40,996 nt of DNA from a virus. Positions 1-40,996 of this stretch are shown here, one piece after another. Made by a program: the position numbers and the translations under genes. Numbering within the stretch: position 1 is the first letter of the stretch; each line of letters opens with the position of its first letter. Where the stretch lies: IMG/VR virus record IMGVR_UViG_3300031456_000012, positions 1 to 40,996 of that record; one strand, 5' to 3'. The notes under the pieces were generated by a model. The model was not told the origin of the DNA. It did not search any database and worked only from the letters and a program-made list of their open reading frames with translations.

Positions 1-127
1 CGACATTGCCTGCCTCTCTCGCTATTTGGTCAGTGGGCGTCATGGCCGGTCCTTCTTGCTGAATTGTGGTTCACCGTGCCGGACCTTGATTTCGACGCCT
101 TCAGCCGCGAGGAGATCGAACAGGCCT
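1..127. repeat. Left copy of 127-bp terminal direct repeat
   Basis: Bases 1-127 are identical to 40870-40996. The repeat cuts through a coding region (the gene ending at 40 and the start codon of the gene at 40875), so it is not a natural terminal repeat. It is the k-mer-sized overlap expected when a circular genome is assembled as a linear contig. The true unit length is therefore 40,869 bp. Confidence 0.95.
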
Positions 128-264
128 CGCATCATGGCTTTTGCATTGTCCCGGCTCGCCGCGCCGTGCTTGAAAACAATGTCCACGCCCGGCGCCATCA
201 AATGCAGACCGTCCGCGCCCATCCAGATGTAGAACCGGCCTTCGCTCGGGCGCTGGTAGCTCAT
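40..264 (-). CDS. Hypothetical protein, 74 aa
   Basis: I do not recognise this protein. It is a small soluble protein (MSYQRPSEGRFYIWMGADG...) with mixed beta and helix character and a basic C-terminus (QFSKKDRP). Its ATG at 264 overlaps the TGA of the upstream gene as ATGA, the usual junction in this operon. After its stop, 33 nt with a GAGAGG ribosome site lead to the ATG that lies at position 6 (= 40875) of the circle, so the leftward operon continues across the ends of the window. Confidence 0.75.
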   Translation of the reverse strand: MSYQRPSEGRFYIWMGADGLHLMAPGVDIVFKHGAASRDNAKAMMRGLFDLLAAEGVEIKVRHGEPQFSKKDRP

Positions 265-944
265 CTCCCCTCCCTCCCCGAGACATTACCCGTCTCCCCG
301 AGAGCTTTGCGGGCGAGTGCATCGCGGATGACCTGACGACATGCCTCATCAGTCAATCCAGCTTCAATTGCTGCCATCGCGACAAACTCATTAGATACGG
401 CGCGACTGTCGCCCGGCTCGCGCCTGATAAGCCATTCGAGCGCGAGGTTGAGCGCGAGCGCCAAGTCCTCCTCACGCTTGCTGTAGAGGTCGAGTTGCTG
501 GTCTCGGGACGCGATGGCAGCTTTGGCGATCGCGTCTACGAACTCGTTTTCTCCCTCGCTGGATGGGGAGGAGTTGAGGCGGGCGAGGGTGGCGCGCACC
601 GTTGTTAGACATTCGACCGCCCGGTTATAGGTCGCGTAATTGCCGCGCTCCTCCGGCTCCTTAAGGCTTTCCTCGAGGCCCATGTCGGCAAGCCGGATCA
701 TCTCGCTCAGTCCAAACGCAGCGACTTCCAGCGCCTCCCGCACGTCGCCCATCGGGGAGAGGGCGCGTTGAATGGCGCGCAGGGAAGCTGGCGCGTTCCT
801 CGCGCGCTCCAGCCACGACTCCTCCGATGGTGGCTTCCCGGTTTCGCGGTCCCGGTATATTTCGATCCACTCGCGCTTCATTTCGTCGGCGAGCATTTCG
901 ATTGCCCGCGCCCGCTGCTCGGCATCCCTTGGGGGTGAGGTCAT
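261..944 (-). CDS. Hypothetical helical protein, 227 aa
   Basis: Protein of unknown function, almost entirely alpha-helical and charged (residues about 8-130 rich in E, R and A), with no signal peptide or membrane segment. The frame is open further upstream to 1040, but ATG 944 overlaps the TGA of the 49-aa gene (ATGA), fits the operon pattern, and removes an arginine-rich leader that is out of frame with the neighbour. The C-terminal part (MAAIEAGLTDEACRQVIRDA) resembles a small helical DNA- or protein-binding segment, but no family is assigned. Confidence 0.75.
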   Translation of the reverse strand: MTSPPRDAEQRARAIEMLADEMKREWIEIYRDRETGKPPSEESWLERARNAPASLRAIQRALSPMGDVREALEVAAFGLSEMIRLADMGLEESLKEPEERGNYATYNRAVECLTTVRATLARLNSSPSSEGENEFVDAIAKAAIASRDQQLDLYSKREEDLALALNLALEWLIRREPGDSRAVSNEFVAMAAIEAGLTDEACRQVIRDALARKALGETGNVSGREGR

Positions 945-1090
945 GGCTTTTGCTCCGGCGGTTCGGCGGGCCGGTACGTCGCGACAATCGGGCAGAAGTT
1001 CGGATAGCCGCCTGAATGTTGATGGAATGGCCAACCGCAAATATCGCAGTCTGGCATCACCTTCGCCGCCACGTCTTTGGGCTCAACCAT
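941..1090 (-). CDS. Small Cys-containing protein, 49 aa
   Basis: A short gene running from ATG 1090 to TGA 941. The product starts MVEPKDVAAKVMPDCDICGW and continues with HQH and NFCP, giving Cys-x2-Cys, two His and a further Cys, the pattern of a single zinc knuckle. It overlaps the upstream gene by 8 nt (ATGGTTGA) and the downstream gene by ATGA. A GGAGGAC ribosome site lies just upstream, inside a 17-nt sequence that also precedes the gene at 1424. Function unknown; metal binding is inferred. Confidence 0.7.
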   Translation of the reverse strand: MVEPKDVAAKVMPDCDICGWPFHQHSGGYPNFCPIVATYRPAEPPEQKP

Positions 1091-1424
1091 GACTGTCCTC
1101 CAGCTCATTTGGAACGCGCGGCAATAGCTTCAATCGAGCGCGCTCGGTTTCGCTCAAGACACACCCGCTTCCTTGGTTCGGGAGCCATTCTGCGGCATGG
1201 TCGATCATCTGTTTTGCGATCCCGCGCCAGAAATTGCGAACGTCGTCACCCATCATCCCGTAAAAAGTGAGTGCCCCGGCTGTCCCGTGCTGTCTCGCCA
1301 GCTTTTCAGCTAGGTTTTGCAGGTGCGGCGTTCCCTCATAGAGCGCTTCTGCAAGTTGCGAGATGGTCAATTTGGCGTTGTGATCTCGAACGTCAAAAAC
1401 GGTGTCTTGCATCTTATTTTCCAT
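1083..1424 (-). CDS. Hypothetical protein, 113 aa
   Basis: Not recognised. Begins MENKMQDTVFDVRDHNAKL and is mainly helical. The ORF extends to 1538, but that extension is a proline-rich shadow of the neighbouring gene. ATG 1424 follows GGAGGACAGTC and overlaps the upstream stop at 1414. The C-terminus reads LEDSHG because the last codons double as the ribosome site and start of the next gene; the upstream gene ends in LEDSHGK for the same reason. Confidence 0.75.
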   Translation of the reverse strand: MENKMQDTVFDVRDHNAKLTISQLAEALYEGTPHLQNLAEKLARQHGTAGALTFYGMMGDDVRNFWRGIAKQMIDHAAEWLPNQGSGCVLSETERARLKLLPRVPNELEDSHG

Positions 1425-1806
1425 GACTGTCCTCCAGATGGGCGATGGAGCGTAGGCAAGCGGCGGTGAGAGCGAGCGCGGGGGTGGCGGCTTCGGATGA
1501 AACGACAGTGGCGCCACGCTGAAGCTTGGCAGACTCAACGCCGTTCCAGTTCTCGGTACGCCTCGACCACCCCTCCGGCACGAGCGTCATCGCGGCGTCG
1601 AGATATGCTCCGGCGTCGAGAAGGGCGCTAAACCGGTCCCACCTTTCCTTTAGGCTCGCGGGCCAGTTGGCGATATTAAGGTCACCGCCGGTCCTGATGA
1701 AAACAGCCAACCACGCCTGCTCAAATAGCTCCCGATCCGCCCCGGTCGCCGCCTCGCACCGTTCGGCCAATGCGTTCAACGCCGCCACTTTGGGATTGGG
1801 GGTCAT
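1414..1806 (-). CDS. Phage ABA-sandwich-like (DUF2591-type) protein
   Basis: A 130-aa protein with the layout of the phage ABA sandwich / DUF2591-like family: an N-terminal LAERCEAATGADREL helix, a central YLDAAMTLVPEGW segment, and a C-terminal AATPALALTAACLRSIA helix. Members are small accessory proteins of many temperate phages of alphaproteobacteria with no established role. I chose ATG 1806, 5 nt after the preceding TGA, over the longer frame (1833), which would run into the upstream gene. The family call is from memory of the motif order. Confidence 0.75.
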   Translation of the reverse strand: MTPNPKVAALNALAERCEAATGADRELFEQAWLAVFIRTGGDLNIANWPASLKERWDRFSALLDAGAYLDAAMTLVPEGWSRRTENWNGVESAKLQRGATVVSSEAATPALALTAACLRSIAHLEDSHGK

Positions 1807-1811
1807 GACAA

Positions 1812-2609
1812 TCACAGCGAACAGACCCGGCAACCGCCAGCAGACATGCGCTCGCGCTTCATTCGGTTGAGGCTGATCGTCGGGATGCGACCGCCTTCGA
1901 ACTCGGCCGCCATCTCACGGAGGCCGGACGGCCAACTGTCGCGGCCTGGGGTGCGGAACGTCGCGCGCTGCTCGTCCTCTAGCTCTATCCCTTCTTCGAA
2001 CAAAGCGCGATGCTCAAGCCAAAGCGTGTACCATTCACCGATCCGCTGGTGATAGCAGAGCGCACAATCCGTTCGGGGCGGAATGACGATGCCGCGCTCG
2101 GCAAGCTCGGCCAGCACCATCGGATCATCGTAACCCCATTCGCGAAGGGGGAATCGTTGTCGGACGCCGTCTATGTGGCTGTAAATCCCTCCCTCGCGGG
2201 CCTCCTCGTCAGCCCTGAGCCCAACATAGGAAACGATCGGGCCATTGCGGACTTCCTCCATCAGAAACCGCTCGTAGGGCTCGATCTTGAGGATGCGGGT
2301 ACAGAACCGCGCGCGAAAGTTGGGGAGCATTTTTTGCTGGCGGATGACGCTCTTCAGCGTACCGGCGATGATCGGGATCAGGCGCCGCCCGAGCGCGTTG
2401 TCCGACCCGAGCCATGCCCAATGCTCGAACATCGCTGGAAGCTCGTTACCAGTTGGCGTGCAAAGATAGTTATAGGGCCGAGGCTCGCGCTCCTTCATGA
2501 GGAAGGCAAGCAGAGTGCTATCGTCGCCACCGGATAGGCCCAATATGTGAGCCACGCCCTCGCTGTCGCGAATGATGGCACTCGCTCCTTCCACTTTGGG
2601 ATCAGGCAT
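1812..2609 (-). CDS. PAPS reductase-like PP-loop protein
   Basis: A 265-aa member of the phosphoadenosine phosphosulfate reductase / adenine nucleotide alpha-hydrolase superfamily. The PP-loop SGGDDST is at residues 26-32. RFCTRILKIEPYERFL and YVGLRADEEAREGG are typical of phage members. The second half carries TDCALCYHQRIGEW and ends CRVCSL, giving two Cys pairs that could bind metal. Relatives use ATP to activate a substrate, and some take part in DNA phosphorothioation (DndC) or sulfur transfer; no dnd partner is visible here. ATG 2609 overlaps the upstream stop by 8 nt. The substrate is unknown. Confidence 0.85.
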   Translation of the reverse strand: MPDPKVEGASAIIRDSEGVAHILGLSGGDDSTLLAFLMKEREPRPYNYLCTPTGNELPAMFEHWAWLGSDNALGRRLIPIIAGTLKSVIRQQKMLPNFRARFCTRILKIEPYERFLMEEVRNGPIVSYVGLRADEEAREGGIYSHIDGVRQRFPLREWGYDDPMVLAELAERGIVIPPRTDCALCYHQRIGEWYTLWLEHRALFEEGIELEDEQRATFRTPGRDSWPSGLREMAAEFEGGRIPTISLNRMKRERMSAGGCRVCSL

Positions 2610-2808
2610 CACCCGGCCTTTCGCCAAAGATCTCCGGGTGTTCGTTGAACGCGCTCTCGCTCATCATTTCGATGATGTTGCCCATCGCCTCTCCTGCAAG
2701 CCATTTGCGATGAGCTTCGGCGATTTGCTCAGGCTTGACGCCCGAATATCCGAACTCGCGAAGAGCCCTAGCTTGTGCTTCAAATCCTCTTGTCAGTAGG
2801 TCAGCCAC
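2602..2808 (-). CDS. Hypothetical helical protein, 68 aa
   Basis: Not recognised. A compact helical protein (MADLLTRGFEAQARALREFG...) with a GVKPEQIAEAHRKWL segment that could be a small helix-turn-helix or protein-interaction motif. It starts with GTG at 2808, overlaps the upstream stop by 8 nt (GTGGCTGA), and has AAGGAG six bases upstream. The neighbouring downstream gene encodes the PP-loop protein and overlaps it by 8 nt, so the two are probably co-translated. Confidence 0.75.
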   Translation of the reverse strand: MADLLTRGFEAQARALREFGYSGVKPEQIAEAHRKWLAGEAMGNIIEMMSESAFNEHPEIFGERPGDA

Positions 2809-3631
2809 GGTCCGCTCCTTCCACGCTCTGGGCGCGATCCAATTCGCCGATTTCCCGCATCACGACTTCGATCACCGCCGCATTTTCAGTCGCGTGGTTG
2901 CGTACCTCGCAGCCGGGATCGCCTACCCGCGTCGCGGTGAACTCGAATTCGGAATGAATGCGCTTGAGGTCGGCGGCGAGCCTGCGTCGGCGCTCGTTGG
3001 CCTGTTCGTCGTCCGCGCGGGGGCGTTGGGCGCGAACCTGGTCCTGGCTTTCCAATTCCCCAGCGGCGATCTTGCGGACCAACTCGACTATTTCAGGCTG
3101 GCGGGCGGTCTCCGCGAGATCGAGGATGCCGTGCAAAATACAGACTGCGGAGGCCGCTGCCGTTGCGTGTCGCTCATTTTCCTCTGGGCGTTCGCGCTGC
3201 CGGCGCACGCAGTTTTGCATCTCATGCTTCGCCACCTCCGCCGCGTCCTCGATCCCGCGCGCATAGTCGCTCTGGGCGCGATATTCGGAGAGGAGGGCGG
3301 GGAGCGCGTCACCTATTTCCCGCCAAGTTTGCGGGTCCATCGTCATCGCCTGCGTTGAATGGTCGCCGAATGTCAGCTCAGCATAATCCGGCGTGTCGCG
3401 TGTCTCGATTGGCAGGATGCGCCCGAATAGCTCCCTGATCCTGTCTATATCGGCATGGGGAGGGGTGGGGCGGTTGTTCCAGGCGGCTGTCGCGATATTT
3501 GGGGAAAGGAAGCCGTCCGAAAAGCTGAGCGGGCATGCTGAGCAATCCACGGAGTAGAATGGCATCGGCTCTCCATCGCTGACGATCTTCATCGCGCCGT
3601 TACAGCGCGGGCATGGCAACAGGTCGGCCAT
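2801..3631 (-). CDS. Lar-like restriction alleviation protein with long extension
   Basis: The first 55 residues carry the Lar-type zinc ribbon: LLPCPRC (C7, C10), DCSAC (C30, C33) and AAWNNR near 49-54. Lar proteins of Rac and related phages relieve type I restriction by modulating EcoK activity. The remaining 220 residues form a charged helical extension not found in short Lar proteins (60-100 aa), with a long Arg/Glu-rich segment at about 195-225. It is joined to the upstream gene by TAATG. The Lar domain call is good; the anti-restriction role is inferred from the family. Confidence 0.75.
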   Translation of the reverse strand: MADLLPCPRCNGAMKIVSDGEPMPFYSVDCSACPLSFSDGFLSPNIATAAWNNRPTPPHADIDRIRELFGRILPIETRDTPDYAELTFGDHSTQAMTMDPQTWREIGDALPALLSEYRAQSDYARGIEDAAEVAKHEMQNCVRRQRERPEENERHATAAASAVCILHGILDLAETARQPEIVELVRKIAAGELESQDQVRAQRPRADDEQANERRRRLAADLKRIHSEFEFTATRVGDPGCEVRNHATENAAVIEVVMREIGELDRAQSVEGADRG

Positions 3632-4380
3632 TATAGGGACTCCGATGGGGGAGAGGGGGAAGGTTGGGCGATGCCTTCGGCCCGCGCTGGTCCGGCTTCG
3701 CCCCGAGCCGAATCTTCGTTCGTCTCGGCCATTCGGGGACCATCGCTATCGCGGAGCGTGGGCGCGTCTTCGTATCGGCTTCCGCGTTGCCCAGGCTCAT
3801 TGCTGGCGGTGCAGGACAGATTGTGATCAGCCCCGTGCGGACAGCGCTTGTTTCCGCACGTCTCGCACAGAAACATGCGCGACAGCCGATTGTGGAGCGG
3901 CGATCGAGCCTCTGGATGCGGGTCTCGCCTCACCAGTGCGCGGGTGCAATTATAGCAGGGGCAAGGATCCACATGGCGGTAGAAGGTTTTGCGTTCCCAG
4001 CCGAGACAGGAAAGCAGGTCGTCGGCGGGGTCTCGCGCGCCACGGAGAAACGACAGCATGGTCTCGTCGCATAGTCCGCAGCCGGCCGCGAACTGCGATG
4101 GCTGTCCCTTCACGGCGAAGCGCGCGCGAATCAGGGCTCGAAGTGCGTCAACATCTTGCCAGACCATCTCGTTGAGGAAGTCCACGACTGTCCAAGCGCC
4201 GTTGCGGTCGGCGAAGGTAGTGGCCTCGCCACTGAACCAGTCGATTAGGAACTGGCGGCGGCGTTCGATGCGCGCCGGATCGAAGCCCGCCAGGGCCGAG
4301 ACTGCCCTTGCAGGCTCGGTCGTAGACGAGAGCCGGTTTGGCGAAGCCACGCGCCCTGAATCTGTGGGCGAACCCATCAT
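3631..4380 (-). CDS. Putative DNA-binding Zn-finger protein, 249 aa
   Basis: The middle part (about 88-130) looks like a Cro-type helix-turn-helix (KGQPSQFAAGCGLCDETML). It is followed by Cys clusters CPCYNC (C140-C145) and CETCGNKRCPHGADH (C172-H186), then SNEPGQ, a motif set common in phage proteins of alphaproteobacteria. Function unknown. Both ends derive from dispersed structured repeats: residues about 9-37 (containing GFDPAR) from the copy at 4271-4356 and the tail (AEGIAQP) from the inverted copy at 3666-3754. ATG 4380 overlaps the upstream stop as ATGA. Confidence 0.75.
   Translation of the reverse strand: MMGSPTDSGRVASPNRLSSTTEPARAVSALAGFDPARIERRRQFLIDWFSGEATTFADRNGAWTVVDFLNEMVWQDVDALRALIRARFAVKGQPSQFAAGCGLCDETMLSFLRGARDPADDLLSCLGWERKTFYRHVDPCPCYNCTRALVRRDPHPEARSPLHNRLSRMFLCETCGNKRCPHGADHNLSCTASNEPGQRGSRYEDAPTLRDSDGPRMAETNEDSARGEAGPARAEGIAQPSPSPPSESL
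3666..3754 (+). repeat. Dispersed structured element, copy 1
   Basis: Begins GGGCGATGCCTTCGGCCC, 18 nt identical to the copy at 7199. Hairpin 1 is GCC-TTC-GGC at 3673-3681. The later part, containing CGTCTCGG and TATCGCGG, aligns with the other copies. It lies on the plus strand, antisense to the gene 3631-4380, and supplies the C-terminal tail of that protein. It faces the inverted copy at 4271-4356. Confidence 0.75.
4271..4356 (-). repeat. Dispersed structured element, copy 2
   Basis: On the minus strand, from GGGCGCG at 4356. Hairpin 1 is TGGC-TTC-GCCA, hairpin 2 has a GGCTC/GAGCC stem, and hairpin 3 is GCCC-TGGC-GGGC. It ends in GGGCTTCGATCC. Very close to the copy at 10578. It starts 24 nt downstream of the ATG at 4380 and encodes the N-terminal GFDPAR peptide of that gene. 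Confidence 0.8.
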
Positions 4381-4787
4381 GCCGCCCTCCCGGCTGCGTC
4401 GATCATGGCCTGCCAATCGCGAACAAGTTCAGCCGCCGCTGTCTCGCCTTGAAAATACTGTTCGACGCGGATCGGCGGAAGGAGCGCCAGCGCTCGCTTC
4501 GCAATGGCGACCTGCTGGCGCGTCGGCTGGGCCGCCATCGGCAGCGTCGCGGCCACCATTTCGGGCGTCGGTTCTCTTGGCACTATGACGTACCCGCCCT
4601 GCTCAATGGCGAGGATGGCGGCGCGGGCATCGCCGAGATACATTTTCGCGCACTCCTCCCAAGGCTCCATGTCCGACGGGATATTCCGGCGGGCCGCGTC
4701 GGATAGAATTTCTGCGGTCTGGCGCTCGCGCTCTGCCTCGCGCCCGTAAAGCGCCCTCGCCGCCAGTTCGATCATCTCGCTACTCAT
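4377..4787 (-). CDS. Hypothetical phage protein, 136 aa
   Basis: A soluble protein with the features of a recurrent but uncharacterised phage family: an N-terminal MIELAARALYG helix, a W-x-E-C-A-x-MYLGDARAAILAIEQGGYVIVP segment (residues about 43-70) and a TPEMV motif. No catalytic motif is apparent. ATG 4787 and the TGA of the upstream gene overlap as ATGA, and its own TGA overlaps the next ATG in the same way. Family recognition rests on the segment around YVIVPREPTPEMV; function unknown. Confidence 0.8.
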   Translation of the reverse strand: MSSEMIELAARALYGREAERERQTAEILSDAARRNIPSDMEPWEECAKMYLGDARAAILAIEQGGYVIVPREPTPEMVAATLPMAAQPTRQQVAIAKRALALLPPIRVEQYFQGETAAAELVRDWQAMIDAAGRAA

Positions 4788-4939
4788 GCCGCTTCACCTT
4801 CATGAACATGTTTGATCCACTCTCCTGTTTTGGGATCGCGGATGATCTCGACATCTCCGGGACGCTTTTCGGTACGCAGCTTGAGCCCTCCGATGGACTT
4901 GCGACCGACGCTGCGGAGATAGGTGCGGTAGCTACGCAT
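4784..4939 (-). CDS. Small basic protein, 51 aa
   Basis: Not recognised. A small basic protein beginning MRSYRTYLRSVGRKSIGGLK and ending KHVHEGEAA, with no membrane segment. The frame is open to 4975, but ATG 4939 overlaps the NinB stop codon by 8 nt (ATGCGTAG), matching the other junctions here. The Arg/Lys-rich N-terminus would suit nucleic acid binding, and it directly follows a recombination gene, but nothing specific can be claimed. Confidence 0.7.
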   Translation of the reverse strand: MRSYRTYLRSVGRKSIGGLKLRTEKRPGDVEIIRDPKTGEWIKHVHEGEAA

Positions 4940-5330
4940 GGGCTTCCTCCTTCGCAGGCTCAGACCACTCGACACCGTGCGCGGCGCCGTAGCTTCCGAT
5001 GAAGTCGATCAGGTCGATCATTTGGGACTTGCTCAGCCGTGAGGATCGGAAGCCGACCGGGAACGGCGCGCCGTCCAGCCCGGTCTCGAATTGCACCGCG
5101 TGGCCGCACGCCGACATAAACAGCGCCTTCCAGACTTCGGGGGTGTGCATCCTCCCGTCAGGCTTGGCCCGCGACACATCGGAGAGCATGGCCCAAAGCT
5201 TGTCGTTCTGCGCCAACGTCCGCTTCTCAGGACGGATGTTCACGATCGCTCGAGGCGGGGCCAGGTCGATCAGCCGGCGCGCCTCGCTACGGGCTTGGGG
5301 GCCGTAGAGGATGATGGTCTGGCCGGTCAT
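4932..5330 (-). CDS. ninB: NinB family recombination protein
   Basis: 132 aa, the usual NinB length. Recognised from RPEKRTLAQNDKLWAMLSDVS at about 33-53, HTPEVWKALFMSACGHAV, and the closing SKSQMIDLIDFIGSYGAAHGVEW. In lambda, NinB (Orf) binds single-stranded DNA and SSB and helps load recombinase, standing in for RecFOR. It lies in an operon with an ERF annealing protein and an HNH-like protein, a coherent recombination module. ATG 5330 overlaps the preceding stop as ATGA. Confidence 0.9.
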   Translation of the reverse strand: MTGQTIILYGPQARSEARRLIDLAPPRAIVNIRPEKRTLAQNDKLWAMLSDVSRAKPDGRMHTPEVWKALFMSACGHAVQFETGLDGAPFPVGFRSSRLSKSQMIDLIDFIGSYGAAHGVEWSEPAKEEAHA

Positions 5331-5710
5331 GGCGCTGCCTGCTTCCTTTCCCACGCGATCCGACCGGGCCAGACGTTCCAGTAAGCGGCGGCAAGCGTAT
5401 CGGCCCGGCGCCCGAGAATGTTCTTCTCGAACCACGGCCAGCCCTTTGAATGCTGAAGGCGGTGGCAGTTGTCCGAGAGGGGAATGTTCCAGCGGTCCGC
5501 TACCTTGCTCGCTGTGCCCTTTGCGTCCCGCGTCCCCTTGGCGGCATAATCGACATGCGCGGCCACCATCGGACCGCCGCAGTCCGCATTGGCCCTACAA
5601 CAGGCGCAGGGGCGCCCTCGGAGCCACTGGCGGAAGGCGTCTGCCACCTTCCACGCGGGGCGCGGCGCGTTTTGCTTGCGAGGCTTGATGGCGGAGCGGG
5701 CGAGCTTCAC
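5327..5710 (-). CDS. HNH-like / DUF968-type nuclease-related protein
   Basis: 127 aa with a metal-binding layout: CACC near 35-38, AAHVD at about 51, and DNCHRLQH at 80-87, followed by W-P-W-F. This Cys-Cys...His...Cys-His...His order resembles DUF968/HNH-like phage proteins that accompany recombination genes. It may nick or process recombination intermediates, but that is inferred. It starts with GTG at 5710, overlapping the upstream TGA as GTGA; the ORF upstream to 5755 is a shadow. Confidence 0.75.
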   Translation of the reverse strand: MKLARSAIKPRKQNAPRPAWKVADAFRQWLRGRPCACCRANADCGGPMVAAHVDYAAKGTRDAKGTASKVADRWNIPLSDNCHRLQHSKGWPWFEKNILGRRADTLAAAYWNVWPGRIAWERKQAAP

Positions 5711-5892
5711 GAAAACACCTCCGCAAACCGCTTCCGATAAGTCTGAGCGGTCCAATAGCAGACCCCGGCCTCATGGGCGGCGCGCTTGAGGCATTCGCCC
5801 TCACGGATGCGCTCAGCGACCCGCCTAGCCCGTTCCCGAGCCTCGCGCCGGTTGGCTTCCGCGCCAAGGCGTCCTCGTTCGGAGAGCGTCAC
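5707..5892 (-). CDS. Small helix-turn-helix protein, 61 aa
   Basis: A strongly basic helical N-terminus (about 1-30) is followed by ECLKRAAHEAGVCYWTAQTYRKRF, which has the spacing of a helix-turn-helix and resembles small phage transposase- or terminase-type HTH domains. GTG 5892 lies 4 nt after the stop of the ERF gene, and its TGA overlaps the next GTG. Probably a DNA-binding accessory of the recombination module; target unknown. Confidence 0.7.
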   Translation of the reverse strand: MTLSERGRLGAEANRREARERARRVAERIREGECLKRAAHEAGVCYWTAQTYRKRFAEVFS

Positions 5893-5896
5893 TTTT

Positions 5897-6631
5897 TCAG
5901 CCTCCGATCAGGGGGTTTTCGCGCCAGTCGCCATTGGCAGCATCGGCGGCGAGTTCGGTTTGCTTCCTCGCAATCACGGTGCCGAGCCCATCGTAAGGCT
6001 CGCCATCCTTCGATCCGCCGCTCCACCAATCGGGAAGGGCCTCTTGGAGCTGCTTGATCAGCGCCGTGTGGCTGGCGAGCAGCGCGTCCAGTTCGCCGGA
6101 ATCGCCGCAGCCTTCGACTTGGCGCCACAGCTCGCGGCCCTGCGTTTTCAGGTCCGTCTTGTTCTTCGCCGGGCCTTGCGGGAATGGGGCATCCTTCGCG
6201 CCGTTGCCGTTGCCGTTGCGATAGTCGTTCGCGGGCGCCGATTTGGACGCAGCGTTGCCGTCGTCGTCTTCCGCAGGCACGCCGAACGCGGTCATGAGAG
6301 CATAGCGGCGACAATAGGTGAGCGCGGAGCCGAAGCCCTGGGCATCCCGCTTGTTGGCCGGGACGTACAGCTTGCCGCAGCTCAGCGTCTCGCCGCCCTG
6401 GTGGTGGATCACCGTCTCGACGCAAACGCCGTCCTCCGCGACGTGCGAGGCTTGCGTGAAGAAGAGATCGTTCGCGATCAAGGCGGGCTTGATGGCATCG
6501 ATCACCGCGCCGAGATCGGCATATTTCGACTTGAAGTGCGGATTGGTCGCGGACTTGGTAGCGCCCTCGATTTCGGCGAATGCTCGCGCCATCGCGGCGG
6601 CGAGGGTGTCAGGCTTGGCAGCGGTGGCCAT
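5897..6631 (-). CDS. erf: ERF family single-strand annealing protein
   Basis: 244 aa. The ERF domain occupies about residues 10-130: MARAFAEIEGATKSATNPHFKSKYADL, then DAIKPALIANDLFFTQA and QGFGSALTYCRRYALMTAFG, all hallmark segments. ERF proteins anneal complementary single strands and support circularisation and recombination of phage DNA independently of RecA. The C-terminal third is a Gly/Asn-rich linker and a variable tail. ATG 6631 follows GGGAGA by seven bases. It is surrounded by NinB, HNH-like and HTH genes. Confidence 0.9.
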   Translation of the reverse strand: MATAAKPDTLAAAMARAFAEIEGATKSATNPHFKSKYADLGAVIDAIKPALIANDLFFTQASHVAEDGVCVETVIHHQGGETLSCGKLYVPANKRDAQGFGSALTYCRRYALMTAFGVPAEDDDGNAASKSAPANDYRNGNGNGAKDAPFPQGPAKNKTDLKTQGRELWRQVEGCGDSGELDALLASHTALIKQLQEALPDWWSGGSKDGEPYDGLGTVIARKQTELAADAANGDWRENPLIGG

Positions 6632-6632
6632 C

Positions 6633-6800
6633 TCAATGTCTCCCTTCGGTATCGAAAGCGCCCTGGTAGGCGGGCAGCAGGTCATCCATGTCGCACCGGC
6701 ATTTGACGCGAGGCTGGAAGCAGAACTGGCAGCCGTCTTCGATCATGTCGGGATCGAGAGGCTGCACGTCGCGGACGAAGGCGTGATCGTTCAGGTTCAC
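6633..6800 (-). CDS. Small Cys-rich protein, 55 aa
   Basis: A gene from GTG 6800 to TGA 6633, one base upstream of the ERF start. Residues 24-36 contain CQFC and, eight residues on, CRC, a probable zinc site, in the context GCQFCFQPRVKCRCDMDD. The GTG overlaps the upstream stop (GTGA), and the ERF ribosome site GGGAGA lies in its last codons, so it is embedded in the operon. Function unknown. Confidence 0.7.
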   Translation of the reverse strand: MNLNDHAFVRDVQPLDPDMIEDGCQFCFQPRVKCRCDMDDLLPAYQGAFDTEGRH

Positions 6801-6985
6801 GGCGCGTCTCCCTCAAATGCCGCGTCCATCTCCGCCTGAGACTTGAAGCCCCACGCGCGGAAATCGAGGCGGCGCGGGCGGATGGTGACGCGCGGCAGGT
6901 CGGTCAGGGCCGTCGCGGCGAAGTTCTCGACGCTCGGCTTTTCGCCAGCGACCAAGCGGTCCTGCCATTTGTCGAAGCCGCTCAT
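6797..6985 (-). CDS. Hypothetical protein, 62 aa
   Basis: Not recognised. Begins MSGFDKWQDRLVAGEKPSVE and has a positively charged central strand (VTIRPRRLDFRAWGFKSQAE). The frame is open to 7273, but that long form is a shadow of other genes; ATG 6985 overlaps the TGA of the upstream membrane-protein gene as ATGA. A cytoplasmic phage accessory protein of unknown role. Confidence 0.7.
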   Translation of the reverse strand: MSGFDKWQDRLVAGEKPSVENFAATALTDLPRVTIRPRRLDFRAWGFKSQAEMDAAFEGDAP

Positions 6986-7185
6986 GATAACAGCATCCAC
7001 ACAGCGAACAGGGCGATGAAGGCGAGGCCGGGTCCGTCGCGGAGAGCGGCGCGCAATGCGGTACTCACCGAAGGCCGAGACGCTCTTGCGGCTCGGGGCG
7101 CAGCCTGAGTGACGCGGTCGGCGAAGCCGATGCGCCCAGCCTTTGTGGCAGTCGAACGATATCGGAGGGCGGAGATGGGGGTCAT
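6982..7185 (-). CDS. Small membrane protein, 67 aa
   Basis: A basic N-terminal region of about 48 residues followed by a single C-terminal hydrophobic segment (PGLAFIALFAVWMLLS), a tail-anchored layout. ATG 7185 overlaps the stop of the upstream gene as ATGA, and its own TGA overlaps the next ATG. Function unknown. A small inner-membrane protein in the early operon could act in host takeover or superinfection exclusion, but there is no direct evidence. Confidence 0.65.
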   Translation of the reverse strand: MTPISALRYRSTATKAGRIGFADRVTQAAPRAARASRPSVSTALRAALRDGPGLAFIALFAVWMLLS

Positions 7186-7673
7186 GCCAGTGGACCTCGG
7201 GCGATGCCTTCGGCCCCGGCTGTCGCGGCTTCGCCGTCCAGCCCGTGCCGGTCTGGCCCCTCCGGGCTTCCATCCGTATCGCGGCTCGCTATTGCGTCGA
7301 GACAGGCGACAAAAATCTCGTCGTCGCCTAGGTGGAAATCCTTCCCCCCAAGCGCCCAGACGGCCCGTTGCTTAGCCACTTGAGCAACCCGCGCGGCGTG
7401 GAAGCACCATGCGCCAGCCTTGACGGCGCCCATTGCGCGCAGGGCGGCGATGGCCGCGTACGCGCCGCGAATATATGGCCAGCGGTCATTATCGGACAGC
7501 CGAAGCCAGACGCCCTCCTTGTCTCGGCAAGACGCAGCGGCAAGCCATAGCGCTCGCGCCACCATCTCCAGACCATCGCGCGAGGGATCGAAGCCGGAAC
7601 GGCCGAGACCTTCTTGGGGCTCGGCTTGCGAGAGCCCGGTGCCGTCAGGCACGCGCCCGGTTTCCGTGTTCAT
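7182..7673 (-). CDS. Hypothetical protein built around paired repeat elements, 163 aa
   Basis: The core (about residues 40-125: MVARALWLAAASCRDKEGVW...YAAIAALRAMGAVK) resembles uncharacterised phage helical proteins. The N-terminal part containing GRVPDGTGLSQAEPQEG and GFDPSR is encoded by the element copy at 7576-7658. The C-terminal part (about 135-163, ending AEGIARGP) is encoded by the inverted copy at 7199-7284. ATG 7673 follows AAGGA and overlaps the upstream TGA. The gene is literally bracketed by two facing copies; function unknown. Confidence 0.75.
   Translation of the reverse strand: MNTETGRVPDGTGLSQAEPQEGLGRSGFDPSRDGLEMVARALWLAAASCRDKEGVWLRLSDNDRWPYIRGAYAAIAALRAMGAVKAGAWCFHAARVAQVAKQRAVWALGGKDFHLGDDEIFVACLDAIASRDTDGSPEGPDRHGLDGEAATAGAEGIARGPLA
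7199..7284 (+). repeat. Dispersed structured element, copy 3
   Basis: Plus strand, from GGGCGATGCCTTCGGCCC (18 nt shared with copy 1). Hairpin 1 is GCC-TTC-GGC. Hairpin 2 has stem GGCTG/CAGCC, as in the copy at 40377. Hairpin 3 is CCC-CTCC-GGG, followed by CTTCCATCC and TATCGCGG. It is antisense to the 3' end of the gene 7182-7673 and inverted relative to copy 4. Confidence 0.8.
7576..7658 (-). repeat. Dispersed structured element, copy 4
   Basis: Minus strand, from GGGCGCG at 7658, 15 nt inside the ATG at 7673. Hairpin 1 is GTGCC-TGAC-GGCAC, hairpin 2 GGGCTC/GAGCCC, hairpin 3 GCC-GTTCC-GGC. It ends GGCTTCGATCCCTCGCGCGA. The pairing is kept with different bases from the other copies. Confidence 0.85.
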
Positions 7674-7870
7674 GCTGCTTTCCTTCTCTGCTTCGGAGCG
7701 AACTGCTCTTTGTGTTCGCGATCCTGTCGTTTCCCCATTTCGAGCATTGCCGCCGTTCGGATCAGCGATGCCCGATGCCTTGCGAACCATGTTGCATCGA
7801 CAGTCAGCCGATAGTGGTCATCGATCCATGTCGTGGCTGCGGCGATATCGGCAGGAGAGGGGCGGATCAT
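7670..7870 (-). CDS. Hypothetical protein, 66 aa
   Basis: Small, basic, helical protein starting MIRPSPADIAAATTWIDDHY with a Lys/Arg-rich C-terminus (FAPKQRRKAA). No known domain. The ORF extends upstream to 7990, but ATG 7870 overlaps the stop of the DUF551-like gene as ATGA and the upstream extension is arginine-rich shadow sequence. Its TGA overlaps the next ATG. Confidence 0.7.
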   Translation of the reverse strand: MIRPSPADIAAATTWIDDHYRLTVDATWFARHRASLIRTAAMLEMGKRQDREHKEQFAPKQRRKAA

Positions 7871-8142
7871 TTGCCGGACTCGGGTGGAGCGGGGAGAGGC
7901 ATCCAGTGGGTCAGGACAAACCCTCCGACTGGGTCCCACCCTCGATCGCCTCGTGTGTACCAACAGGCGTCTTCGCCTTTCCCGCGCCACTTGCAGTCAG
8001 GGATTCGGCCCCATGACCCATCAGCGGTCCAAAGGTCGATTTCCGTCCCATCCTTCGGCGCCGTTTCGATTGGCTGCCATTCGCGGTCCAGCACATTGGC
8101 CGCTTCGATTCCTGACGCGCGCGATTTCCGTGGTCCGTTCAC
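7867..8142 (-). CDS. DUF551-like protein, 91 aa
   Basis: Shows the W-x-PIETAPKDGTEIDLW motif at about 22-38, a central RIPDCKW, and the closing FVLTHWMPLPAPP, which define the DUF551-like family of small phage and prophage proteins of unknown function. Length (about 90 aa) is typical. It starts with GTG at 8142, overlapping the upstream TGA as GTGA. Family assignment is confident, function is not. Confidence 0.85.
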   Translation of the reverse strand: MNGPRKSRASGIEAANVLDREWQPIETAPKDGTEIDLWTADGSWGRIPDCKWRGKGEDACWYTRGDRGWDPVGGFVLTHWMPLPAPPESGK

Positions 8143-8564
8143 AACCCCTCCTGTTGGGAGTCGCCACGAGCGACGCGCGCAAGTCGGCGGAAGTTGTCAG
8201 CGAGGTCCTGAACGTCGCTCCCAAGGCGGTGAAACCATTCATCGCCCTCAGCAATCTGCGCGGCCGTGCCGAAGGCGTCAGCTTGGCCAGCAGAGAACGA
8301 CGGCAGCAGTCGAAGTGGAACGGAGAAAACGACGGCCTCTTCGTACGTCAGATCGGCGGCGCCAAGGACGGCCCAGTTCCCGTCGCCGTAGACGATCAGC
8401 GTCGGCTCGCCAGCATTGCGGCGGGCGATGTCAGCAAGCTCCGCGTTAGCGATGCCATGCTTGCACGAAGACGCCTCTTCGGCGGCTGAGGCCGTAGGCT
8501 GGCTGAGCGACGGCGCGTCAGCGCCGGAACGCCCTAAGTCCTTGATATCCCTCCCCATGGTCAT
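8139..8564 (-). CDS. Hypothetical protein, 141 aa
   Basis: Not recognised. The N-terminal 35 residues (containing GRSGADAPSLSQPTASAAEE) are encoded by a degenerate copy of the dispersed element. The remainder has a SKHGIANAELADIAR-type helix and a strand segment (EPTLIVYGDGNWAVLGA). Two ATGs are possible: 8564 (ATGA overlap with the upstream stop) and 8558. Junctions on both sides follow the NTGA pattern. Confidence 0.75.
   Translation of the reverse strand: MTMGRDIKDLGRSGADAPSLSQPTASAAEEASSCKHGIANAELADIARRNAGEPTLIVYGDGNWAVLGAADLTYEEAVVFSVPLRLLPSFSAGQADAFGTAAQIAEGDEWFHRLGSDVQDLADNFRRLARVARGDSQQEGL
8470..8534 (-). repeat. Dispersed structured element, copy 5 (degenerate)
   Basis: Minus strand, from GGGCG at 8534, 24-30 nt inside the start of the gene 8139-8564. 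Hairpin 1 is GGCGC-TGAC-GCGCC. It then shares a 17-nt run (GGCTGAGGCCGTAGGCT on the plus strand, 8484-8500) with the copy at 40377. The 3' end is poorly conserved. Confidence 0.65.
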
Positions 8565-8896
8565 GACCCGACACGCGCGAGATACTTGGCTTCGACGCGC
8601 GCAAGCCTTTCCTCGAATATCTCCACGGAGCCGCAGTCGAAGGCGTCTTGCAGCCAGACGGCGTCAGCGACTTGATCGGGGGGGATTACGATGCTGCCTT
8701 CATCGCAAAGGGCTCTGACCCTAGCGGCCTGGCCTTCGATCCTCTCTCGCCGCGCCTTGGGCATCATGGACCCGATCGCGCATGGGGCGTCGTAGCGACG
8801 GGGCCTTTCGGGACAGAGCGCCGCCAGCTTCGCCCATTGCTTGCGCACTTTGGGCAGGTCGCGCCTCAGGTCGATTTCAATTGGCTTGGCGGTCAC
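8561..8896 (-). CDS. Hypothetical helical protein, 111 aa
   Basis: Not recognised. Charged helical protein (EIDLRRDLPKVRKQWAKLAA...). The frame is open to 9076, but that would overlap the upstream gene 8946-9161 by 131 nt. No ATG exists between; GTG 8896 follows GGGAG by eight bases and gives a clean start. The stop overlaps the next ATG (ATGA). The start is the least certain part of the call. Confidence 0.7.
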   Translation of the reverse strand: MTAKPIEIDLRRDLPKVRKQWAKLAALCPERPRRYDAPCAIGSMMPKARRERIEGQAARVRALCDEGSIVIPPDQVADAVWLQDAFDCGSVEIFEERLARVEAKYLARVGS

Positions 8897-8945
8897 GATC
8901 TCATCTCCCACAAGGTATATCTCATCATCCCCTCGTCGGGGGTGG

Positions 8946-9161
8946 CTAGGCGGCTTCCTGAGCGCGATGTTCGATCCGGCGCGCGAGGCGCAGAAACTTG
9001 AGGCCGAGATGGCGGGCGCGAGCTGCGGACACGTAGCAACACGTGTTGCCGCGAAGGTCGATCTCGACGTTGTCACCCATTTCGCGAAGAGTTACCTCTC
9101 GGATGGTGGGATTGCTGGCGGTCACGCCGTGAATCTCTCGAACGCCATCGTCGGCCATCAC
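8946..9161 (-). CDS. Hypothetical protein, 71 aa
   Basis: Small protein with a beta-rich N-terminal half (VREIHGVTASNPTIREVTLREMGDNVEIDL) and a basic helix (RARHLGLKFLRLARRIEHRA). No known family. Tandem ATG codons at 9161 and 9158 both fit the upstream TGA, by ATGA or TGATG overlap. Second gene of the PL operon. Confidence 0.7.
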   Translation of the reverse strand: MMADDGVREIHGVTASNPTIREVTLREMGDNVEIDLRGNTCCYVSAARARHLGLKFLRLARRIEHRAQEAA

Positions 9162-9394
9162 GCGGCCTCCGCGACCGGTTCGGCTTCGACAGCCGGGGCG
9201 CAGCTAAACTTGGCGTAGGCACGCAGGACGATGAACTTCTTGCCGGGGTTCAGGCCCGCCAGCCGCGTCGCTTCCTTCTCAGCGCTCTCCGCGTTGTTGT
9301 GCGCGTTGCGCGGCACCCGCCCCTTCTTGGTCCACACGAACCAAAATTCGACCGGCTCCATTTTCAGGCTGGTTTGATCTGCGGGTGCTGACAT
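9158..9394 (-). CDS. First gene of the PL operon, 78 aa
   Basis: Unknown function. Contains VEFWFVWTKKGRVPRNAHNNAESAEKEATRLAGL, an aromatic strand followed by a helix reminiscent of small phage proteins with a WGR- or SPOR-like strand, and an acidic Ala/Glu-rich tail. ATG 9394 is preceded by AGGAGG at seven bases, the strongest ribosome site in the region, as expected for the first gene after the predicted PL promoter. Confidence 0.75.
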   Translation of the reverse strand: MSAPADQTSLKMEPVEFWFVWTKKGRVPRNAHNNAESAEKEATRLAGLNPGKKFIVLRAYAKFSCAPAVEAEPVAEAA

Positions 9395-9416
9395 TCGGGC
9401 CTCCTGTGGAAGCCCT

Positions 9417-9444
9417 GTTGTAACAGATACAACATAGGACGCAA
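9417..9444 (-). promoter_or_regulatory. Predicted PL promoter with overlapping operator
   Basis: On the minus strand: -35 TTGCGT (9439-9444), 16-bp spacer, -10 TACAAC (9417-9422). The operator TTGTATCTGTTACAA occupies 9418-9432 and covers the -10. The arrangement mirrors PR (TTGCAT, 17 bp, TACAAC). Transcription would begin near 9410 and lead into the AGGAGG of the gene at 9394. Confidence 0.65.
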
Positions 9445-9453
9445 GCGCTATTT

Positions 9454-9468
9454 TTGTATCAGGAGCAA
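9454..9468. promoter_or_regulatory. Possible third operator (half-conserved)
   Basis: TTGTATCAGGAGCAA has the same spacing as the two good operators but only the left half-site matches exactly. It lies 22 bp beyond the PL operator, towards the repressor gene. A weak secondary site is possible. Confidence 0.35.
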
Positions 9469-9493
9469 CTTTGTTGCGTGACGGCCGATGGGC

Positions 9494-9814
9494 CTAGTTG
9501 TCGGTGCCGGTGCGGATTAGGGTTTCGGCGACGCTGGCGATCTGGCGGCGGACGCCGGGCTTGGCCCGATCCCAAAGGCTCCAGATCGCTTCCGGCTCAC
9601 TAGGGTTGCGGATCAAAAGACTCGCCGCGTCAATGTTCAGGGCGTCGGCAAGTCTTTCTAGCATCTCCTGATTATAGGGCAAGAGGCCGCGCTCGACTCT
9701 ACTCAGGTTTCCTTTGTCCATGGGGATGCGAGCGGCAAGCTGTTCGAGCGACATATGGCGATGCTGGCGCCACTGGCGGATAAAGGTCAGTCGAAAGCGG
9801 GGCTTCTTCGCCAT
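9494..9814 (-). CDS. XRE-family repressor (CI-like), 106 aa
   Basis: An HTH_3 domain spans about residues 9-65 (FIRQWRQHRHMSLEQLAARI, then DKGNLSRVERG, recognition helix). The C-terminal 40 residues are helical. There is no S24/LexA-type peptidase domain, so induction by RecA-driven self-cleavage is unlikely. It is transcribed away from the Cro-like gene and lies between operator sites on both sides, the position of a lysogeny repressor. I prefer ATG 9814 over 9898, because the longer start lies inside the PR operator. Half-sites TTGTAC and TTGTATC upstream may govern its own promoter. Confidence 0.8.
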   Translation of the reverse strand: MAKKPRFRLTFIRQWRQHRHMSLEQLAARIPMDKGNLSRVERGLLPYNQEMLERLADALNIDAASLLIRNPSEPEAIWSLWDRAKPGVRRQIASVAETLIRTGTDN

Positions 9815-9870
9815 GCCCCATTGTCGCGCGAATCGATACAACGGACGAGCGGCGGCTGTACAACGAAGGC

Positions 9871-9899
9871 TTGCATTCGGGCCTTGTATCACATACAAC
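9871..9899 (+). promoter_or_regulatory. Predicted PR promoter with overlapping operator
   Basis: -35 TTGCAT (9871-9876), 17-bp spacer, -10 TACAAC (9894-9899). The operator TTGTATCACATACAA (9884-9898), a perfect TTGTAT/ATACAA inverted repeat with a 3-bp centre, covers the spacer and -10. Start of transcription is predicted at the ATG of the Cro-like gene (9907), so the mRNA may be leaderless. Confidence 0.65.
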
Positions 9900-9906
9900 C
9901 TCGTTC

Positions 9907-10128
9907 ATGGAGCCTCATGACCGCCTGAAATCCTGGATCGCCGCCGCCAAAATCCCGAACGCCGAAATGGCCCGCCGGGTGAGCTGCGACAAAGGTAATT
10001 TCCACCGCATCCTCAATGGCAAGCTGCGGCCATCGCTCGACATGGCATTGCGGATCGAGCGCGAGACGGCGGGGCTGATCCCGATGTCCGCATGGGCGAA
10101 AGAGGAACCGCAGGAGCGCGCCGCGTGA
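9907..10128 (+). CDS. Cro-like DNA-binding protein, 73 aa
   Basis: Small protein with a helix-turn-helix at about 14-42 (AKIPNAEMARRVSCDKGNFHRILNG), of the YdaS/Cro type. Divergent from the repressor and just downstream of the PR operator, so probably the early antagonist of the repressor. The frame is open to 9871, but that ATG lies in the -35 region; ATG 9907 is seven bases after the predicted -10 and has no ribosome site, consistent with a leaderless message. Confidence 0.8.
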   Translation: MEPHDRLKSWIAAAKIPNAEMARRVSCDKGNFHRILNGKLRPSLDMALRIERETAGLIPMSAWAKEEPQERAA

Positions 10129-10133
10129 ACGCC

Positions 10134-10397
10134 CTATCGCTTCCTCTTGGGCTTCGTCGAGCGGATGCCCTGAGCCGCTTTGTTCTCGGCGTCCCAAGCG
10201 TCGTAGCAGCGGTGCGCCCCTTCCAGCGCGGCCAGATAAATATGCGGCGTGCAGGCGGCCCGATAGACCTTCCCGCCCGAGATGAAGGTGACTGTAAAAA
10301 CGCTGTCGTGTTCGTGAAATTCGGGCGGCACGCGGAGGAACAGAATGGGCGTGTCCGGCTCGTCTCCTCGCTCCGGCTCTCTCTCTCGTCCAGGCAT
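10134..10397 (-). CDS. Hypothetical minus-strand protein in the right early arm, 87 aa
   Basis: Convergent with the Cro-like gene, six bases from its stop. The sequence looks like a genuine soluble protein (TPILFLRVPPEFHEHDSVF, FISGGKVYRAACTPHIYLAALEG) with a very basic tail (TKPKRKR). No family recognised. ATG 10397 has only a distant GGGAG. Because it opposes PR transcription it is probably expressed separately, perhaps in the lysogen. Confidence 0.6.
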   Translation of the reverse strand: MPGREREPERGDEPDTPILFLRVPPEFHEHDSVFTVTFISGGKVYRAACTPHIYLAALEGAHRCYDAWDAENKAAQGIRSTKPKRKR

Positions 10398-10534
10398 AAA
10401 GCATGCACTCCCAAGCCCGACTTGGCCGATTCGGACTTCATTTCGGAGCGTAACCGCACTGTCACAAATGCCAAAGCGGAAATTGCCTTACCTTCTCGCG
10501 CCTTACGGTTGGTCAATTCCGCACAGGCAGCAGC

Positions 10535-10939
10535 ATGAGCGCGTCCGCACAGGGGAGGGGGATAGGCGGTGAAGGCCGGGCGCGCCCTTCGGGACAGGCT
10601 CTCGTCTCCGATGGAGCCCAAGAGGTCTCCACCCTGACGGGCTTCGATCCTTCGCGCGAAGTCAGCAACGACATCGTAGCGCGCCTGCATGGTCGCGCTC
10701 GCTTCAACCGCGACCATGCAGCGATCAAGGACGCGGAGATACAAGAGCAGGCGGCGTTGCAAATCGAGCGCTTGCGCGGCCAAATCGCGGCCGTTCGCTC
10801 CGTCATCCAGCGCGGCTATCCGGACAAAGGACTGCGGCGCGACCAAAGGTGCGAGCATGAGCGCTTCGGCTTCGAAGATTGTATGGGCTGCTACGACGAG
10901 GCGCTGTTGACGGCGCTCGGTTGCGATACGGGAAGCTGA
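10535..10939 (+). CDS. Hypothetical protein with repeat-derived N-terminus, 134 aa
   Basis: Residues about 15-42 (GRARPSGQALVSDG, then GFDPSR) are encoded by a copy of the dispersed element. The rest is a coiled-coil-like helix (AAIKDAEIQEQAALQIERLRGQI) followed by CEHERFGFEDCMGCYDEAL with three Cys and a His. No family recognised. The ribosome site at ATG 10535 is weak. It is the first gene of the rightward block after the regulatory gap 10398-10534, in which I see no convincing promoter. Confidence 0.7.
   Translation: MSASAQGRGIGGEGRARPSGQALVSDGAQEVSTLTGFDPSREVSNDIVARLHGRARFNRDHAAIKDAEIQEQAALQIERLRGQIAAVRSVIQRGYPDKGLRRDQRCEHERFGFEDCMGCYDEALLTALGCDTGS
10578..10659 (+). repeat. Dispersed structured element, copy 6
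   Basis: Plus strand, from GGGCG. Hairpin 1 is CCC-TTC-GGG (10585-10593). Hairpin 2 has stem GGCTC/GAGCC (10597-10601 and 10614-10618), with inner TCG/CGA around a four-base loop. Hairpin 3 is CCC-TGAC-GGG. It ends GGGCTTCGATCCTTCGCGCG. It shares the 16-mer GAGCCCAAGAGGTCTC with copy 8, inverted. Confidence 0.85.
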
Positions 10940-10942
10940 GAT

Positions 10943-11218
10943 ATGCCTACCGCCGCCATCGGTCACATGCCGTTCAAGGGACACCGCACCTGCGCTGAGT
11001 TCGTTTGTATCGGCGGCGAGGTTTATGAGCCTCAACTGACGCGGTCGCACTCGGGCGTCGCTCACCCGCGCCACCCGCAATCCGGCACTGTAGCCGTCGC
11101 GCCGCGCAACCAAGGACGCCCCGCCAAGCCGTCGCGCGCAACCAAGTGCTCGGCCTGTTGTGACTACCGCATCTCCCCCTGCAAATGGGCTCTCTGCCCC
11201 AAGCGGGAGTACGCCTGA
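10943..11218 (+). CDS. Hypothetical Cys-rich protein, 91 aa
   Basis: Not recognised. The C-terminus carries KCSACCDYRISPCKWALCP, five Cys in 17 residues, a likely zinc site. The central part is Pro/Arg-rich and probably disordered. ATG 10943 follows the upstream stop by three bases and its TGA abuts the next ATG. Coding status is supported mainly by these junctions; the long minus-strand ORF over the same region has no plausible start or neighbours. Confidence 0.6.
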   Translation: MPTAAIGHMPFKGHRTCAEFVCIGGEVYEPQLTRSHSGVAHPRHPQSGTVAVAPRNQGRPAKPSRATKCSACCDYRISPCKWALCPKREYA

Positions 11219-11452
11219 ATGTCCCTCCTCTCCCAAGTCCGCGGATTTTTCGGACGGTCCAAGCCGCTCGACAATCCGAGCGACGATCAGCCCGATTGGG
11301 ACGCCTCCTACGACATGCCCGGAATAGGGCTCGTCAGTGAGCGGACGCTGAGGCGGCACGTCGAAATCGCCGAGCCGCGCATCTTCATCATCCTGGATAG
11401 CCCCGTTCATGGGACCAGAAGTAGCGCGAAGGATCAACGGAATCGTGTGTAA
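11219..11452 (+). CDS. Hypothetical protein, 77 aa
   Basis: Not recognised. Begins MSLLSQVRGFFGRSKPLDNP, an amphipathic N-terminal helix followed by an acidic region (DDQPDWDASYDMPG). It starts immediately after the previous TGA and overlaps the next gene by 8 nt (GTGTGTAA) if that gene uses GTG 11445. Confidence 0.6.
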   Translation: MSLLSQVRGFFGRSKPLDNPSDDQPDWDASYDMPGIGLVSERTLRRHVEIAEPRIFIILDSPVHGTRSSAKDQRNRV

Positions 11453-11879
11453 TCTATTCGGCCTCGCACGCAATTCCGTTTCAGCGCAGGAACGCATGTT
11501 CCGGCTTGCCGAGCGCGATCATGGCCTGTCGATCAGAGCGCTGCATCTCGAAACGCGCATCCCGAAAACCACCCTCCAAGGCTGGAAGGACGGGACGACA
11601 ATGCCAGCTTGGGCGCTCGGCGCGCTTGGGCGGGCAGGGGTGCCGGATCACCTGCTGAGCCTCGTTCTGCACCCCTTCGCGCGGCACATCGGAACGGACG
11701 ATAGCGGCGACGGCGCCCTTGACGAACTTGTACGCGAAACGGCCGGATTTACAAGCGATTACCTTGAGGCGACGGCCCCGGATAGCCCTGGCGGAACCAA
11801 CGTCATTCCCATGGAACACGCCAAGCTCGCCGAGCGGGCATTGCGGATCGAGTCGAAGGCTCGGGCGGTGCGGAAGTGA
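11445..11879 (+). CDS. CII-like phage transcription regulator
   Basis: Contains SVSAQERMFRLAERDHGLSI, then HLETRIPKTTLQGWKDGTTMPAWALGALGRAGVPDHLLSLVL, an HTH protein family frequent in alphaproteobacterial temperate phages, where it sits in the cII position downstream of cro. About 144 aa from GTG 11445; ATG 11409 in the same frame is an alternative. The GTG gives the 8-nt overlap typical of this genome. Probably a transcriptional activator or regulator of early genes; target unknown. Confidence 0.75.
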   Translation: MCNLFGLARNSVSAQERMFRLAERDHGLSIRALHLETRIPKTTLQGWKDGTTMPAWALGALGRAGVPDHLLSLVLHPFARHIGTDDSGDGALDELVRETAGFTSDYLEATAPDSPGGTNVIPMEHAKLAERALRIESKARAVRK

Positions 11880-12217
11880 GCGATCCCTTCGCCGAGCTGC
11901 CGCGAGGGCATTTCAAGGTGATCTATGCCGATCCGCCGTGGCGGTTCGAGACATGGAGCGGCACGGAAGTCGTTCAGGCGAGGGAGCTGGACGGTTTGGG
12001 GAAACGAGACAGAGAAATTCGAGGCGGCTGCGGCATGAAACACAAATGCTTCAGCGGCCGACATGTTCGGTGTGAAAACCCCTTCTGCTCGTGGTGGTAT
12101 GCCGCCGCAGCGGTCTTTCAGCCCCTGTTACGCCTTGCCGGTTTCACACTCTGCCTAAGTCGCTGTCGTTGGACCGCGAGCGGAGCGCGGCTCAGTCTTG
12201 CGTGGGTGGGCTGGTGA
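11876..12217 (+). CDS. MT-A70 adenine methylase remnant
   Basis: The first 27 residues (HFKVIYADPPWRFETW) carry the DPPW catalytic motif of MT-A70-type N6-adenine methyltransferases. Homologues run to about 200 residues with a long catalytic core and a C-terminal H-S-R-K-P-D segment. Here similarity stops after residue 27, and the rest (CFSGRHVRCENPFCSWWYAAA...) is unrelated. GTG 11876 overlaps the upstream stop, and the TGA overlaps the next GTG, so the remnant is still in a translated chain. It is unlikely to methylate DNA. Confidence 0.6.
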   Translation: MSDPFAELPRGHFKVIYADPPWRFETWSGTEVVQARELDGLGKRDREIRGGCGMKHKCFSGRHVRCENPFCSWWYAAAAVFQPLLRLAGFTLCLSRCRWTASGARLSLAWVGW

Positions 12218-12510
12218 CCGCGATAGCGACACTCACCCAGCGGGCGGAGACCGCGCAGACGGGCTCCGTTCATGAGTGGCGCGGGCCTCCAAAGGAGGCA
12301 TCGCCCGACCTGATCGATTACATCCATCTGGACGAGTCAATCGAGGAAGGCTGCTACCGTCATCGCATAGCCCGTAAGGTGCATGGGGAGGCTGTGAAGA
12401 GGGGACAAAGACGGGCGGCCCGCGAGCGGGCAACCTGCTTTCGTGCTTCGCGCCATGCCCTGCTTCGCGGTCATGGCCCTACGGGCTTCAATCAGGCGCA
12501 AATACGGTGA
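12214..12510 (+). CDS. Hypothetical basic protein, 98 aa
   Basis: Not recognised. Highly basic (RHRIARKVHGEAVKRGQRRAARERA), possibly nucleic-acid binding or a decayed gene. The first 30 residues are read through an antisense copy of the dispersed element. Kept as a gene only because both its GTG (GTGA overlap) and its TGA (overlap with GTG 12507) fit the operon; composition alone would not convince. Confidence 0.45.
   Translation: MTAIATLTQRAETAQTGSVHEWRGPPKEASPDLIDYIHLDESIEEGCYRHRIARKVHGEAVKRGQRRAARERATCFRASRHALLRGHGPTGFNQAQIR
12218..12306 (-). repeat. Dispersed structured element, copy 7
   Basis: Minus strand, from GGGCGAT at 12306. Hairpin 1 is GCCTCC-TTT-GGAGGC, six perfect pairs. It shares 17 nt (GACCGCGCAGACGGGCT on the plus strand, 12249-12265) with the copy at 38507 and ends TCGCTATCGCGG like copy 1. 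It faces copy 6 at a distance. Confidence 0.75.
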
Positions 12511-13211
12511 GCGCGCTCTACGGTTTCACGCTAGCCGACTTTGGCATTTACGATCAAGAAAGCGTGCTAATCGAGCATTGCTTCCGAGACGAACGCAACG
12601 GCACGGCGATCCTGTCGAAGCCCGCGAACGACAATGAAGAGCCTGAATTCCGGCACCTCCTTGTCTGGCGCTGGAATTCCGAGCTCCCGATCCTTTACGT
12701 CATCATGCTCAATCCGAGCGTGGCGCGGGCCTTCGTTGACGACCAGACCATGAAGAAGGTCATTCAGTTCGCGCGGCAGAACGGCTTCGGAGGTGTCGCC
12801 GTCGCCAACCTCTCGGACTGGCGCTCAACCAATCAGACGGTCGCAAAGAAGCGCGGCTGGCCAAAGAGCCGCCACTGTTCGCCGATCATCCGCGCCTTCA
12901 TTGAGCACGTCCCGGCAGGCGAGCGGCGCACGATCCTGCTCGCATGGGGAAACGGCGGGCCGCCGCTTTCGGGCTGGCTGACGGGCCGCTCAAAGTCGCC
13001 GAACGCCCGTTTCGTCACGTTGGGCATAACCAAGCCGGGCAGGCCCGAACATCCTTGCATGATCGGCTATGACCGGCGGTTTCAGGAAGCGGCTTCCTCC
13101 AGCGATAGCCGATTGAAGCGCGAAGCGGCGAGACCTCTTGGGCTCGATCCGCAGGACGAAAGCGGCGGTGCCGGAACGGCAATCGCCCAACCCTTTGGGA
13201 AGTCATCATAA
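12507..13211 (+). CDS. DUF1643 family protein, 234 aa
   Basis: Recognised from LLVWRWNSELPILYVIMLNPSVARAFVDDQT at about 50-80, GVAVANLSDWRSTN, ILLAWGNGG, and VTLGITKPGRPEHPC. DUF1643 proteins are found in phages and mobile elements; their biochemical role is not established. The last 35 residues (REAARPLGLDP, AIAQPFGKSS) come from an antisense copy of the dispersed element and lie outside the DUF. It starts with GTG at 12507 (GTGA) and links to rusA by TAATG. Confidence 0.85.
   Translation: MSALYGFTLADFGIYDQESVLIEHCFRDERNGTAILSKPANDNEEPEFRHLLVWRWNSELPILYVIMLNPSVARAFVDDQTMKKVIQFARQNGFGGVAVANLSDWRSTNQTVAKKRGWPKSRHCSPIIRAFIEHVPAGERRTILLAWGNGGPPLSGWLTGRSKSPNARFVTLGITKPGRPEHPCMIGYDRRFQEAASSSDSRLKREAARPLGLDPQDESGGAGTAIAQPFGKSS
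13113..13188 (-). repeat. Dispersed structured element, copy 8
   Basis: Minus strand, from GGGCGAT at 13188, 23 nt from the stop of the DUF1643 gene. Hairpin 1 is TGCCG-TTC-CGGCA. Hairpin 2 has stem CCGC/GCGG. Then comes GAGCCCAAGAGGTCTC (13130-13145), identical to copy 6 in opposite orientation. Confidence 0.75.
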
Positions 13212-13603
13212 TGCCTCCCCACCCAACCACCCCACACGCGATCGCCATTGAGCTTCCGTTTCCGGCGAAGGTGCTGTGGCCGAACGGCCGGACGCGCTCG
13301 CACATGTTCCGTCACCGCGAGTTCAAGAAGCACAAAGACTGGGCCTACTGGGCGGTCAAAGCCATTCTCCCGCCGTGCTTTCATCCCGTGCTCGAGAAGC
13401 GCGTTTCCTGGTCGGCCACCTTCTACCCAAAGACGCGCAACGTGATCGACAAGGACAACGCCGCCGCGAGCCTCAAGAGCTTCCAGGATGGAATCGCCCT
13501 CGCGCTCGGCATCAACGACACCCTGTTCGACAACCCCACGATCCATTTCGCCGAGCCCTCAAAGCCGGCCAAGGTCGTGATCCTGATCGGGGAGGCGAGC
13601 TGA
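13211..13603 (+). CDS. rusA: RusA family Holliday junction resolvase
   Basis: 130 aa, a typical RusA length. The acidic catalytic pattern is visible: VIDKDNAAASLKSFQDGIA at 79-95 (D80, D82, D93) followed by GINDTLF (D103). The N-terminus has the FPAKVLWPNGRT start of the fold. RusA enzymes resolve Holliday junctions as dimers, completing recombination begun by ERF and NinB. The ATG at 13211 forms TAATG with the preceding stop. Confidence 0.9.
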   Translation: MPPHPTTPHAIAIELPFPAKVLWPNGRTRSHMFRHREFKKHKDWAYWAVKAILPPCFHPVLEKRVSWSATFYPKTRNVIDKDNAAASLKSFQDGIALALGINDTLFDNPTIHFAEPSKPAKVVILIGEAS

Positions 13604-13851
13604 TGTCCACAGGCCTCTTCGCAAATCAGACGCGCTCGCATCGCGGACCCGGTCGCAAAGCCATCGCCGGCCGCCGCTCGAACTACCACGTAGGCGCCCT
13701 GGACCGCTTCGCCGATCTCCTCGCCGAGCATGGACCGGACGACAAGGGCGGCGATGTTATGGCCTGCGCGGTCAAGCTGGGATGTTCCTACACCTACGCG
13801 AACGCGATGCTCCAGCGGATCAGGAAGAAGCTGGGATGGCAAGCGCGTTAG
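13603..13851 (+). CDS. Putative HTH protein, 82 aa
   Basis: Basic N-terminus (QTRSHRGPGRKAIAGRRSNYH) followed by a helical domain with VMACAVKLGCSYTYANAMLQRIRKKLGW, whose spacing suits a helix-turn-helix. ATG 13603 forms TGATG with the rusA stop. No family assigned; probably a small DNA-binding protein of the replication-recombination block. Confidence 0.7.
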   Translation: MSTGLFANQTRSHRGPGRKAIAGRRSNYHVGALDRFADLLAEHGPDDKGGDVMACAVKLGCSYTYANAMLQRIRKKLGWQAR

Positions 13852-14099
13852 CCTCCCCCGAAGAGCAAGCGATGGACGCTATCCGTCTCCGCACGTTCTG
13901 GCGCGGAGATGCCCCCATTGCGGCAAAGACGCTGGGGATAAGCTGCTCGCACCTGGTCAACCTCAAGAACGGCTCCGTCCCCATGACGAGCCGCACGGCC
14001 GCGCGGATTCTCGCCAAGGCCCGCGAAGAAGAATTGGCGCTGGCCGACAAGCTCGAGCGTGAGCTGAACGCCCATTGGCTGAAGGACGGTGAGCTGTGA
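13836..14099 (+). CDS. Putative Cro/C1-type HTH protein, 87 aa
   Basis: Contains DAPIAAKTLGISCSHLVNLKNGSVPMTSRTAARIL at about 24-58, a plausible helix-turn-helix with an N-G turn typical of Cro/C1-type domains, then a charged helix. ATG 13836 overlaps the upstream gene by 16 nt; the longer frame to 13782 is a shadow. May be a second regulator in the early operon. Confidence 0.7.
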   Translation: MASALASPEEQAMDAIRLRTFWRGDAPIAAKTLGISCSHLVNLKNGSVPMTSRTAARILAKAREEELALADKLERELNAHWLKDGEL

Positions 14100-14557
14100 G
14101 CGCTGACAGAGAAAAATTGCTCGACCTGATCGATCAGGTGAAACTCGTCGCGTGTGATGGCCAAGGGCCAAAGGGGTTGGTCTATTTCATCATGTGCACC
14201 GACAGCCGGCGGTGTAAAATAGGCTTCACGACGGGCAAGGTCGAAAAGCGGCTTGCGAGCCTTCAAACGGGATCGGCGAGCCAACTGGCAGCCGTACTCA
14301 TGCACCCCGGCACCATAGAGAGCGAGCGCCGACTACACGAAAAGTTTGCAAGCAGTAGGATTCACGGAGAGTGGTTCGAGCTAACTGACGAACTGCGCGC
14401 CTACATGGTCGCAGCCCTTTGGGCGATGTCTGAGATCACCTTGAAGGGTGGCGGCAAACTCCAGCATTGGATGGTGAAGGGCCTCGAACTCTCGCTCGAT
14501 CACTTGGAAGCCCTGCCAGAAAGTCTGATCGAACTCTTAGAGGCCGAACCGACATGA
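14096..14557 (+). CDS. GIY-YIG (T5orf172/MUG113-type) protein
   Basis: 153 aa with the T5orf172-type GIY-YIG layout: GLVYFIMC at 27-34, RCKIGFTTGKVEKRLASLQTGS at 39-60, E77 in ESERRLHEKF, and GEWFEL at 91-96. Members of this nuclease family are common in phages and may act on foreign or host DNA or as homing-type endonucleases. No flanking intron or duplicated sequence is seen, so homing is not indicated. GTG 14096 overlaps the upstream stop. Confidence 0.85.
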   Translation: MSADREKLLDLIDQVKLVACDGQGPKGLVYFIMCTDSRRCKIGFTTGKVEKRLASLQTGSASQLAAVLMHPGTIESERRLHEKFASSRIHGEWFELTDELRAYMVAALWAMSEITLKGGGKLQHWMVKGLELSLDHLEALPESLIELLEAEPT

Positions 14558-15246
14558 TCGCGGCCTCCACCATAGATGCTATGATCGACGCCGGCGCCTC
14601 CGCGCAGGTCATCGCCGCCGCGTGGAAAGCCGAGATCGCCCAGCAAGAGATGGCCACGGCTGAGCGGAGAGCTAACGACCGCGAGCGTCAGCGTCGTCAC
14701 AGAGTGTCACGCGATGTCACAGTGACAAACGCGGAATCCGCAGACATCGGCGGGGTTTCCCCCCATGAAGTAAATAATCTTCCCCCCCATCCGGAACCCC
14801 AACCAGCTAAAGCTGGTAGCCCCTTAGCTCGCGGTGCCCGTCTTCCCGACGACTTTTCGCTTCCCGACGACTGGCGAGCTTGGGCTACGGCCGAACGGAA
14901 ATGGGATCGATCGGCAATCGAGGCTGAGGCCGCGAGCTTCGCCGACTTCTGGCACGCCAAGCCCGGCAAGGACGGGCGAAAGCTGGACTGGTTGGCGACG
15001 TGGCGGAATTGGGTTCGCAATTCCCGCCGGCCCAATGGAAACTCGAACGGTTCTCGGCCCATGAACGCCGACGAAATCCGCTCCTCTATCCGCTACGCCG
15101 AAGATCACGACGACCCGGACCGAGCGGCCGATCTCAAGCGCCAGCTCGCCGACCTGCTCGGTAAGTCGCGTGATCCCAAAATCGCCCAGCTAATCCAAGG
15201 CGCCGTGAAGCAATTGAAACCACCCGATCAGCGACGACATGCGTAG
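14554..15246 (+). CDS. Phage replication protein (O/DnaT-like), 230 aa
   Basis: The N-terminal part is helical (AASTIDAMIDAGASAQVIAA) and very basic at 45-60 (ERRANDRERQRRHRV). The C-terminal half contains LPDDWRAWATAERKW and FADFWHAKPGKDGRKLDWLATWRNWVRNS, a segment typical of replication initiator or helicase-loader proteins of temperate phages. The middle of the gene holds GTCAC iterons and a palindrome, as in phages whose origin lies inside the initiator gene. ATG 14554 overlaps the previous stop. No helicase gene accompanies it, so host DnaB is presumably recruited. Confidence 0.75.
   Translation: MIAASTIDAMIDAGASAQVIAAAWKAEIAQQEMATAERRANDRERQRRHRVSRDVTVTNAESADIGGVSPHEVNNLPPHPEPQPAKAGSPLARGARLPDDFSLPDDWRAWATAERKWDRSAIEAEAASFADFWHAKPGKDGRKLDWLATWRNWVRNSRRPNGNSNGSRPMNADEIRSSIRYAEDHDDPDRAADLKRQLADLLGKSRDPKIAQLIQGAVKQLKPPDQRRHA
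14696..14726. other. Iteron-like repeats, candidate replication origin
   Basis: GTCAC occurs at 14696, 14706 and 14716, exactly 10 bp apart (one helical turn), followed by the inverted GTGAC at 14722, so that 14715-14727 reads TGTCACAGTGACA. Fifty bases on is an A/T-rich patch (TAAATAATCT, 14771-14780) within very GC-rich DNA. All lie inside the replication gene. Confidence 0.5.
14802..14817. repeat. Perfect palindrome in replication gene
   Basis: ACCAGCT-AA-AGCTGGT, a 7-bp perfect inverted repeat with a 2-base centre, about 85 bp downstream of the iterons. It may be part of the origin or a small hairpin in the mRNA. Confidence 0.5.
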
Positions 15247-15285
15247 CTAAGTCATTGAACATCCATATCAACCGGGAGTGAGCGA

Positions 15286-15825
15286 ATGGCGGGGATCAAG
15301 GGCGGGGCAAAACGCAAGGTAGCGGGGCCTTTGCAGCAATACACCGATCAGCAAGCCGCGCTGGACGCCCAGCAGCAGCCCGTGAACGATTTCGCGGCAC
15401 AGCACGGGGATTATGCTCGGCACCTGCGCTTCATCCGCAACCGTGGCGGAACGGCCGTGGCCCGCTGGACGCGCGACGGTCTGCTGTCCGAGACCCAGCA
15501 GGCGGCGATCCTCCATTGCCAGACGCTATGGAACCGGATCGATCGCGGCCCGCGCCTGATCGCCAACCTGGACCGCACAGTGTTCGGCTGCAACGGCGAC
15601 GGGCATCCGCGCGAGGTCGAGGCGCGATCAGATCTACACCGGATCAAGGCCGGCTTCCCGCTGCCGTTTTGGGATGTATTCGAGAACGTCTGTAGGCACG
15701 ATGAGCCCGCCGGGACAGCCGGGTCTCGACTCGCCAATGATAATCGCTCGGCTTCATCGGCGGCGAGGATTGTGGTATGTCTCATCGCGGACACCGTCTA
15801 CATGCGGGAAAGGTTGAGCTACTAG
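15286..15825 (+). CDS. Hypothetical protein at end of early operon, 179 aa
   Basis: Unknown function, largely helical. Features include LQQYTDQQAALDAQQQPV, a Trp/Arg-rich middle, and a C-terminal segment FWDVFENVCRHDEPAGTAGSRLANDNRSASSAARIVVCLIADTVYM. The position, last full-sized gene before the late region and before a hairpin terminator, is where many phages carry the late-gene antiterminator (Q), but no sequence evidence for that role is visible. ATG 15286 follows GGGAGT. Confidence 0.7.
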   Translation: MAGIKGGAKRKVAGPLQQYTDQQAALDAQQQPVNDFAAQHGDYARHLRFIRNRGGTAVARWTRDGLLSETQQAAILHCQTLWNRIDRGPRLIANLDRTVFGCNGDGHPREVEARSDLHRIKAGFPLPFWDVFENVCRHDEPAGTAGSRLANDNRSASSAARIVVCLIADTVYMRERLSY

Positions 15826-15826
15826 G

Positions 15827-16000
15827 ATGGAATCGGCACAGGCTGGCGCCGCCCAAAAGCAGGCCATTATGCTGGCGATGGGCGTCTCGTCGATTATGGA
15901 GGTCCCGCGCTTTGAGGATTTGCGCTGCCGCTGTTGCGGGCAACCGCTGCCGCGAAGCAGCGGACGGGTGCCACAAAGAGCAGTTGACCCCGCGCCCTAA
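15827..16000 (+). CDS. Small Cys-containing protein, 57 aa
   Basis: A gene starting one base after the TAG of the previous gene and ending TAA at 16000. Residues 33-37 read CRCC within DLRCRCCGQPLP, a knuckle-like motif; the N-terminus (QAIMLAMGVSSIMEVPRF) is helical. Translation is presumably coupled to the gene before. Function unknown. Confidence 0.6.
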   Translation: MESAQAGAAQKQAIMLAMGVSSIMEVPRFEDLRCRCCGQPLPRSSGRVPQRAVDPAP

Positions 16001-16029
16001 ACATGCCAAACCCGTCATAAGTTGAATTG

Positions 16030-16058
16030 CGCCCGCGCCGAAAGGTTCGCGGGCGTTT
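16030..16058 (+). terminator. Hairpin terminator at early/late boundary
   Basis: CGCCCGCG (16030-16037) pairs perfectly with CGCGGGCG (16048-16055) across a 10-base loop and is followed by TTT. It separates the right early operon from the late genes, a natural point for antitermination control. The remaining DNA to 16198 shows no gene and no convincing promoter. Confidence 0.65.
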
Positions 16059-16198
16059 CCGATTCCGCGTCGGCCCCTCCCCATAGGCCAGCCCGGACCC
16101 GCCGCCGATCATCCGAACTCGACACGCTCGCCACACCCCTTTCGGCAGAGACGGGTCGGCGCTGTTTGGCGGCGGGACATATCCAAGGAGCCCAGCCC

Positions 16199-16342
16199 AT
16201 GCAAGTCAGCTTCGCGCTCATCCTCCTCGTTTTCGCGTTCGTCCTGTTTGTGATCGCCGCGCTTCCTGTCGCCTCCAGGTTCAACCTCATCGCTGCCGGC
16301 CTTGCCTGCGCGACACTGTCGGTATTGCTCGGCAACCTCTGA
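16199..16342 (+). CDS. Small two-helix membrane protein, 47 aa
   Basis: Almost wholly hydrophobic: VSFALILLVFAFVLFVIAAL (first membrane helix), a short RFN turn, then LIAAGLACATLSVLLG. AAGGAG lies 8 bases before ATG 16199. The upstream part of the frame (from 16022) is not coding-like. A similar short protein precedes late genes in other alphaproteobacterial phages; role unknown. Confidence 0.75.
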   Translation: MQVSFALILLVFAFVLFVIAALPVASRFNLIAAGLACATLSVLLGNL

Positions 16343-16371
16343 CCACCCCTCTCGTCGGATAGGAACCCCCG

Positions 16372-17106
16372 ATGGCTGATAATCGCCCTTACGTCCGCAG
16401 TCGTGGCCGCGTTGCCGTTGATGGTGACGGTGACGCGCTAGGCACGACCGCCAACCCCGTCGTGACCAGCACGCCCTCAGGCTCGGGCGGCGTTACCGAA
16501 GTCACCGAAGACGCGGCGAGCACGCCCAACCCCATCGGCTCGATGCTCATGGCCCGCCGTCGTGATGCCATCCTCGCCACGGAAGTCTCGGCGGAGAGCG
16601 ACAACATCGCGGTCAATGCGGATGCCTATGGGCAGCTTCGCACGATAGCCGGTTCGCCTGTCGATGTCATCACGCTCACGCCCACGGTGCTGAACGCGGA
16701 CGCCTACGATGCTGGCGATACGGTATTCGACGCGACTGTCATCACCAACGCCGTCCGCGTGATCGGCGGGGCAACAATGCTTCAGAGCGTCGTGGTCGCC
16801 GACAAGGACGATCAGAAGGCGCAGCTCAGGTTGGTGTTTTTCGATGCTACGGTCACATTCGGCACGGCCGACGCGGCGCCGAGCCTTTCGGATGCGGATA
16901 GCTTGAAGTGCTTGGGCTCGGTCGAAGTACTGGCCGCCGACTATATCGACTTTGGCGGGGTTAGCGTCGCGACGGTCAAGGCCATCGGGCTGTTGCTCGA
17001 AGCCACCGCCGCTTCACGAGACCTCTACGTCGCGGCCATGACCTCCGGCACACCAACCTACACCACGGGCGGGCTTCAGCTTCGCTTCGGCTTCCTGCAA
17101 GCGTAA
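16372..17106 (+). CDS. Putative virion protein, 244 aa
   Basis: Beta-rich protein with long Thr/Val/Asp stretches (VDVITLTPTVLNADAYDAGD, TVFDATVITNAVRVIGGA, LRLVFFDATVTFG). This pattern is common in phage structural proteins lying near the terminase in alphaproteobacterial podoviruses. No enzymatic motif. It is linked to the next gene by TAATG. Probably a head- or tail-fibre component; the specific role is not known. Confidence 0.7.
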   Translation: MADNRPYVRSRGRVAVDGDGDALGTTANPVVTSTPSGSGGVTEVTEDAASTPNPIGSMLMARRRDAILATEVSAESDNIAVNADAYGQLRTIAGSPVDVITLTPTVLNADAYDAGDTVFDATVITNAVRVIGGATMLQSVVVADKDDQKAQLRLVFFDATVTFGTADAAPSLSDADSLKCLGSVEVLAADYIDFGGVSVATVKAIGLLLEATAASRDLYVAAMTSGTPTYTTGGLQLRFGFLQA

Positions 17107-17807
17107 TGCTGCTCGGGCTCTCACCCATCGCACAAGCCGCGACATGGGGAAGTGGGGTAGTTCTTCCCCCCGCCCCGACCTTCGTCTCCGCCACGCCCTA
17201 TGTGACGGGCACGTCAGACGCGACGACATGGACTCCGTTCACCGGGCTCGACATGTCCGATTGCGCGATGGCGATTGTCGTCATCGCCAAGGATGGGACC
17301 GGCAACGGGGAAATTACGGTCGCCGCAGGTTCGACGGCTGGCTGGACCGCCTTTGGGACGACGCAAACCAGTACGGCTGCCGTTGCGAGCCGGCTCTTCT
17401 ACCGACTCGCGCCAACGAGCAGTGAAACACTCGTGATCGATTGGGGGTCGGGCAGCGAGACTCAGCAAGGATCGTGCATCATGGTCCGCCTGAACGGGGC
17501 GGACACTATATCGTCGGCCGGCGTGGCTACCGGCAGCAGCATTGACGCAAATCCACCCAGCAGGAACTCTGGCACCGTCAGGAACTACCTCTGGCTCGCC
17601 GGCGCGGCGTGGGACGCGATCATAACCCCGAGCGCGGGTCCGTCCACCTACGACAATTTCACGGTGCAGGCCGCGAGCGGCGCCAATGGGGCGTCCTGCG
17701 CCATCGCGACCAAGTCAATCGATGCAAGCCAGACCGAAGACCCCGGCGCGTTCACGTCTGACACCGAGCAATGGGTAGCGTGGACCATCCCCGTCTACAA
17801 AGCATAG
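17106..17807 (+). CDS. Putative virion (fibre-like) protein, 233 aa
   Basis: Gly/Ser/Thr-rich beta protein (VSATPYVTGTSDATTWTPFT, ITVAAGSTAGWTAFGTTQTS) resembling structural proteins with a jelly-roll or fibre domain. The first 12 residues (MLLGLSPIAQAA) look like a short signal peptide, unusual for a virion protein, so a secreted role cannot be excluded. ATG 17106 overlaps the preceding TAA. Confidence 0.65.
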   Translation: MLLGLSPIAQAATWGSGVVLPPAPTFVSATPYVTGTSDATTWTPFTGLDMSDCAMAIVVIAKDGTGNGEITVAAGSTAGWTAFGTTQTSTAAVASRLFYRLAPTSSETLVIDWGSGSETQQGSCIMVRLNGADTISSAGVATGSSIDANPPSRNSGTVRNYLWLAGAAWDAIITPSAGPSTYDNFTVQAASGANGASCAIATKSIDASQTEDPGAFTSDTEQWVAWTIPVYKA

Positions 17808-17815
17808 GACAGCCA

Positions 17816-18172
17816 ATGGCCGCAACCAACCTCACCCGCGCCGATCTGGATGCTCTGGCGGCTTCGGACGGCCTCACCGCGTGGGATATATACGCAATCG
17901 AGGACGAAGGCGGGCGCCTTGCCGTCGCCAACAGCACTTCGACCTATGGCGCCATGGCGATCATCGCCGCGAACGGCGACCTGGACGTTTCGGGCGTCTA
18001 CAAGGTGGACGGGCTCAGGGTGGTCAAGGAGCGCAAGCCGGGCTGGGGCGGTTGCACCGGCTTTTCGTCGCGCGCGGGCTTCGAGACCACCAACGTCACG
18101 CTCCCCAATCTGGCGAAGCATGTGAAGGCACTGCTCGACGATCTCACCGCGCACGGCCTGATCGGCTCCTGA
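17816..18172 (+). CDS. Putative tail/fibre-associated protein, 118 aa
   Basis: The N-terminal LTRADLDALAASDGLTAWDIYAIEDEGGRLAVA segment is the kind of repeat seen in phage stalk and baseplate-associated proteins; the rest is unassigned. ATG 17816 follows GGACAG by three bases; the longer frame to 17771 overlaps the previous gene. Nine bases separate it from the previous stop, and it precedes the terminase genes. Confidence 0.7.
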   Translation: MAATNLTRADLDALAASDGLTAWDIYAIEDEGGRLAVANSTSTYGAMAIIAANGDLDVSGVYKVDGLRVVKERKPGWGGCTGFSSRAGFETTNVTLPNLAKHVKALLDDLTAHGLIGS

Positions 18173-18209
18173 TCCCGCCCGATAACACCCTAACCCAAGG
18201 ACAGCATAG

Positions 18210-18632
18210 ATGGCCCCACCGCTTCCATATGACGCGGCGATAGGCGACATCATCTGCGATCACCTCGCCAACGGTGAGAGCCTGAAAGTGATCTGCGCGG
18301 GCGACGACAGCATTCCATGCGAGGCGACGGTTTATCGTTGGCTGAGGGCGAACGAAGCCTTCAGCGAGCAGTACGCCCGCGCGCGCAAAGATTGGGCTGA
18401 CGCGCAGATCGAGCGTATTCAGGAGCTTGCCAGGGACGACAAGCGCGGCGCCGATCACAAGCGGATCGAGATCGACACGCTCAAATGGTCGATGGGCAAA
18501 ATGAATGGCAAGTACAGCGACAAGCTCAAGCACGTCGGCGGCGACGAGGGCGATTCTCCCATCGAGCACAAGGTCACAGGTTTCGAGTGGACGGTCGTTC
18601 ATCCCGAAACGGGGGATCGCGGCGAAGTTTGA
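18210..18632 (+). CDS. terS: Terminase small subunit
   Basis: 140 aa. N-terminal DNA-binding helices (AAIGDIICDHLANGESLKVI, ATVYRWLRANEAFSEQYARAR) are followed by HKRIEIDTLKWSMGKMNGKYSDKLKHVG, the oligomerisation segment characteristic of small terminase subunits. It recognises phage DNA and hands it to TerL for packaging. The stop TGA at 18630 falls within the 5' part of the TerL frame. Confidence 0.9.
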   Translation: MAPPLPYDAAIGDIICDHLANGESLKVICAGDDSIPCEATVYRWLRANEAFSEQYARARKDWADAQIERIQELARDDKRGADHKRIEIDTLKWSMGKMNGKYSDKLKHVGGDEGDSPIEHKVTGFEWTVVHPETGDRGEV

Positions 18633-19914
18633 ACCCCTGCTCCTGCCTGCGCGCTACAAGGGGCTGCACGGCGGGCGCGGATCGGGCAAGTCCCATGTGT
18701 TCGCGGAATTGCTCGTCGCGACCTGCCTGAGGCGCCCAACGCGCGCTGTTGGCGTTCGCGAGGTCCAGAAGTCGCTCGACCAGTCTGTCAAGCTGCTCAT
18801 TGAGGACAAGATCAGGGCGATGGGCGTCGAAAGCTCATTTCGCATATTGAACACGCACATTGAGACGCCGGGCGGCGGGCGCATCATCTTCCAGGGGATG
18901 CAGAACCACACGGCGGAGAGCATCAAGTCGCTTGAGGGATATAATATCGCGTGGTGCGAGGAGGCGCAGTCGATCAGCCAGCGCAGCCTTGACCTGCTTC
19001 GCCCGACGATCCGCGCCGAAGGTTCGGAAATGTGGTTCAGCTGGAACCCGAACAAGCCGAGCGATCCGGTCGATGTGCTGTTGAGGGGCGATCAGCCGCC
19101 ACAGAACGCCATCGTCATCGAAGCGAACTACATGGACAACCCATGGTTCCCGCCAGAGCTTCGCGACGACATGGAGGACGACAGGCGGCGCGATCCTGAG
19201 AAATACGCCCATGTTTGGGGCGGGGCCTACTCGCTCAACTCTGAGGCGCGGGTGTTCAAGAATTGGCGAGTTGAGGAGTTCGAGACGCCGACTGATGCCG
19301 TTCACAGGTTCGGCGCGGACTGGGGCTTCGCATCCGATCCGACCACATTGGTCCGGTGTCATGTCGATGGTCGCAATCTCTATGTCGATCGGGAAGCGTG
19401 GAAGGTCGGGTGCGAGATAGACGAGACGCCCTACCTGTTTGCCGGCGACACCAAGCCTGAGTTCTGGCCGAAGGATGAGGAATGGCGCAATCGGCACCGG
19501 CACGTCGGCATTGAGGGTGCAACTAAGTGGCTGATCCGGGCAGACTCGGCGAGACCTGAGACGGTTAGCTACATGAAGCGCCGGGGCTTTCGGATCATCG
19601 GGGCATTGAAAGGGACCGGCTCACTTGAGGATGGCGTTGAGTTTCTCCGCTCGTTCGACATCATCGTGCATCCGCGCTGCACAAGGGTTGAGAGCGAGTT
19701 GACCCTGTACGCCTACAAGACGGACCCGCAGACCAGCGAGATATTGCCGGCGCTGGAAGACAAGAACAACCACATGATCGACGCCCTCCGCTATGCGCTG
19801 GAGGAGCTGAGAAGGTCTGGCCACAAGCCCAAGGCGCCGAAGGAAAAAGGCCCGCGCGACAAATGGGCCAAGGCGTTCGACAAGGAAGAGGAGGATTCAT
19901 GGCGGACAGCTTGA
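18505..19914 (+). CDS. terL: Terminase large subunit
   Basis: Packaging ATPase-nuclease. Walker A GGRGSGKS at 56-63, Walker B-like NIAWCEEAQ at about 147-155, and the RNase H-like nuclease with GADWGF (D272) and a closing NNHMIDALRYAL. Homology appears to begin near residue 38 (AAKFEPLLLPARYKG). The only canonical in-frame start is ATG 18505, deep inside terS, giving a Ser/Thr-rich leader that looks like out-of-frame sequence. The true start may be non-canonical, or reached by a +1 shift at GTT TGA (18627-18632). Confidence 0.9.
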   Translation: MASTATSSSTSAATRAILPSSTRSQVSSGRSFIPKRGIAAKFEPLLLPARYKGLHGGRGSGKSHVFAELLVATCLRRPTRAVGVREVQKSLDQSVKLLIEDKIRAMGVESSFRILNTHIETPGGGRIIFQGMQNHTAESIKSLEGYNIAWCEEAQSISQRSLDLLRPTIRAEGSEMWFSWNPNKPSDPVDVLLRGDQPPQNAIVIEANYMDNPWFPPELRDDMEDDRRRDPEKYAHVWGGAYSLNSEARVFKNWRVEEFETPTDAVHRFGADWGFASDPTTLVRCHVDGRNLYVDREAWKVGCEIDETPYLFAGDTKPEFWPKDEEWRNRHRHVGIEGATKWLIRADSARPETVSYMKRRGFRIIGALKGTGSLEDGVEFLRSFDIIVHPRCTRVESELTLYAYKTDPQTSEILPALEDKNNHMIDALRYALEELRRSGHKPKAPKEKGPRDKWAKAFDKEEEDSWRTA

Positions 19915-21917
19915 CCTCCCTTACCGCGATGGTGCGCCAGTTCGAGGAGTCGGAGAACACCACTCGCCCGAGCCGCGAGAAGGCTGAGCGCGACCGCGAC
20001 TATTACGACGAGAAGCAATGGACTTCGAGCGAGGAAGCCAAGCTCAAGAAGCGCGGCCAGCCGGTCGTCACCTACAACCGCATCAAGCGCAAGGTGAACT
20101 CGCTGCTCGGGCTCGAAAAGCAGACCCGCAAGGACCCCAAGGCGTTCCCGCGCAACCCGGATGACGACAAGGCGGCGCAGGCGGCTACGGATGCCATCCG
20201 CTACGTGTGCGAGGACAGCCGCTGGGACGACAAGCGGTCATCGGCGACGACCAACCTCATAATCGAGGGCACGGGCGCGATCATGGTCGGGGTGAAGAAG
20301 ACCAAGGCCGGCATCGATCCCGACATTCGCTTCATCCCGTGGGACCGGCTGTATTGGGACCCGCATTCGTCCGAGTTCGACTTTTCCGATGCCTCTTACA
20401 TGGGCATCGTCATCTGGATGGACCTGGACGACGCGGTTCTGAAATACCCCGATGCGAAGGATGCTTTGGAGCAAACGTGGTCGTCGGCGAGGGACAGCCA
20501 GACTTATGACGACAAGCCCAAGTCCGGGCTTTGGGCCGACTACGCCCGCAAGCGGGTCCGCATCTGCGAACATTACTATCTCGACGGCGGCAAGTGGCTG
20601 CTGTGCCTGTTCACGAAGGGCGGGTTCGTCGTCGATCCGATGGACAGCCCCTACGATGACGAGGAGCAGCAGCCCGAGAACCCGATCAAGGCGGTGAGCC
20701 TCTACATCGACCGCGACAACAACCGCTATGGCGAAGTCCGAACGATGATCGGGCCGCAGGACGAGGTCAACAAACGCCGGTCCAAGGCGCTGCACCTGTT
20801 CAACCAGCAGAAGGTCCGCGTGTCGAACAATGTCGGCAAGGACGCTGCTGCCATTCGAGCGGAGATGGCAAGGCCCGACAGCGTGTTCGTCGGCGAGAAG
20901 GACGAAATTGAGATATTCCAGTCGAACGACATGGCGCAGGGCAACCTCGTCCTGTTGCAGGAGGCCAAGAACGAGATCGACCTGCTCGGGCCTAACGCCG
21001 CTTTGGCGGGCAAGGGGACGCAGGAGCAGTCTGGAAGGGCCATTCTCGCCCAGCAGCAAGGCGGGATGCTTGAGGCCGCAACGATATTGGACCGGGTCCG
21101 CGTCCTGAGCCTGGCGGTCTACCGGGCGGTATGGTGCCGGGTGCGCCAGCATTGGACGGCCGAGCGGTGGATCAGGGTCACGGACAACGAGCAGAACCTT
21201 CGCTTCGTCGGCTTGAACAGGCCGGTGACGATGATCGAGCACGCGGCCGAGCAGATGGGCGTCACGCGCGAGAACATGCAACAGATGATGCAGGAGAAGC
21301 CGGACGAGATGCGTCAGCTCGCCGCGATGGCCCAAAGCCCGCAGGCGCAGCAGATCGTGAAGCTGGACAACGCCGTGGCCGAGCTGGACGTGGATATCAT
21401 GGTGGACGAGGGGATTGATACACCCACGATCGCCGCCGAGCAGTTCGACCAGATGCTCAAGATGGCCGGCACTGGCATGGTCCAGATACCGGCTGACGTT
21501 CTGATTGAGGCTTCCAGCTTGCGGAACAAGGACAAGCTGCTGGAGATGATGAAGAAGGGTCCGAGCCCCGAAGAGCAGCAGATGGCGCAACATGCCCAGC
21601 AGCTTCAACTCGCGGGCGCGGCGGCCAAGGTCAAGGTGGATGAAGCCACGGCCGGACTGCGGCAAGCGCAGGCACAGAAGGCGGCCCAGCCCGAGCCGCA
21701 ACAGCCCGGCAACGACCCCATGGAAGCCGCTATTTCGGCTGCCGAACTGGAGATCAAACGGGACGAGCTGGCGATCAAGCACGCCGAGCTCGCCATCAAA
21801 AGGGGCGAACTGGAGATCAAGCGCGGGGAGCTGGGTGTCGATATCTATGGCGCCCAGACCGACCGCATCACGGCGTTGAAGCCTGAGCCGCAACCGGCCG
21901 AGAGGCAAGCCGCCTAA
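19899..21917 (+). CDS. P22-type portal protein, 672 aa
   Basis: Matches the P22-like portal family in length and layout: an N-terminal YYDEKQW region, FIPWDRLYWDPHSSEFDFSDASYMG, IGPQDEVNKRRSKALH and GTQEQSGRAILAQQQGG. It forms the dodecameric ring at the packaging vertex. Residues about 615-655 contain tandem copies of a 7-residue unit (ELAIKR, ELEIKR), predicting a long helical barrel like that of P22. ATG 19899 follows GAGGA and overlaps terL by 16 nt. Confidence 0.9.
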   Translation: MADSLTSLTAMVRQFEESENTTRPSREKAERDRDYYDEKQWTSSEEAKLKKRGQPVVTYNRIKRKVNSLLGLEKQTRKDPKAFPRNPDDDKAAQAATDAIRYVCEDSRWDDKRSSATTNLIIEGTGAIMVGVKKTKAGIDPDIRFIPWDRLYWDPHSSEFDFSDASYMGIVIWMDLDDAVLKYPDAKDALEQTWSSARDSQTYDDKPKSGLWADYARKRVRICEHYYLDGGKWLLCLFTKGGFVVDPMDSPYDDEEQQPENPIKAVSLYIDRDNNRYGEVRTMIGPQDEVNKRRSKALHLFNQQKVRVSNNVGKDAAAIRAEMARPDSVFVGEKDEIEIFQSNDMAQGNLVLLQEAKNEIDLLGPNAALAGKGTQEQSGRAILAQQQGGMLEAATILDRVRVLSLAVYRAVWCRVRQHWTAERWIRVTDNEQNLRFVGLNRPVTMIEHAAEQMGVTRENMQQMMQEKPDEMRQLAAMAQSPQAQQIVKLDNAVAELDVDIMVDEGIDTPTIAAEQFDQMLKMAGTGMVQIPADVLIEASSLRNKDKLLEMMKKGPSPEEQQMAQHAQQLQLAGAAAKVKVDEATAGLRQAQAQKAAQPEPQQPGNDPMEAAISAAELEIKRDELAIKHAELAIKRGELEIKRGELGVDIYGAQTDRITALKPEPQPAERQAA

Positions 21918-21921
21918 CAGC

Positions 21922-21957
21922 AATTACGCCGGAATTACGCCGGCCGAATTACCGCCG
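21922..21957. repeat. Tandem 11-bp repeats after portal gene
   Basis: AATTACGCCGG at 21922-21932 and 21933-21943, then a near-copy AATTACCGCCG at 21947-21957. It lies in the gap between portal and scaffold, right after the portal stop. No gene is seen in 21918-22057. Confidence 0.75.
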
Positions 21958-22057
21958 AATTGCGACTGCCGATCCTCGCAAGGGGAGGCGTCGCCATGCC
22001 GTCGCCGGGCCATCGGGCGAGAGGGTCGCCGCCGTATCGGGCGTGAATGAGGGCAAT

Positions 22058-22888
22058 ATGGAACACGAGAGTCTGGACAACATCCTGAACGGAACGAGTG
22101 CACCTGAAGCGCAAGCGCCCACTGAGCCGCAACCGGAAACGGCCATCGCGGAAATCGAGGCGCTGCCGCCGAAGGACCCGGAACGCCCCCGCGACGAGCA
22201 CGGGCGATTCCTTCCGATGGGCGAGAAAGAGCCGGAGCCTGCCGTAGAGGCGGCGCCCGAGCCCAGCGCGTCGCCTGCGCCAGTGGATGAACCCCCAGTC
22301 TTGGAACACCCGGCCCTCATTGGAGAGCGGAGACGAAGGCAGACGGCAGAGGCGGAAAACGAGAAGCTGCGGCAGCAATTGGCGCAGCTCACTCAGCCGC
22401 CGCAGCAACTCCAACCGCAAGCGAAGCCAGACCAGTGGGAGGACCCGGAAGGGCACGACCAATGGGTGGCCGAGCAGGCGGGCACCATTGCCGAACAGAA
22501 GGCGGTCCAAGCCGTGCAGCAACATCTCGTCAGGGTGTCTGCCGAAGCCGCCAAGGTGAAATATCCGGACTATCTGGAAAAGGTGCCGATCTTCGAGCAG
22601 CTTGCCCAGGCGAGTCCGGGTCTCTGGGGCCAGATGTTCCAGCACCCCAACCCTGCCGAGTTCGCCTACACGGTCGCCAAGCAGCACGAACAGGTGAGTC
22701 AGTACGGCTCGCTCGAAGGCTATCTGGCGGCCGAAAAGGCGAAGTGGGAGGCCGAAGCTCTTGAGAAGCTGAAGGCAACTCTCCCCGCGTCAACCGCTCC
22801 ACCCACTCTCTCGAACGAACGCAACGTCGGCTCAAGGTCAGGCCCGGAATGGTCCGGTCCAAAGCCTTTGTCCGAACTCCTCCAATAA
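22058..22888 (+). CDS. Putative scaffolding protein
   Basis: 276 aa, acidic and Pro/Glu/Gln-rich, with a coiled-coil segment (RRRRQTAEAENEKLRQQLAQL, about 90-110) and a helical C-terminal region. Position between portal and major capsid protein and the low-complexity, helical character fit an internal scaffold. ATG 22058 follows GAGG by five bases; GTG 22043 in the same frame is possible. No sequence family recognised. Confidence 0.7.
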   Translation: MEHESLDNILNGTSAPEAQAPTEPQPETAIAEIEALPPKDPERPRDEHGRFLPMGEKEPEPAVEAAPEPSASPAPVDEPPVLEHPALIGERRRRQTAEAENEKLRQQLAQLTQPPQQLQPQAKPDQWEDPEGHDQWVAEQAGTIAEQKAVQAVQQHLVRVSAEAAKVKYPDYLEKVPIFEQLAQASPGLWGQMFQHPNPAEFAYTVAKQHEQVSQYGSLEGYLAAEKAKWEAEALEKLKATLPASTAPPTLSNERNVGSRSGPEWSGPKPLSELLQ

Positions 22889-22942
22889 CCGGGGTTCCCC
22901 GCGTCGTGAGACGCCGCCCCTCCCTTAGATGGATTTTTCACC

Positions 22943-24055
22943 ATGTCTGACACCACTCCCGCAACCGGCCTTGTCGTCCAGCAATGGGAAGACAAGTTCT
23001 TCACCGAATACCTCCAGGAGGGCGGCTTCAAGGCGCTCATGGGCACCGCCGAGAATGCGGTTATCCAGCTCAAGGAGGACCTCGCCAAGAAGGCGGGCGA
23101 TTCGATCGCCATCGCCCTGGTCAACAAGCTCAGCAACGATGCCGTGACCGGCACGTCCACGCTGGAAGGCAACGAAGAGGACATGCTGTCCCGCTCGATG
23201 CGCATCTACGTGGACAAGCGGCGCAATGCCGTCCGGATCGCGGAGATGAGCGAGCAGAAGTCTGCTATTTCGCTCAGGGAAGCCGCTCGGGCAACCCTGC
23301 TCGACTGGTCGATGGCGGACACGCGCGACCTTATCATCGACGCGCTGGGCTCCATCAACGGGGTGCATTTCACCTCTTCCACGGAGGCGCAGCGTGACGC
23401 GTATCTGGTGGACAATGCCGATCGTGTGCTGTTCGGGGCCTATGGCGCCGGCGGCTCGGGCGGTACCGACTTCTCGGCCGACGCCGCGCAGCTCGACACT
23501 TCGGCCGACTTGTTCACCGCAACCATGCTGGACGCGATGATTCTCAAGGCCAAGACCTGCAACCCGAAGATCAGGCCGATGCGCGACCCCGGCAACGGCA
23601 AGCGCTATTACGTCGCCTTCGCCAACCCCCACGCGTTCAAGAACCTTCGCGACAGCATTGATACCGAAGTCCTGGCGCTCACTGCGGTCCAGAATGAGGC
23701 GTCCAAGCTGTTCGAGGGCGGCGACATCATGTGGAACGGCGCCATCGTCAAGGAGGTGGACGATCTCCCGATCTACCTCAATCTCGGCGGTTCGGCGACC
23801 ACGGAGGTGACCCCGGTCTACCTCTGCGGCGCCCAGGCACTGGCCATCGCCTATGCCAAGCGCTGGAAGTCGGTGACGGAGGAGTTCGACTACGGCGACA
23901 AGCACGGCGTCGCGATCGAATCCATCATGGGCGTCCGCAAGGTCCTGTTCGGCACCGGCGCGAGCGATACCGCCGACCTGAAGGATCACGGCGTGGTTTC
24001 CGGCTTCTTCGCCACAACCGGCGCCGGCAACACCGTTGGCATCGCCGCTTCGTAA
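22943..24055 (+). CDS. Major capsid protein, N4-gp56 (DUF4043-like) family
   Basis: 370 aa. QWEDKFFTEYLQEGGFKALMG, DMLSRSMRIYVDKRRNAVRIAEMSEQKSAISLREAARATLLDW and TRDLIIDALGS are hallmarks of the N4-gp56 / DUF4043 family of HK97-fold coat proteins. It is followed immediately by a strong hairpin terminator, consistent with high expression. The combination with a P22-type portal shows a mosaic head module. Confidence 0.9.
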   Translation: MSDTTPATGLVVQQWEDKFFTEYLQEGGFKALMGTAENAVIQLKEDLAKKAGDSIAIALVNKLSNDAVTGTSTLEGNEEDMLSRSMRIYVDKRRNAVRIAEMSEQKSAISLREAARATLLDWSMADTRDLIIDALGSINGVHFTSSTEAQRDAYLVDNADRVLFGAYGAGGSGGTDFSADAAQLDTSADLFTATMLDAMILKAKTCNPKIRPMRDPGNGKRYYVAFANPHAFKNLRDSIDTEVLALTAVQNEASKLFEGGDIMWNGAIVKEVDDLPIYLNLGGSATTEVTPVYLCGAQALAIAYAKRWKSVTEEFDYGDKHGVAIESIMGVRKVLFGTGASDTADLKDHGVVSGFFATTGAGNTVGIAAS

Positions 24056-24061
24056 CCATGA

Positions 24062-24091
24062 GGGAGGGGCTTCGGCTCCTCCCGCCTTTTT
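24062..24091 (+). terminator. Intrinsic terminator after capsid gene
   Basis: GGGAGGGGC (24062-24070) pairs with GCTCCTCCC (24075-24083) over a TTCG tetraloop, nine pairs with one G-T, followed by GCC and TTTTT (24087-24091). A textbook intrinsic terminator inside the late operon, so downstream genes depend on read-through or antitermination. Confidence 0.85.
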
Positions 24092-24106
24092 CAAAGGACT
24101 ATCGAA

Positions 24107-24580
24107 ATGACCACCTTCACCGCAACTCGCGGCGCCGCCACGTTTCCGGTCGCAAAGAGCACCGGGGCGGGCCTCGTTCATGCCGCTTACGGCGTCTATA
24201 ACGTCACCGTCGAGCCGGTCCCGGCCGACATCTACCAGATGTGCCGCGTTCCTGCCGGCGCGACCGTCATCGACGGGTTCATCCGTCATGGCGACATCGA
24301 CACCAACGGGTCCGAGACGATGGACTTCGATGTGGGCTGGGAAGCCACCGCCGACGAGGCCGCCGACCCGGACGGGTTCGGCAATTTCGGCATTCAGGAT
24401 GGCGACGCCGTCGTGGGCTATCTGCCGGAAGGCGGGGTGAGGCTCCCGCTCAACGGCGTGCTCGCTTCGGCGGGGCCGAAGACGTTCACGGCCGAAGCCA
24501 CGATTTCGGTGACGTGCGTGGACGATCCGGCGACCTTCACGGCCGGCTACGTCACCGTCGTGGTCTATTACCTCGTCTAG
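24107..24580 (+). CDS. Putative head decoration/virion protein, 157 aa
   Basis: Beta-rich protein immediately after the coat gene (VYNVTVEPVPADIYQMCRVP, GATVIDGFIRHGDIDTNGSETMDFDVGW). A small protein of this kind commonly follows N4-gp56-type coat genes and is presumed to be a head-stabilising or decoration protein; that role is inferred from position. AAGGA precedes ATG 24107. Bracketed by two terminators. Confidence 0.75.
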   Translation: MTTFTATRGAATFPVAKSTGAGLVHAAYGVYNVTVEPVPADIYQMCRVPAGATVIDGFIRHGDIDTNGSETMDFDVGWEATADEAADPDGFGNFGIQDGDAVVGYLPEGGVRLPLNGVLASAGPKTFTAEATISVTCVDDPATFTAGYVTVVVYYLV

Positions 24581-24586
24581 CGCAAA

Positions 24587-24618
24587 GGGGGAGGGTTTCG
24601 GCTCTCCCCCACTGTTTT
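24587..24618 (+). terminator. Second intrinsic terminator in head module
   Basis: GGGGGAG (24587-24593) pairs with CTCCCCC (24604-24610) over a loop containing TTTCG, followed by ACTGTTTT. It resembles the terminator after the capsid gene in layout, though not in sequence. Confidence 0.75.
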
Positions 24619-24631
24619 CAGGAGACTCGCA

Positions 24632-25615
24632 ATGGGTGTAGTCCGTGCCGGTTCGCCGCCTTCGTCGCCGCGCGGACTTGAGAAGGAAATCGTTCAGATC
24701 ACGGGCGATACGACGATCACCGCCAATCACAACGACCGGCTGTTGCAGGTCAACAGCTCCTCGACCGTCACGCTGACCCTGCCGCGCGACCTGCCGGTCG
24801 GGACTCATTTCGAGTGGGAACGCTACGGTACGGGCGCGCTGATATTCGCCGCCGCTTCCGGTGCCACGCTGCACGGCGCGAACACGACAGACCGCGCCGG
24901 GGCGCGTTATTCGGCGGGCTTTTGCACGGTCACGGCGCAGGGCGCTGACGGGCAGGGCCGGGCAGCGGTCTGGAACCTTTCGGGCGGCATCACCGATTCA
25001 ACGGGGCCGACCACTTCGAGCACGGCGGAATTGGACTTCAACGACGGTTCGCTCGCGGGGACGGCGGTTGCGTCCAAGACGCTTGTGCTTGGGGCCAACA
25101 AGAACATCGACACGATTGTCATTGCGGACGGCGGCCTGAAGCTCGGGGCCGGCGCCGGCACGGCGGTTACGTCAACGGCGGCCGAACTGAACATCCTCGA
25201 CAACGCTACCTCGACCACCGCCGAATTGAACCTGCTCGACAACACGGTCGCGAGCGTTTCATGGGCCGTGACGGCGGGCGCGTCGAACATCTGCGTCCTC
25301 ACCGGCACGATCAAGGACGCGGCGGGCGCGACGATCGCCGCCTCGAGGCCCTTGCTGGTCTACATCTCCGAAGCGGCGACGGGCATCGGCATTTCCGCCG
25401 ACACCTATTCGACCGGCGCAGCCGTCAGCACGGGCACGCAACTGGTCGCGCTCACCGCTAACAAGGCGTGGCTCATCAACACGCATACCGATGGCACATT
25501 CGCGATCTCGATCACGGACACCGCCAAGCCCGCCGACCAATATGCGGTCGCGGTGAACTGGACCACGGGGCAGTTGTCCATCTCGGCGGCGTCCGCCGCG
25601 CTCTGGGGTGCCTAA
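24632..25615 (+). CDS. Putative head-fibre/structural protein, 327 aa
   Basis: Ser/Thr/Ala-rich. The N-terminal portion (VQITGDTTITANHNDRLLQVN) resembles adhesin-like strands, and the middle has the repeat TSTAAELNILDNA, TTAELNLLDN found in many phage fibre proteins. The C-terminal domain is a beta region of about 120 residues. AGGAG lies seven bases before ATG 24632. Likely exposed on the virion; exact location unknown. Confidence 0.7.
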   Translation: MGVVRAGSPPSSPRGLEKEIVQITGDTTITANHNDRLLQVNSSSTVTLTLPRDLPVGTHFEWERYGTGALIFAAASGATLHGANTTDRAGARYSAGFCTVTAQGADGQGRAAVWNLSGGITDSTGPTTSSTAELDFNDGSLAGTAVASKTLVLGANKNIDTIVIADGGLKLGAGAGTAVTSTAAELNILDNATSTTAELNLLDNTVASVSWAVTAGASNICVLTGTIKDAAGATIAASRPLLVYISEAATGIGISADTYSTGAAVSTGTQLVALTANKAWLINTHTDGTFAISITDTAKPADQYAVAVNWTTGQLSISAASAALWGA

Positions 25616-25627
25616 AGGAGACAGGCT

Positions 25628-25855
25628 ATGAGGTTCATCTATTACGGGCCGTTCAGCGGCGGGACCGAAACGCACGTTGCGATGGGCGTCGGGTTCAGGG
25701 GGCGCACGCCTTCGTCAACCGTGGACCCTGCGGCCATCGCATGGTTCACCGGCAATCCGCTGTTCGTCGAGGTTGACGAAGAGGCGGAACCGGAAGCGGC
25801 ACCGGAGGCTCCCAAGGCCAAGCAGCCCGCGCGGAAGCGTAAGGCCAAGAAGTGA
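25628..25855 (+). CDS. Small structural-module protein, 75 aa
   Basis: The N-terminal 50 residues are folded-looking (MRFIYYGPFSGGTETHVAMG). Then comes an acidic stretch (EVDEEAEPEAAPEAP) and a Lys/Arg-rich end (KQPARKRKAKK), which would bind DNA or a partner. GGAG lies five bases upstream of ATG. Its stop overlaps the GTG of the gp4-like gene. No family recognised. Confidence 0.7.
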   Translation: MRFIYYGPFSGGTETHVAMGVGFRGRTPSSTVDPAAIAWFTGNPLFVEVDEEAEPEAAPEAPKAKQPARKRKAKK

Positions 25856-26439
25856 CCACCGTCAGCGATGTCGTCACCCTCGCCCTCCAGCAGGGCCGCG
25901 TGATCGGCGTCAACCGCGCGCCTACGGCCTCTGAAGGGGCGGCGGGCTTGCAGGCGTTCCAGTCCATGCTCGATCAATGGGTGACGGGCGGCATGTTCGG
26001 CAGGCTCAGCGACATCTATCTGGAAAGCGACGACACCGCCTTGGAGGGCAAGCGCTACCTTCTCGCGGCGGGCGTCACCCTGACCTATCCCAGCGTCGTT
26101 GCCGGGGAGGGCGGCGACTATGGCGAGGAGGGCAATAGCTCAACGCGCCAGCCCTACGATCTGTCACTGGTCGAGAGCGTTACCAGCGCCGGGGTGCGGA
26201 CGGTCAAGCTTTGGGATCGCACCGGATGGGTCGATCTGCTCGGCCTGACGCTCGCCAGCACGGCGCCGCTTGCCTCCAGGGGGCTTACCGGCCTCGCCGC
26301 CTGTGTCGCCAAAACCTATTGCGAGATGTTCGGCCGCGACCTTGGGCCGAACACCGCCATGCTCGCCCGCAGGTTCGAGGGCTCGCTAAGCCACAAGTTC
26401 GGCTCGACGCAGGAAGCGGCGACCGGGACCTACTACTGA
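25852..26439 (+). CDS. P22 gp4-like head-tail connector protein
   Basis: 195 aa. The N-terminal VSDVVTLALQQGRVIGVNRAPTASEGAAGLQAFQSMLDQWVTGG helices match the P22 gp4 type tail accessory factor, which binds beneath the portal and closes the head after packaging. It is placed immediately before the gp10-like gene as in P22. GTG 25852 overlaps the previous stop as GTGA. Confidence 0.8.
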   Translation: MTTVSDVVTLALQQGRVIGVNRAPTASEGAAGLQAFQSMLDQWVTGGMFGRLSDIYLESDDTALEGKRYLLAAGVTLTYPSVVAGEGGDYGEEGNSSTRQPYDLSLVESVTSAGVRTVKLWDRTGWVDLLGLTLASTAPLASRGLTGLAACVAKTYCEMFGRDLGPNTAMLARRFEGSLSHKFGSTQEAATGTYY

Positions 26440-27821
26440 TGCCCAAGATCGAGTTCGGCACCTCCGCCTATCGCCGCGATCAAGGCGACATGCCCGAGCT
26501 TCGCGTCGTCAACATGATGGCGGAGCAGACGCCTACCGCGCAGGGCGGGGTGACGCTCATGTCCCGCAAGGGGCTGGTCGAGGCTGCGGAAACCGGGTCC
26601 GGGCCGATACAGGGGGAGTTTCAGGAGCCCGGCACCTTCGACGGGGACATATTCGTCATATCGGGGGGAACGCTTTATCGGGCGGGTGCGGAGCTCGGCT
26701 CCGTAGGGGGCGATGGGCCTGTCTCGTGGGCCTCGTCGGGCATCGAGATCGTCGTGACGCAGGGGCGCACGGCCTATTCGTATGACGGAACCGACCTCGA
26801 GGCCATAATCTTCCCCGATGGCAGCGACGTGCTCGCGGTGGACTATCTCAGCCAGCGGTTCGTGTACGTGCCGGAGAATCCCCCGGTCGGGCAGGGCGCG
26901 TTCTTCTGGTCGGATTTGAACGACGGCCGGACCATCGACGGCCTCAACTATGCGACGGCGGAATCGGCGCCGGACGGGCTGCTCGATTGCAAGGTCATCC
27001 GGGGCAACCTATACCTGATCGGCAAGCGCACCATCGAGCCGTGGCGCACGACCGCCAATGCCGACCTTCCGTTCACCCTGATCCAGCAGACCATCGCCAG
27101 CAAGGGGGCAATAGCGACGGGATGCTCGGTTGAGGCGGACAATACGCTGTTCTGGATCGGCCATGACGGCATTCTCTACCGCTTCGGCGAGGTCCCTGAG
27201 CGGGTGTCGGACAACGGGCTCGAGGAAAGGATCATCGGCTCGATTGGCCGGCGACTGTTCAAATACGATTATGAGGGCCACGTTCTGGTCAACGTCGTCA
27301 CCGATGATGACGTGTTCACCTATGACGCGGCAACGCGCCAGCTTCACAATCCGCGCTCCTACGGGCTGGACAGGTTCCGGGCCTCATGCGCGATCAATAT
27401 CGGAACATCGGCATATCTCGGCGACGAGACGACCGGCCAAATCTGGACCTTCGACGGGTTCGCGGACGATGACGGGCCACAGGAAAGGCTGTTCACCGCC
27501 TTCTTCGGGATCAACGCGGGCAACGTCGTTATCGACAATCTGTGGATCGAGGCGAATGTCGGGCGGACGGATTTGCTCGTTGGCCAGGGCTCCGATCCCG
27601 TTGTCGAGATGCGGAGCAGTTCGGACGCTGGCGCGACGTGGAGCGATTGGGAAGCCGCCGATCTGGGCGAGCAGGGGGAGTATCGCACGATAGCCGAGTG
27701 GCGGTGTCTGGGGACTTTCGACGTGCCCGGAGCGATGTTTGAGATTCGCGTGACTGACCCGGTCGGGTTTCGTTGCTCAGGAGTTCACGTCAACGATCCG
27801 ATTCCGGGGCGGTCGCGATGA
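26439..27821 (+). CDS. P22 gp10-like tail hub / packaged DNA stabilisation protein
   Basis: 460 aa, close to P22 gp10 (472 aa). Features include the N-terminal KIEFGTSAYRRDQGDMPELRVVNMMAE, FVYVPENPPVGQGAFFWSDLNDGRTIDGLNYA and FTLIQQTIASKGAIATGCSVEADNTLFWIGHDG, a beta-propeller-like fold with repeated aromatic strands. It forms the hub between gp4 and the tail needle or spikes. ATG 26439 forms TGATG with the gp4-like stop. Its last codons overlap a minus-strand gene. Confidence 0.85.
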   Translation: MPKIEFGTSAYRRDQGDMPELRVVNMMAEQTPTAQGGVTLMSRKGLVEAAETGSGPIQGEFQEPGTFDGDIFVISGGTLYRAGAELGSVGGDGPVSWASSGIEIVVTQGRTAYSYDGTDLEAIIFPDGSDVLAVDYLSQRFVYVPENPPVGQGAFFWSDLNDGRTIDGLNYATAESAPDGLLDCKVIRGNLYLIGKRTIEPWRTTANADLPFTLIQQTIASKGAIATGCSVEADNTLFWIGHDGILYRFGEVPERVSDNGLEERIIGSIGRRLFKYDYEGHVLVNVVTDDDVFTYDAATRQLHNPRSYGLDRFRASCAINIGTSAYLGDETTGQIWTFDGFADDDGPQERLFTAFFGINAGNVVIDNLWIEANVGRTDLLVGQGSDPVVEMRSSSDAGATWSDWEAADLGEQGEYRTIAEWRCLGTFDVPGAMFEIRVTDPVGFRCSGVHVNDPIPGRSR

Positions 27822-27975
27822 GCACGAACACGCGCGACCTATACACGTTGTAGGCGCGCTGCGCTTCTGCCCGCTCTTCTGGCGAGAGATAAATCATCGC
27901 GCGGTCATCGTCCTCTTCGTCGTCAAACGAAGCGAATTGACCGGGCAGATACATTTCGTCCCAAGGCACGCCCAT
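27790..27975 (-). CDS. Moron candidate A, 61 aa
   Basis: A protein-like ORF against the late genes. Starts MGVPWDEMYLPGQFASFDDE, has an acidic stretch, then SPEERAEAQRAYNVYRSRVFVLIATAP. It overlaps the 3' end of the gp10-like gene by 32 nt and fills a 188-nt gap in which no plus-strand gene exists. A promoter with an extended -10 lies directly upstream and would give a message starting at the ATG. No family recognised. Confidence 0.6.
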   Translation of the reverse strand: MGVPWDEMYLPGQFASFDDEEDDDRAMIYLSPEERAEAQRAYNVYRSRVFVLIATAPESDR

Positions 27976-27981
27976 CCCAAG

Positions 27982-28009
27982 AGCATAGCACAATCGACCC
28001 GGAGGGCAA
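27982..28009 (-). promoter_or_regulatory. Predicted promoter of moron A
   Basis: On the minus strand: -35 TTGCCC (28004-28009), 16-bp spacer, and extended -10 TGCTATGCT (27982-27990, hexamer TATGCT). Only six bases separate the hexamer from the ATG at 27975, so the transcript is predicted to be leaderless. Confidence 0.45.
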
Positions 28010-28537
28010 ATGGCCGAGCAAATCTTCGACCGGCTACCACCTGAAACCGGCCTGTTCATGCAAGTCTGGGCGGACACCTTCCTGACCGAGCTCGAGCAAT
28101 CGCTGGGGGACATAACCGACCAGCTCACCGAAATCCGCGCCGTCCAGCGCCGCGACTCCATCTCGGGATCGTTCACCAAGCCGTCCAACGTTCTTTCCGC
28201 CGCCGATGCCGGGGCGGATGTCACGATCACCATCATTGGCCATGACCGCTTTTACGGGGATGAAACCAGCCTGACCGTCGCTGGCGGGTCGCTTACCGGC
28301 CTGGCATTCTCGACCACATATGGCGTTTATTATGACGACAGTACGAGAGCGGACACAACGCCGACATACCACGCCACGGTAGATTTGGAGACCGCGCAGA
28401 ACAATTACGTGGCAGGCCGGCATCTGGTCGGCTCGGTCGAAACCCCGGCCAATGGCGATCCACCAACCGAAGGCGGAACCGCTCCCCCGGGCTCGGGCTA
28501 CACGCCGGGCGGCGGCGGGGGCATTGTCATCCCGTGA
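28010..28537 (+). CDS. Putative tail needle/fibre protein, 175 aa
   Basis: The N-terminal helix (FMQVWADTFLTELEQSLGDITDQLTEIRAVQRRD) could form a trimeric coiled coil. It is followed by a beta domain (DVTITIIGHDRFYG...) and a Gly/Pro-rich end. Its position after the gp10-like gene is that of the P22 tail needle, but length and C-terminus differ, so the role is inferred. GGAGG precedes ATG 28010. Confidence 0.65.
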   Translation: MAEQIFDRLPPETGLFMQVWADTFLTELEQSLGDITDQLTEIRAVQRRDSISGSFTKPSNVLSAADAGADVTITIIGHDRFYGDETSLTVAGGSLTGLAFSTTYGVYYDDSTRADTTPTYHATVDLETAQNNYVAGRHLVGSVETPANGDPPTEGGTAPPGSGYTPGGGGGIVIP

Positions 28538-29046
28538 GGCGCACAAACGACGTTGAGATGGTCAACCGCCTGTTGGCCCGCGACTTCCCCGGCTGCGACT
28601 TCACGGAGGTTCTGGCCAACCCGCTGAACGTCTGCCTGGTCGAAGGCGAGAACGGCGCGATCTTCGCATGGCGGGGACCGGGCATTTACGAGATTCACCT
28701 GTTCTACGAGGCGCGGGGCAAAGAGGCGCTCAGACTGTTCGATTCGATGCTGGGAATAATTCACTCGGCATACGGCGCGCGCCTGTTCTGGGCTCTCATT
28801 CCGCTTCCCGATCTTCACGTCCGCATGTTCGCCCGCCTATGCGGTTTTGCTGCCTCAGGGACATTTGAGACGCGGCACGGCGCCAACGAGCTGTTCGTGC
28901 TAGGCTTCGCTCATCTCGGAACGGACGAGGCCGAAGATCGCGACGGGATTGAAGGCATTGAAGATGTTGTCGGCGAAAGTCACATAGCGCGCAAGCCAGC
29001 GCCAACGGAAATATCTCTCAGTCACTCGCGGCTCAGCCATTTTTAG
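28534..29046 (+). CDS. GNAT-like (DUF2824 / P22 gp14-type) protein
   Basis: LVEGENGAIFAWRGPGIYEIHLFYEARGKEALRLFDSML, ARLFWALIPLPDLHVRMFARLCGF and ELFVL match the acetyltransferase-fold phage family that accompanies ejection genes in P22-like phages. The family normally ends near ELFVL. Here about 43 further residues (AHLGTDEAEDRDG...) follow and overlap the minus-strand gene at 28900-29142 by 147 nt, suggesting that its stop was lost when that gene was inserted. GTG 28534 overlaps the previous stop. Confidence 0.75.
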   Translation: MRRTNDVEMVNRLLARDFPGCDFTEVLANPLNVCLVEGENGAIFAWRGPGIYEIHLFYEARGKEALRLFDSMLGIIHSAYGARLFWALIPLPDLHVRMFARLCGFAASGTFETRHGANELFVLGFAHLGTDEAEDRDGIEGIEDVVGESHIARKPAPTEISLSHSRLSHF

Positions 29047-29142
29047 AAACGCCGGGTTCTTGGCGCCTGTCTTCGCGCAAGCGTAGATCGAAGCGAGCGT
29101 CAGTTGCGAATAATAGGTTGTGGTGACCTTCCAGCGCTTCAT
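28900..29142 (-). CDS. Moron candidate B, 80 aa
   Basis: Starts MKRWKVTTTYYSQLTLASIY. Basic and aromatic (ERYFRWRWLARYVTFADNIF), possibly membrane-peripheral. GGGAG lies eight bases before the ATG, and a plausible promoter with extended -10 is upstream at 29168-29196. It runs against late transcription and overlaps the GNAT-like gene. No family recognised. The independent promoter and orientation suggest expression in the prophage. Confidence 0.6.
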   Translation of the reverse strand: MKRWKVTTTYYSQLTLASIYACAKTGAKNPAFLKMAEPRVTERYFRWRWLARYVTFADNIFNAFNPVAIFGLVRSEMSEA

Positions 29143-29167
29143 TTCTAGGCTCCCTCAAGGCCGGCCT

Positions 29168-29196
29168 GAGATAGCATATTCTTCGGAGAATGTCTA
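29168..29196 (-). promoter_or_regulatory. Predicted promoter of moron B
   Basis: On the minus strand: -35 TAGACA (29191-29196), 17-bp spacer, -10 TATCTC (29168-29173) preceded by TGC (extended -10). It shares the TATGCTAT context with the promoter of moron A. Confidence 0.4.
29178..29191 (+). promoter_or_regulatory. Hairpin holding a ribosome binding site
   Basis: ATTCT-TCGG-AGAAT forms a 5-bp hairpin; the ribosome site GGAG of the gene at 29197 spans its loop and 3' stem. It could dampen translation of the first ejection-protein gene. Confidence 0.4.
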
Positions 29197-30054
29197 ATGC
29201 CACCTCTCGCGATAGCAGCAGGCATCGGCGCCGCCGCCTCCATCGGCGGGGCCGTGTTGTCGGCCAAGTCGAACAAGAAGGCCGCGAACACGGCCGCTGC
29301 CGCGCAGACCGCTAACACCAACGCGAACAACGCCCTGACGCGCGAGAATCGCGACTTCCTCGCGGCCCGCCTCGATCCGACCGTTCAGAGCGGCCTGCGC
29401 TCGTCCAACCTCATCGACTCGTTTCTGTTCGGCAACCAACCGCAACCTCCACAAGCATCGGTTCAACCCGCTTCCACAAACCCCCTCATGGGCTATCCAG
29501 GGGGCTTCAATACGCAACCGAACATCTCTGGCGATGGCGGCTACACTTACCCCGGCGAGATGGGGCCGTACAACGTCGGCGACCAGGGGATGGTACAGCC
29601 TCAGGGCGGCGTCACAGCGCCAGGTCCTGGTGGCAGCGGCCTGTCGGGCTGGGATCAGTTCGTCGCATCGCCATACTATCAGGCTCCGCTCAGGGAAGGC
29701 TACAATTCGCTCGGCACCGGCTGGGCGTCGCAAGGGGCTTACCGCTCGGGCGCTGCCACCAAGGGGGCGATAAGGTTCGGCCAGGATTACGGCGCGGGCC
29801 GGATGGACGAGTTCCTGGGCCTTGCCGAGCGACAGGCGGGCAGGGGCTTGGCCGGGGCTTCGGCGCTTGGCGGGGTAACGCAGAACGCCCTGGCGATGAC
29901 GACGCAGAACAACAACAACGCCGCCGATGCGACCTCCAACGCCGCCCTGCTTCGCGGGCAGGCCAGTAACAGCCTCTACGGCAGCATCGGCGGCGCGCTC
30001 GGGACCTTCGCGTCCAGCTTCGCGCCCAATCCGCTCTACGGCTACGGCAAATGA
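29197..30054 (+). CDS. Internal virion / DNA ejection protein, 285 aa
   Basis: N-terminal hydrophobic Ala/Gly segment (LAIAAGIGAAASIGGAVLS), then a Gln/Pro/Gly-rich region and a conserved core PLREGYNSLGTGWASQGAYRSGAATKGAIRFGQDYGAG, typical of podovirus and related DNA-transfer proteins. Such proteins leave the head with the DNA and help to form a channel through the cell envelope. First of four genes that probably share this job. Confidence 0.75.
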   Translation: MPPLAIAAGIGAAASIGGAVLSAKSNKKAANTAAAAQTANTNANNALTRENRDFLAARLDPTVQSGLRSSNLIDSFLFGNQPQPPQASVQPASTNPLMGYPGGFNTQPNISGDGGYTYPGEMGPYNVGDQGMVQPQGGVTAPGPGGSGLSGWDQFVASPYYQAPLREGYNSLGTGWASQGAYRSGAATKGAIRFGQDYGAGRMDEFLGLAERQAGRGLAGASALGGVTQNALAMTTQNNNNAADATSNAALLRGQASNSLYGSIGGALGTFASSFAPNPLYGYGK

Positions 30055-30188
30055 GCGAAATCGAAACCCCCGAAACGCTGCGCCGCCTCATCAAGGCGCG
30101 CGAGGGCAAATACGGCTCGGCCTCCAACGTCGCCGAACTCAAGGCTCGGCTCGCCGCGCTGGAAGCCAATTCGGAGGAGAACCGATGA
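30051..30188 (+). CDS. Small helical protein, 45 aa
   Basis: A short gene linked on both sides by ATGA overlaps. The product (MSEIETPETLRRLIKAREGK, then NVAELKARLAALEANSEENR) is a charged two-helix protein, perhaps a chaperone or linker for the ejection proteins. No family recognised. Confidence 0.7.
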   Translation: MSEIETPETLRRLIKAREGKYGSASNVAELKARLAALEANSEENR

Positions 30189-30835
30189 GCGTTCTTTGGG
30201 GCCTTGGCCAGCAGCAGCCGGGGAGCGACTTCGGCTCACGCTACCAGCAATCATATGACGCGGGCATTCAGCGCGCGGACCAACAGGCTTTGCGCGGATT
30301 CCAGCAGGAGGACCGCGACCTGCGCCAGCAGCAGGCGAAGCAGCAACAGGGCCAGCAAATCACGGAGCGCCAGCGCGAGGAAATCAGGATCGGCGCACGC
30401 ATTGTCCGCCAGATCAATCCGCAGGACGAAGCGAGTTGGCAGCGGGCGCGGGCCTTGGCGCAGCAAGCCGGCGTTGATCTGACCGACGTTCCCGCCACGT
30501 TCGATCCGGCCTATCGCGACCAGCTTCTGGCCGCTGGGCACGCTTTGGAGGATCAGCAGGCCCCCTACACCTTGGGCGAAGGCGATGTGCGGTACGATGC
30601 AAACAACCAGGTCATTGGCCGTGGCGGCCCTCCGCGCCCCCGTTACATCCCCGTCCCGCCCGGCGGCAGGCTGGTCCTCGACCCGTCCTCCACCCCTCCC
30701 GAGCGGGCTCAACAGCAGCCGCAGACGGCAACCAATCCGCAAACCGGCGAGCGCGTTCAGTTGAATCCGCAGACCGGCCAATGGGAACCAGTCCAGGGAG
30801 GTGCGGGGCCGCAAGCCCCGCGTCCATTTCCGTAG
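30185..30835 (+). CDS. Putative internal virion protein, 216 aa
   Basis: Gln-rich coiled-coil region (FQQEDRDLRQQQAKQQQGQQ at about 30-50), a helical middle and a Pro/Gln-rich tail with a repeat (NPQTGERVQLNPQTGQWEP). Its position among ejection protein genes suggests an internal or ejected virion component. ATG 30185 overlaps the stop of the 45-aa gene. Confidence 0.7.
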   Translation: MSVLWGLGQQQPGSDFGSRYQQSYDAGIQRADQQALRGFQQEDRDLRQQQAKQQQGQQITERQREEIRIGARIVRQINPQDEASWQRARALAQQAGVDLTDVPATFDPAYRDQLLAAGHALEDQQAPYTLGEGDVRYDANNQVIGRGGPPRPRYIPVPPGGRLVLDPSSTPPERAQQQPQTATNPQTGERVQLNPQTGQWEPVQGGAGPQAPRPFP

Positions 30836-31166
30836 TGGCGGCGCCCGCAACAATCCGGGGGCTCTGAGGGTGCCCGGCTCAACGAGTTTCCAAAGCTTCA
30901 GCTCTCCCGCCGCAGGGGTGGCAGCGCAGGAATCGCTCCTGCGGCGTCGCTATCTCGCTCGTGGAAATACGGTGCGGGGTGTGGTCGAGCGGTACGCGCC
31001 AAGGCAGTCCAGAGGCGGCGACAATACGGATGCTCAGGTGAACAATTATATCGCCCATGTCGCCCGCAGGTTGGGCATTTCGCCGGATCAGCCGATCGGC
31101 CAGCAGGATACCGAGCGACTGGCCGCTGCCATGCGCGAGTTTGAGAATGTCGGGGGGAGACGGTAA
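30801..31166 (+). CDS. Virion-associated lysozyme-like protein, about 120 aa
   Basis: ARNNPGALRVPGSTSFQSFSS, ESLLRRRYLARG, VVERYAPRQSRGGDN and YIAHVARRLG form the fold signature of phage structural proteins with a muramidase-like domain that open the cell wall during DNA entry. It is the only peptidoglycan-active candidate that I recognise in the genome. The start is uncertain: GTG 30801 overlaps the previous gene by 35 nt and no better codon is in frame. A catalytic Glu cannot be assigned with confidence. Confidence 0.65.
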   Translation: MRGRKPRVHFRSGGARNNPGALRVPGSTSFQSFSSPAAGVAAQESLLRRRYLARGNTVRGVVERYAPRQSRGGDNTDAQVNNYIAHVARRLGISPDQPIGQQDTERLAAAMREFENVGGRR

Positions 31167-31167
31167 A

Positions 31168-33975
31168 ATGGCGCAACCCCCTCCCGGTTTCGTGCTCGAC
31201 GCAGCGCCTGGCCCGCAACCCGTCCCGCGCGTCATCGAAGGTCCGCCGCGCGAACCCGCGCCGCGTTATCCTGACGAAGCGCAAGCCATAGCTCTACGCA
31301 ACGCGCGGTCGGAGCAGGAAATCGCCATGGGACCCGCGCAGGCGCGCCGGGCGGAAGCGGATGCTCGCAGGGCCGAACTTGCGACCGCTGCCGCCGAGCG
31401 AACGTCTGGGGCCTATCCTCAGTCGGCGCTGGACGCCTTTGATCGGGCCATCAGCAGCATTGACCGCTTGGGCAACCATCCCGGCTTCAGAGGGGCAGTG
31501 GGGAGCCTGTCTTTCAACCCCAGCGACATCGCCGCCGGCCAAATCCCGTTCGGCACGGTGGTTAGCGAAACTGGCGCGGCTCCCGGATCGCCGGCTCGCG
31601 ACTTCGCCGAACAACTGGAGGCCCTGAAGGCTCAGGTCTTTCTCCCCATGGTCCAGTCCATGCGGGGGATGGGCGCGCTCTCCAACATGGAAGGCCAACG
31701 CCTCACCGATGCTATCGGGGCAATGAACCCCAACATGAGCGAGCAGGGCTTTCGCGAGTCGCTTGCGCGCATCCGTGAAGACCTGCTTCGTTATCGCGCT
31801 CGCGGTGCGCCGGCCGTCAGCCCAGAGCAGACGCAAGTCGCTCGCGATGCAACCGCGCCGGTCCAGGCAGGCGTCGCTGCCGCCCGCGACTCCATGGACG
31901 GGCGCCCCCCGGCTCCGCGTCAGCCGCCCGGCACGACGCTGGAGTTCGGCAGGTCCCCCGACACCGCGCCGCCCGGGGCAAGCGACTTCCAGCGCGATTT
32001 GCAGGCGGCCATCAACTCCGGCGCCTTCCGTACCCCGGAAGACATTATCAATTTCGGCCAAGGGCGGGGCTTCAACATCGACCGCGCTCAGGCAGAGAGG
32101 GCTATTCAGGCTCGCGGGCGCGGCGTGGACGTTGGTGTGCAGGAGCCGGAGTACCAGGCACCAGACATTTCGGACGCGCGAGGCGGCGGCAGCACCCGGT
32201 TTAGCTTGGGCATGTTCGATCAGCCTTTAATCAGCGTGGACACCGGCCAAATCGACGCCGCAGCTCGCGGTGCTGCGGATACCGTGTCGGTCGGGCTTTC
32301 GGACAGGATGTCCGCAGCCGGGAACACGCTGTTCAACGGCGGCACCTATGACGACAACCTGCGCCGCGAGTTCGCGATCACGGATTATGACTCGGAAAAC
32401 AATTTCGGCTCGCGCACGGCGGGGCAGCTTGCCGGGGCTTTGGCGCTTCCTGGCGGCGCTGTGTCCGGCCTTGGGCGGCAAGCTGCGGTTGGTGGGGGGT
32501 ATGGCGCTCTCTACGGCTTCAATGCTGGGCGGGGGTCCATCGGCGACCGCGCGGAGAATGCGTTGCTGGGCGGCGCCATTGGCGCGCTTGTCCCGCCCGC
32601 GTTTGAAGGCGCGCGGCGGGGAACGAGCGCCTTGTTCGGCCGCAGCGGCGGGTCCGCAGAAACAATGGCGGCGGCCACCAGGCAGGGCATTGATCTCCTT
32701 CCCGCCGACGTTGGGGGGCCGATGACGAGGCGGCTGACTGCCGGCGGCGCTCAACTGCCCTTCGCGGCGGGGCCGATCGTTCGCGGCGCCCAGCGCACAA
32801 ACGCCCAGGCGGGAGCCGCGCGGGACCGCGTTGCGGCGGGGGCGCTGGAGCCAGAAGGCGCGGGAGAAGCCGCAATCCAGGGCTCAAGAGATTTTATCAG
32901 GCGGACAAGTGGGCGGGGATCGCAGCTTTACACGCGAGCCGAAGAAGCGGCCGGCGATGCTCGTATAACGCCTGTCCGGGCCTGGGACGTGCTGGACCGC
33001 AATATCGCCGAACTCGCCGACACGCCGGGCGGGGCGGAAGGCCTTTCCACCCTCCAGACGCTGCGCCAAGAATTGACCGGCGAGTTCAGCGTTTCAGGGA
33101 TGCGCCGGATGCGCTCCACTCTGCGCGATCATTTCATCAAGGGCGGTCTGCGCGGCAGCGATCTAGAGCGGCGCGTTGGGCAGGTGATCGACGCTGCCAG
33201 CGAAGACGTTGTAAACGGCCTGAGAGCGCAGGGCAGGGGCCAGGCCGCGAGGGCATACGGCGAGGCCGACCGTTACTGGCGCAACCGCCTCCGCACCATC
33301 GACAATGTTCTTGAGCCCATCATCGGCGCCCAAGCCGGCCGTTCAGGCGAAGAGGTCGTCCAGGCGATCCAGCGCGTGGCAAGGGGCAACGCGCAGCGCC
33401 TGTCACAGTTCATTCGAGCCCTTCCCGAAGACGAGGCGGAAACCGTGCGCGCGACCCTGATTTCACAACTCGGAAGGCCGAGCGCAGGCACCGACACGGG
33501 GCAGACGTTTTCGCTCAACCAGTTTCTCACCAGTTGGAACCAAATGACCCCGCGAGCCCGGCAGGTTCTGTTCAATGGCCCGTCGCGGAGCGCGCTAGAG
33601 GATTTGGCGACTGTCGCTCGCGGCGCCCGTCAATCTGCGGCCTATGCCAATCGGTCGAACACTGGCGGGGCGGGCAATGTGGCGTCCATGCTAACCGGCT
33701 TCGGCACGTCCGGTATATCCATTCCGCTTGAGATGATTAGCGGCAGGCTTCTAGCGTCCCCCCGCTTTGCCAGATGGCTGGCGGGCGTGCCGCGAGGTGA
33801 TAATCCGCAACTACATATCAGCCGCCTGAGCGCTGTCGCAACCAGGAGCCCTGCCATCGCTCAAGAGGTGCTTGGCCTCCAACGGGCACTCTTGAGCGCA
33901 GTGAATGACAATGCATCGGTGATCTCGCGGAGTGCGGCGTCAGGTGGCGGGGCCGATGCCAACCGCGATCAGTAG
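31168..33975 (+). CDS. Large internal virion / ejection protein, 935 aa
   Basis: Pro-rich N-terminus, then mostly helical, with Gly/Ala-rich amphipathic stretches near 430-480 (AGQLAGALALPGGAVSGLG, YGALYGFNAGRGSIG) like those of membrane-penetrating ejection proteins. The C-terminal third is helical (LRTIDNVLEPIIGAQAGRSG...). No enzyme motif recognised. Size and position match the largest DNA-transfer protein of P22- and T7-like phages. GGGGAGA precedes ATG 31168. Its 3' end overlaps a small minus-strand gene by 36 nt. Confidence 0.75.
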   Translation: MAQPPPGFVLDAAPGPQPVPRVIEGPPREPAPRYPDEAQAIALRNARSEQEIAMGPAQARRAEADARRAELATAAAERTSGAYPQSALDAFDRAISSIDRLGNHPGFRGAVGSLSFNPSDIAAGQIPFGTVVSETGAAPGSPARDFAEQLEALKAQVFLPMVQSMRGMGALSNMEGQRLTDAIGAMNPNMSEQGFRESLARIREDLLRYRARGAPAVSPEQTQVARDATAPVQAGVAAARDSMDGRPPAPRQPPGTTLEFGRSPDTAPPGASDFQRDLQAAINSGAFRTPEDIINFGQGRGFNIDRAQAERAIQARGRGVDVGVQEPEYQAPDISDARGGGSTRFSLGMFDQPLISVDTGQIDAAARGAADTVSVGLSDRMSAAGNTLFNGGTYDDNLRREFAITDYDSENNFGSRTAGQLAGALALPGGAVSGLGRQAAVGGGYGALYGFNAGRGSIGDRAENALLGGAIGALVPPAFEGARRGTSALFGRSGGSAETMAAATRQGIDLLPADVGGPMTRRLTAGGAQLPFAAGPIVRGAQRTNAQAGAARDRVAAGALEPEGAGEAAIQGSRDFIRRTSGRGSQLYTRAEEAAGDARITPVRAWDVLDRNIAELADTPGGAEGLSTLQTLRQELTGEFSVSGMRRMRSTLRDHFIKGGLRGSDLERRVGQVIDAASEDVVNGLRAQGRGQAARAYGEADRYWRNRLRTIDNVLEPIIGAQAGRSGEEVVQAIQRVARGNAQRLSQFIRALPEDEAETVRATLISQLGRPSAGTDTGQTFSLNQFLTSWNQMTPRARQVLFNGPSRSALEDLATVARGARQSAAYANRSNTGGAGNVASMLTGFGTSGISIPLEMISGRLLASPRFARWLAGVPRGDNPQLHISRLSAVATRSPAIAQEVLGLQRALLSAVNDNASVISRSAASGGGADANRDQ

Positions 33976-34065
33976 GATGAGGAGGCCACAAATAGCCGTC
34001 CGAAACCGTCTCGGCGTTAGGAGCCAAACAGCCGCCGCGAAGGCCAAAAGATGCCATACTTTCAA
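33940..34065 (-). CDS. Moron C2, small two-helix membrane peptide, 41 aa
   Basis: Runs from TTG 34065 to TGA 33940. The product has two hydrophobic stretches, HLLAFAAAVWLL and AICGLLILLIAVGIG, separated by TPRRFRT, a small hairpin membrane protein. The TTG overlaps the stop of the secreted-protein gene (TTGA), the same 4-nt coupling seen elsewhere. It may be the inner-membrane partner of moron C1. A TTG start makes this tentative. Confidence 0.5.
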   Translation of the reverse strand: MKVWHLLAFAAAVWLLTPRRFRTAICGLLILLIAVGIGPAT

Positions 34066-34439
34066 GGGGCCGAGCTGGGCGTGCGATCCCGATACCGAAT
34101 TGCCATTCCCTCGGCCCCCATGCCGCCCCAGCTCATCGCCGAAGTGGACCGAGCTGTATAACGGACGCGCACTACCGCATCGGCTCCCAAAGCCCTCGCG
34201 GCCCTAGTCAGGCGGATGTTGACCGTTTCGCGCGTCGGCTGCCTGTCAAAGAACGTTCCTCTGCCACGATTCGCGGAGACCATGCCAAGCTCCGCGTATG
34301 GCCGATCCGCAATGTCGCCCTCTGTGATGATAAAGCCATCTATGTTCGACGTGTAGGGTGGAGCGGCAACTATGGTTTGCGCGTCCGCTACCACGGCCGA
34401 GAGGCACAACATTAGCGGGGCGAGCAAAAGTCGTCTCAC
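34062..34439 (-). CDS. Moron C1, secreted YbjQ-like protein, 125 aa
   Basis: From GTG 34439 the N-terminus is a clean signal peptide (MRRLLLAPLMLCLSAVVADAQ, cleavage after ADA). The mature part, FIITEGDIADRPYAELGMVSA, then LTRAARALGADAVVRVRY, resembles the YbjQ/UPF0145 heavy-metal-binding fold. It lies against the late genes between the large ejection protein and the tailspike. Likely a lysogenic-conversion gene altering the host envelope; the exact effect is unknown. TTG 34457 is a less likely start. Confidence 0.75.
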   Translation of the reverse strand: MRRLLLAPLMLCLSAVVADAQTIVAAPPYTSNIDGFIITEGDIADRPYAELGMVSANRGRGTFFDRQPTRETVNIRLTRAARALGADAVVRVRYTARSTSAMSWGGMGAEGMAIRYRDRTPSSAP

Positions 34440-34445
34440 TCGACC

Positions 34446-34474
34446 TGAATAACCCAAATCCCCCGCCCTTCCAA
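34446..34474 (-). promoter_or_regulatory. Predicted promoter of morons C1-C2
   Basis: On the minus strand: -35 TTGGAA (34469-34474), 17-bp spacer, -10 TATTCA (34446-34451). Six bases separate the -10 from GTG 34439, so a leaderless message is predicted. Confidence 0.4.
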
Positions 34475-34512
34475 GCCGCCTTCACCGGGTGGCCTTTTTC
34501 GCTGGAGCCGCC

Positions 34513-36420
34513 ATGAGTCAGATCGGCCTTATCCCGTTCTATCGAGCGATAGACACCAATGGGAACATCCTGGCATCGGCTAGGCTTTACACATTCGCCA
34601 CCGGGACAACGACGCCCCAGGCCGCCTACACCACGGACGCGCTCAGCGTGTCCCACGGTGCCTATGTACAGGCGGACGCGAACGGGCTGTTTCCGGCCTT
34701 CTATCTCGATCCGACGAAGACCTATCGCTACCAGCTTCGCGTCTCGCCCTACTCCGCCGCTGTGTCGGGCTGCGACTTCGATCCGGTCAACCCGCTGACC
34801 TCTTCGTCCATTTCGTTCCTACAGGCGGGAACGGGGGCCGACACCCGCACCGCCCAAGCCAAGCTGCGCGACATCGTCAACGCGGCCGACTACGGCTTCG
34901 CGGAGGCGGGAACGGGTGCGGCCAATGCCTCGAATCTCGGCGAGGCGATCACCTATCTGTCGGGCGGCGGGCAAATCAATCTCAGCCCCGGCACGTTCAC
35001 GCTCAACCCTACCACCATGGCCTCCGATATCACGGTCCAAGGTGCCGGGATGGAGGCGACGATCATCGTTCAGGGGACGACCGCCGCCGGTTATGGGGTG
35101 TTCTACGCCTTCTCTGGCAGCTCCACGACCTATGTCGAGAATCTGACCTTCCGCGATTTCACCATCAAATCGACGGTCGGGACATTTTCCGAGTTCATCT
35201 ATCTCATGTCGCTGACGGGCGTCCGCAACCTGCTGATCGAGCGCGTGCGCTTTCAGGGATTCCAGGGCGATGGCCTCTATCTCGGGGGCGAGGTCGGGGG
35301 CTCCGATCTCACCAACTCGGCCAACTTCCGCCACAACGTCAACGTCACCGTGCGCGACTGCATTTTCGACGGGGTGAACAACGAAAACCGGCAGGGGATC
35401 ACCGTCGTCGATGCGGACGGCCTGCTGATCGACAATTGCCATTTTTTCGACTGCACCAAGTCCACCATGCCCGGCGCGATCGACTTCGAGCCGAACGCCT
35501 ACGCCTATTACGTCATGAGGAACTGCACGGTCTCGAACTGCACGTTCACGCGCGTGGGAGGGGACGCGGGGATTATCTCGATCACCGTCCCGGCGGCCCT
35601 GACAACGATTCCAACAGGCTTCCGCTTCATCAACAATCGGACGATGGGCAACACGGCTTCGGCTTCGGATTACTACTTCAATTTCGCCCGCACGTTCAGC
35701 GCCACGGACACCAACACCAATATCCTGATTCAGGGGCATCGCGGCACTACCGGCGTAAAGCCGTTCAACACGACCGCGACCAAGGGCGTGTGGATCAGGA
35801 ACAGCCACTGGACCGGCTACACCACGGCGGCCTTGTCCGGCTTCGACGGCGCGACGGACCTCATTCGGGATGGCGGAATCGAGGGTTGCCAGTTCATCCT
35901 GTGCGGCACCAACACAAACGAATCCGGTCTCATCATCGGCAAGGCCAATGGGTTCACCGTTCGCAACGTCACGTTCGACCGCTGCGGCTATGCCAACGCC
36001 TCCTATTCGCCGATCCTGTTCCTGACCGGATGCACCTCAGACCGCGTCACGCTGGAGAGCATAGAGGTCATCGGCGCCACCAACCAGGTTGCGGCCATTA
36101 TCGCCGCCGGCCACACCTTCACGTCAGCCAATAACCGAGCCCGGAATAACGTCTTCGGCTCGCTGACCAGCGCCTTCACCAGCGCCGACCAAATCGGCAC
36201 CGCAGTCCTCGTTGCCGGCGTCATCGCCGTCACCGCCCCCGGCGTGGCCGCGACAACCCGCATTTTCGTCCAGCGCAACACGGATGGCGGCACTATCGGC
36301 TCCAGTTATTCGATCACGCGCTCGGCCGGAACCTCGTTCACGATCACCGCGAAGAAGAGCGACGGCACGACCGAGACCTCCGACACGTCTACGATGGCTT
36401 ACCAGATGGTGCCCGCATAG
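34513..36420 (+). CDS. Tailspike / beta-helix receptor-binding protein
   Basis: 635 aa. The N-terminal 110 residues (IGLIPFYRAIDTNGNILASARLYTFATGTTTPQAAYTT) form a head-binding domain seen in many tail proteins. From about 150 on, the right-handed beta-helix pattern is evident (INLSPGTFTLN, ITVQGAGMEATIIVQG, repeated NxT/NC turns). Such proteins bind and often depolymerise surface polysaccharide. GGAG lies 5 bases before ATG 34513; the frame to 34489 is not needed. Confidence 0.85.
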   Translation: MSQIGLIPFYRAIDTNGNILASARLYTFATGTTTPQAAYTTDALSVSHGAYVQADANGLFPAFYLDPTKTYRYQLRVSPYSAAVSGCDFDPVNPLTSSSISFLQAGTGADTRTAQAKLRDIVNAADYGFAEAGTGAANASNLGEAITYLSGGGQINLSPGTFTLNPTTMASDITVQGAGMEATIIVQGTTAAGYGVFYAFSGSSTTYVENLTFRDFTIKSTVGTFSEFIYLMSLTGVRNLLIERVRFQGFQGDGLYLGGEVGGSDLTNSANFRHNVNVTVRDCIFDGVNNENRQGITVVDADGLLIDNCHFFDCTKSTMPGAIDFEPNAYAYYVMRNCTVSNCTFTRVGGDAGIISITVPAALTTIPTGFRFINNRTMGNTASASDYYFNFARTFSATDTNTNILIQGHRGTTGVKPFNTTATKGVWIRNSHWTGYTTAALSGFDGATDLIRDGGIEGCQFILCGTNTNESGLIIGKANGFTVRNVTFDRCGYANASYSPILFLTGCTSDRVTLESIEVIGATNQVAAIIAAGHTFTSANNRARNNVFGSLTSAFTSADQIGTAVLVAGVIAVTAPGVAATTRIFVQRNTDGGTIGSSYSITRSAGTSFTITAKKSDGTTETSDTSTMAYQMVPA

Positions 36421-36454
36421 GGTATGCAAAGGCCCTCTAGGAAGGAGAACGACC

Positions 36455-36607
36455 ATGATCGACGAGAAGCACCCGCATCCCGGCCATCCCGAGGTCACGA
36501 CCGGCAAGCCCATCGACGTGCAGCCGCTGGACGATACCGGCGTCCCGCCGCCCCCGCCCGTTCCACCCCCGCCTCCCACTCCGCCCGGCATCAACGAGGG
36601 CGGCTGA
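36455..36607 (+). CDS. Small polyproline protein, 50 aa
   Basis: Begins MIDEKHPHPGHPEVTTGKPI and ends with a run of prolines (VPPPPPVPPPPPTPPG), then INEGG. AAGGAG precedes ATG 36455, and the stop forms TGATG with the next gene. A low-complexity linker-like protein at the start of the lysis cassette; role unknown. Confidence 0.7.
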   Translation: MIDEKHPHPGHPEVTTGKPIDVQPLDDTGVPPPPPVPPPPPTPPGINEGG

Positions 36608-37071
36608 TGACGATCTACGCTTCCCTTCAGCTCGGATACTGGATCGCGCTTGCCGCGTTGACCACCTGTGTCCTGCTGAAGGGAAGCGGACCTATGAAAC
36701 GAACCGTCGCAACGATTTTCGCCGTCATGCTCATTCAATGGGCGATAGACGGATGGTGGCCGAGCGTCGAATGGGCGGCGATGATGATCGCGGTCGATAC
36801 GCTCGCCTGCGTCATAATCACCTGGCACCCGGCCGGGAGATGGCAGGCGATCACCGGCCTATCCTATATCCTCCAGATCGGCGTTCATCTTGGGCGCATA
36901 TTTAATGGGGACAACGCCGATGTAATAAGTTATTGGTGGGGGCTCTCTACTCTGGCAATACTACAATTGCTGTTGCTTGGGGGTTGGTGGCTTCATGGGC
37001 TGGGTCTCCATTTTGGCAGGGGCGGCAGTAATAAGGCTGTTGCTCAAGCGCGTAATCCGGGCGTGGACTAG
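36607..37071 (+). CDS. Multi-pass membrane protein, 154 aa
   Basis: About five hydrophobic segments: YWIALAALTTCVLL, TVATIFAVMLIQWAI, AAMMIAVDTLACVIIT, ITGLSYILQIGVHL and LSTLAILQLLLLGGWWL. Lies at the head of a run of membrane proteins, so a holin-like or membrane-remodelling role in lysis is plausible. Five segments is more than known holin classes (one to three). ATG 36607 overlaps the previous stop. Confidence 0.75.
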   Translation: MTIYASLQLGYWIALAALTTCVLLKGSGPMKRTVATIFAVMLIQWAIDGWWPSVEWAAMMIAVDTLACVIITWHPAGRWQAITGLSYILQIGVHLGRIFNGDNADVISYWWGLSTLAILQLLLLGGWWLHGLGLHFGRGGSNKAVAQARNPGVD

Positions 37072-37271
37072 TGACGGAGCGAAGGGGGAGCGCGCCGAGC
37101 GGATGGACTAGCCCGACCGCGATCCTCGCCACGCTCGCCCTGATATCCTCCGCCGGCTGGGCCTATGTCGGGATGACCCGCGACGACAGCAAAGAACTTC
37201 AGCGGCAAGTCAACGAACATACGCGCGACATCGCTGTGCTGCAAAGCCAGATGCGGCGGCTTGAGCGATGA
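37071..37271 (+). CDS. Small membrane-anchored coiled-coil protein, 66 aa
   Basis: One membrane helix (PTAILATLALISSAGWAYVG, about 15-34) followed by a charged helix (DDSKELQRQVNEHTRDIAVLQSQMRRLER). The N-in, C-out anchor plus periplasmic coiled coil resembles an inner-membrane spanin subunit or an antiholin. GTG 37071 shares its G with the previous TAG. Function inferred. Confidence 0.7.
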   Translation: MTERRGSAPSGWTSPTAILATLALISSAGWAYVGMTRDDSKELQRQVNEHTRDIAVLQSQMRRLER

Positions 37272-37645
37272 CCAAGGGCGTCTCCCTCCGCGATCACTTC
37301 GCTGTGCAGGTCAAATACGAGCGCGAGCTGCGCGAGGCTGACGACCGCAGGTATTCTGAGGTCCAGATCGAGCGGGCGCGGGCACTGTCCTATAAGGAAA
37401 TGGGCGATCAGAAGGCCCTTGAGCTGGCATACGCTCACCAGCAGTTCCTGAACGAAAAGGCCAACAACATTCGCACGCAGATCGACCGGGAGCGCGGCGA
37501 TCAGGTGAGCCGCGCCGAGTTCAAACCGATCGCTGACTTCATTGCCTCACAGCAGGGCGGGTCGAAGGTCTGGAACACCATCGTCGGCATTGCCTTGGTT
37601 CTGGCCGGCTTCGTCGTCGCGTGGCTGCTGAGAGGTGGAACATGA
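37268..37645 (+). CDS. Coiled-coil protein with C-terminal membrane anchor, 125 aa
   Basis: A long charged coiled coil (about 10-95: KYERELREADDRRYSEVQIERARAL...) ends in a single hydrophobic helix (TIVGIALVLAGFVVAWLL). A similar layout occurs in phage proteins annotated as holin-associated or spanin-like. ATG 37268 overlaps the preceding stop (ATGA) and its TGA overlaps the next ATG. Confidence 0.75.
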   Translation: MTKGVSLRDHFAVQVKYERELREADDRRYSEVQIERARALSYKEMGDQKALELAYAHQQFLNEKANNIRTQIDRERGDQVSRAEFKPIADFIASQQGGSKVWNTIVGIALVLAGFVVAWLLRGGT

Positions 37646-37917
37646 ATATCCAATGGCCCGACGCGCGTGGCTGGATCGGCTTCGGCTGCTTCCTGCTCGT
37701 GCTCGTCATCCTGGCGATGATCGCGTTCAAGTCGGACCTGCTCGAAAACGACGCCTTCCTGATCCTCGCCACGGCTATAGTCGTCACCGGCTGGGTCAAT
37801 GGGCCGGTAGGCTGGGCATATCAGGCAACGAAGGGCGGGGGCGAGGCCGCCGAGAGCAGCGCGCGCATTGCCGAAGCCGCTGCCGGCGTGGCGCAGGTTC
37901 AAGAGGTCAAGCGGTGA
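37642..37917 (+). CDS. Putative class II holin, 91 aa
   Basis: Two membrane helices, GFGCFLLVLVILAMIAF and DAFLILATAIVVTGWVNGPVGW, with a charged linker (KSDLLEND) and a soluble Ala/Glu tail. Size and topology fit class II holins, which form the lesion that triggers lysis. ATG 37642 overlaps the upstream stop. Confidence 0.75.
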   Translation: MNIQWPDARGWIGFGCFLLVLVILAMIAFKSDLLENDAFLILATAIVVTGWVNGPVGWAYQATKGGGEAAESSARIAEAAAGVAQVQEVKR

Positions 37918-38063
37918 CCTGCGCCCCACTCGCTCCCCTGACCGGCCCTGAGGCTGCTTTAGCGGCACTGTTGGCCCTGACCTTCTATGTTACATGCGCT
38001 TTGGTTTTTGATCGTAGGCTTAGAGCGGAGGTGGCGGGATGGTTTCGAGGATGGAGGGCATGA
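37914..38063 (+). CDS. Small membrane protein, 49 aa
   Basis: GTG 37914 overlaps the holin stop (GTGA). One hydrophobic helix (AALAALLALTFYVTCALVF) is followed by a basic, Trp-rich end (RRLRAEVAGWFRGWRA). May modulate the holin. Last gene of the late operon; 38064-38182 beyond it holds no gene and no clear terminator. Confidence 0.65.
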   Translation: MTCAPLAPLTGPEAALAALLALTFYVTCALVFDRRLRAEVAGWFRGWRA

Positions 38064-38159
38064 TGGGTGACGGCGGAAGCGGCGTCTAGCGCGCTCTACA
38101 AGAGCGGCAGAGGATTACAGGCTTAGGGCTCAGACCTTGAGAGAGGCGGTGGAGAGGCT

Positions 38160-38240
38160 GGGCGCATCCTTCGGACCGCGTGCTATGGCTTCGCCACGGA
38201 GCCAGCTTCGCCGTCTCCGCCCATCCGGGTAACGCCCGCT
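38160..38240 (+). repeat. Dispersed structured element, copy 9
   Basis: Plus strand, from GGGCGCA. Hairpin 1 is TCC-TTC-GGA (38167-38175). Inner stem of hairpin 2 is TGGC-TTC-GCCA, then GTCTCCGCCCATCCGGG aligning with the third hairpin. It is antisense to the 3' end of the gene 38183-38476 and faces copy 10. Confidence 0.7.
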
Positions 38241-38476
38241 TGCGCAGCGACCTCTCTTCCCAGCTCGGTCAGCTTCACCCTCGTCCCGTCTCGATCCTCT
38301 TCCTCGCTGAAGCCAGTTAGAAGGCCAGGAAACTTCTTGTTGATGAAGAACAGCGAAAAGGGGTTTGGCGACGGGCCCCATCTAACATCGACGCCGCGCT
38401 CTCCGCTCTTGGCGACCTCCACGAGCTGCTCAAGCTGGAACGAGTTAAGGGCTATAGCGATGTCTTCGGCGGTCAT
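38183..38476 (-). CDS. Hypothetical protein, 97 aa
   Basis: Not recognised. Helical N-terminus (TAEDIAIALNSFQLEQLVEVAKSG) and a winged-helix-like segment (FPGLLTGF, TRVKLTELGREVAAQAG) that suggests a small DNA-binding fold of the MarR type. The last 20 residues are read through copy 9 of the dispersed element. GGAG lies seven bases before ATG 38476. Confidence 0.7.
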   Translation of the reverse strand: MTAEDIAIALNSFQLEQLVEVAKSGERGVDVRWGPSPNPFSLFFINKKFPGLLTGFSEEEDRDGTRVKLTELGREVAAQAGVTRMGGDGEAGSVAKP

Positions 38477-38485
38477 AATCCACTC

Positions 38486-38623
38486 CTAGCGAAAGTCGGG
38501 CGAAACGCGAAGCGCCAAGACCGCGCAGACGGGCTTGGTCCGAAGGATGAGCACGCGGTGACGCTCGCCCCAAGCGAGCGGCATTCGCCCTGATCCTGTG
38601 GCCATCCTCCTTGTGTACCTCAT
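38486..38623 (-). CDS. Small repeat-derived ORF, 45 aa
   Basis: ATG 38623 overlaps the stop of the next upstream gene (ATGA). The product (MRYTRRMATGSGRMPLAWGE, then KPVCAVLALRVSPDFR) is mostly encoded by copy 10 of the dispersed element. It may be translated, but it is probably not a conserved functional protein. Confidence 0.4.
   Translation of the reverse strand: MRYTRRMATGSGRMPLAWGERHRVLILRTKPVCAVLALRVSPDFR
38507..38590 (-). repeat. Dispersed structured element, copy 10
   Basis: Minus strand, from GGGCG at 38590. Hairpin 1 is CGCTCGC-TTGGG-GCGAGCG, seven pairs. It shares 17 nt with copy 7 (GACCGCGCAGACGGGCT, plus strand 38519-38535) and ATCCTTCGGACC with copy 9. Together with copy 9 it brackets the gene 38183-38476. 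Confidence 0.75.
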
Positions 38624-38913
38624 GCCGATAGCTCGAGAAGCTGACGGGCCAGTTTCGGGATTGCTCGATCTGACCAGGCGCGTTCCCACGACCGAAAAAC
38701 GAGGCGCCCGTCCAGAACGGCGTCAAGCCGAGTGTAGCCGTTAGGCCAGGCGGGCGTCGGACCTTCGCGCAGCACCGACACGATGCCCGCGCGATGGACA
38801 TAGTCCCCCTCCCAGAAAGGACCGCGCGAGGTGCTGTTTCTCGTCAACCGCAGGAGTGGCCGGCTAAGCCCGCTGCGCGTTTCGTTATAGTCACCGCTTT
38901 TTGGTATCGTCAT
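38620..38913 (-). CDS. Hypothetical protein, 97 aa
   Basis: Not recognised. Begins MTIPKSGDYNETRSGLSRPL. Basic and aromatic with HRAGIVSVLREGPTPAWPNGYTRLD in the middle. GGGAGG lies six bases before ATG 38913, a strong ribosome site. First gene beyond attP in the leftward direction, so upon integration it lies at the prophage edge opposite the integrase and is a candidate lysogen-expressed gene. Confidence 0.7.
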   Translation of the reverse strand: MTIPKSGDYNETRSGLSRPLLRLTRNSTSRGPFWEGDYVHRAGIVSVLREGPTPAWPNGYTRLDAVLDGRLVFRSWERAWSDRAIPKLARQLLELSA

Positions 38914-39032
38914 GCGAACCTCCCGTGAACAGAATGTGCCGCCCGCTGTGCCGACGCGAACCGCTGCAAATCGCGCGTTCTGCGCGAACGGCGTTGACCG
39001 TAACGCGCGGAATCCCTAGGAAAACCGCCGCC

Positions 39033-39071
39033 GGAGACGTGGGTGAGTGGCTGAAACCAGCGGTTTGCTAA
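39033..39071 (+). other. attP: attP: 5' half of tRNA-Ser(GCU)
   Basis: Thirty-nine bases match tRNA-Ser(GCU) from base 1 to the end of the anticodon loop: acceptor strand GGAGACG (39033-39039), TG, D-stem GGT...ACC (39042-39044 and 39056-39058), A, anticodon stem GCGGT (39060-39064), loop TTGCTAA with anticodon GCT. Identity to a tRNA then stops. It lies 44 bp past the end of the integrase gene, the expected attP position. The rest of 38914-39114 holds no gene. Confidence 0.85.
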
Positions 39072-39114
39072 GTCTCTGGCGCGGCTCTTTCCCATCGTCA
39101 GAATATGGCAGATT

Positions 39115-40197
39115 TCAGCCATTTCCGCCACCTTTTTCGTCGGCAAACCGCTCGTCTTGTGCCGGATTTTGTGGCACCCCGTGAATCGCGGCGAGCTTTT
39201 CTTCCGGCGTCAGGTGAGCGAGATATCCTTCGGTCGTCTTGATCGACTTGTGCCCCAGGTTTAGCTGGAGGTCGTACAGGCTCCCGCGCCGCTCGCGCAG
39301 ATATTCGACGGCGTGAAGGTGGCGCAAATCGTGGAATCGGAAGCGGCGGAACGGGGCCTGATCCTGTGCCGCTTTCCGTGCCACGCGGCCGACCGTCGCG
39401 TAGAATTGCGCCGCGACGTTGGAAAAGCGCTCGCCGGCACCCCTCCAGAAAACGAATGGCGAACGGAGGAATTGCGGCTGGCGGTCGATGATCTCCAGCG
39501 CCTTGGTCGATAGTGGGACCTCGCGTACCGCCTTCCCCTTGGTCTCTTCCAGCGTGGCGGCCATGCGCTTGCGGTCCACGCGGTCATGCTCCAGCCCGGC
39601 GATCTCTTCCTCTCGCATCCCCGTCTCGCGGGCGAACTCGGCCATGTCGGTAAAGCGCGAGCCGATCGCCAGCACGGCCGCGATGCTGTCGGCCCGGGGA
39701 AGAATGATCTTGGCCTTGCGCTCCTTGAACCGGCTGCGGTCCATCATCCGCGCCGGATTTTCCTCGATCCATCCTTCGTCCACGCAATGGCCAAGCACGC
39801 TCGAGATGGCGGTAAGGTCGCGGCGAATCGTCGCGTTGGTCGTGCCGCACTTGCTCCGCGCCCGCACGATCTCCTTGAGCAGCGGGATGTCGATTTCGTG
39901 GATCTGCTTGCCGTCCAAATAGCGGCGCACCTGGCCAAGGCTCATAAGGTAGCGCTTGCCGGTTGAGGCCCCGATGCCAAGCTGCGTCCATGCGCCCGCC
40001 CATGAGACGACTGCGGCTTGCCACGACACGGGCTCGCCGGCGCCGAAATAAGCCCGGTCTTCCACCTGTTGCCGTAGCACCCTCATCCGGCGCTCCGCGA
40101 TTGCGAGAGAACGCGTTCGTAGGCTCTCTCGATACTCGATCCCCCGGACCTTGAAACGCGCCCAGTATATCCCATTCCTTTGATAGAGACCGCGCAT
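39115..40197 (-). CDS. int: Tyrosine recombinase / phage integrase
   Basis: 360 aa. N-terminal arm-binding region (GLYQRNGIYWARFKVRGIEYRESLRTRS), core-binding helical domain at about 55-150, catalytic domain with R195 (TGMREEEI), K near 220-222, H289-x-x-R292 in FHDLRHLH, H316 in LGHKSIKTTEGYL, and nucleophile Y325. It directs recombination between attP at 39033-39071 and the host tRNA-Ser gene. ATG 40197 overlaps the excisionase-like gene by 115 nt. Confidence 0.95.
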   Translation of the reverse strand: MRGLYQRNGIYWARFKVRGIEYRESLRTRSLAIAERRMRVLRQQVEDRAYFGAGEPVSWQAAVVSWAGAWTQLGIGASTGKRYLMSLGQVRRYLDGKQIHEIDIPLLKEIVRARSKCGTTNATIRRDLTAISSVLGHCVDEGWIEENPARMMDRSRFKERKAKIILPRADSIAAVLAIGSRFTDMAEFARETGMREEEIAGLEHDRVDRKRMAATLEETKGKAVREVPLSTKALEIIDRQPQFLRSPFVFWRGAGERFSNVAAQFYATVGRVARKAAQDQAPFRRFRFHDLRHLHAVEYLRERRGSLYDLQLNLGHKSIKTTEGYLAHLTPEEKLAAIHGVPQNPAQDERFADEKGGGNG

Positions 40198-40367
40198 AGG
40201 CGTCCTTTCGTGCGGAGTTGGCGCAGCTTGGCGATGTCGAACGTCCAGCGCCCAAACGGCTTTTCCGCGCCGGGTATTTCACCCCGAGCGGCCTTGTCTT
40301 GCAAGGTCCGAATGTCGAGACCCGTGATTAGGCTCGCTTCCCGGATTTTGCAGCGCTCAGCCGTCAT
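40083..40367 (-). CDS. Excisionase-like HTH protein, 94 aa
   Basis: MerR/AlpA-type winged helix: CKIREASLITGLDIRTLQDKAARGEIPGAEKPFGRWTFDIAKLRQL. The C-terminal GRVSRSGGSSIERAYERVL is also seen in relatives, so the 115-nt overlap with int is truly coding in both frames. Position directly before int suggests an excisionase or directionality factor. ATG 40367 overlaps the upstream stop by 11 nt and is chosen over 40472. A dispersed element ends 10 nt before it. Confidence 0.8.
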   Translation of the reverse strand: MTAERCKIREASLITGLDIRTLQDKAARGEIPGAEKPFGRWTFDIAKLRQLRTKGRLCAVSIKGMGYTGRVSRSGGSSIERAYERVLSQSRSAG

Positions 40368-40875
40368 GGCCCTCACCGCGCGAGGGATGCGACTCAGCGA
40401 AGCCCTCTTGGGCTGAGGCCGTAGGCTCGCAGCCCGGTCGGTTTGCCGACGCGCCCGAATAGGGTCGGTCACCCCCCGACATTATCCCCCTCCCCAGGCC
40501 TATCAGCGGGGTAATGCTATCTAGGGCTCGCCGCGCTATCTGTCCTCGATCCGCCGCTAGAATGGGGAGCGTGCCGGGGCCGTCCCTGAAAGCGAGCGCC
40601 GCATAAATGTCTTCACTGGCATAGAAGGACAGTGCATCTCGCGCCAATTTCAAGGAGCCCTCCGCTTCCTCCAGTATATCCTCTCGGCTATTCGAGGCGT
40701 TGAGGGCTGCATGGGCGCAAGCGGTTCCGAACACGATATGCGACTTGCTAATGCCGTCGATCACGTCATCGGGAAGCCGGTCCAGCATTTGCTTTCGCAC
40801 AGCCAGGGCGATGGCACGATACGGCTCAAGCTGCTTGTCCGCCAGCGCGTCGGCCAGTTCTTGCTCAAACGACAT
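40357..40875 (-). CDS. Hypothetical helical protein, 172 aa
   Basis: Helical protein with IVFGTACAHAALNASNSREDILEEAEGSLKLARDALSFYA in the middle; no family recognised. GAGAGG precedes ATG 40875, which is position 6 of the circle, so the gene continues the leftward operon across the join. The last 30 residues (containing ANRPGCEPTASAQEGFAESH) are encoded by copy 11 of the dispersed element. Confidence 0.8.
   Translation of the reverse strand: MSFEQELADALADKQLEPYRAIALAVRKQMLDRLPDDVIDGISKSHIVFGTACAHAALNASNSREDILEEAEGSLKLARDALSFYASEDIYAALAFRDGPGTLPILAADRGQIARRALDSITPLIGLGRGIMSGGDRPYSGASANRPGCEPTASAQEGFAESHPSRGEGHDG
40377..40456 (-). repeat. Dispersed structured element, copy 11
   Basis: Minus strand, from GGGCGCG at 40456. 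Hairpin 1 is GTCGG-CAAA-CCGAC. Hairpin 2 is GGGCTG/CAGCCC, a base-pair swap relative to copy 4 (GGGCTC/GAGCCC). It ends CATCCCTCGCGCG. It lies 10 nt upstream of the excisionase-like start codon. Confidence 0.8.
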
Positions 40876-40996
40876 TGCCTGCCTCTCTCGCTATTTGGTC
40901 AGTGGGCGTCATGGCCGGTCCTTCTTGCTGAATTGTGGTTCACCGTGCCGGACCTTGATTTCGACGCCTTCAGCCGCGAGGAGATCGAACAGGCCT
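40870..40996. repeat. Right copy of 127-bp terminal direct repeat
   Basis: Exact copy of bases 1-127; see the left copy. Its start includes the ATG of the gene at 40875, and its remainder repeats the 3' end of the 74-aa gene. Confidence 0.95.

Follow-up and report, generated by a model that had tools for sequence, protein, structure and literature searches.

Branched DNA folds as candidate boundary sites for gene-module exchange in temperate phages and conjugative plasmids

In this work we describe a dispersed family of folded DNA segments of about 80-105 bp (hereafter the element), thirteen copies of which lie in the window, i.e. the whole stretch of DNA analysed here (IMG/VR record IMGVR_UViG_3300031456_000012, 40,996 nt). 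They look like an apparently undescribed family of structural markers at places where genes are swapped, and the reading that we prefer, with a probability of about 0.45, is that the element is a folded single-strand boundary site for exchanging gene modules in phages and plasmids. The window is a complete, circularly assembled temperate phage genome, since positions 1-127 recur at 40870-40996 as a 127-bp terminal direct repeat; its GC content is 63%. It also carries, at 1812-2627(-), a gene like phosphoadenosine phosphosulfate reductase (PHROG 424). The copies of the element and the recombination genes of the window are listed in Table 1.

Table 1. Copies of the element and recombination genes in the window. 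The type of a copy is given by the bases at the NN positions of helix P1.
Feature	Position	Strand	Remarks
Element, AT type	3666..3754	+	antisense in the 3' coding end of minus-strand gene 3631-4380
Element, CG type	4268..4356	-	N-terminal coding end of gene 3631-4380(-); convergent partner of 3666
Element, CA type	7049..7137	-	absent from the preliminary description
Element, AT type	7199..7284	+	antisense in the 3' coding end of gene 7182-7673(-)
Element, CG type	7576..7658	-	5 codons past the start of gene 7182-7673(-); partner of 7199
Element, TT type, divergent	8441..8534	-	29.7 bits; close to the start of ORF 8139-8564(-)
Element, CG type	10578..10659	+	N-terminal coding end of ORF 10535-10939(+); possible partner 12218
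Element, AT type	12218..12306	-	immediately 3' of the stop codon of ORF 11876-12217(+)
Element, GC at the NN position	12413..12501	+	just 5' of the GTG start of DUF1643 gene 12507-13211(+); absent from the preliminary description
Element, AT type	13100..13188	-	antisense in the 3' coding end of the DUF1643 gene; partner of 12413; top-scoring copy (77.9 bits)
Element, CA type	38160..38247	+	provides the stop codon of a small gene read from 38477(-)
Element, AA type	38487..38590	-	partner of 38160; 3' end merges into the Shine-Dalgarno sequence (TTTCGCTAGGAGTGGATTATG) for the gene that starts at 38477(-)
Element, CG type, without P6	40376..40456	-	within a small ORF upstream of the integrase
ERF-family single-strand annealing protein	5897..6685	-	candidate recombination partner
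NinB/Orf recombination mediator	4932..5435	-	5 of the 7 other phages with elements that were compared have homologues
RusA-like Holliday junction resolvase	13211..13603	+	adjoins the 12413/13188 pair of elements
Tyrosine integrase	39115..40197	-	temperate phage

The preliminary description had listed eleven copies, each beginning with GGGCG followed by a hairpin whose stem varies in sequence, and all eleven are present where it placed them. It had taken them for units of 65-90 bp with a single hairpin; the family is indeed dispersed, but the copies of the window measure 81-104 bp, and the hairpin (P2) is only one of six helices, so that most of the structure, P1 and four further helices, had been missed. 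In P1 (5 bp), GCGNN pairs with NNCGC about 80 nt downstream, with GG before it and usually CT closing the 3' side, and P3 encloses P4 (often absent), P5 and P6, P5 having the form NNNAG-C-C...G-T-CTNNN with a conserved C.T mismatch. P1 is closed in all eleven copies first noted, which had been chosen blind to their 3' side, with AT, CG, CA, AA or TT at NN. A covariance model, built from copies supplied by three pattern scans of IMG/VR, matches these eleven copies over its full length (positions 1-89, E value at most 0.002) and adds two; the next best match in the window has an E value of 0.87.

Watson-Crick pairing holds in 96% of cells across 25 helix pairs, and double substitutions abound. 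Among 144 distinct aligned copies, 90.9% of cells are paired (66.9% when shuffled, 30-43% when slid), two-sided changes occur in 26 of 29 pairs and the covariation score is 0.528 (0.138 shuffled, at most 0.063 slid), in an alignment that was fitted to the model and in which the figures for P1 and P5 are inflated, the first copies having been gathered with P1 and P5 patterns. We therefore put the weight on P2, P3, P4 and P6, which played no part in the selection of copies, and on the eleven copies of the window. Selection on a folded structure, which the preliminary description had proposed, is borne out by these controls, and neither lack of covariation nor restriction to this genome, either of which would have spoken against it, was found. 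An origin as chance GC-rich hairpins or as ordinary paralogous coding sequence, such as a GFDPSR motif, could appeal to the GC content of the genome and to the GFDPSR-like peptides that N-terminal copies of the CG type encode, but it is refuted by E values down to 1e-13, by the shuffled and slid controls, and by the various reading frames and differing peptides of the copies, and we consider its probability negligible. In one phage, L244, two near-identical copies (4687-4769 and 12169-12251) both have a CC/TT mismatch in P1; this is the only such pair noticed.

The preliminary description had left the choice between RNA and single-stranded DNA; the evidence favours a DNA structure, because G.T pairs are scarce, the loops are of DNA type and stability is strand-specific. 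G.T makes up 0.86% and A.C 0.49% of 3,490 helix cells, compared with 7.9% and 1.6% in tRNA stems from the same loci. In hairpins located independently of the covariance model, 349 of 515 triloops (68%) are TNC and 119 of 251 tetraloops (47%) are TNNC, compared with 4.6% and 4.9% in control segments, and UNCG tetraloops are absent (0 among the hairpins of the element). On the complementary strand these loops read c(GNA)g and c(GNNA)g, which are exceptionally stable DNA mini-hairpins. With DNA energies the complement is the more stable strand in 192 of 199 copies and the element strand in five (p = 1e-33), control segments showing no strand bias; RNA energies favour the complement much less. The folding strand is the template strand of the downstream gene. 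These properties bear on the idea that the element is a cis-acting RNA, acting in translation, processing or protein binding in phage early transcripts. Strong covariation would suit such an RNA, as would the 29 of 206 copies (8.4 expected at random) whose 3' end is followed within some 25 nt by a Shine-Dalgarno sequence and start; but G.T pairs are scarce, the loops are of DNA type, the non-transcribed strand is the one that folds better, a copy at the 3' end of a gene has antisense orientation in the mRNA and Rfam yields no match, so that we regard an RNA as very improbable.

The copies are arranged around genes. Among 138 adjacent pairs, 64 are convergent (+-), 38 are -+, 20 are ++ and 16 are -- (p = 4e-8 for the convergent excess), and convergent partners are typically 200-1,000 bp apart (51 of 64 under 1 kb). 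Each pair surrounds a single small gene or, at times, several (one to three); these genes are of unrelated kinds, among them DUF1643, N6/N4 methylase, HNH endonuclease and unknown genes. In one phage, G323, the integrase itself (3868-4317) lies inside a pair, 3480(+) and 5279(-). Phage copies usually lie inside coding ends, sense at gene starts and antisense at gene ends, and in many pairs one open frame spans both copies, starting a few codons before the first and stopping a few codons past the second. The frame is open through both copies in 33 of 49 short phage cassettes (67%), compared with 47% of random windows (p = 0.003); as this is only moderately above random windows, it is consistent with translational coupling but does not prove it. 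The element is not a conserved peptide, since its frames differ (18 copies in frame 0, 14 in frame 1 and two in frame 2), as do the encoded peptides. Nor is a cassette a composite of two copies of one element, its two copies being no more alike than random ones (65.4% versus 64.7%).

The preliminary description had called for a search of sphingomonad genomes and phages, and copies occur in both. With the covariance model, about 200 distinct copies were recovered from some 70 fetched loci, mostly IMG/VR phages together with prophages and a few bacterial genomes, and 170 matches in 62 loci have an E value of at most 0.01. Most complete or near-complete phage records of 38-50 kb that were examined carry 5-16 copies. 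Among 200 genomes from one Sphingomonadaceae family, 27 carry the element, in prophage-like clusters where there are several per genome, and among 398 Pseudomonadota genomes 21 do; searches that each covered more than 40 genomes were strictly filtered, so that the counts are lower bounds. BLAST adds 369 PLSDB plasmids, mostly conjugative, and a Microcystis phage. Most matches of the first pattern and of the genome scan are due to chance. A convergent pair occupies both coding ends of one gene in the Microcystis phage Mvi-Yong1342-1 (L481, 3001-3710); Rad52 and XerD genes are nearby. In a gammaproteobacterial metagenome bin (G008, COS4_bin_44) at least nine copies lie on nine contigs, several of which are alike over kilobases. 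Neither the window nor the element matches any Rfam covariance model, and ARAGORN finds nothing tRNA-like. A Massilia plasmid (L478) has, at 1389-1455(-), a sub-threshold match to the Bradyrhizobiaceae sRNA BjrC68 (36.8 bits, cut-off 39), 0.85 kb from a copy and without overlap.

Full-length copies are carried by the plasmids R46 (an IncN plasmid; three), pD18-1 (two) and pAOVO01 (three, identical), on one strand within each plasmid. They lie in leading regions, beside ssb, ardA or psiB genes, near or directly 3' of a stop codon, with the promoter and start of the next gene 500-700 bp further downstream. Leading regions enter the recipient as a single strand (PMC11541004), and from the gene order of R46 the transferred strand should be the complement of the element. 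In IncN plasmids the element is the upstream end of CUP (conserved upstream repeat) modules, and deletion, translocation and inversion in CUP plasmids have been attributed to recombination between CUP repeats (PMC3490853, PMC5027574, PMC5371602). In R46 (L482, 22078-26385) the three copies differ, while about 500 bp of CUP sequence downstream of them are nearly identical between two of the modules; the copies of R46 thus change, by divergence or replacement, separately from the remainder of the repeat.

As an alternative, the element could be a promoter or priming site that works on single strands, as Frpo/ssi sites and N4 virion-polymerase promoters do; the folded template strand would recruit RNA polymerase or primase on single-stranded or supercoiled DNA. 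In N4 early promoters a template-strand hairpin with a sheared G:A loop is extruded by supercoiling and stabilised by SSB (PMC4496689); the element likewise folds on the strand that is template for the downstream gene, its loops are of the c(GNA)g type, and its plasmid copies have a single orientation in regions that enter as single strands (PMC11541004). Against this, the 33 short phage cassettes with an open frame have the element inside that frame, typically past the start codon, a position of no use for a promoter; the consensus is GC-rich and without -35 and -10 motifs; and the visible IncN promoter, similar to TTGACT/TATAAT, lies about 500-600 bp beyond the element. We consider a promoter or primer function improbable.

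Several copies are near-identical in unrelated surroundings. The copy at 3666-3754 of the window is 100% identical over 89 bp to a copy in another phage (L267/L283), two copies within L244 are 97.6% identical, and at least ten further pairs at 90% identity or more behave alike; the flanks are unrelated on both sides. Such identity could come from gene conversion between existing copies instead of insertion. The chief competitor of the exchange reading is that the element is selfish and mobile but non-autonomous, resembling REPINs or MITEs, and that a putative structure-specific transposase copies it in trans; gene ends would then merely be the places where dense, translationally coupled operons tolerate insertion. 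Identical or near-identical copies at unrelated sites, sharp boundaries, inverted pairs as in REPINs and a spread over phages, plasmids, prophages and one cyanophage would all agree with it. However, no excess of direct repeats flanks the element, no Y1 transposase occurs in 19 carriers, a very young family of the same sequence is seen in no phage but L244, and tolerance leaves the orientation rule (sense at starts, antisense at ends) unexplained. We regard a selfish element as a serious but rather unlikely explanation.

The exchange reading draws on comparisons between phages. In the compared stretch of L241 and L250, the sole DNA shared outside the elements consists of 38-59-bp linkers of 98-100% identity; four of the six adjoin outer ends of elements in both phages, with unrelated genes enclosed, and several linkers of L273 and L277 show the same pattern. 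Eight phages yield 248 homology breakpoints, and 24 of these are at most 12 bp from an element edge (3.4 expected; maximum 15 in 2,000 shifts), a sevenfold excess over chance. Where no element exists, linkers are also conserved and genes also swapped. The phages G325 and G326 share about 15 linkers of 27-60 bp (88-100% identity), largely in the same order, separated by unrelated gene content and also without the element. Comparison of L241 3612-3911 with L250 950-1048 and L272 3153-3246 shows the loss of a gene body exactly in frame; the emptied slot, which has no elements, keeps a mini-ORF of 12 codons, MTDIVEEQRSDQ*, flanked by the conserved leader and tail. Given the linkers without elements and this slot, the element alone does not account for the swapping of genes in this region. 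No intact unit of a gene between two elements was seen at two unrelated places; the single gene family found in two cassettes (L252 and L288) has elements of different types, and linker-pattern searches for more slot occupants yielded L476 as their single new locus, which matches by chance and has no elements.

Rickettsia palindromic elements are palindromic repeats that lie in frame within genes, and the analogy drawn with them in the preliminary description holds for the in-frame copies inside genes; it leaves unaccounted for the convergent pairing, the conjugative plasmids and the multi-branched fold. Rickettsia elements are chromosomal and are not known to be paired around genes, and we know of no such branched fold among them. 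The attC sites of integrons resemble the element in keeping structure over sequence, in folding from the bottom strand and in delimiting small gene cassettes; by this analogy the element would have the conserved bottom-strand structure of attC, and if exchange is its role it would work like attC without being one. Unlike attC, which forms same-direction arrays, the element occurs most often in convergent pairs and has a multi-branched fold; core boxes GTTRRRY/RYYYAAC are at the ends of only 27 of 199 copies, and no integron integrase was seen with it. REP/REPIN sequences (RAYT) are also short, structured, dispersed repeats, often in inverted pairs, but the element is a multi-helix unit of 80-105 bp whose pairs enclose genes. 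The GTAG/GGAG foot is present at the 5' side of 18 of 199 copies and, on the other strand, at the 3' side of 11; the 39 of 199 at the 3' side are probably in part Shine-Dalgarno sequences. The carriers searched for a RAYT (Y1) transposase had none, although the host might encode one. With their defining marks absent, identities as attC, REP/RAYT or a MITE that makes target-site duplications were rejected.

CUP repeats, known to mediate rearrangement (PMC5027574, PMC5371602), share the element, which heads CUP-type modules in R46 (three copies) and pD18-1 (two). CUP is defined by a promoter and an ArdK site, whereas the element is a separate structural block, also present in phages without any CUP; a promoter-like sequence is visible in the plasmids, and phage copies lie directly at coding ends. 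Frpo/ssi and N4 hairpins have in common with the element a folded single-stranded DNA, a leading-region location and, for N4, extra-stable DNA loops; they differ in that the element sits inside coding ends with no promoter motif in its fold, the -35 and -10 motifs of the folded Frpo/ssi stem being absent from its consensus. The SAS/ESAS repeats of cluster K mycobacteriophages (PMC3203893) are likewise tied to phage gene starts and include inverted repeats, but they combine a sequence of 13 bp with 17-bp inverted repeats 5' of gene starts, are conserved in sequence and have one orientation; by inspection, their GGGATAGGAGCCC at starts is absent from the element consensus. As no Rfam, attC, REP/REPIN, SAS/ESAS or Frpo definition fits, we consider the family and its arrangement new; the main caveat is that in IncN plasmids the block forms part of a repeat that already has a name, CUP. 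The fold is undescribed in the literature searched, which did not cover the founding CUP paper (Delver and Belogurov, 1997); that paper may mention the block.

We propose that the complement of the element, when single-stranded or extruded by supercoiling, would fold into a branched hairpin in which P1 closes a junction bearing P2 and P3, P3 bears P4, P5 and P6, and c(GNA)g or c(GNNA)g loops cap the stems. The element would mark the edges of exchangeable modules, as a convergent pair in temperate phages and as one copy heading each module of plasmid leading regions. Most likely a protein or an annealing recombinase would recognise the folded strand, which would allow both the element and a gene flanked by two elements to be copied, or exchanged, from one slot or genome to another. 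The structure, its DNA nature and folding strand, the pairing, the near-identical copies in unrelated flanks and the homology breaks at element edges are shown here; a role of the fold as the substrate of exchange we infer. Phage single-strand annealing proteins acting with RusA are candidate enzymes. No recombinase is common to all carriers among those considered, ERF being found in 9 of 19, Y1 transposase in none of 19 and tyrosine integrase in 15 of 19. More tentatively still, the element may represent a new class of folded single-stranded DNA sites common to temperate phages and conjugative-plasmid leading regions, a universal adaptor moving gene modules between slots and replicons with its own putative structure-recognising recombination enzyme; this wider proposal is an arguable possibility rather than an expectation.

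The mosaicism of phages and plasmids is usually explained by random or homology-driven recombination. The element brackets accessory genes of phages and heads early-entry modules of resistance plasmids, and it would be a rare case in which covariation maintains a fold of DNA and not of RNA, with the loop alphabet and the strand bias as its hallmarks. If the exchange reading is true, this widespread element gives gene shuffling a defined, directly testable substrate.

Follow-up and report, generated by a model that had tools for sequence, protein, structure and literature searches.

A covarying cloverleaf element brackets accessory genes in phages and may mark the borders of exchangeable cassettes

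The window, by which we mean the whole stretch of 40,996 nt analyzed here, is a temperate tailed phage of ~41 kb. It encodes an integrase (39115-40197) and an ERF protein (5897-6685), as well as the NinB recombination protein, a terminase, a portal protein, and a major head protein. The contig ends share an exact direct repeat of 127 nt (1-127 = 40870-40996), and the genome is thus circular or circularly permuted and probably complete.

Along this genome, a covariance model finds twelve copies of one element (E 3e-12 to 3e-5), each with a GGGCG end (Table 1). Named by the coordinate of that end, they are 3666+, 4356-, 7137-, 7199+, 7658-, and 10578+, followed by 12306-, 12413+, 13188-, 38160+, 38590-, and 40456-. 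A sequence-only reading of the same DNA had counted 11 copies and given their orientations as + - + - - + - - + - -; the count was one short, and the order observed is + - - + - + - + - + - -. Its central description nevertheless holds: the gene at 7182-7673 lies between two facing copies, 7199-7282 (+) and 7578-7658 (-), with both GGGCG ends pointing outward. The two further brackets that it listed, 3666+/4356- (around the gene at about 3631-4380) and 38160+/38590- (around the gene at 38183-38476), are real as well, and it had missed two, namely 12413+/13188- around a DUF1643 gene and the wider 10578+/12306-. In the gene at 7182-7673 the ATG lies outside the sense element, which begins 15 nt after the start of the ATG, and the stop lies outside the antisense element, ending 17 nt past it and overlapping the next ATG (ATGA). 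As a side observation, the protein encoded at 2801-3631 (-), which adjoins the bracket 3666-4356, gives a sub-threshold match to the restriction alleviation protein Lar (E 2e-5).

Table 1. Copies of the element and associated genes in the window
Feature	Position	Strand	Remarks
Bracketed gene, no family match	3631..4380	-	
Element, antisense, 3' end of gene 3631-4380	3666..3752	+	77.8 bits, E 3e-12
Element, sense, 5' end of gene 3631-4380	4270..4356	-	56.5 bits
Next operon gene, 67 aa, start in ATGA overlap, own sense element	6982..7185	-	
Element, sense, in N-terminal part of ORF 6982-7185	7051..7137	-	69.5 bits
Bracketed gene, 163 aa, no family match	7182..7673	-	ATG at 7673, stop at 7182
Element, antisense, 3' end of gene 7182-7673, P1 type GCGAT/ATCGC	7199..7282	+	59.8 bits, E 6e-9
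Element, sense, 5' end of gene 7182-7673, P1 type GCGCG/CGCGC	7578..7658	-	70.3 bits, E 8e-11
Element, sense, in N-terminal part of ORF 10535-10939; left copy of wide bracket	10578..10657	+	57.2 bits
Element, right copy of wide bracket with 10578	12220..12306	-	72.5 bits; DNA fold z -3.3
Element, sense, immediately before gene 12507-13211	12413..12499	+	39.5 bits, E 3e-5
Bracketed gene, DUF1643 family	12507..13211	+	
Element, antisense, 3' end of gene 12507-13211	13102..13188	-	55.5 bits
Element, antisense, encodes C-terminus of gene 38183-38476	38160..38245	+	68.6 bits
Bracketed gene, 97 aa, without family match; start close behind sense element, after AGGAG	38183..38476	-	
Element, sense, 5' leader of gene 38183-38476	38489..38590	-	52.1 bits
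Element, sense, solo, near start of ORF 40083-40472	40378..40456	-	41.3 bits, E 1e-5

A blastn comparison of a single window copy with phage records returned chance matches only, and a consensus and a covariance model were needed. Stem-based patterns taken from the window copies picked up 63 stretches among viral contigs, of which many proved true, and 38 copies were aligned and scanned for covarying column pairs, the covariance model being built afterward. The family now comprises 390 copies of ~86 nt in 159 loci, mostly IMG/VR phage contigs. Sampling of the viral contigs was biased, as they were found via exact patterns for the element, so that the number of copies per phage is no estimate for phages in general. 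Related copies occur in genomes of Novosphingobium, Sphingomonas, Bradyrhizobium, and Pelagerythrobacter and in one Sphingopyxis phage. With strict filters, which make these counts lower bounds, copies were present in 11 of 190 genomes of Alphaproteobacteria and 6 of 200 of Pseudomonadota, a rarity that suggests an element belonging to mobile elements. No Rfam 15 family match covers any copy, and a permissive Rfam scan of window positions 3500-11500 gave only weak matches, none of them on an element. An earlier description of the element in phages was not found in the literature searched (most subscription papers were outside our reach); as far as we could find, the family is previously undescribed.

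The copies share a cloverleaf fold. A stem P1, formed by positions 3-7 and the last five positions, closes the structure, inside which lie a hairpin P2, directly after the first strand of P1, and a stem P3 carrying the hairpins P4, P5, and P6. P1 is fully Watson-Crick paired in 351 of the 390 copies, even though its inner two pairs come in at least nine complementary versions. In the 38-copy alignment made before any model, 90.4% of the cells pair, with a covariation of 0.400 against 0.097 in shuffled alignments. For 150 aligned copies the corresponding values are 92.8% and 0.494 against 0.114 (sd 0.006); both sides have changed in 723 cells, compared with 223 in shuffles, and versions of the structure that were slid along the alignment reach a covariation of at most 0.07. 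The smaller test is the cleaner one, because the larger alignment was fitted to the model. Folding energies of single DNA copies range from z -0.1 to -3.3, nothing remarkable in most cases and not decisive, so the argument for the fold rests on covariation. A pyrimidine mismatch is conserved in P3, with two further mismatches and one G-T pair in roughly half of the copies. Where alignment columns 47-49 face 105-107, one variant of this stem has five Watson-Crick pairs; in the other, two pairs are combined with two pyrimidine mismatches and a G-T that is conserved and is the one wobble commonly tolerated in the fold.

Elsewhere, wobble pairs are nearly missing: G-U occurs in 6 of 2099 cells of P1, P2, P5, and P6, and A-C in 3. 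RNA families normally tolerate G-U. Sense and antisense copies are paired equally well (98.9% versus 98.5% Watson-Crick). From these two observations we infer that what is constrained is DNA, or both strands, with the DNA level the probable one; that the cloverleaf forms in DNA in the cell is likewise an inference. A riboswitch or leader RNA as the sole explanation was rejected on the same grounds, the antisense copies being equally conserved and G-U almost absent.

The facing arrangement seen in the window exceeds chance. Of 126 neighboring pairs in the 159 loci with a spacing of 150-1000 nt, 87 converge, their GGGCG ends to the outside (P=4e-25), and for spacings of 150-300 nt the count is 34 of 39. 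Nine of the ten pairs less than 150 nt apart are divergent (e.g., 7137-/7199+ in the window), which fits cassettes lying side by side, and only one such pair is convergent, so empty brackets are rare. In 75 of the 87 brackets, a single ORF takes up 80% or more of the interior. It starts either shortly outside the sense copy after a ribosome site, in which case the copy encodes the N-terminus, or just inside it after an AGGAG-like site. Its stop falls 0-60 nt beyond the antisense copy in 51 of 75 cases, often in an ATGA overlap with the next gene. Gene starts were called with a simple script; the same layout is seen, independently of our own ORF calls, in the annotated gene_19 of Sphingopyxis phage VSN-002 and in one gene of Microcystis phage Mvi-Yong1342-1.

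The elements are translated, and unrelated bracketed proteins therefore share terminal peptides (GRVPxxTGLSQAEPxxGLGPSGFDPSR and AIEARRAETxxGSVHESAVxxxAP). The version of P1 also tracks reading frame and position, N-terminal sense copies favoring CG, CT, and TT and antisense copies AT, CA, and TC. Both copies of one bracket share their version in only 2 of 75 cases (L004-L271 plus the window), where 8 are expected, and the two elements of a bracket are altogether no more alike than random copies. The bias in P1 versions may come in part from avoidance of stop codons (CTAGCGC is found in the frame where TAG goes unread); the remainder is unexplained.

The cargo is diverse. Most of 54 bracketed proteins compared with Pfam had no match, and those that did comprise C5-, N4/N6-, and Dam methyltransferases, DUF1643, dCMP deaminase, HNH, Fic, and helix-turn-helix proteins. 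Since the recognized cargo includes several methyltransferases, new anti-restriction genes are likely among the unrecognized part. No close relatives of the window ORF 7182-7790 were found in viral contigs, so the replacements described below come from other phages of the same kind and not from 7182-7673 itself.

We compared 250 nt on the outer and 250 nt on the inner side of 348 copies. The outer flank was similar and the interior unrelated in 13 pairs, both sides were similar in 11, and the interior alone in 2. As alignments of the element only inflate the counts of breaks, at least 50 nt of non-element sequence was required. With the outer side aligned, 21 alignments end within 10 nt of the inner foot, against 3.4 expected for random positions; the mirror image, an end at the outer foot with the inner side aligned, was seen 0 times against 3.3 expected, and there is no excess of breaks inside the element. 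The inner-foot excess is partly due to the element's own conservation carrying alignments across, and the missing mirror signal makes it unlikely that this is the whole cause.

In L107 versus L163, both outer flanks and both elements can be aligned, similarity breaks off no more than 1 nt from the inner foot at either end, and the interiors are 544 and 310 nt of unrelated sequence. Breaks of this type, in which the outer flank and the whole element are kept and similarity ends at or a few bases from the element's end, also occur in L098/L127/L143, L125/L169, and L100/L232. In a second type (L106/L161, L005/L202, and L234/L256), the outer flank is kept to about the outer foot, and the element differs along with the interior. 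One slot holds three different cassettes in L176, L190, and L006. In two slots, an element-free gene takes the place of a cassette (L229, with the cassette in L239, and L128, with the cassette in L235), so the elements are not needed for exchange. These swaps amount to only about ten independent cases, partly from related samples, and the element-bearing phages are highly mosaic throughout. The sequence-only reading had suggested cassettes that moved, or were exchanged, through the repeats. Exchange is supported by these flank-conserved swaps in other phages, and self-movement in the manner of a transposon is not. The outcome that would have spoken against the proposal, relatives holding on to the same genes throughout and neither gaining nor losing any at the elements, is not what is seen.

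The element is not confined to phages. A consensus copy matches 555 plasmid records, mostly from Klebsiella, Enterobacter, and Citrobacter. Plasmid F (NC_002483) has two copies in its leading (first-entering) region, at 58091-58172 and 63479-63560 (L155:8092-8173, 13480-13561), on the upstream edge of two repeated blocks, one before ssb and the other before genes near 64.0 kb. Of the known single-strand promoters of this region, Frpo2 lies upstream of ssb and Frpo1 upstream of ygeA/ygeB (PMC9849209). Three copies lie among the ccg/ard genes of the R46 leading region (L273:22080-22164, 23791-23880, and 26296-26385, the third weak with E 8e-4), and the Klebsiella plasmid p72_4 has three as well. 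In F, p72_4, and R46, all copies of a plasmid share one orientation and there are no brackets; the solo copies of F and R46 stand at the head of anti-restriction modules. The plasmids add the P1 versions GCGAC/GTCGC and GCATT/AATGC. No copy was found in ColIb-P9 (IncI1), of which 20-60 kb was searched. We found no account of the F/R46 leading-region element as a separate fold. A Bradyrhizobium frederickii contig (NZ_SPQS01000026; L149) carries five copies on one strand, a layout that resembles that of the plasmids more than the phage brackets.

Taken together, we read the elements as folded-DNA boundaries of exchangeable gene cassettes, to which we give a probability of roughly 0.6. A cassette would consist of one accessory ORF with a sense copy on its 5' side, as leader or first codons, and an antisense copy on its 3' side, and would occupy a slot in an operon, with the upstream ribosome site and start region and the next gene start lying outside the cassette. 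When two phages recombine in one host, the slot may receive another ORF body, with a break at the inner foot, or a whole cassette, with a break near the outer foot. The fold is presumed to form in DNA, probably in single strands arising from phage recombination or replication, and to help or limit general recombination. Solo copies in plasmid leading regions may head modules similarly. Comparison itself demonstrates the fold (through covariation), the bracketing, the frames that stay open through the elements, the replacement of bracketed genes with breaks at the feet, and the plasmid copies; why the fold is kept and what selective benefit it brings are matters of inference.

The same is true of the enzyme and of the recombination route. 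Of 23 element-bearing records, 11 encode ERF, 9 encode NinB, and 18 encode a tyrosine recombinase of the general phage integrase family (the search covered this general family, not IntI specifically). Among the enzymes searched for in these 23 records, none is common to all. This is a point against the cassette-boundary reading; as to the route, it favors general annealing or homologous recombination; exchange would then proceed by strand annealing or homologous recombination of the Erf or host RecA type, without a dedicated enzyme. A host enzyme acting on the folded strand cannot be excluded. The strands of P1 lie at opposite feet, and a crossover inside an element would often mismatch its halves. 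Mismatches are almost never seen, which counts against the simple model, and so either chimeras are removed by selection or the events take place at the feet.

The best-surviving alternative is a cis-regulatory one, although we consider it rather unlikely. Here, the fold would act in the expression of the accessory genes, either within the mRNA leader or in the DNA that RNA polymerase reads, as in plasmid leading regions, and the boundaries would be a by-product of selection for a working element by each new gene. In agreement with such a role, sense copies occupy the first codons or a 5' leader running straight into AGGAG-ATG, and solo copies head leading-region modules in F, p72_4, and R46, within blocks that contain Frpo or sit among CUP-controlled genes (PMC9849209, PMC11541004). 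Half of the bracket copies, however, are antisense at the 3' end and equally conserved, and the near absence of G-U pairs would be unusual for an RNA element. An upstream promoter motif was not consistent, and no consensus emerged, among 144 copies, the element itself being GC-rich, and the F copies lie ~300 nt from the AT-rich hairpin taken as the promoter.

More doubtful still is a dedicated site-specific system that recognizes the folded single strand, cuts at the foot of P1, and moves cassettes, its enzyme being host-encoded or unrecognized. Precedents for recognition of structure exist in the integron integrase on attC and in XerCD on folded CTX phage DNA. A structure conserved in place of sequence, breaks at the feet and not inside, and inverted pairs and side-by-side arrays recalling Xer-recognized dif modules are all in keeping with this. 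On the other side, none of the 390 copies contains an attC core or dif site, the 23 records lack a Y1 transposase and their tyrosine recombinases are of the general phage type, and the same cassette body is hardly ever seen in two slots (the two interior-only pairs). A composite-transposon-like origin, with the elements as terminal inverted repeats, has little beyond the inverted pair around cargo in its favor and is hardly tenable, given 0 target-site duplications in 87 brackets, paired ends that share a P1 type less often than expected, and no transposase, whether as bracketed cargo or shared by the phages; in its simple form, as transposon terminal inverted repeats, it is refuted by the unlike ends and the missing duplications.

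Several known systems resemble parts of the picture. The dif modules of Acinetobacter plasmids consist of one gene or a pair of genes between inverted XerC/XerD pdif sites; a replicon holds several of them, and their contents are exchanged between replicons (PMC6449649). The facing copies around phage genes are similar, but the element is GC-rich and far from a short XerC/XerD site, and its fold is kept rather than its sequence; the 28-bp dif consensus had no window match within 3 mismatches and reached at best 16 of 28 positions among the 390 copies. With integron attC, the element shares a structure-conserved, sequence-variable DNA fold and cassettes of diverse accessory genes, whereas attC provides one site per cassette in one orientation, not two facing copies per gene; attC cores (RYYYAAC/GTTRRRY) occur in 0 of 390 copies. 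The REP/REPIN signature is equally lacking, with GTAG 5' of the hairpin in 6 of 390 copies and Y1_Tnp in 0 of 23 records, and near-identical terminal inverted repeats with target-site duplication, as in composite transposons or MITEs, were not found in the 87 brackets.

With the Frpo/ssi single-strand promoters of F and the CUP elements of IncN plasmids, the element shares its neighborhood: the repeated F blocks that it borders contain Frpo1 and Frpo2, and its three R46 copies lie among CUP-controlled genes. Frpo function rests on a hairpin with -10 and -35 boxes (PMC9849209); the phage copies, in contrast, are short and GC-rich, occur in both orientations, and bracket genes. The CUP element of IncN plasmids is a repeat upstream of leading-region genes, with promoters bound by ArdK/ArdR. 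The SAS/ESAS sequences of cluster K mycobacteriophages also occur in many copies per genome beside the start codons of small genes, their function being unknown (PMC3203893). Unlike our element, SAS lie nearly all in one orientation without bracketing genes, and ESAS are 17-bp inverted repeats of conserved sequence. A final likeness is to the boundary or linker sequences of lambdoid mosaics, where conserved module borders allow swaps of non-homologous modules. Those are plain conserved sequences, whereas here a covarying fold is kept and breaks occur at its feet. Efficient recombination of diverged sequences has been described for lambda Red (PMC2327257).

If the cassette-boundary reading is right, it gives gene mosaicism in one large phage group a testable physical basis of defined slots and boundaries, in which the fold can be broken and restored through compensatory mutation. 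It also ties phage cassette boundaries to a structured repeat that has been overlooked in the F/R46 leading regions, where it lies beside anti-restriction genes and single-strand promoters. Should exchange prove to be ordinary homologous recombination, what is new shrinks to a variant of a module-linker sequence. A wider generalization remains speculative, though possible: a mobile-element cassette system, common to dsDNA phages of Alphaproteobacteria and to conjugative plasmids that enter single-stranded, in which a cloverleaf of single-stranded DNA marks gene slots, a host-encoded enzyme cuts or switches at the foot of the closing stem, and anti-restriction and other early genes are swapped. 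With the sequence model, unknown genes lying in brackets can be found in large numbers. The terminal peptides that their products share through the elements (e.g., window 7185-7673 and L123:6296-6715) could mislead homology searches and annotation.
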